Shown: piece after piece, positions 1 through 23,608 of the stretch
How positions within the stretch are numbered: position 1 is the stretch's first letter
Layout: every line of letters begins with the position of its first letter
Origin: a virus
DNA length: 23,608 nucleotides
Virus record (IMG/VR): IMGVR_UViG_3300042402_002075
Span: 1-23,608 of that record
Reading direction: 5' to 3' (one strand)
Position numbers and translations under genes: made by a program
The notes under the pieces: generated by a model
The model's database searches: none
Told to the model about the DNA's origin: nothing
Seen by the model: the letters and a program-made list of their open reading frames with translations, nothing else

Positions 1-42
1 ATGACAAATGTACTAAAATAAATGGCACTATAAAACTTTTAC

Positions 43-795
43 CTACTTCATTGCCATTTTAAGAACATCAGGATTAGTTAAGAGAGTTTGGAACTTCTGT
101 CTGTTACCATTAAGAACATCTCTTACAAGAATAAACTTCAGATCATTAGACAAAGTCTCTTCATCTGTAGAAAGTTTGATAAGTCTATCTGTTACTTTGC
201 TAGTTACAGAATTATTCTCTGCATAATTAAGGGTAAAGTTGATCAATCTGCGGGTTAGAATAGTAGCAATATCTGCGCGATAATTATCACCTCTACCTAC
301 ACAGTTTCTCAATTCACCAATGATATAAGACTCATTGTCATGCAAAAGAATATCCTTTGGAGTTACCAATTTGTCAAGCTTATTATTAATAAACATGCTA
401 AACATAGTTGCAAACTCAGGTCCTACTGAACCTTCACCAATCATTTGAATCAGAGGAAGTTGTGCATCAAAATCCTGAATAGAACTAATAGAGTTAAAGA
501 AAGTCATGATACTTCTTGGATTAGTATCATCCTTTACAAGCTCTGGGTGCAACATCAAGAAATTAATACAGCGACCATCTACATCTTGTTTCTCTGCCCA
601 CTTAGCCCACACTTCTACATCAAACTTAAAGTTCACTGTAATAAAGCGAGTTTTCTGAGCACCATCCAAACTAGTTACATTATAGTTGCCATCATCAGGA
701 TTAGTAGTCAATACAATGTGCCAGTTCTTTGGAAGACACCAAGAATAATAAGTCTGTGTCTCAATCAAAGTCATTGTTGCTTGCATGAATCTAGC
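43..795 (-). CDS. MoxR-like AAA+ ATPase, exon 2 (C-terminal part)
   Basis: This is the second exon of the AAA+ ATPase whose first exon lies at 1880-2308. Joining the exons gives DDYTRAD-ARFMQA, the expected continuation from Walker B into the next conserved helix, in a 393-residue protein. The exon carries the rest of the ATPase core: a sensor-1-like segment (VLTTNPDDGNY) and DGAQKTRF, where the Arg is a plausible sensor or finger residue. A helical lid region follows. The frame can be opened at a TTG at 798, but that codon lies in the intron and should not be read as a start. MoxR-type ATPases usually act as chaperones with VWA-domain partners, and the gene directly upstream encodes such a partner. 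The target in the phage cycle is unknown. Confidence 0.85.
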   Translation of the reverse strand, partial: ARFMQATMTLIETQTYYSWCLPKNWHIVLTTNPDDGNYNVTSLDGAQKTRFITVNFKFDVEVWAKWAEKQDVDGRCINFLMLHPELVKDDTNPRSIMTFFNSISSIQDFDAQLPLIQMIGEGSVGPEFATMFSMFINNKLDKLVTPKDILLHDNESYIIGELRNCVGRGDNYRADIATILTRRLINFTLNYAENNSVTSKVTDRLIKLSTDEETLSNDLKFILVRDVLNGNRQKFQTLLTNPDVLKMAMK

Positions 796-1061
796 CAATT
801 CATGTTTGTTATCTCTAAGGTTCTTTATCCTCAGATTCTATACTTTCTTTTGTTATAGGTATAGTTCAGACTATATCATCTATGATTTAAAGATATTGGA
901 ATATCAAATCATAGTTCTGCGCTCTTGGACATTTTATCTTCAGCTCCACCCGGTAAGATTACTTTATCTAGTCGTTGCTCCTTCGACCTATTTCTAGGAA
1001 GCTTGGATCAGAGTTAACTACTTCTAGTCTTTCTCTGAGTTCACAGAATTTAATGCGGACA

Positions 1062-1817
1062 CTATTTATATTTCCATTTAAATCCACCAGCTGTTAAATT
1101 ATTTTTTATAGCTCTGGTGATATTTTTGATATTAAGAGTTTTTTGTGCTTCAGTGATAGATTCCCACTCTTTTATAGTAGCGTTACTTAAATCTATTTGT
1201 AACACTGGTCTTAATTTGTATTTTTTGTTAAGCTTATTAAGCTTGTCAACTTTAAAATAAGACCATCTATAATTATAAGCTGTATAGTTATCACCCCTCG
1301 CTGCAGAACATATAACAGAGTAATTATTTTTATCTCCAAAATATTCTGCTGCTTTAGTAGCATTTTCAAAAGATTTTATATACATACCTTCAAGAGAATA
1401 CATATAAGTCTCTTTTTGATTGTAAATTTTCCTACCTTTTTTAAAGCTATTCTTTGCACCTATACTTAATCTTTCTTTATAGATTTCACTTCTCTTAATC
1501 TCAACAGGATCTAATATGTGGTTAATTCTATAAGGTCTTTTTAATAGCTCTATATGATATTTTTCTCTTTCTAAAAGAAAGTTTTCATCACATATTTCTA
1601 CTACATCATATGTCATATTATCTATTCCATACTTATCAAACAATCTTTGCATTGTTTGATTATGATGTTTATTTGATAATAAATCAACTAGATGACCCTT
1701 TAATCTTTTACCTATACATTTAGAACTACCTATATACTTGTAGTCGTTAAACTGTATACAGTAAATACCACAGATTTTTAACCCTGTTTCTTCTTTTAAT
1801 TTGGAAATGTGTTTCAT
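1062..1817 (-). CDS. GIY-YIG homing endonuclease encoded in intron 1
   Basis: The protein has 251 residues. The GIY-YIG nuclease domain is at the N-terminus: GIY at 17-19, YIG at 28-30, a catalytic-type Arg near 38 and a Glu in LLEREKYH near 82-84. Basic linkers follow, then two NUMOD1-like DNA-binding modules, around residues 135-185 (KETYMYSLEGMYIKSF.N.TKAAEYF) and 210-251 (LQIDLSNATIKEWESITEAQ). The ATG at 1817 is preferred to an upstream TTG at 1862, because the homology-like region begins there and a hairpin abuts it. The stop codon ends 1 nt before the intron guide sequence, so the gene sits entirely in the P1 loop. Its likely role is to cut intronless alleles of the AAA+ gene and spread the intron. 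Confidence 0.9.
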   Translation of the reverse strand: MKHISKLKEETGLKICGIYCIQFNDYKYIGSSKCIGKRLKGHLVDLLSNKHHNQTMQRLFDKYGIDNMTYDVVEICDENFLLEREKYHIELLKRPYRINHILDPVEIKRSEIYKERLSIGAKNSFKKGRKIYNQKETYMYSLEGMYIKSFENATKAAEYFGDKNNYSVICSAARGDNYTAYNYRWSYFKVDKLNKLNKKYKLRPVLQIDLSNATIKEWESITEAQKTLNIKNITRAIKNNLTAGGFKWKYK

Positions 1818-1843
1818 ATTATATCTTTTTACAAAGATATAAT
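1818..1843 (-). promoter_or_regulatory. Perfect 11-bp hairpin with promoter-like TATCTTTG just before the nuclease start
   Basis: On the minus strand ATTATATCTTT and AAAGATATAAT pair over 11 bp around a GTAA loop (a GNRA tetraloop in RNA), and the ATG at 1817 follows directly. The left arm and loop contain TATCTTTG (1839-1832), a match to the Bacteroidetes -7 consensus TAnnTTTG. A CTTG lies 20 nt upstream of it, a plausible -33 element. Such a structure could hide the start codon in the long phage transcript but be absent from a short transcript started inside it, as in T4 intron nuclease genes. This role is inferred. Confidence 0.55.
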
Positions 1844-1844
1844 T

Positions 1845-1873
1845 TTTTAGCAAAGCAAGCAAGTTTGCTAAAA
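1845..1873 (-). repeat. 10-bp perfect inverted repeat near the 5' splice site of intron 1
   Basis: On the minus strand TTTTAGCAAA (1873-1864) and TTTGCTAAAA (1854-1845) are perfect complements around a 9-nt loop. The repeat starts 6 nt after the 5' splice site and ends just ahead of the nuclease start hairpin. It probably forms a stem in the P1 peripheral region and may keep the 5' splice site close to the distant guide sequence. Confidence 0.6.
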
Positions 1874-1879
1874 TTGTTT

Positions 1880-2308
1880 ATCCGCTCTGGTATAATCATC
1901 AAGAATTAGGATACCACCTTCTTTCTTATTATTGATCCACTCTGGAGCTGCATAACCCATGCGCTTATTACCGGTAGGTTTATACTGACTAGCTACATAT
2001 TGTGGAAGCAAACTCTCTGGAACCCACTTAACTGTTGTTTCTTTTACTACTTCAAACTCTTTAACTGGAAAACCTACTAGATCTGATAGATCTTCAAGCT
2101 CAGCCAAATTCAATCTTACAAGATCCATGTTAAGCTCTTTAGCAAGTTGTAGGATAGAACTTGTCTTACCAACACCTGCTGGACCCTCAACATTTACAGT
2201 TACGGGAGTAGTTCCCTTCTCTTGAAGGATCTGATTATTTGCAATAATATGACGCATGAACCCTTTAAGTTCATCTGCATTAAGACTGATTTGATTATTC
2301 TTTGCCAT
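1880..2308 (-). CDS. MoxR-like AAA+ ATPase, exon 1 (N-terminal part)
   Basis: The exon gives the first 143 residues of a 393-residue AAA+ ATPase. Walker A is GPAGVGKTS at residues 42-50. Walker B is GGILILDDYTRAD at the very end of the exon (131-143). If the intron is not removed, translation adds only K-Q-F and stops, leaving a dead protein cut directly after Walker B. The start ATG at 2308 lies 2 nt after the stop of the VWA/metallopeptidase gene, so the two are almost certainly co-transcribed and translationally coupled. The pair is the classic arrangement of a MoxR ATPase with its VWA partner. Confidence 0.88.
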
Positions 2309-2310
2309 GT

Positions 2311-3310
2311 TTAGTTAAGTTGAATTTTTACACCTTTTAAATCTTCATTCATTGTTCCATTGGTGGAAATTGCCCATAATACCGGACCTCTACATTTATC
2401 AGGGGCAGGAGCTTCGCCATCAGTAAAATATACTAGACAGCTATAATCTTTATGATGCTCATTGTAATAATCACATACTGGTTCAAAGCTCGTGCCCCCT
2501 CTACCATGTATGTGCATATCTTCGTTGATATTGAATTTACCTATGTGACTAATAGCTGTGTCACATTGTATCACCATAATATCTGTACCTGTTTTGTGTA
2601 TGTGATAAAGCTCATTCATAAACTCCTTAAGCTCTGTTGTAGATACTGATCCAGAGGTATCTATACCTACTAGAATCCTTCTTTTAGGTTTAACCTTGAG
2701 ACCTGGGGAGTCATCAAATCTATGATTCTCTTTTCTCCTAGTTCTCTTTACATATACTTGGGTAGAACCTCCTACAAATCTGCGTAAGAATCCTCTCCAA
2801 TCAAATTTAGCCTCTTCTACTTCATTAAGTTTCTTAAGAATCTCAGCAAACTCTCCAGGTATAGTACCTCTAGATTTCTCTACTTGGTCTGCTACTTCTT
2901 TAAGAATGTGCCCTGTTTGTTGTTCAATCAACTTCTTAGTTGCTTCAGGTAGCTTATCAAAGTCTTCCCAAGTACCATGATCAGGTAGATTTACTTTTAC
3001 TTTTACATTACCATCCTTACCTTTAGATACTTCTATAGTCATTTGACCATCCCCCATAGCATCCATCATATCATCTAAATTAGGACAAGTACCTGGATTA
3101 TTAGCAGCTTGTTGAAGCTTTTCATAATAATAGTTAGTACCCTGCTTAGATAAAAGATTTAGCTCTGGGAATAGATCTAGTGTCATACCACCTTCTGGTA
3201 GCATATCTTTATCAATATATTGATTGATTTCTATGTCCATAGCCCAGTTAGCAATCATCTTATTTGTAAGGTGGTTATAACTAGTCAAATGAGAGAAACC
3301 AATATGCAAT
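2311..3310 (-). CDS. VWA-domain/metallopeptidase-like protein, exon 2
   Basis: Spliced to 3614-3831 this gives 405 residues. The exon starts within a Leu codon (CT|A) and completes the zinc motif HELLH (71-75), followed by AMDIEIN (96-102), the AxDxxIN signature of the DUF2201 N-terminal putative metallopeptidase. A helical linker rich in charged residues covers about 130-270. The C-terminal VWA-like domain has an intact MIDAS: DTSGS (290-294), a Thr in GRGGTSF and an Asp in FTDGEA. It is the likely partner of the MoxR-like AAA+ gene 2 nt downstream. The frame can be opened at TTG 3309, but this is only the second Leu of HELLH and not a start. Confidence 0.88.
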
Positions 3311-3613
3311 CATTTGTGTTAACTTACATTCTCATGTAAGATCAGACTATACCTTTACCCTTTGTCAAGGGTAGTTTATTGTAGTCGTTGAACCTCTTTC
3401 TTGGATTGTAACTCATAAGATAAGTATCAAATTTTTATTCACATTACCAAGAAATTTGGCTGCGGATTGTCCAATTCTAAACCTTTTTACTGTACTGCTT
3501 TGATTACAAGCACCATATAAATATTACTATTTGTACTTAGTAGTTTAGACTCTAAGGAGTTTCCCGCAATTTAAAACTTTTTACATGCACATTACTGTAC
3601 AAGGAGCCCCTTG
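3311..3613 (-). ncRNA. Group I intron 2 (303 nt, no nuclease gene), inside the HELLH motif
   Basis: The 5' exon ends CACGAGCT and the intron begins CAAGGGGCTC. The exon GAGCT pairs with GGCTC in the intron around a short loop, with U.G at the splice site. The intron ends in G at 3311. The core is textbook on the minus strand: GCGGGAAACTCC and GGACAATCCGCAGCC (P4-P6 region), GGTTCAACGACTA (P3/P7, plus coordinates 3382-3394) and GGTATAGTCT (3' strand of P7, 3344-3353). The splice joins 218 and 1000 nt into one open frame and restores HELLH, a strong independent check. No ORF of useful length lies inside. Confidence 0.95.
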
Positions 3614-3831
3614 AGCTCGTGCTTCAATAATCCTTGCTGATGTTTCTCAACAAGCTTTGTCCAGAAGTCTTCACTAATAGTCAACTGATAGTTGATTCCA
3701 TTAAGACTCACTCCTGCGGTAGGGACTCTATTATCCCATACCTTGTTAAGCATGATAAGAAACATACCATAGAAAGGCTCTTTGAACATTAAGTTCTTAG
3801 ATGCTTTCGCTAGTGATTCCTGTTTTGTCAT
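3614..3831 (-). CDS. VWA-domain/metallopeptidase-like protein, exon 1
   Basis: This first exon encodes residues 1-72 and two bases of codon 73. It ends LLKHEL, the first half of the HELLH zinc-binding motif of DUF2201-type proteins. Without splicing the frame runs on into the intron (KGLLVQ) and stops. The start ATG at 3831 lies inside the end of the upstream gene (35-nt overlap), so translation is probably coupled. The N-terminal 60 residues are helical with no signal peptide, so the protein is probably cytoplasmic. Confidence 0.88.
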
Positions 3832-4228
3832 TATTTTTTAATTTAATTGTTATCTCAGTTTCTTCGATAAAATCAAATCCCAAATCTTTAATTGAGTTTG
3901 TAATATGTTTAGAAAACTGATTTAGAAAGAACTGGATATTCTCTTCTGATTGCTTTTCTTTTACAATAATCTTAAGAATCTCTTTGTAAGTTAAAGGTTT
4001 ATCTTTAGACATACTTTCAAGTTTCTTAAAAGTTTTAGGTGCCTGTTCCTTCCAATATTCAGGAGTTACATTACATAATTTCTTAAGTAATAATATCTTT
4101 GTAAGACTCTTTGTAAAATCTACATTCTCTAAAGTAACAAGACCTAATACTACATTTTGATTATCAGATGAGTTCAGCATGTTATATAAAGACTCAAATT
4201 GCTCATCATTAATTACTTCTTTTTTCAT
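3797..4228 (-). CDS. Unknown protein (143 aa) upstream of the VWA/AAA+ pair
   Basis: I do not recognise this protein. It is highly charged, Lys- and Glu-rich, and predicted mostly helical, with no signal peptide or membrane segment. It begins at 4228 in a TAATG overlap with the stop of the upstream DUF6915-like gene. It overlaps the VWA gene start by 35 nt. This tight coupling suggests co-expression with the VWA/AAA+ pair, so it could be a substrate adaptor, but nothing in its sequence shows that. Confidence 0.75.
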   Translation of the reverse strand: MKKEVINDEQFESLYNMLNSSDNQNVVLGLVTLENVDFTKSLTKILLLKKLCNVTPEYWKEQAPKTFKKLESMSKDKPLTYKEILKIIVKEKQSEENIQFFLNQFSKHITNSIKDLGFDFIEETEITIKLKNNDKTGITSESI

Positions 4229-4572
4229 TAATCTTCTATTTTAATTGTTCTAATCATCCACTCTGGCGGGTGTGTATCATTCAAATGATCTATCCATTCT
4301 TTAGCTGTAGGTATATAGTTAAAGCAATCTTCCCTGACATGTTGTTCACCAATATATCTAGTATAGACTCTTTTGTTTTGTGAATTGATAATGTATTTTC
4401 CAAATATTTTTTCACATTCAAATATACCTTCACTATGGTGTCTAAACATTCTGTGTTTAGAGTGACCAACCCAAGCTTTAGTTTCATCAAACCACTCCTC
4501 AATTTCCAAGTAGTCCTCAGGAACTCCTCCCCATTTTTTTGCAGCACTTCTGCTGTGATCATATGGATGCAT
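4228..4572 (-). CDS. DUF6915-like protein (114 aa)
   Basis: The sequence matches my memory of the DUF6915 family: an N-terminal HPYDHSRSAAKKWGG, a central WFDETKAWVGHSKHRMFRHHSEGIF rich in His, and a C-terminal YIGEQHVREDCFNYIPTAKEW. The family is found in phages and bacteria and has no established function. The conserved His and Glu residues suggest metal binding or catalysis, which is inference. The ATG at 4572 follows the HNH nuclease stop by a few bases. The 90-residue reading in another frame here is a shadow. Confidence 0.8.
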   Translation of the reverse strand: MHPYDHSRSAAKKWGGVPEDYLEIEEWFDETKAWVGHSKHRMFRHHSEGIFECEKIFGKYIINSQNKRVYTRYIGEQHVREDCFNYIPTAKEWIDHLNDTHPPEWMIRTIKIED

Positions 4573-4575
4573 AAA

Positions 4576-5331
4576 TCATAATTTTAAATTATTAATAATA
4601 GATTGTATGTGTTGAATAAACTCATCATGTGAGTACTTATTTTTCATCATATTACATTTTCCACAACAAGTGACACAATTATCACTTTCATAACCAAGAA
4701 AGTTATCTTTTCTATCAATACCATTATAATAAATAGACTTATTACCCTTTTGGATTTTATTTGCTGGTAAAACTCCACAGTAATAACAAGAAGAAAATAA
4801 ATAACTTTCAAAAACATCATTAGTAAGTTCAAAACTATAACCTCTTAATGTAGCATTCTTTTTATAAGATTGAAACAATGAGTTAATTAAAGCTTTTTTG
4901 TTTGAGTCAGTGAAAATTTCTCTTTTTTTCTTAAAACTACATTTTGTACAACAGTCTTTTTTTCTGTCAACTCTTGTACTAAATACTTCTCCACAAGTGC
5001 ATTGTACTTTAAAATATCTATGATTGCTAGTTGTTTTTTCGGCATCTTCTTCAAGATATCTTAAGTTATTACCTATAGCATCACCTTTTTTATAACTTAC
5101 TTTGTGTAATGGAGCAATAGATATTTTACAAGACTTATTTCCACAAGAAGTAATATACCCTGCTTTAATAGAAGCTAATTGTTTTACATGTTCAGTATTA
5201 CAAGAAGTGCACAAGACTTTTATATATCTCATACCTTTTCCTTTGTATCCCGCTTCATCTAAGTATTTAAGTTTTGTTACAATGTCAAACTTATTACTGA
5301 TTAACTCTCCTGGTTTTAGTGTGTATTTCAT
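4576..5331 (-). CDS. Free-standing HNH homing endonuclease with zinc modules (251 aa)
   Basis: The N-terminal half holds two repeated zinc-binding modules, each following a GE/GD-containing strand. The first is CTSC at 41-44 with CGNKSC at 63-68; the second is CTCG at 111-114 with CCTKC at 127-131. The C-terminal HNH domain has CYYC (182-185), NGIDRKDN (203-210), GY.SDNCV (213-220) and CCGKC (222-226), the usual phage HNH pattern with structural zinc. It lies between two small unrelated genes and has a promoter-like element of its own. No intron was found around it, so it looks like a free-standing mobile gene. Confidence 0.88.
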   Translation of the reverse strand: MKYTLKPGELISNKFDIVTKLKYLDEAGYKGKGMRYIKVLCTSCNTEHVKQLASIKAGYITSCGNKSCKISIAPLHKVSYKKGDAIGNNLRYLEEDAEKTTSNHRYFKVQCTCGEVFSTRVDRKKDCCTKCSFKKKREIFTDSNKKALINSLFQSYKKNATLRGYSFELTNDVFESYLFSSCYYCGVLPANKIQKGNKSIYYNGIDRKDNFLGYESDNCVTCCGKCNMMKNKYSHDEFIQHIQSIINNLKL

Positions 5332-5353
5332 GACTCATCCTTTTTGATTTAAA

Positions 5354-5373
5354 CAAATATACAAAATATATTT
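5354..5373 (-). promoter_or_regulatory. Bacteroidetes-type -7 element and inverted repeat before the HNH gene
   Basis: On the minus strand TATATTTG (5361-5354) matches TAnnTTTG and lies 22 nt before the ATG at 5331. AAATATA and TATATTT form a 7-bp inverted repeat (5373-5367 and 5361-5355) around 5 nt. No good -33 TTTG is at the right distance, so promoter activity is only likely. Confidence 0.4.
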
Positions 5374-5391
5374 ATTAGTTGGGATGTGACA

Positions 5392-5583
5392 TTACAAACC
5401 TGCTTTCTTAATAAAGTAACTTGCTACTTCAGGAATATGTTTCTTGTAGTAGGGTTGTTCTGATTTACACCAATTTTTTACTTCTTCTTTTGTAGAAAAT
5501 CTTTGATAAGGAAATGTAAGTTCAAGTTCATTTATAAAATCTTGTACTGTCCATCCTTCCCATATATATCTATTATTACCCAT
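5392..5583 (-). CDS. Unknown small protein (63 aa)
   Basis: I do not recognise it. The protein is aromatic-rich (YIWEGWTVQDFINEL), predicted helical and cytoplasmic. It starts at 5583 in a one-base TAATG overlap with the upstream DUF6878-like gene, the usual junction style in this genome. It ends 60 nt before the HNH gene start. Confidence 0.7.
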   Translation of the reverse strand: MGNNRYIWEGWTVQDFINELELTFPYQRFSTKEEVKNWCKSEQPYYKKHIPEVASYFIKKAGL

Positions 5584-5939
5584 TATTCTTTAGATTCAAA
5601 TTGACCTTCATGGTCAAAGGTTTCATACTCAGTAATTCTTATATTATTCTCAATAGTATACTCTGCAGTAGGTACTTTTATTAGAATTTGTCCCCAACCA
5701 CCATCATTATTATACCAGTCTTCTATGTGATTAAGCTGTGAATATGCAAGATCTTCAATAAAACTTTTAACTGAATCATCACAATAAAATGTCATATCAT
5801 CACCCTTATTATCTCGAAAACTTATTTCATCTATACCACCACTATCTCCACCACCGCTATAATTTACAACAATCTGTTTAATACCGTTATCTTGTAGATA
5901 TATCATAGCACCTATAAGATTAATTTTTTCTTTTTCCAT
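5583..5939 (-). CDS. DUF6878-like protein (118 aa)
   Basis: The pattern NYSGGGDSGGIDEI near residues 26-39, then FIEDLAYSQL and NNDGGWGQI, resembles the DUF6878 family as I recall it. The family is of unknown function and occurs in phages and bacterial defence-like contexts. The acidic composition and the Gly-Asp-rich loop suggest a small alpha/beta fold. It follows the SegE-like gene by 2 nt. Confidence 0.7.
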   Translation of the reverse strand: MEKEKINLIGAMIYLQDNGIKQIVVNYSGGGDSGGIDEISFRDNKGDDMTFYCDDSVKSFIEDLAYSQLNHIEDWYNNDGGWGQILIKVPTAEYTIENNIRITEYETFDHEGQFESKE

Positions 5940-5941
5940 AC

Positions 5942-6358
5942 TTATTTTTGTTTATAGAATCTACCTAGAATATTTGCATTTAGATAGAGATCATTCTCTA
6001 ACACACCATAGATAAATTGATACTTGACTTCTTGATAAGTAAGTTCTCCTTTAGTATAACAGATCCTGAGAATTTTTCTTGAAATCTTTATTCCACTTTT
6101 GTGAGCCTCTTTAAGAGTAACATTACTACTATAGTAATCTTCATAGTTAAGTTTATTTACTATTTCGTATTTCTTTTTACGCTTATCTGTAGAAAGGTTT
6201 TTGTTACTAAGCTTTTTCTTTCTACTAGAAAAGAAGCTTTTCTTCCCAATGTAAGAATAGGATTTACCTTTAATGATAGCTGTCATTTCATATACAAAGC
6301 CTACTGCTCCAGCAGGAATCATATCACGGGTAAACACCACTTGATTGTATATCCACAT
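5942..6358 (-). CDS. SegE-like GIY-YIG endonuclease (138 aa)
   Basis: The protein matches the SegE-type GIY-YIG family. GFVYEMTAII (20-29) stands for the GIY strand and YSYIGKKSF (34-42) for the YIG strand. A basic linker follows, then YEDYYSSN, the family's WKxYYGSS-like block. Next come KISRKILRICYTKGELTYQEVKYQF, with a Glu as the likely metal ligand, and YLNANILGRFY at the end. T4 SegE is a free-standing homing endonuclease. This copy lies between small unrelated genes with short spacing and has no promoter-like element that I can see. Confidence 0.78.
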   Translation of the reverse strand: MWIYNQVVFTRDMIPAGAVGFVYEMTAIIKGKSYSYIGKKSFFSSRKKKLSNKNLSTDKRKKKYEIVNKLNYEDYYSSNVTLKEAHKSGIKISRKILRICYTKGELTYQEVKYQFIYGVLENDLYLNANILGRFYKQK

Positions 6359-6370
6359 TTTATTTTGAAT

Positions 6371-6631
6371 TTAATTTGTGATAGTTAATTCTCCGGATAC
6401 TTTTATATAAGTCCAATCTGTATTACTAAATGTGTAGGTTTGATCATTTGATTTTTTAGGTAATTCCCAATTTAAACATCTATCAGTAAGACTAACTGCA
6501 CAATATTTTTTATTTCCACACTGAACAATTAGTATATAACAAACCATTATATCATAACTAGCTTGAATAACATCTCCACATTTGAATGTAGGAGTTTTAA
6601 CAAGATTAGTTGTATTGTCTATAACTTCCAT
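6371..6631 (-). CDS. Unknown small beta-rich protein (86 aa)
   Basis: I do not recognise it. The sequence alternates hydrophobic and polar residues, with a FKCGDVIQASYDIMV start typical of small SH3-like barrels and three scattered Cys residues. It starts at 6631, 2 nt after the primase stop, and so is probably in the same transcript. No membrane segment or signal is present. Confidence 0.65.
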   Translation of the reverse strand: MEVIDNTTNLVKTPTFKCGDVIQASYDIMVCYILIVQCGNKKYCAVSLTDRCLNWELPKKSNDQTYTFSNTDWTYIKVSGELTITN

Positions 6632-6633
6632 GT

Positions 6634-7623
6634 TTATTTAGGATTTAGTGTATTAGATAATAAAGGCATGATAAGTTCTCTTACTTTAGTAATACCGTGC
6701 TTTTCTACAGAGTCAGATAAATCTTTCTCCATCTCTAGAACTACAGAAGGTATTTGATATCTCTCTTTATACTTGTTCATAGATCTTATACCGGCTTCAT
6801 CATTATCAAAGAGAGTGCAGATATTCTTATACTTTCTTTTACATGCTTGAATTACGTGTTCTGGTATAAGGGTATTCTCACTATCTGGAGCAATAGCTTC
6901 AGCATTTCTAAAATTCAGTTTAACAAAAGTCATAAGATCCTTAAGAGAACTACAGATTACTAGATAATCTTTATCCATGGTTAGTTGATCCATACCTTGG
7001 ATGTAATCTCTTACCTTAATAAACTTAGTGTCTTTTGTTTTAGGTTGATATATCTTATAAAGAGTACCATCTTTTCTAAAATATCCATAGATGTTCTGAC
7101 CTGAAATAGAGAGTTCTTTTATTTCTCCATCTTCTTCTTTTGACATTGTATATCTTTCTAATGGATATACATTGTATTCTTCCAGTATATTAGAACCTAA
7201 ATAATATTTAGACCAATACTTTTGATCTAGATTATTCCAACCTCTTGTTTTAAAGTCTGTTACTTTATACTTAGAGTGTTTTTTAAATTCTTTGATTATA
7301 ACTTCTCCATGATTGAGAACATATTGATTATAGTCTTCTATAATTTTATGAGCTGTCTCTCCTCTTGTACTAAGATTGAATAGTTTTTGTACAAGATTAA
7401 TAGAGTCTCCGCTGTTATCAGTTGAGAAATCTTTATATCTGTAATCATTCTTTGCATGAGAATAATATATATACATACTTGGATTCTTCTCATTAGGATT
7501 GAATACAGATTTAATTTTTACATCTTGTCCACATAGCTTATCATCAAGATTTAAATAGTACTCAAATACCCATGTTTTAGGTATCTCTTGTAAATCTGAT
7601 ATTAAGGATTTAGTTCTTATCAT
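6634..7623 (-). CDS. DNA primase with Toprim domain (329 aa)
   Basis: The N-terminal part (about 15-75) has the layout of a DnaG zinc-binding domain: F.PNEKNPSMYIYY followed by YRYKDFSTDNSGDSINLVQ. It lacks the Cys/His ligands, so the fold seems kept without zinc. A central region precedes the Toprim domain: LVICSSLKDLM, where DnaG proteins have an EGxxD-type strand, then TLFDNDEAG, the DxDxAG metal motif. The protein should make primers for the DnaB-like helicase encoded in the same block. An intrinsic terminator separates it from SSB upstream. The odd first Toprim motif (Ser for Glu) is common in my memory of crAss-like primases but was not checked. Confidence 0.85.
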   Translation of the reverse strand: MIRTKSLISDLQEIPKTWVFEYYLNLDDKLCGQDVKIKSVFNPNEKNPSMYIYYSHAKNDYRYKDFSTDNSGDSINLVQKLFNLSTRGETAHKIIEDYNQYVLNHGEVIIKEFKKHSKYKVTDFKTRGWNNLDQKYWSKYYLGSNILEEYNVYPLERYTMSKEEDGEIKELSISGQNIYGYFRKDGTLYKIYQPKTKDTKFIKVRDYIQGMDQLTMDKDYLVICSSLKDLMTFVKLNFRNAEAIAPDSENTLIPEHVIQACKRKYKNICTLFDNDEAGIRSMNKYKERYQIPSVVLEMEKDLSDSVEKHGITKVRELIMPLLSNTLNPK

Positions 7624-7632
7624 AGTAATAAG

Positions 7633-7660
7633 AATAAAAAGGGGAGATGTTACTCTCCCC
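7633..7660 (-). terminator. Rho-independent terminator between SSB and primase
   Basis: On the minus strand GGGGAGA and TCTCCCC form a 7-bp GC-rich stem around a 6-nt loop (7660-7641), followed by TTTTTATT. It stands out in A+T-rich DNA, downstream of the SSB stop (7682) and 10 nt before the primase start (7623). No promoter fits between it and primase, so primase must depend on read-through. This would make SSB transcripts more abundant than primase transcripts. Confidence 0.85.
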
Positions 7661-7681
7661 TATTATTAACAGAATTAATTA

Positions 7682-8353
7682 TTAAAGTTCAAAGTCTGCA
7701 GATCCTGCAACATTTGAGCTATCAAACCCAGCTACAGTTTCTACTTTCTTTCTTTTAATATGCTCAGCCTCATTGAACTTCATGATCTTGCTAGTTGCTT
7801 TATCACAAACTTCAAATGGTACAACTCCTTTAGCATATTTAGGTAAGAATAAATCATAAGCTGTATAGCCTTCTTTATTTTGATATTCCTTACCTGCAAT
7901 GCAGAAGTTAAACCAAACATCTTTAAAAGGCTTAGCATCATTAAAGCCTTTTATAAAAGCTTCAATAGTATCATACTTACCATCTGCCTCTTCTAACCAT
8001 GTGGTGCCAACTTCTTTACAGAGATTAGAAATAAACTTTAAGATCTCTGTATCTCTGCTGATCTTAATACCAGATTTAGTTTCTCCATCAGCATAAGCCC
8101 ACTCACTTGTTTTAACTCTACCTACTTGACCTTTGTATCTACCAAGTTCTGGTCTATCTTTATTAATAAAGAACCCTTCAAATTCTGCTCCTCTATCTGT
8201 ACCTTCTAAATGAAGTGTAAGATGATAAGCACCTTCTTTATAAGTAAATGGTTCAAGTGTAACATCATTAATCTTTGCAACCAAATTACCTGGTTGTAAG
8301 TTCTTTGGTGTTGATGATCCTCCTGTAGGAATGTTTTTTGTGCTAATACTCAT
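7682..8353 (-). CDS. SSB-like single-stranded DNA-binding protein (223 aa)
   Basis: The protein has an OB-fold-like beta-rich core (about 20-170; LVAKINDVTLEPF, YHLTLHLEG, GAEFEGFFIN, WFNFCIAGKEY). A flexible tail ends in acidic plus hydrophobic residues (SADFEL), like the C-terminal interaction tips of SSB proteins. Size and place, between the Sak4-like ATPase and primase, fit the SSB of crAss-like phages. It would coat single-stranded DNA at the phage fork. It is followed by a strong terminator, which fits a protein needed in quantity. Confidence 0.75.
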   Translation of the reverse strand: MSISTKNIPTGGSSTPKNLQPGNLVAKINDVTLEPFTYKEGAYHLTLHLEGTDRGAEFEGFFINKDRPELGRYKGQVGRVKTSEWAYADGETKSGIKISRDTEILKFISNLCKEVGTTWLEEADGKYDTIEAFIKGFNDAKPFKDVWFNFCIAGKEYQNKEGYTAYDLFLPKYAKGVVPFEVCDKATSKIMKFNEAEHIKRKKVETVAGFDSSNVAGSADFEL

Positions 8354-8379
8354 TTTTGTTTTTGTTTACTTGTTTAATA

Positions 8380-8595
8380 TTACTTTTCGTAGTCAATTAT
8401 TGCTTTGCGAACATACTCTAAATCATTGGGAATTTCAAATGATTCAAACATTCCTTTAGGAGATTTGCAAGTATTCTCTCCATTGTTCTGAGTCTCAAAT
8501 ACATAGCGGATATTACCATCCTTATCTTTCTTGACTTTACCAAATAGAACAATAGAGAATAAACCTTCAAGAGTAAGAGCAGTGTCGACCATTTT
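8380..8595 (-). CDS. Sak4-like ATPase, exon 2
   Basis: The exon encodes the last 71 residues of the 227-residue ATPase. It begins with AAA ATG GTC; the spliced product reads KAKTIGK-MVDTALTLEGLFSIVLF, a continuous conserved block. The frame can be opened at ATG 8598, but that codon is the last three bases of the intron. The C-terminus (IPNDLEYVRKAIIDYEK) is a typical ending for phage RecA-fold ATPases of this kind. It ends 26 nt before the SSB start. Confidence 0.85.
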   Translation of the reverse strand, partial: KMVDTALTLEGLFSIVLFGKVKKDKDGNIRYVFETQNNGENTCKSPKGMFESFEIPNDLEYVRKAIIDYEK

Positions 8596-8872
8596 CATTA
8601 CTACCTTCTGGTTTCCCAGAGGATTAGACTATATCTTATACTATTTTATAACTCCAATAAAATAGTATCTCACCATTTCCCCTAAAGTTTTAATCTTTAG
8701 AGTACTCCCCATCACAGGGATAGTCGTTGAACCTTTATCCATTTCTGGATACTTGGCTGCTGATTGTCCAATCTTTACCTCTTTTACTATACTATAGTCA
8801 TTACTGCTATAGGGAGTGTGTAAAGTTCTAAGGAGTTTCCAGTCAGTTAGATGAGTACAGGCAAAATTATTT
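8596..8872 (-). ncRNA. Group I intron 3 (277 nt, no nuclease gene)
   Basis: The 5' exon ends GACTATTGGT (T at 8873) and the intron ends in G (8596). Minus-strand core elements are CTGGAAACTCC and GGACAATCAGCAGCC (P4-P6 region), GGTTCAACGACTA (plus 8721-8733) and GATATAGTCT (8635-8626). These match intron 2 closely, so the two share a recent ancestor. The P1 guide is less clear: GCC about 10 nt into the intron can pair with GGT of the exon. A 78-codon open frame crosses the intron, but it overlaps the ribozyme core and resembles no nuclease. Confidence 0.93.
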
Positions 8873-9340
8873 ACCAATAGTCTTTGCTTTTACTCTACGC
8901 TTACCATCCATATCTACTGATTCTTCAGCATGAGTAAGGAAATAGATCATTAGATCGTCTCTAAGATCTTTTGGTTTTTTTGCTACTGTTGCAAGTCCTG
9001 AAGCTATTTGAGTAAACTTATCATAGCCTTTCTCTGTAGCTCTGTCAAAATACTCAAATGAAGACATGTATTGAAAATCATCAATCACAATATTCTTGAT
9101 TTCTGGTCTAGAGCTATTAATATAATCTAAAGCTTTGATAATACCTTGTGGAGTACCGGTATTACTCAGATTACCATTAGGATTTTCTTTACTTACAGGT
9201 GTATACTTACTCTTCCATCCTTTGAAGGGTAAAGGTTTATTAGCAACATTAATAATAAATGTTTCTTTAGAATCAAGACCTTCAATACTTGTGGATTTAC
9301 CACTGCCTGACTCAGCAATTACTAAAATACTTTGTGCCAT
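8873..9340 (-). CDS. Sak4-like RecA-fold ATPase, exon 1
   Basis: The exon supplies residues 1-156 of a 227-residue protein. Walker A is AESGSGKST (9-17), Walker B is IKNIVIDDFQYM, and FLTHAEESVD is the sensor-like strand. This is the single-domain P-loop ATPase (AAA_24/Sak4-like) that crAss-like and many other phages place beside SSB; it assists single-strand annealing or recombination. The start ATG at 9340 overlaps the upstream stop by one base (TAATG). Unspliced mRNA would end at GK-stop and lose the C-terminal 71 residues. Confidence 0.85.
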
Positions 9341-9897
9341 TAATTGTCTGTTATTAATTTATTTAACCATTTTTTGTTACTTACAGGTTTCTTTAACAAA
9401 ATAGCTGCAAGATCTCTTATAGTAAGTTGCTCAAATTGAGCATCAATATCTGGATCTATAAGATCAAATTCCATAAATGGTTCAGATGTTTCAATATTTG
9501 TTTTAGCAGAAGGTTTTGTTACAAACTCTTTTTTCTGAACTTTAACAAGCTCAATTACAGGAATAAGATATCTAAAAGATCCTGAAGGACCAGGTTCTGT
9601 TTTTTCATATTCTTCTTCCCAATGAGGATTATATTTCCATTTATAAAGATTTCTTTCTGGATCTTCTACTTCAAGATCTCTACTTGCAAATTCTGTATAA
9701 ACATCTTCACCGCCTCTTAATTCGTTTGGAAAAAAGCCTACAAATAATTCATCTTTTCCTGGTGGTTTGTAAGCAAGTTTTGGTACAAATTTAGCAGCGC
9801 TAATTTCGGCTTTTTCAAAATACTCCTGATGAGCTTTCCTAAGCTCTGCTGTTTTTGATCTACGATCTTCTGGTTTTTCTACTTTTGTTTCAATCAT
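9340..9897 (-). CDS. Unknown protein (185 aa) between DnaB helicase and Sak4-like ATPase
   Basis: I do not recognise a family. The N-terminus is very charged, and the centre holds FVGFFPNELRGGEDVYTEFASRD and aromatic-rich YKWKYNPHWEEEY. The C-terminal 50 residues, with EPFMEFDLIDPD and a helical LTIRDLAAILLKKP, may be a peptide-binding tail. It lies 4 nt after the helicase stop and one base before the ATPase, squarely in the replication operon. A role at the phage fork is likely from position only. Confidence 0.75.
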   Translation of the reverse strand: MIETKVEKPEDRRSKTAELRKAHQEYFEKAEISAAKFVPKLAYKPPGKDELFVGFFPNELRGGEDVYTEFASRDLEVEDPERNLYKWKYNPHWEEEYEKTEPGPSGSFRYLIPVIELVKVQKKEFVTKPSAKTNIETSEPFMEFDLIDPDIDAQFEQLTIRDLAAILLKKPVSNKKWLNKLITDN

Positions 9898-9901
9898 GTT
9901 A

Positions 9902-10882
9902 CTATGTTTTTACTCTTCTTTCTTGTTGAGGTGGGGTTTCTAATTCAACAATTGTCATAATTTCAAATTGGGCTCTAAAGAAACTCATTCTTGCATCACC
10001 ATTTCTGCACTTAAGAAAATGTAAAACAAGAACTCTATCATCTTCAATTACATATCTATCTGGACCATAGAATCTAATCTTTTGCTTACCCGGTCTATTT
10101 AAACCTACCACAGTATCAGCGTGTTGTAATAGAGCATCCGCACCGAATATGTCTGATTCAAGTATGTAATTACCATACTTACCATCTTCATTTCTTTCAG
10201 GATTATCTATATTTCTGTTTAGCTGGGTTAAGATTATGAATATAATAGGGTATTTACGCTTTAGGTCTGTAATAGCTTCTCCTAAGTTGTATAAGGTATC
10301 ATACTTATCTTTTTCGTATGAAGCTTTTTTAACTAACAGAGAATGATCAAGAGTAATAATAGTCTTAGTATAATTACCATTGACCATATGCTCTTCCATA
10401 TAGTTATCAACTACCTCTTTAATTTCATTAACTGTAATAGGAGTTTCAACAATATCTATAGGATATTTGACTCTTTCTTTAGCGTGATTATAACATGTAG
10501 CTAAGTCTTCTTGAGATAAAGTTCCATCTGCACTGCATAGGTATTTATACGATCTACCTAATACACTTGCATATTCACGAATAGCGGAAGTTCTAGCTAG
10601 CATTTCAAACTGAAATTCCAGTACTCTGAAATTTTCTCCAGCATTTAATTTAAAGGCTTCTCTAATTATTTGGTCTTTAATCAAAGTCTTACCTGCACCT
10701 GGTCTACCACCAATAACAGTCATAGAGTGCCATTCTAAGCCATCAGTAGTTGCGTCATTAAATTTATGCCAAGGTGTTTTTAGACTTTTAATTATACCAT
10801 CTTTTCTTCCCTTTAGATAATTTAAAGATTCTAAGAACCCGTTTTTTTGACTTTTCCAAGGTTTAAACTTAGCTTCTTTCAT
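9902..10882 (-). CDS. DnaB-like replicative helicase (326 aa)
   Basis: This is a superfamily 4 RecA-fold helicase. Walker A is GGRPGAGKT (58-66), EFQFEM is the H1a-like strand, IITLDHSLLV is Walker B, ILTQLNRNID is the H3 motif and KCRNGDARMSFF is the H4 region with the likely arginine finger. It is shorter than bacterial DnaB (about 460-470 aa) because the N-terminal collar domain is missing, as in many phages. It overlaps the upstream 200-residue gene by one base. It should unwind DNA ahead of the phage polymerase and recruit the primase encoded downstream. Confidence 0.92.
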   Translation of the reverse strand: MKEAKFKPWKSQKNGFLESLNYLKGRKDGIIKSLKTPWHKFNDATTDGLEWHSMTVIGGRPGAGKTLIKDQIIREAFKLNAGENFRVLEFQFEMLARTSAIREYASVLGRSYKYLCSADGTLSQEDLATCYNHAKERVKYPIDIVETPITVNEIKEVVDNYMEEHMVNGNYTKTIITLDHSLLVKKASYEKDKYDTLYNLGEAITDLKRKYPIIFIILTQLNRNIDNPERNEDGKYGNYILESDIFGADALLQHADTVVGLNRPGKQKIRFYGPDRYVIEDDRVLVLHFLKCRNGDARMSFFRAQFEIMTIVELETPPQQERRVKT

Positions 10883-11484
10883 TATATTACCCTTTCTTTA
10901 AAGTGATTATCATCCTCCTCGAAGTCTCCTGACTCGATCATACTACAATAATCAGCTAATTCAGATTGTTTGGTTTTATCTAATTCTGATTTACAAATAA
11001 AATATTGAGCAGTACGCATATATAGAAAGTTCTTTTTCTCAAACTCATCTACATAATATGCTGTAGCTTTCAGAATTGAATCCCAAGTATACGAATAATT
11101 TTCAAAAAACCAACGAAAATTTTGTTCTAAAACTTTCTCATTTGATCTTGCTGGTTTACCACTAGGAAGTTTACCTTTTGGAAACAAATTTCTATACTTC
11201 TGAATATTGTTTTGATAATCAATACCCATAGAACTCATATCTGTTTTCTTCTTGCTTAAACTAAAATAACTGTTTAAGCTATTAAGAACAGCATATGCTT
11301 TTGCAGTAAGTTTATTGTTTTCATCAATCCATTCTCCTATTAATAACTGCCTTAATTCTAGATGCATGTTAATATTAATAGAAGATGTATTTTCATAAAT
11401 ACATACCATCAAATAAAATTGATTTGGACTTAGATTGTGTTTGACAATGTTGTCAAAAAATGTTTTTACTTCCTGTTTTTTCAT
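10882..11484 (-). CDS. Unknown protein (200 aa) between DnaA-like and DnaB genes, possible helicase loader
   Basis: I do not recognise the family. The N-terminal 85 residues (LSPNQFYLMVCIYENTS, then LLIGEWIDENNKLTAKAYAVL) have the pattern of a winged-helix domain. A basic linker with PKGKLPSGKPARSNEK follows, then a helical C-terminal part. That order, DNA-binding N-terminus and helical C-terminus directly before DnaB, resembles replisome organisers and helicase loaders. This is inference from layout. It overlaps the upstream DnaA-like gene by 32 nt. Confidence 0.75.
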   Translation of the reverse strand: MKKQEVKTFFDNIVKHNLSPNQFYLMVCIYENTSSININMHLELRQLLIGEWIDENNKLTAKAYAVLNSLNSYFSLSKKKTDMSSMGIDYQNNIQKYRNLFPKGKLPSGKPARSNEKVLEQNFRWFFENYSYTWDSILKATAYYVDEFEKKNFLYMRTAQYFICKSELDKTKQSELADYCSMIESGDFEEDDNHFKERVI

Positions 11485-11959
11485 GTATTATGTTGCGTAT
11501 ATCCCAGTAAAGTTTAATATACTTTTTATCGTTAGTTTCAATAACATTATTAATTACTTTAATAGAATGGCAAACCATTGCATGATCATAACCTATTCTA
11601 GCTGCAATATCGTTTAATGTATGATTTAACTTATAACCAAAATACATATAAATTTGTCGCACTCTTGCTAACTCTTGTTTTCTGCATCGAGTTTTTATAC
11701 CATCTGGAAATTTATTTAAATCAACAAATTGATTACAAATTGCTTCAATGTCTTCTAGATTAAGACTCGTGCTTTTATTTCTAATGATTAGATTTTTGAG
11801 TTTTCTGTCATATATATCTTCATATACTACAATAGGTTCGTATCCAAACTTTTTATAAAACCTTGATTTAAAGCTTTTTACATACTTTGTAATATTTTTT
11901 TTGGTTGCTTTAAATTCTTCTTTTTTAGCTTTTTTTAAAATTACTATTGTATCTTCCAT
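11453..11959 (-). CDS. DnaA domain IV-like DNA-binding protein (168 aa)
   Basis: The C-terminal part (about 109-165) matches DnaA domain IV. It reads ARVRQIYMYFGYKL, then TLNDIAARIGYDHAMVCHSI, where DHAMVCHSI takes the place of the DHTTVLHA signature that reads the DnaA box. The N-terminal half is basic (KKAKKEEFKATKKNITKYVK) with no P-loop, so it cannot be a full DnaA. It heads the replication operon at a strand switch, which suggests a phage origin-binding initiator. The ATG at 11959 was taken; the next gene upstream is divergent. Confidence 0.8.
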   Translation of the reverse strand: MEDTIVILKKAKKEEFKATKKNITKYVKSFKSRFYKKFGYEPIVVYEDIYDRKLKNLIIRNKSTSLNLEDIEAICNQFVDLNKFPDGIKTRCRKQELARVRQIYMYFGYKLNHTLNDIAARIGYDHAMVCHSIKVINNVIETNDKKYIKLYWDIRNIIHEKTGSKNIF

Positions 11960-11982
11960 AATTATGCTTATATTTTACAGTT

Positions 11983-12303
11983 ATGAATACCAAAGACTTT
12001 TTACTTTTTATTTTTTCACTACTACTTTTAGTAGCATTATTATTTGTATATATGAAACAACCGGCAACTAAACCTGTTAAATCAGATATTGAAAAATATA
12101 AAGACAGCATAGCTAAGCTTGATTCTCAAATTAGTTTTCAAATGAAAAAGATTGCTGTTTACGAAAAAGCTATTGATAGTCTTAATTCCTTACCGGCTAA
12201 AATTAAAATCAAATACCGTGATCAAAAAGCTAGTGTTCCTTCTGCCACTGTTACTCAGCTGGACAGTATTATCCGCGCAAATGCAGGACTCCCACAAAGA
12301 TAG
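11983..12303 (+). CDS. Single-pass membrane protein with coiled coil, spanin-like (106 aa)
   Basis: An N-terminal transmembrane helix spans about residues 5-24 (DFLLFIFSLLLLVALLFVYM). A Lys/Asp-rich coiled-coil-prone stretch (34-70) follows, then a Pro-containing tail ending AGLPQR. This is the outline of an inner-membrane spanin (Rz-type). The next gene starts inside it in another frame, as Rz1 does inside Rz. It is one of only three plus-strand genes here. No sequence similarity to known Rz is claimed. The gene begins 24 nt from the divergent DnaA-like start. Confidence 0.7.
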   Translation: MNTKDFLLFIFSLLLLVALLFVYMKQPATKPVKSDIEKYKDSIAKLDSQISFQMKKIAVYEKAIDSLNSLPAKIKIKYRDQKASVPSATVTQLDSIIRANAGLPQR

Positions 12304-12628
12304 CACAATTTGCTTCAATCAAGAAGAATTAAGAGTGATTTCTCTTAAGCTTATTGGTGCAAATGAATGCGATACTTTACTAAAGATTTCTGAAAAGCTA
12401 GGACAATATAAAGACAGTACTATAGTTGCTCAAAGTAATATAATCTCTAAACAAGAGATACAACTTGCTATATATGATACTATAGTAAACAAACAAGCTG
12501 ATCAAATAGAATACCTTGGTACTTCATTAGAAGAATCTAATAATAAACTAAAGGTATTTAAGCTTGCCTTTTATGGTGCAGCATCGGCTTTTGCACTTAG
12601 TCTTCTTTATATTGCTTTAGGTTCTTAA
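12218..12628 (+). CDS. Exported protein with coiled coil and C-terminal membrane helix, spanin-like (136 aa)
   Basis: The GTG at 12218 is chosen because it gives a perfect signal peptide (VIKKLVFLLPLLLSWTVLSAQ) with a Bacteroidetes-like LSA|Q cleavage site; the longer frame from 12152 would bury it behind a basic tail. The ectodomain (about 22-110) is coiled-coil-prone and Gln/Lys-rich with three Cys, and a transmembrane helix ends the protein (AFYGAASAFALSLLYIALG). The first 86 nt overlap the upstream membrane protein in another frame. With no lipobox it is not a canonical outer-membrane spanin. It converges with the next minus-strand gene over 32 nt. Confidence 0.7.
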   Translation: MIKKLVFLLPLLLSWTVLSAQMQDSHKDSTICFNQEELRVISLKLIGANECDTLLKISEKLGQYKDSTIVAQSNIISKQEIQLAIYDTIVNKQADQIEYLGTSLEESNNKLKVFKLAFYGAASAFALSLLYIALGS

Positions 12629-13118
12629 CTGAATCTGAGTTATAAACTCCTTCTCCTTTTCCAAAATCAAATGTGGCTATTACACCTGTATCTATAACAA
12701 TTGATTTTTTCTTAGTAGTATGAAAAGTAAAAAGGTTATCTGTAAGATTTAGAAAAAATATGTAATCACTAAACCAGTAAGTATAGTATTCTCTATTAAG
12801 ATCTATTTCGTTACTTACACTTGGCAAATTTAAGTATTCACTAAGGGGTTTATGATATATATTGTAATCACTATAATTATAGTTTTCTTTATTGAACTTA
12901 TGCATGGCTAAACCATAGTCTTCATAAGTTTTTACTGATCCAAGTGCGGTAAGCATGTCTTCATATTTACCACCTGGATACATATCTCCATTAAATTCAT
13001 CTGAATAACCAATCCAAATTTCTCCATCTTTTTCATAGAGAACATAAGCACTTCCTCTTGTCATATTATCTTTAGATATAATTCTTTTACCAAATAATTT
13101 CTTGTCCATAGTGATCAT
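12597..13118 (-). CDS. Unknown protein (173 aa) downstream of uracil-DNA glycosylase
   Basis: I do not recognise it. The sequence is Tyr-rich and strand-prone (GSAYVLYEKDGEIWIGYSDEF, EYYTYWFSDYIFFLNL), suggesting a compact beta-rich protein without signal or membrane segments. Met 1 (13118) or Met 4 may start it; both lie inside the end of the glycosylase gene (32-nt overlap), so translation is probably coupled. Its 3' end overlaps the plus-strand membrane gene tail to tail. Confidence 0.7.
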   Translation of the reverse strand: MITMDKKLFGKRIISKDNMTRGSAYVLYEKDGEIWIGYSDEFNGDMYPGGKYEDMLTALGSVKTYEDYGLAMHKFNKENYNYSDYNIYHKPLSEYLNLPSVSNEIDLNREYYTYWFSDYIFFLNLTDNLFTFHTTKKKSIVIDTGVIATFDFGKGEGVYNSDSVKNLKQYKED

Positions 13119-13800
13119 TCACTAGTTTAGATGTTTTATTAAAGACATCATTACAATTCCACATTTCTTGATTATTATAAGCTGCAGAAGCTGGGTGGCT
13201 ACATATTAGTTTATGATTGTTATCAGATACCTGATCCATCCATTCTTGAGCTTGTTTACCCATAAATACATAGATTAAACCTGGGTTATACGCATTGAGC
13301 ATATCAATTAAGAATGTTACAAAAGGATTCCAAATATGATAATGCTTGCCAATTTTACCTATTTCTGTAGTAAGAGAGCTATTAAGTAATAGAATACCTT
13401 GCTCGGCCCACGGAGTAAGATCTGATTTATAATCTAATGGTAAATCATTATACACTGTGTGTTGAATAGCTTTATTCATATACCTTAATGAGGCTTGAAT
13501 TTTTCCATCATTACTGCATGAAAAAGCCATGCCATCAGCAACTTTTTCGTAAGGATAGGGATCTTGCCCTACTATAACTACCTTAAGATCAGAGTATTTA
13601 CATTTTTCAAAAGCTGTAAATACTTGTTTAAGAGGAGGAGTAAACCTTCTACCCTGATTAACTTCATTAAGAAGATAGCTTAGTATCTTCTCAAAGTCAG
13701 AGCTCTGGATAAATGTTTTAAGTTTATCTCCCCATCCTGATTCTTTAAGCTTTAAATACAGCTTGTTTTTTACATCTTCTATGTTTACTGTTTGTGTCAT
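13087..13800 (-). CDS. ung: Uracil-DNA glycosylase, family 1 (237 aa)
   Basis: The gene encodes a family 1 UDG of normal length. GQDPYP (78-83) holds the catalytic Asp 80, GMAFS (90-94) supports uracil binding, LLNSSLT (138-144) carries the uracil-contacting Asn, and CSHPASA (200-206) is the DNA-intercalation loop with catalytic His 202 (usual form HPSPLS). It would remove uracil from phage or host DNA and is a common core gene in crAss-like phages. It is divergent from the plus-strand gene at 13818, with 17 nt between the starts. Confidence 0.95.
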   Translation of the reverse strand: MTQTVNIEDVKNKLYLKLKESGWGDKLKTFIQSSDFEKILSYLLNEVNQGRRFTPPLKQVFTAFEKCKYSDLKVVIVGQDPYPYEKVADGMAFSCSNDGKIQASLRYMNKAIQHTVYNDLPLDYKSDLTPWAEQGILLLNSSLTTEIGKIGKHYHIWNPFVTFLIDMLNAYNPGLIYVFMGKQAQEWMDQVSDNNHKLICSHPASAAYNNQEMWNCNDVFNKTSKLVNDHYGQEIIW

Positions 13801-13817
13801 TTTATTATCTTTGAGTT

Positions 13818-14120
13818 ATGGCTAAAACAATGCAAGTTAAATCTATTCCTTACGAGAATATCATTAACATTCAAATAAGTGGCGCTTATTACATGAGAAT
13901 ACAAAATCTTTTGTTTTCTCTAATGGGAAACTTTAAAGAAGAAGATCTTAAAGACTTTTTTACAAGACTTCAAAATAATAACAATGAGTTTAAAGATTCC
14001 AATGAGTACAATCTTGCAACAATACTAATTTTGATTAACGAAATCGAGTTGCAAGCAAAAGAACAAAATAAAATTACAGATCAAGAAGTAGAATTACCTG
14101 AAGATGAAAAAGCTTCTTAA
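13818..14120 (+). CDS. Unknown protein (100 aa), plus-strand single gene
   Basis: I do not recognise it. It is acidic and helical (QISGAYYMRIQNLLFSLMGNF, EEDLKDFFTRLQNNNNEF) with a strongly acidic tail, like small phage-conserved proteins near the tail-replication boundary. A TATCTTTG (13806-13813) sits only 4 nt before the ATG, so if it is a host-type promoter the transcript would be almost leaderless. The stop overlaps the converging minus-strand gene by 4 nt. Confidence 0.7.
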   Translation: MAKTMQVKSIPYENIINIQISGAYYMRIQNLLFSLMGNFKEEDLKDFFTRLQNNNNEFKDSNEYNLATILILINEIELQAKEQNKITDQEVELPEDEKAS

Positions 14121-14731
14121 ATCTTTTTTATATCATAGTAAAAACTATCTGTATCTTCAGATACCCACCTATCTGCAACTGATTCTACAGAAAGTAACTG
14201 ATTATCTACTTTTATATCCTTTGGATCTATTGGGAATTCTTTTGTTACCCAGTTAGAATCCTTCCAGAATATTCTATTATTAGGCATGCAAAGTAGATAT
14301 CCATCATCAGCTACTAGTATGTGCCCGCATTTATAATCACTTGGCTCATTACTATAAGGATTGTTCTGCCAATCTACTGTAAACATGTAAGTAGCCCAGA
14401 TAAAACTCTTATCTCTGAGTATTACTTTACATTTTCTTTCTTTTAAGAATTCGTAGTTTATTACAGTAACATCATTAGCAAAACAATCCCATAGTTGCTT
14501 ATAGTAGTAAGGTATATCATTTACCGGTTCTTTAAGAAATATCTCTGATATAGGTACCCTAGATCTTAACATACCATAATCTGTCATTATATGAAATGTA
14601 AGTATCTTATTTTCAACAGATTGAATAGCAAAAGCATAAGCATTGTGATACTTATCTTTATCTTTTTCTTTCTTAGTAAAGTGAGATAGTCTTACTAGAC
14701 ATTTAAAATATGGTATGTTTTCGTTGAGCAT
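14117..14731 (-). CDS. Unknown protein (204 aa) downstream of the glucosaminidase gene
   Basis: I do not recognise it. The sequence is rich in aromatic residues and Asp (YKQLWDCFANDVTVINYEFL, WATYMFTVDWQNNPY, RIFWKDSNW) and strand-prone throughout, with no signal peptide. It begins at 14731, where the upstream stop and this start share one base. Expression together with the glucosaminidase is likely, but nothing shows a lysis role. Confidence 0.7.
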   Translation of the reverse strand: MLNENIPYFKCLVRLSHFTKKEKDKDKYHNAYAFAIQSVENKILTFHIMTDYGMLRSRVPISEIFLKEPVNDIPYYYKQLWDCFANDVTVINYEFLKERKCKVILRDKSFIWATYMFTVDWQNNPYSNEPSDYKCGHILVADDGYLLCMPNNRIFWKDSNWVTKEFPIDPKDIKVDNQLLSVESVADRWVSEDTDSFYYDIKKI

Positions 14732-15318
14732 TACTCCCGGAAGTATTTCTTAAGCTTTAAGCTGTCTACTGTTTTCTTAATAACCACAGCATAGGTAGAA
14801 TCAGCTGCGTATCCATCTGCTAATTTAGCATAATATTCTGACTCTGAATCTACTCCTTGCATTCTATTATTTTGAAACATAGCATAATCATATACAGAAC
14901 TAACCCAGTCTGAGTAATAAGCGTGTCCAGACTTAGTACCTAATGCGGTTGTTGTTCTTACATTAGGTTCCTTCATTCCAAATAGATTGTGATTACTCTT
15001 AAATATCTTACTAGTAAAGTTCCCGGATTCAATCTTAGCTTGGGCCAGTACAATATAAGGATACTTAATATTAGTCTTTCTTAACAGATCTATTAAAGCT
15101 TCTTCATTAAAAGGCTGAGCTTCTACATATACAGTATCTGTTTGTTTAGTGTTGTGAGTAATCTTGTTGACTATGTAACTATTTGTTCCTGATAACCATC
15201 CAATCACAAATAGAATACAGAGGGATGATAGTAAAACCAGAATAACTTTAGCATAAGACTTCTTCTTTACTTTCTCAAACTGGAGAGTTTCTCTATTGTA
15301 TTTAAATAAGTTCTTCAT
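14731..15318 (-). CDS. Membrane-anchored glucosaminidase, probable endolysin (195 aa)
   Basis: The N-terminus is basic (KVKKKSYAK, 16-24) and leads into one transmembrane helix (about 24-42), then a linker and a glucosaminidase domain (about 70-195). The domain shows AQAKIESGNFTSKIF with the likely catalytic Glu 97, NLFGMK (111-116), the W..S.YDYA. region and YA.L.DGYA. It should cleave the glycan strands of peptidoglycan. With no signal cleavage site and a weakly hydrophobic helix containing Ser and Gly, it could be a signal-anchor-release endolysin. It may instead be a virion-associated hydrolase; neither is proven. Confidence 0.85.
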   Translation of the reverse strand: MKNLFKYNRETLQFEKVKKKSYAKVILVLLSSLCILFVIGWLSGTNSYIVNKITHNTKQTDTVYVEAQPFNEEALIDLLRKTNIKYPYIVLAQAKIESGNFTSKIFKSNHNLFGMKEPNVRTTTALGTKSGHAYYSDWVSSVYDYAMFQNNRMQGVDSESEYYAKLADGYAADSTYAVVIKKTVDSLKLKKYFRE

Positions 15319-15328
15319 GTTAGTTTGT

Positions 15329-15922
15329 TTAATAAATATATTCTCCTACCCATTGAGCAGGAACTTCTTTACGTAAATCTCCTGTATCAGGTCTTATTGT
15401 ATTTTCATGTTCAAACCCAACAGGTATCTTTGGTTGTTGGAGGGATTCTAATTGTTCAGATACAAATTCTTCACACTCTTGGTATGTATCTCCACCTCCA
15501 CCACTTACATAAGCAAGATTGATGGCTTTTCTCAAATCCTCCTCTGTGTACTTATACTTCTCTTTGGCTTTGTTGTAACCAAGCATAAATAAATCCATTC
15601 CATCAGATAAATTAACTCTATCTTCTTCATAGTAAATTGAATCACCAACTATTTCATCAGCCAACTTCTCAACCTCATCTTCAAGTGGTGGTAGTAAATC
15701 TACACCTTCAAGTATTGGTGAGTTTTTTGGTAAGTGTGCTATGATTTTTTTACAAGCAGTTCTATACAAATATTTATGATTTTCTCTATCAGATTCTTGG
15801 TCTTTAAATCTTTGTATATCTTGCTCTCCACCCCAAGTAAACAAATAGTAATCACCTTCTTTAATCTCTGAATCATCTACAACAAGTATATAGTTTTCTG
15901 TGGTTATTATTTTGTGCTGCAT
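15329..15922 (-). CDS. Conserved phage protein of unknown function (197 aa)
   Basis: The opening MQHKIITTENYILVVDDSEIKEGDYYL, followed by CKKIIAHLP and SPILEGVDLLPPLEDEVEKLAD, matches a family I recall from many Bacteroidetes phages and prophages with no assigned function. The N-terminal half is strand-prone; the second half is helical with an acidic EEDLRKAINLAY segment and a Gly-rich turn. No signal or membrane segment. It is 10 nt upstream of the glucosaminidase start. Confidence 0.75.
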   Translation of the reverse strand: MQHKIITTENYILVVDDSEIKEGDYYLFTWGGEQDIQRFKDQESDRENHKYLYRTACKKIIAHLPKNSPILEGVDLLPPLEDEVEKLADEIVGDSIYYEEDRVNLSDGMDLFMLGYNKAKEKYKYTEEDLRKAINLAYVSGGGGDTYQECEEFVSEQLESLQQPKIPVGFEHENTIRPDTGDLRKEVPAQWVGEYIY

Positions 15923-15923
15923 C

Positions 15924-16268
15924 CTATTTGTTTTTACAGATTTCTATTAGCTTTTTAAGACAAGCAAGTTCTGCTTCTTCATGTGAATAACAATCTACGA
16001 CTTCATCCACGCAACCGCTAGAAGGATCTACTTGGTCAACTAAATCCATATATTCAGGAGTTGTTCTATGTATAATAACAGCATGATTACCATTACGTAA
16101 ATAGAATATTTGAAACATAAGATTATGTCTCTCTCTAAACCATCTTAAAACTAAAGCTTGTTCTGAAACTCTTTCAGCACTATTTAATGGTAAATCATCT
16201 AACTCTTCTATTGTAGTCGCAGAATAATGTATGTAACCAAGTCTTTTTAATTCTTTAAATATTTTCAT
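15924..16268 (-). CDS. Unknown protein (114 aa)
   Basis: I do not recognise it. It reads as a small alpha/beta protein: MKIFKELKRLGYIHYSATTIEEL, a basic-aromatic middle with RWFRERHNLMFQIFYLR, then an acidic, Cys-containing end (EAELACLKKLIEICKNK). It lies 2 nt after the upstream gene and 1 nt before the next, in an uninterrupted run of small minus-strand genes. Confidence 0.7.
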   Translation of the reverse strand: MKIFKELKRLGYIHYSATTIEELDDLPLNSAERVSEQALVLRWFRERHNLMFQIFYLRNGNHAVIIHRTTPEYMDLVDQVDPSSGCVDEVVDCYSHEEAELACLKKLIEICKNK

Positions 16269-16270
16269 TA

Positions 16271-16936
16271 TTACCCAAGTTTTAAAATTTTAGCAATCTG
16301 TATTATTTCATCATGTGAAACTTCTTTACACCCTACTTTTAAACCATTTGGTTTACAATCAAATGAGTTTTCTATTTCAGAAGAAAATTGTCTTAATGTA
16401 CTTACACAATAAAATTCTTTTTGGTATTCTAAATACTTAGTTATGTTTTTGTGGATACCTATTAAATCTTTCCAAACATTATTAAAATAATAACATTTAT
16501 ATTGTCCTATAAGTATTTGACCTTCACAAAAAGAATGTAAATCATAATAAGTTATTTCATCTTTAGTAGCTAATCTTTTCCAAGTATTAGGATTATTATT
16601 AACAGCTTCTATTGAAGCATAATTAGGTCTCCATTCTTTTTGATAATCATTTTTATAAACAACAGTAGTATAAGCTTTCTTTTCTCCTTCATGCCAAACC
16701 CAATCACCTACTTTAAAATTATTCATAGGCGTTTCTATTACTTCAAACCAATCAGATAATTCTATATCTAAATGGTCTTCTTTATATTTACCATTTAAAT
16801 AATCAGCTAAAAATTTATCAGAATTATGAGTATTAATAAGGTAAGAATATTTAATTCTAAATGCTTCTGGAGATAAAATAGTATATGCTTTATCAAAAGG
16901 AGTATCTTTTAATATTTTTATATTATATTGAAACAT
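16271..16936 (-). CDS. Unknown protein (221 aa)
   Basis: I do not recognise it. A short segment FKVGDWVWHEGEKKAYTTVV (around residues 74-93) resembles the small SH3-like modules common in phage accessory proteins. The rest is aromatic and Lys-rich with helical ends. A repeated-domain origin is possible, since the region around 115-165 again has CEGQILIGQYKCYYF. Codon use is as A+T-rich as in its neighbours. Confidence 0.7.
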   Translation of the reverse strand: MFQYNIKILKDTPFDKAYTILSPEAFRIKYSYLINTHNSDKFLADYLNGKYKEDHLDIELSDWFEVIETPMNNFKVGDWVWHEGEKKAYTTVVYKNDYQKEWRPNYASIEAVNNNPNTWKRLATKDEITYYDLHSFCEGQILIGQYKCYYFNNVWKDLIGIHKNITKYLEYQKEFYCVSTLRQFSSEIENSFDCKPNGLKVGCKEVSHDEIIQIAKILKLG

Positions 16937-16942
16937 TTCTAT

Positions 16943-17173
16943 TTATTTTATTAAAGTTAATGGGTAAGCGTTTAGAACAGCATCTTCTACTTCTTCATAA
17001 GTTGCTATATCGCTACTAGAACCTAGACAAGGTATGCTTTCTAAGGCCTCTTTCAAAGCAGCTTCAACATGTAGTTTAGCAAACTCAATTAGCATTTCTT
17101 CTATATCCACATGAGAATCATTATTGTTTTCTTCAATGTAGTTTTGATAAAATGCTTTTGCTGTTGGTATCAT
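16943..17173 (-). CDS. Unknown small acidic protein (76 aa)
   Basis: The sequence MIPTAKAFYQNYIEENNN...IEEMLIEFAKLHVEAALKEAL is a pattern I recall from many small Bacteroidetes phage proteins: an N-terminal A..F, then an amphipathic EFAKLHVEAALKEA helix. Its function is unknown. It starts 1 nt after the newly noted 40-residue Cys protein. Confidence 0.75.
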   Translation of the reverse strand: MIPTAKAFYQNYIEENNNDSHVDIEEMLIEFAKLHVEAALKEALESIPCLGSSSDIATYEEVEDAVLNAYPLTLIK

Positions 17174-17174
17174 A

Positions 17175-17297
17175 TTATTTATTTTTTACAGGTTTAGGTG
17201 TACATACATGACCATCACTCCATTTAATTCCTGGAGGAGGTGTTGTTTCTGGTGAGCTGTACTTGGTACCACACTCACTACATATAAATTTATTCAT
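17175..17297 (-). CDS. Tiny Cys-containing protein, possible half zinc ribbon (40 aa)
   Basis: The frame is short but convincing: MNKFICSECGTKYSSPET, a Pro-rich turn (TPPPGIKW), then SDGHVCTPKPVKNK. CSEC plus His 30 and Cys 32 could bind one zinc. The ATG at 17297 overlaps the end of the upstream gene by 8 nt (ATGAATAA), and the stop lies just before the next start, so it fills an otherwise empty 116-nt gap in a tightly packed operon. Confidence 0.7.
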   Translation of the reverse strand: MNKFICSECGTKYSSPETTPPPGIKWSDGHVCTPKPVKNK

Positions 17298-17562
17298 TGT
17301 CTTGTTTTTTAGTTGGTGGATTATAGTTTTTAATAATATAGGCTAATATTTCTGAGTCATCCCAAGATCCTGATTCAGCCATTATTATATCCCAACCTTC
17401 ACCTTCCTTCATGGTTAACCAGTTATCAGCCATATCTTGTTGACATTGAGTGTAGCCATTGATAAAGCCAGCACTAAAAAAACCATATTCCCCTCCAATG
17501 CCCCCTTGGATGTCTCTATAAATTTCTAATTTTAACTGTTCTATTTCTTCTTTTGTTTTCAT
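17290..17562 (-). CDS. Unknown protein (90 aa)
   Basis: The ATG at 17562 is preferred to the longer frame (to 17592), as it follows the upstream stop by one base and starts MKTKEEIEQLKLEIYRDI. Motifs include FFSAGFINGYTQCQQDMADNW and WDIIMAESGSWDDSE. This resembles small conserved proteins of Bacteroidetes phages, of unknown function. No membrane segment. Confidence 0.72.
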   Translation of the reverse strand: MKTKEEIEQLKLEIYRDIQGGIGGEYGFFSAGFINGYTQCQQDMADNWLTMKEGEGWDIIMAESGSWDDSEILAYIIKNYNPPTKKQDNE

Positions 17563-17563
17563 A

Positions 17564-17962
17564 TTATCTATAATTACCTCCAGTAGTATCACCTATCTGT
17601 ATGATAGCTTCAATAGCTAGGGCTAGTTCATCTTTACTACAATCTGCAAAGGATTTACATATCATAAATACTTCACCTCCCAGATTCTTTTTTACACATA
17701 AGCCTGCTTGTCTCTTGACTTCAAGCTTCATGTCTTCAAAGCTATAGCCAGTATCCTTGGCTAGTTCTCTTATACATGCATGGATCTTAGCTAGTTGAGG
17801 CACGGTGCCATTATCAGTAGTAGCTTCCATGAATACCTCAACTATCTGATCTTCTTCTACAGTTTTAACAAACTCATTATACTTAGCTGAAGATCCCGCA
17901 TCTCTATGCTCTAGTTTATCACCCTTCTTTACTAGGTGACCATGATAAATACTGTGTTTCAT
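17564..17962 (-). CDS. Possible NinB-like recombination protein (132 aa)
   Basis: The pattern YNEFVKTVEEDQIVEVFMEAT, then a helix with PQLAKIHACIRELAKDTG, then YSFEDMKLEVKRQAGLC, recalls the NinB/Orf family of phage recombination mediators, which bind single-stranded DNA. The Arg-Gln contact residues of NinB are not all visible, so this is tentative. The C-terminal segment (SKDELALAIEAIIQIGDTTGG) is also in keeping. It starts at 17962, sharing one base with the upstream stop. Confidence 0.72.
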   Translation of the reverse strand: MKHSIYHGHLVKKGDKLEHRDAGSSAKYNEFVKTVEEDQIVEVFMEATTDNGTVPQLAKIHACIRELAKDTGYSFEDMKLEVKRQAGLCVKKNLGGEVFMICKSFADCSKDELALAIEAIIQIGDTTGGNYR

Positions 17963-18174
17963 TACTTGTCTCCTTCTCCATTAAGAATTGAGTTAAGTTG
18001 ATCTAATACACTTTGATTATTCTTTGTCCAAAGCATATTACATTTGAACTCATTTTTCTCAAGTGTATATGGTTCTTTTGTAAAATAAGATTGATATTCA
18101 CTGGGTTTTGCAGTGTAGCGAAAACACTGATCTTTCAGGGGACAATTGGTACCTTTACAAAGGGTTATATCCAT
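17962..18174 (-). CDS. Small conserved Cys protein (70 aa)
   Basis: The N-terminus, ITLCKGTNCPLKDQCFRYTAKPSEYQSYF, plus a later Cys (FKCNMLW) is a pattern I remember from many crAss-like and related phages, and the four Cys (6, 11, 17, 45) could bind zinc. Its function is unknown. It sits just downstream of a free-standing nuclease gene, with 12 nt between them. Confidence 0.78.
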   Translation of the reverse strand: MDITLCKGTNCPLKDQCFRYTAKPSEYQSYFTKEPYTLEKNEFKCNMLWTKNNQSVLDQLNSILNGEGDK

Positions 18175-18186
18175 TTGATTTTATTT

Positions 18187-18849
18187 TTAAAATATGTAAC
18201 ATTCAGTTTCTCCTTTGAAATTAATCAAAGGTTTATACTTGTACTTTTTAAATAGTCTTTTTGTTTTATTTTCTAGATCATAGATATATCCCGACTCACC
18301 TTCTATAATTTTAATTATTTCATAGTTATAAGGAATATAAGTCATTCTTTTTTTAGGATTTCTTGTAGTAATACCTATTTTAATAAAAGTCTCAGTATCA
18401 TTATAAAGCCTTACTTTATACAAGTAAGCTGTAGATGCCAGTCTTTTCCACTGTGATCTTGACCATCCTCTTTTAACTTTACAACATGATTTTGTGTGAC
18501 CAGCTTGTATATTACCTATAAGACTTTCCCAGTGTTTTTTACAAATAGGACATTCAAATATTGCTCTTTGAGCATGCTTATATGTACCGCAGCTTCTTAT
18601 AAATTTTATTCCATTAATGATGTCCCCTTCATTATATATGAAAGGTTTGTTTCCTTTCTTGCATCCACAACTTTTTCTTTTATTATTTACAACATCAACC
18701 ACCCTTGTATTAAATTGCTTACCACAATGACATTTAAATTCTGCCATTCTTATTTTTGTTTTTTTATAGTAGCTAGGTGCTATATCATATAGATAGATAA
18801 TATTATGATTACCTACTATTTGATTTGGAAGTTGCTTATAATGTTTCAT
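18187..18849 (-). CDS. Free-standing nuclease: zinc modules plus GIY-YIG-like T5orf172 domain (220 aa)
   Basis: Residues 39-63 (CHCG, SCGC) and 100-123 (CPIC, SCC) are two zinc modules like those in the HNH gene at 4576-5331. The C-terminal domain (142-220) has YLYKVRLYN, FIKIGITTRNPKKRM, an E-containing helix (GYIYDLENKTKRLFKKYKY) and GETECY, the T5orf172/MUG113-type GIY-YIG pattern. This would be a homing-type nuclease. The ATG at 18849 was chosen over a start at 18894, because the upstream segment is promoter-like. It sits between unrelated small genes. Confidence 0.82.
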   Translation of the reverse strand: MKHYKQLPNQIVGNHNIIYLYDIAPSYYKKTKIRMAEFKCHCGKQFNTRVVDVVNNKRKSCGCKKGNKPFIYNEGDIINGIKFIRSCGTYKHAQRAIFECPICKKHWESLIGNIQAGHTKSCCKVKRGWSRSQWKRLASTAYLYKVRLYNDTETFIKIGITTRNPKKRMTYIPYNYEIIKIIEGESGYIYDLENKTKRLFKKYKYKPLINFKGETECYIF

Positions 18850-18857
18850 AACAAGAT

Positions 18858-18892
18858 GTTTGTAGCAAATATACATAATATCTGCTACAAAC
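18858..18892 (-). promoter_or_regulatory. Promoter-like element within a 10-bp inverted repeat before the nuclease gene
   Basis: On the minus strand GTTTGTAGCA (18892-18883) and TGCTACAAAC (18867-18858) are perfect inverted repeats around 15 nt. TATATTTG (18873-18866), a TAnnTTTG match, overlaps the second arm. The ATG follows 16 nt after the TATATTTG. The layout suggests an operator or hairpin on a host-type promoter, unproven. Confidence 0.5.
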
Positions 18893-18914
18893 ACATGGTT
18901 ATGTCCATAATTAA

Positions 18915-19226
18915 TTAAGCTGGTTCTACTAAAGAAACTTCTTTTTTAAGAGCTTCTTCCGCAAGTTTGTCTATTATTTCATCCAGCTCTTCCAAGTTTT
19001 CAAGATCATCTGCTATTATAGCAAATCTCCAGGCACCAAAGTATTGGTAAGGGAAGTAAGGGTCTAAGTCTATTTCATATAGCTTGTACCCTATAGCTCC
19101 TCCTTGCATGTGTAATCTATCTACCTGTACAACAGTATAGATATTTTCTACTTTAACCCATGATCTTGTTGGGATAGACTCTGGTCTATCTGAGTCATTT
19201 ATACATATGACTCTGAAAGGCATCAT
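18915..19226 (-). CDS. Conserved small phage protein, SH3-like (103 aa)
   Basis: The sequence PFRVICINDSDRPESIPTRSWVKVENIYTVVQV followed by GYKLYEIDL and FPYQYFGAWRFAII is one I recall from Bacteroidetes phages; it reads like a small SH3-type barrel (an 'R.W.K.G.IYTV' unit) with an acidic tail. Its function is unknown. It starts at 19226, sharing ATGA with the upstream stop. Confidence 0.78.
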   Translation of the reverse strand: MMPFRVICINDSDRPESIPTRSWVKVENIYTVVQVDRLHMQGGAIGYKLYEIDLDPYFPYQYFGAWRFAIIADDLENLEELDEIIDKLAEEALKKEVSLVEPA

Positions 19227-19516
19227 TCTTCTTCGGAAATTATCTTCTCAATAATAACCTGATCCTCAGCATTATAATCAGGATTCCACTCAGGATTAGT
19301 AGAGTATCCTTTTACATAATGACCATGAACATTAGCATCAGCTCTAAGAGTCTTATGATACTCTTCTTCATTAATTTTTAATGAGCTTAACACTGGTTCA
19401 CCAAGAGGCATGAAGTTATGATCTGCACTATAGGCATTAATAGATAGCTCCTCATCAAACTGCTGTGTGATGATCACTATGTTCTTGTCTTTAATTGTAA
19501 GCGCTGTCTGTGGCAT
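19223..19516 (-). CDS. Unknown protein (97 aa)
   Basis: The start ATG at 19516 is preferred; upstream codons in this frame duplicate the coding region of the next gene. The sequence MPQTALTIKDKNIVIITQQFDEELSINAYSA is a beta hairpin-like start, followed by HFMPLGEP-like and ANVHGHYVKGY segments with several His. No domain is recognised. One base separates it from the previous stop. Confidence 0.72.
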   Translation of the reverse strand: MPQTALTIKDKNIVIITQQFDEELSINAYSADHNFMPLGEPVLSSLKINEEEYHKTLRADANVHGHYVKGYSTNPEWNPDYNAEDQVIIEKIISEEE

Positions 19517-19517
19517 A

Positions 19518-20081
19518 TTATAGATTTTGTCTAAAAATCCAATCCTCAAAGTCAAATTTACTATATCTTCCAGCATCAAATGCATCAGATAATATAGCTT
19601 TAACTTCAGATAAAGGTATAGATTTTTCTTTGGTTGGTTTAAACTTTTTAGGTTTATTTTCTTGGTCAATTAATAAGGTAGCTGTACCAAACTTATAGCA
19701 GCATGATTCACATAGAGTTTGAGATCTACTAGCTTCGAAGTGACTATTACAATACTGACACTCCATGTGGTAATGACCTTCTTTAAAAGGTAGAGCATTG
19801 AATTCATAATTGCTGTTTTGATTAAGCAGTTTGATACCTATCTTCCAGTCTCTATCTCTAAGAATTGCTTCTAAATCGCTATCAACAATTACAATTTCAT
19901 GTAATTCCCAATCATATTTAACTTTAGTACCAGCATCTGTAATCCACTGGTCTTTAACTATATGTGATAGTTTAGATATTTCTACATAAGCAGCATTAAA
20001 AGGGTCATACACAGCTACTTGCATACCCTCAAATAGATCTTTATCATCTAATACTTGGGCTACTATAGTACCATTAGTCAT
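19518..20081 (-). CDS. Unknown protein with a C-terminal zinc ribbon (187 aa)
   Basis: The first 100 residues are strand-prone (GTIVAQVLDDKDLFEGMQVAVYDPFNAAYVEIS). A Cys motif at about 109-127 (CQYCNSHF...LCESCC) is a typical four-Cys zinc ribbon. The tail contains SKFDFEDWIF. Function unknown; zinc ribbons of this type often mediate protein or nucleic-acid contact. It overlaps the upstream gene by 8 nt. Confidence 0.75.
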   Translation of the reverse strand: MTNGTIVAQVLDDKDLFEGMQVAVYDPFNAAYVEISKLSHIVKDQWITDAGTKVKYDWELHEIVIVDSDLEAILRDRDWKIGIKLLNQNSNYEFNALPFKEGHYHMECQYCNSHFEASRSQTLCESCCYKFGTATLLIDQENKPKKFKPTKEKSIPLSEVKAILSDAFDAGRYSKFDFEDWIFRQNL

Positions 20082-20277
20082 CTTTCCAGGTTTTAATACT
20101 TAGATAAATGTCATATAAAGTTGAGCGAGATAGCTTTTTAAGATAGAGTCTGTCAAAGCGCCACCCGGTTACTTCATCAAACTTAGCAAAATCTTCTAAG
20201 TATTTTTGCATATTAACACTAGGATCTGTACCACAGATCATGTTAATAAAGTCTTCTTTGTCAAGTGTTACTTCCAT
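20074..20277 (-). CDS. Unknown small protein (67 aa)
   Basis: I do not recognise it. It is a helical, mildly acidic protein (LDKEDFINMICGTDPS, YLEDFAKFDEVTGWRFDRLYLKKL). It overlaps the next gene downstream by 8 nt, which supports its start at 20277. Confidence 0.7.
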   Translation of the reverse strand: MEVTLDKEDFINMICGTDPSVNMQKYLEDFAKFDEVTGWRFDRLYLKKLSRSTLYDIYLSIKTWKDD

Positions 20278-20398
20278 TTTTATTCCTCCAATAAAATCTT
20301 GAATAATTTCTATAAAACTCTATACCACATATAGTATAAGACCAGAACTCAATCAATCTATACTTTGATACTCTAATAAATTCAACAAGTCTTTTCAT
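20261..20398 (-). CDS. Possible tiny basic protein (45 aa)
   Basis: An ATG at 20398 opens a 45-codon frame, MKRLVEFIRVSKYRLIEFWSYT..., that fills the gap between the genes at 20074 and 20382. It overlaps both neighbours by about 17 nt. The protein is basic and aromatic-rich. The gap would otherwise be 104 nt with no gene, unusual here, but an unrelated frame could be open by chance. Confidence 0.4.
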   Translation of the reverse strand: MKRLVEFIRVSKYRLIEFWSYTICGIEFYRNYSRFYWRNKNGSNT

Positions 20399-20591
20399 AG
20401 TTTTTTTCTCGTTGTTTTACTAACTCATCATATATGGATGATATTCGTGCCTTATCCTCTTTAGTATATGTAAGCCATTCACCACCATATCTTATGAATA
20501 AGTATGTAATATAAAACGCATTAAATATCTTACCAGTAATTGCAAGGCACAATACAAACGGTGATGCTATTATTCTAATTATTAAGCTCAT
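20382..20591 (-). CDS. Small membrane protein (69 aa)
   Basis: One transmembrane helix (about 5-33: IRIIASPFVLCLAITGKIFNAFYITYLFI) is followed by RYGGEWLTYTKEDKARISSIYDEL, a polar tail likely in the cytoplasm. The N-terminal motif 'LIIRIIASPFVL' is familiar from Bacteroidetes phage proteins of unknown function. It overlaps the next upstream gene by 4 nt. Confidence 0.75.
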   Translation of the reverse strand: MSLIIRIIASPFVLCLAITGKIFNAFYITYLFIRYGGEWLTYTKEDKARISSIYDELVKQREKNYEKTC

Positions 20592-20788
20592 AGTTTTTCT
20601 ATTTCTTGTTTAACTTCTTGCCAATACCTATGTTCAGACTCTAGGTTTTGTACATCCATCCAATCAAAATTGATTGCTTTTATGATTTCATCTACTGCTA
20701 TCAATGCAGATTCTTTTGCATTGTCACACTCTCTACAACTAAATGTAAATAGTTGAACAAGTTCATTTGCTTTTTCTTTTGGTACCAT
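20588..20788 (-). CDS. Small conserved protein (66 aa)
   Basis: The sequence KANELVQLFTFSC..CDNAKESALIAVDEIIKAI is a pattern I recall from Bacteroidetes phages, where a helix with AK..ALIAVDEI is a mark. Function unknown. It starts 2 nt after the ClpS stop, and its own stop overlaps the membrane-protein start by 4 nt. Confidence 0.72.
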   Translation of the reverse strand: MVPKEKANELVQLFTFSCRECDNAKESALIAVDEIIKAINFDWMDVQNLESEHRYWQEVKQEIEKL

Positions 20789-20790
20789 GA

Positions 20791-21081
20791 TTATTCAATA
20801 GTTACTGTTAAATCTTCTTGTTCAAGCTTTTCTTTAATAGGTTTAAGCTTTTTCATATTTCCTTGCTTAATAGAACACTTACCATTGTTATGCACAATCA
20901 TAGCACATTGCTCTGCTTGTACCATACTATGACCGCAATGCTTCATTAAACAGAGAATTACATGGTCAAATGTATTATGGTCATCATTCCATAATACTAT
21001 AGCCTTAGAAGGTTCAAGTAACTCCTTGATTAAGGAGTCTACCTGAACTTCTTCTTCAGTTTCAACTGAATACTTTATCAT
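20791..21081 (-). CDS. clpS: ClpS-like adaptor (96 aa)
   Basis: This matches the ClpS adaptor of the N-end rule. The N-degron pocket residues are in VLWNDDHNTFDHVI (Asn 32, Asp 33, Asp 34) and in MIVHNNGK (His 64). A helical CLMKHCGHSMVQAEQCA bridges them. Bacterial ClpS docks on ClpA/ClpC through its N-terminal tail; here the tail (about 20 residues) is short and acidic. Phage copies may redirect host proteolysis, but which proteins would be presented is unknown. It overlaps the ParB-like stop by 4 nt. Confidence 0.85.
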   Translation of the reverse strand: MIKYSVETEEEVQVDSLIKELLEPSKAIVLWNDDHNTFDHVILCLMKHCGHSMVQAEQCAMIVHNNGKCSIKQGNMKKLKPIKEKLEQEDLTVTIE

Positions 21082-21806
21082 TTTCCAGTATAAGTTTTGT
21101 GAATCAAGTCATAAATATATCCTGAATCATGTGGAATATTCTTAAAGTTTTTATTGTCTTTAATTTTATCCATTAGTCTCTTATGGTTATACTTACCATT
21201 AAGAGATCTGTAGAAAGCAAGATATGCTCTATGAAACTTTGCACTATTTGTTTTTACTAATGAAGATACTTCAAGAAGATTCTGAGTGATCTTATTATGC
21301 TCTACTTCAGTGATTTTAAACTCACCATTCTTTACAGTATCACAACCTCTTCCTGATACAGTAACACCTGAAAGAATACTTGCAGATATAGCCACACTAA
21401 GACCATTTGCAATTGCATGATTCTTTAGTTTAAAATAATTTTCATTACCTGTACCACAATATGAATTAACATAGTCAATCAAAGTCCATCTCTGATTAAC
21501 ATTGTTAAGCATAGCCATCATATTTACAATTTCTGAAAGAGATTCACAATCAATTACAATACCTTTAATTGAATCAATATCAAGTCTTTTACATGCTTCA
21601 ATAAGATGTTGACCATCAAGAATATAATATTCAAGTCTGCCTGTAATAGATTTTGTTTTTACAAATACAGGAATTCTAAGTATTCCAGAAACTGTAATAG
21701 CATTCATTAAAGATCTTACTTGTTTTTCTGTAAGATTTCTATTGAATGGAAATGTAAGAAGTTTAGAAATGTTTACTTTTTCTATAGCATATTGATTTGC
21801 TTTCAT
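21078..21806 (-). CDS. ParB-like (Spo0J N-terminal domain) protein (242 aa)
   Basis: The ATG at 21806 was chosen over GTG 21884, because the segment before it is the end of the helicase gene in another frame. It starts MKANQYAIEKVNISKLLTFPFNRNLTEKQV and holds DGQHLIEACKRL, the equivalent of the ParB GxHR/GERR box. VNMMAMLNNVNQRWT follows, with a helical C-terminal half. ParB-like proteins in phages may act in partition, transcription or DNA nicking. Here it lacks a recognisable helix-turn-helix, and its role is unknown. Confidence 0.78.
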   Translation of the reverse strand: MKANQYAIEKVNISKLLTFPFNRNLTEKQVRSLMNAITVSGILRIPVFVKTKSITGRLEYYILDGQHLIEACKRLDIDSIKGIVIDCESLSEIVNMMAMLNNVNQRWTLIDYVNSYCGTGNENYFKLKNHAIANGLSVAISASILSGVTVSGRGCDTVKNGEFKITEVEHNKITQNLLEVSSLVKTNSAKFHRAYLAFYRSLNGKYNHKRLMDKIKDNKNFKNIPHDSGYIYDLIHKTYTGK

Positions 21807-21829
21807 GTCTCTAAGGTTTTTTGAGTTTT

Positions 21830-21962
21830 TTAAATCCAGGTTATTTTGTTTTGATCCAGGTCTTCTAATGCTTCTTGTACCCACTTCTGATCTACTGTAT
21901 CCTTATAACATAGGATATGTATAGTAGCTGTATCATCAGGGTTAAGTCTAAGCAGCCTACCT
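21830..21962 (-). CDS. SF2 helicase, exon 2
   Basis: The exon is only 133 nt. It completes motif VI as QRL-GRLLRLNPDDTATIHILCY and the C-terminus (DTVDQKWVQEALEDLDQNKITWI, stop at 21832-21830). It has no start codon of its own and is too short for most gene finders, so it would be missed without the intron. The two 944- and 133-nt exons sum to an exact number of codons. Its end lies 23 nt before the ParB-like start. Confidence 0.9.
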
Positions 21963-22244
21963 CTAGGCATATGTTTGTCCAACAAAAGCTTTTAATGTTG
22001 AACTCCTACATTTCTGTAGGGATTGGACTATATCTTTATTTGCATATACTAGTTTATAACCAGTAGATAAAAATATTTAATTATGCAAATATTCCCCGTT
22101 TCCATGTAATAGCTAGTTACACGTACTCTATTTCTAGATAGTCTCTGCACCTTTCTTTTAAAAAGACTTGGCTCAGGATTGCCTTCAACTTTACTTGTTA
22201 AGGTTTCCCTGAATTAAAGGAATTTAAAGAGGTCAGGTATGTTT
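21963..22244 (-). ncRNA. Group I intron 4 (282 nt, no nuclease gene), in helicase motif VI
   Basis: The 5' exon end AGAGGTT pairs with GACCTCT a few bases into the intron: seven pairs ending in U.G at the splice site. The intron ends in G (21963). Core elements on the minus strand are CAGGGAAACC and GGCAATCCTGAGCC (P4-P6), AGAGACTATC (P3/P7 side) and GATATAGTCC (3' P7, 22034-22025). It is more diverged from introns 2 and 3 than those are from each other. No open frame of use lies inside. Confidence 0.92.
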
Positions 22245-23188
22245 AACCTCTGCTTAAGCTTGCGCTCATTACCATAGCTATGAAGAATAAGACCACATTT
22301 TAGGTTGGGTATATTTACCCCTTCATTTAATTGTAATACACATGATAACTTAGTTATCTTACCCTCTTTAAACCACTGAAGGTTATCTTCTGATAAAGAA
22401 TTATTACTATGATAACTATCAGAGCATAACATGTCTGCTTGCTCCTGAGTATTGGCAAAGATTAAAAGCTTTTCATTAGTATATGAGATAATTTCTTTTG
22501 CTAGTTCTTCCTTACTCTTGTAAGTCATAATAGCTTTCATTCTCATTACACTAGTTATCTGCTTCTCTTTACCGGAGCTTGCACTTTGTACTCTATTAGT
22601 CCAGTATCTATAGTTATCTAACTCTGATGCATACCAAGACTTATTCTTAGTTTGCACCAGCATATTCTTCCTTGTATCTAAAGGTAAAGTGTGCACTATA
22701 ATTCTATAGTCATTGAGAATCTTAGCTTCTACAGCATCGTCTGTAATGTAAGTATATACAATAGGACAATGCTTGTTTACCATCTTACCCTTCTCTGATA
22801 CTTTATATTTTGGTGGAGTACCCGTGAGTCCTACAATCTTACCTTTATAATTAGATAACCAGGAGTCGTGTGAAAACAATAGATTATGACACTCATCTAA
22901 ATAAACTACATCATAATCCAAACTCTGTTTATCTAATGATAAATAAGTAGTAAAGTCAATATGATCCAGTAGATAACTCTTACCAAATTTAGCAGCTTCA
23001 TCTTTCCATGATTGGAAAATAGAAAGCTTGGGTGCTACAACAAGAGCTTTGAATATATCTGTATACTCATGCTCCATATGCTTAATACCAATTAAAGTTT
23101 TACCAACTCCAACTGATACACCTACACCCGCTCTCTTATGTTTATACAATTCAGTCAGAGCTTCGTCCTGAATCTTGTCTTTACTCAT
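22245..23188 (-). CDS. SF2 DEAD/DEAH-type helicase, exon 1
   Basis: Spliced to 21830-21962 the protein has 358 residues. Motif I is SVGVGKT (25-31), motif Ia VVAPKLSIFQSW (50-61), motif II DECH (98-101), motif III LTGTPP (121-126), and a second RecA-like domain contains LIFANTQEQADM and LSCVLQLNEGVNIP (motif V), then GLILHSYGNERKLKQR (start of motif VI). It resembles the SNF2/RecG-like helicases of crAss-like phages. Unspliced translation ends with L-N-I-P-D-L-F-K-F-L and lacks the arginine finger. Confidence 0.92.
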
Positions 23189-23493
23189 TAGTTTAAGTTT
23201 TGGAATCTTTCAAGAATATATTCTAAATCACTAAAGAAGTCTTCTCTAGTATAAGTGGAGGTCTCATCTATTACTTTATTATAGTTAATAGCAACACCTT
23301 GCATAAGATTATGCAGTTCTTTGTTTTCTTTTTTGAGATCTTCTAACATAAAATTCATAGCTGGTAAATTTTCTAGTTGTTGTTGTTGCTCCATATAGAG
23401 CTCTTTCATTCTTCCCATGTTGGTTTGTTTTAGATATTCTTCCCATGAACCATATTCATCTATGATCTCATTGTATTTTTCTATACTGTTCAT
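23188..23493 (-). CDS. Unknown acidic coiled-coil protein (101 aa) upstream of the helicase
   Basis: The ATG at 23493 is the first Met that gives a compact protein: MNSIEKYNEIIDEYGSWEEYLKQ, then a Gln-rich stretch (YMEQQQQLENLP) and a coiled-coil-prone LEDLKKENKELHNLMQ. The frame stays open to the window edge, so a longer protein starting outside is not excluded; the extra part (CGEMEILGTFYCKGICLP) would add a Cys cluster. Its stop shares a base with the helicase start. Function unknown. Confidence 0.65.
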   Translation of the reverse strand: MNSIEKYNEIIDEYGSWEEYLKQTNMGRMKELYMEQQQQLENLPAMNFMLEDLKKENKELHNLMQGVAINYNKVIDETSTYTREDFFSDLEYILERFQNLN

Positions 23494-23608
23494 AGTAATT
23501 AAATTATAACCAAGTGTGTCGGGAAAAAACTTAGGTAAGCAAATACCCTTACAATAAAAGGTACCTAAGATCTCCATCTCGCCACACACCTGGTTAATCT
23601 CCTTCTTC
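23494..23608 (-). other. Window edge: no settled gene
   Basis: This end of the window carries either the 5' part of the preceding gene (the frame is open to the edge) or a short intergenic stretch after an upstream gene that ends ...EEGD and stops at 23594. TATAAT-like sequence (GGTTATAATTTAATTACTATG) before the ATG at 23493 could be a promoter. I cannot decide between these. Confidence 0.3.

Follow-up and report, generated by a model that had tools for sequence, protein, structure and literature searches.

Conserved genes of a putative crAss-like phage hold four group I introns that probably arrived by homing

Four introns in conserved phage genes

We found a group I intron in each of four conserved genes of a putative crAss-like phage. 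The window that we analysed is the entire IMG/VR record IMGVR_UViG_3300042402_002075 (23,608 bases). Introns 1 to 4 (I1-I4) lie at 796-1879, 3311-3613, 8596-8872 and 21963-22244, respectively; these and all features described below are on the minus strand. Group I introns in phage genes are a known kind of element. Judging from sequence comparisons, we have little doubt that I1-I4 are self-splicing introns which arrived by homing from other phages.

The window contains no capsid or terminase genes, and a megablast search of it against annotated phages gave no match. Matches of its DnaB and helicase proteins include crAss-like phages and Flavobacterium phages, and the portal protein of the related contig G124 matches the same two groups. 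These matches suggest a crAss-like phage of Bacteroidota.

An earlier note on this DNA had proposed the four introns and a covariance search of the minus strand with the Rfam group I model. We ran this search with RF00028, whose gathering score is 50 bits. The scan of the whole window yielded three matches: I4 (102 bits, 22004-22299), I2 (80.4 bits, 3323-3639) and I1 (58.1 bits, 853-1105). I3 went undetected by RF00028 when the whole window was scanned, also at E<=1, because the search filters lose it; when 8500-8950 was scanned alone, it scored 70.7 bits (E 4.5e-18). All four introns are thus above the gathering score, and core helices were found in each.

The intervals and the junctions proposed earlier (1880/795, 3614/3310, 8873/8595 and 22245/21962) proved right to the base. 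The 5' exons end in T at 1880, 3614, 8873 and 22245, and the last intron base is G at 796, 3311, 8596 and 21963, so the 5' U / 3' G rule is obeyed at every junction, as had been claimed. Each intron has a P1 with a U.G pair and a conserved P3-P8 core located by position, in which P7 is GACUA/UAGUC. P10 with the 3' exon comprises 4-5 bp in I1, I3 and I4 and only 3 pairs in I2. We placed P1, P3-P9 and P10 by sequence position, and P7 of I1 was taken from the Rfam alignment and motif positions.

Excision of each intron keeps the reading frame and restores a conserved protein, and uninterrupted homologues cross every junction, which bears out the earlier claim of continuous proteins. An intein or pseudogene reading was rejected, since removal at the ribozyme boundaries restores the frame exactly. 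These insertion points are as expected, since conserved sites are preferred by group I introns (PMC2814812).

Intron 1 and its endonuclease gene

I1 (1084 nt, IA-like) splits a MoxR-like AAA ATPase gene into a 5' exon at 1880-2308 and a 3' exon at 43-795 (phrog_1297 ATPase, 1.3e-33), with the junction in frame. The spliced protein has 393 aa, and the intron adjoins its Walker B motif (LILDDYTRAD|ARFMQA). P1 pairs GCGGAU (1885-1880) with GUCCGC (1060-1055), P10 pairs GCUA with UAGU (1064-1061), and P7 pairs GACUA (973-969) with UAGUC (873-869).

Among the four introns, I1 is the only one that encodes a homing endonuclease. Its homing endonuclease gene (HEG) at 1062-1817 codes for 251 aa with GIY-YIG and NUMOD1 domains (Pfam, 2.5e-6 and 4.5e-7, respectively) and matches the phrog_314 homing endonuclease (4.2e-14). 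The gene is located in the P1 loop, where it separates the 5' splice site from the internal guide sequence. It ends with a UAG stop codon that overlaps the P10 strand.

The sequence TAnnTTTG is the -7 promoter element of Bacteroidota. A match to it, TATCTTTG (1832-1839), stands just upstream of the I1 HEG. Of 10 intron HEGs, 8 are preceded by the motif (expectation 0.81; 0 of 300 shuffles), a count that amounts to about five independent cases, as several of the HEGs are homologous. Upstream of ordinary genes of the window it was found in 0 of 25 cases. It is probable that a Bacteroidota-type promoter of its own drives the I1 endonuclease gene.

Among related contigs, the I1 site is filled in L084-L087 and empty in L007 and L004. 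The window and L084/L085 differ at 1.9% of positions over the 1084 nt of the intron, and at approximately 7-13% in the exons. With the I1 HEG as query, a search led back to the same four close contigs and to no others. The layout with the HEG in the P1 loop recurs at the same codon in L092, L125, L144 and L201. Phages whose exons are 56-63% identical have members of the I1 family at this codon, each with a guide sequence that fits its site. Further, contig G023 carries an I1-related intron at MoxR codon 76, with the guide altered to match (GGGGAU/GUCCCC).

Intron 3 and the probable remnant of an endonuclease gene

I3 (277 nt) interrupts a gene for a Sak4-like ssDNA-annealing ATPase at KTIG|KMVDTA. 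The 5' exon (8873-9340; AAA_24, 1.7e-9) and the 3' exon (8380-8595) join in frame, and 142 uninterrupted phage homologues cross the junction; the ranking in the Sak4 search, by best segment, works against split genes. P1, read from the sequence, pairs GGU|AAA (8875-8870) with UUUUGCC (8866-8860). The intron has P5a, a bulged A in P4, P7.1/P7.2, a P8 of 11 bp, and a P10 of AAAAU with AUUUU.

The I3 site is found in three states. Copies 100% identical to I3 are present in L088 and L231, an HEG-bearing form is present in L084/L085, and the site is empty in L004-L008. The window and the L084/L085 copy differ at 1 of the 277 intron positions (99.6% identical), while the divergence of the exons at distances above 200 nt is approximately 18% (about 82% identical). 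Between these extremes, exon mismatches are rare to about 75-76 nt upstream and 165-168 nt downstream of the intron. In L004, a relative with the empty site, differences start at 4 nt.

The I3 copy of L084/L085 has its P8 loop occupied by a GIY-YIG gene that ends in AGGFKWSYKIV*; the L084 gene matches the phrog_314 homing endonuclease (1.6e-18). The window retains its last codons, TGG AGT TAT AAA ATA GTA TAA (WSYKIV*; 8636-8656). This remnant, TGGAGTTATAAAATAGTATAA (8656-8636), stands directly after the 5' strand of P8. The I1 enzyme ends in AGGFKWKYK, the same motif as the end of the L084/L085 enzyme. Because of this shared ending, I3 is more likely a derivative that lost its HEG by deletion than the ancestor of a form that gained one.

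Introns 2 and 4

I2 (303 nt, no HEG; P1 and P3-P9 placed) interrupts the HExxH motif of a DUF2201_N metallopeptidase/vWA protein (LLKHEL|LHIGFSH). Its 5' exon lies at 3614-3831 and its 3' exon at 2311-3310, the junction is in frame, and the spliced protein matches Pfam DUF2201 (3.2e-15) and DUF2201_N (5.4e-15). P1 pairs GAGCU with GGCUC, and the intron has a P5a extension and lacks P7.1/P7.2. The site is filled with 100% identical copies in L086-L088 and empty in L007, L004, L084 and L085. The protein of the empty-site relative L007 is 96% identical to that of the window. Contig G124 (L334) has an I2-like intron at the identical codon; its 3' half is 79.5% identical and it carries a LAGLIDADG HEG in the P6 loop.

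I4 (282 nt, no HEG) interrupts motif VI of a ResIII/SNF2-type helicase (KQRL|GRLLR), with the 5' exon at 22245-23188 (Pfam ResIII 7.5e-10, Helicase_C 3.7e-8), the 3' exon at 21831-21962 and the junction in frame. It is IA-like, with P7.1/P7.2 and P9.1; P1 pairs GAGGUU with GACCUC, and P10 pairs AGGUA with UACCU. Among the 80 helicase loci listed, match lengths revealed the insertion in the L163 contig only, as a 100% identical copy; the site is empty in L162 (93%) and in 78 other relatives. A search for an HEG-bearing relative of I4 found none, and we infer homing of this intron from its patchy distribution only.

Origin and spread of the introns

Empty alleles have proteins 96-98% identical to those of the window for I1 and I2, 93% for I4 and approximately 89% for I3. 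A gradient of exon identity that is consistent with co-conversion surrounds I3 and, more weakly, I1; it was not seen as such around I2 and I4. We propose that, once transcribed, each intron would remove itself from the RNA in the two guanosine-dependent steps of group I splicing. The U.G pair of P1 would hold the 5' splice site, and the 3' site would be positioned by P10 together with the terminal G. Excision would restore the MoxR ATPase, metallopeptidase/vWA, Sak4 and helicase mRNAs. The introns would spread by homing at the DNA level: in a co-infecting phage, the intron-encoded endonuclease would cut an allele that lacks the intron, and the repair that follows would copy the intron along with its flanks. 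I1 would represent the stage that retains its GIY-YIG endonuclease and I3 the stage that lost its own by deletion; I2 lacks the endonuclease that its same-site relative has, and I4 lacks any. Both splicing of I1-I4 in vivo and activity of the I1 endonuclease are what we infer from these features.

For an uncultured contig from a metagenome, in which stop codons interrupt each of the four host genes if these are not spliced, the inserts might instead be inert debris in decaying or misassembled genes. We consider this hardly credible. The same filled alleles are found at 100% identity in L086-L088, L163 and L231, the boundaries are exact and in frame with intact exons downstream, and compensatory pairs are kept in the ribozyme cores across lineages. 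Mainly vertical inheritance with repeated loss and little homing would agree with the filled I1 and I2 sites of distant relatives. It fits poorly with the divergence between the window and L084/L085, which is far lower in I3 (1 of 277 nt) and I1 (1.9%) than in their exons (about 18% and 7-13%), with the gradient of exon identity around I3, and with the I4 site being empty in 79 of the 80 loci listed; we regard it as improbable.

The earlier note had also suggested that I2 and I3 spread within the genome, from gene to gene, as copies of one intron. The two do share P4-P6 and P7 blocks, as the note had observed, and both have the P5a extension; in G023 and G124, the same genes have related introns at sites nearby. 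However, the common blocks are generic group I core motifs, which at least 120 other viral sequences share. A direct match between I2 and I3 covers just 42 nt in P4-P6, with a score of 42.8 bits, while I2 and the same-site intron of the distant phage G124 share 105 + 53.6 + 37.4 bits, and the best other matches of I3 (152 bits) are in other contigs. Moreover, of the two only I3 has P7.1/P7.2. These comparisons are based on BLAST scores and hand-placed helices instead of a tree, because P6-P7 of I2 comes out misaligned when all introns are aligned with MAFFT. They count against this part of the note, and we give copying inside the genome a slightly smaller chance than vertical inheritance. Arrival of the introns by homing from other phages is the reading that we prefer.

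Relation to known systems

In crAss-like phages, group I introns were reported in core replication genes, with up to 14 per genome (Yutin 2021, PMC7886860), which agrees with the statement of the earlier note that intron-rich genomes of this kind are on record. One intron host in that study, the AAA ATPase ATP_43b, may correspond to our Sak4-like gene; the main text of the study names neither MoxR nor vWA hosts. Those introns were found via endonuclease domains, whereas three of the four described here are without an endonuclease gene. Splicing of many introns was shown by RNA reads or in vitro in Bastillevirinae (PMC11878797) and in Jug phages, which carry 18.5 introns on average (PMC12363816). 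As in our window, where essentiality of the host genes is putative, these introns lie in essential genes and some have GIY-YIG, LAGLIDADG or HNH HEGs; the phage groups and the host genes are different. Endonuclease gp210 of phi-PA3 (PMC11620839) is likewise intron-encoded and acts on a co-infecting phage, an action that for the I1 enzyme is predicted. Unlike I1, which encodes a GIY-YIG + NUMOD1 enzyme, gp210 is an HNH nicking enzyme.

The relatives of the window provide a natural series of empty, HEG-bearing and HEG-less alleles for the same intron and codon, together with transfer tracts. This series makes the homing cycle testable in uncultured crAss-like phages; in close relatives, these introns appear to have been acquired, passed from phage to phage and stripped of their endonuclease genes. 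In practical terms, gene callers will break four conserved genes of genomes like this one into pieces, and searches for endonuclease domains miss introns without HEGs.

Intron density and intron sites in related phages

The density of introns had been singled out as unusual. It is high in comparison with relatives: there are 4 introns in the 23.6 kb of the window, against 8 RF00028 hits in 234 kb of 17 close relatives and 6 hits in 2.82 Mb of 100 wider relatives. The latter comparison (P(>=4) = 2.6e-7) is descriptive only, as the window was picked for its introns, and the scan of the relatives used whole records, in which an intron like I3 may escape. It is not without precedent: published crAss-like and Jug phages carry more introns than the window, and so does contig G128.

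Different phages have MoxR introns at codons 46, 76, 142 and 143, and introns in the vWA gene at codons 73, approximately 97 and approximately 340. It is possible, and we suggest it only tentatively, that the two neighbouring genes have long been an intron hot spot in the lineage of this phage. In the I2 lineage, approximately 45 nt centred on the rival site at vWA codon 97 are recoded (NIAMD to NWAMD); as part of the same tentative suggestion, this tract may be a mark of immunity to a second homing endonuclease or a conversion scar that it left.

Introns in other phage contigs

G128, a jumbo-phage-like contig (IMGVR_UViG_3300001041_000014; loci L284 and L335-L337), gave 22 matches to the Rfam group I intron model RF00028 over 100 kb. 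Its RNA polymerase beta gene contains three introns of 265, 274 and 261 nt, none of which carries a homing endonuclease gene; exons measuring 89 and 22 nt remain once these introns are taken out. The spliced protein can be aligned with the beta subunit of phage AR9 across every junction (36% identity, 176 bits). Since the three introns are 58-80% alike, with one short partial match lower, true spread of introns within the genome of G128 is likely.

G124 (L201/L334), a crAss-like contig of 109 kb, bears LAGLIDADG introns at codons 73 and about 340 of the vWA gene and GIY-YIG introns at codons 46 and 143 of MoxR, all within about 6 kb. Nine matches to RF00028 were obtained in 66 kb of record G136 (L235, L338).

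Endonuclease genes and divergent segments of the window

Freestanding endonuclease gene stretches of the window are located at 4544-5382 (HNH/endonuclease VII-like gene, 4576-5331), 5942-6358 (SegE-type GIY-YIG) and 18187-18894 (T5orf172-type). The HNH/endonuclease VII-like and T5orf172-type genes were missing in the close relatives compared (L084, L004, L007; L162). The stretch holding the SegE-type gene is 94.6% identical to the relative L084, as against about 80-82% for its neighbours.

Downstream of intron 2, at 3259-3214, the window shows approximately 14 mismatches over about 45 nt with the intronless relative L007, to which it is nearly identical outside this tract. The protein here reads KMIANWAMDIEINQ; at the same residues nearly all other distinct homologues have N[IV]AMD, N[IV]AAD or NIAFD. 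The midpoint of the tract coincides with the vWA intron site of another phage contig, G023 (codon ~97). An ORF segment of 86 aa at 6356-6637, not found in the relatives L004, L007, L084, L086 and L087, is also present in L088.
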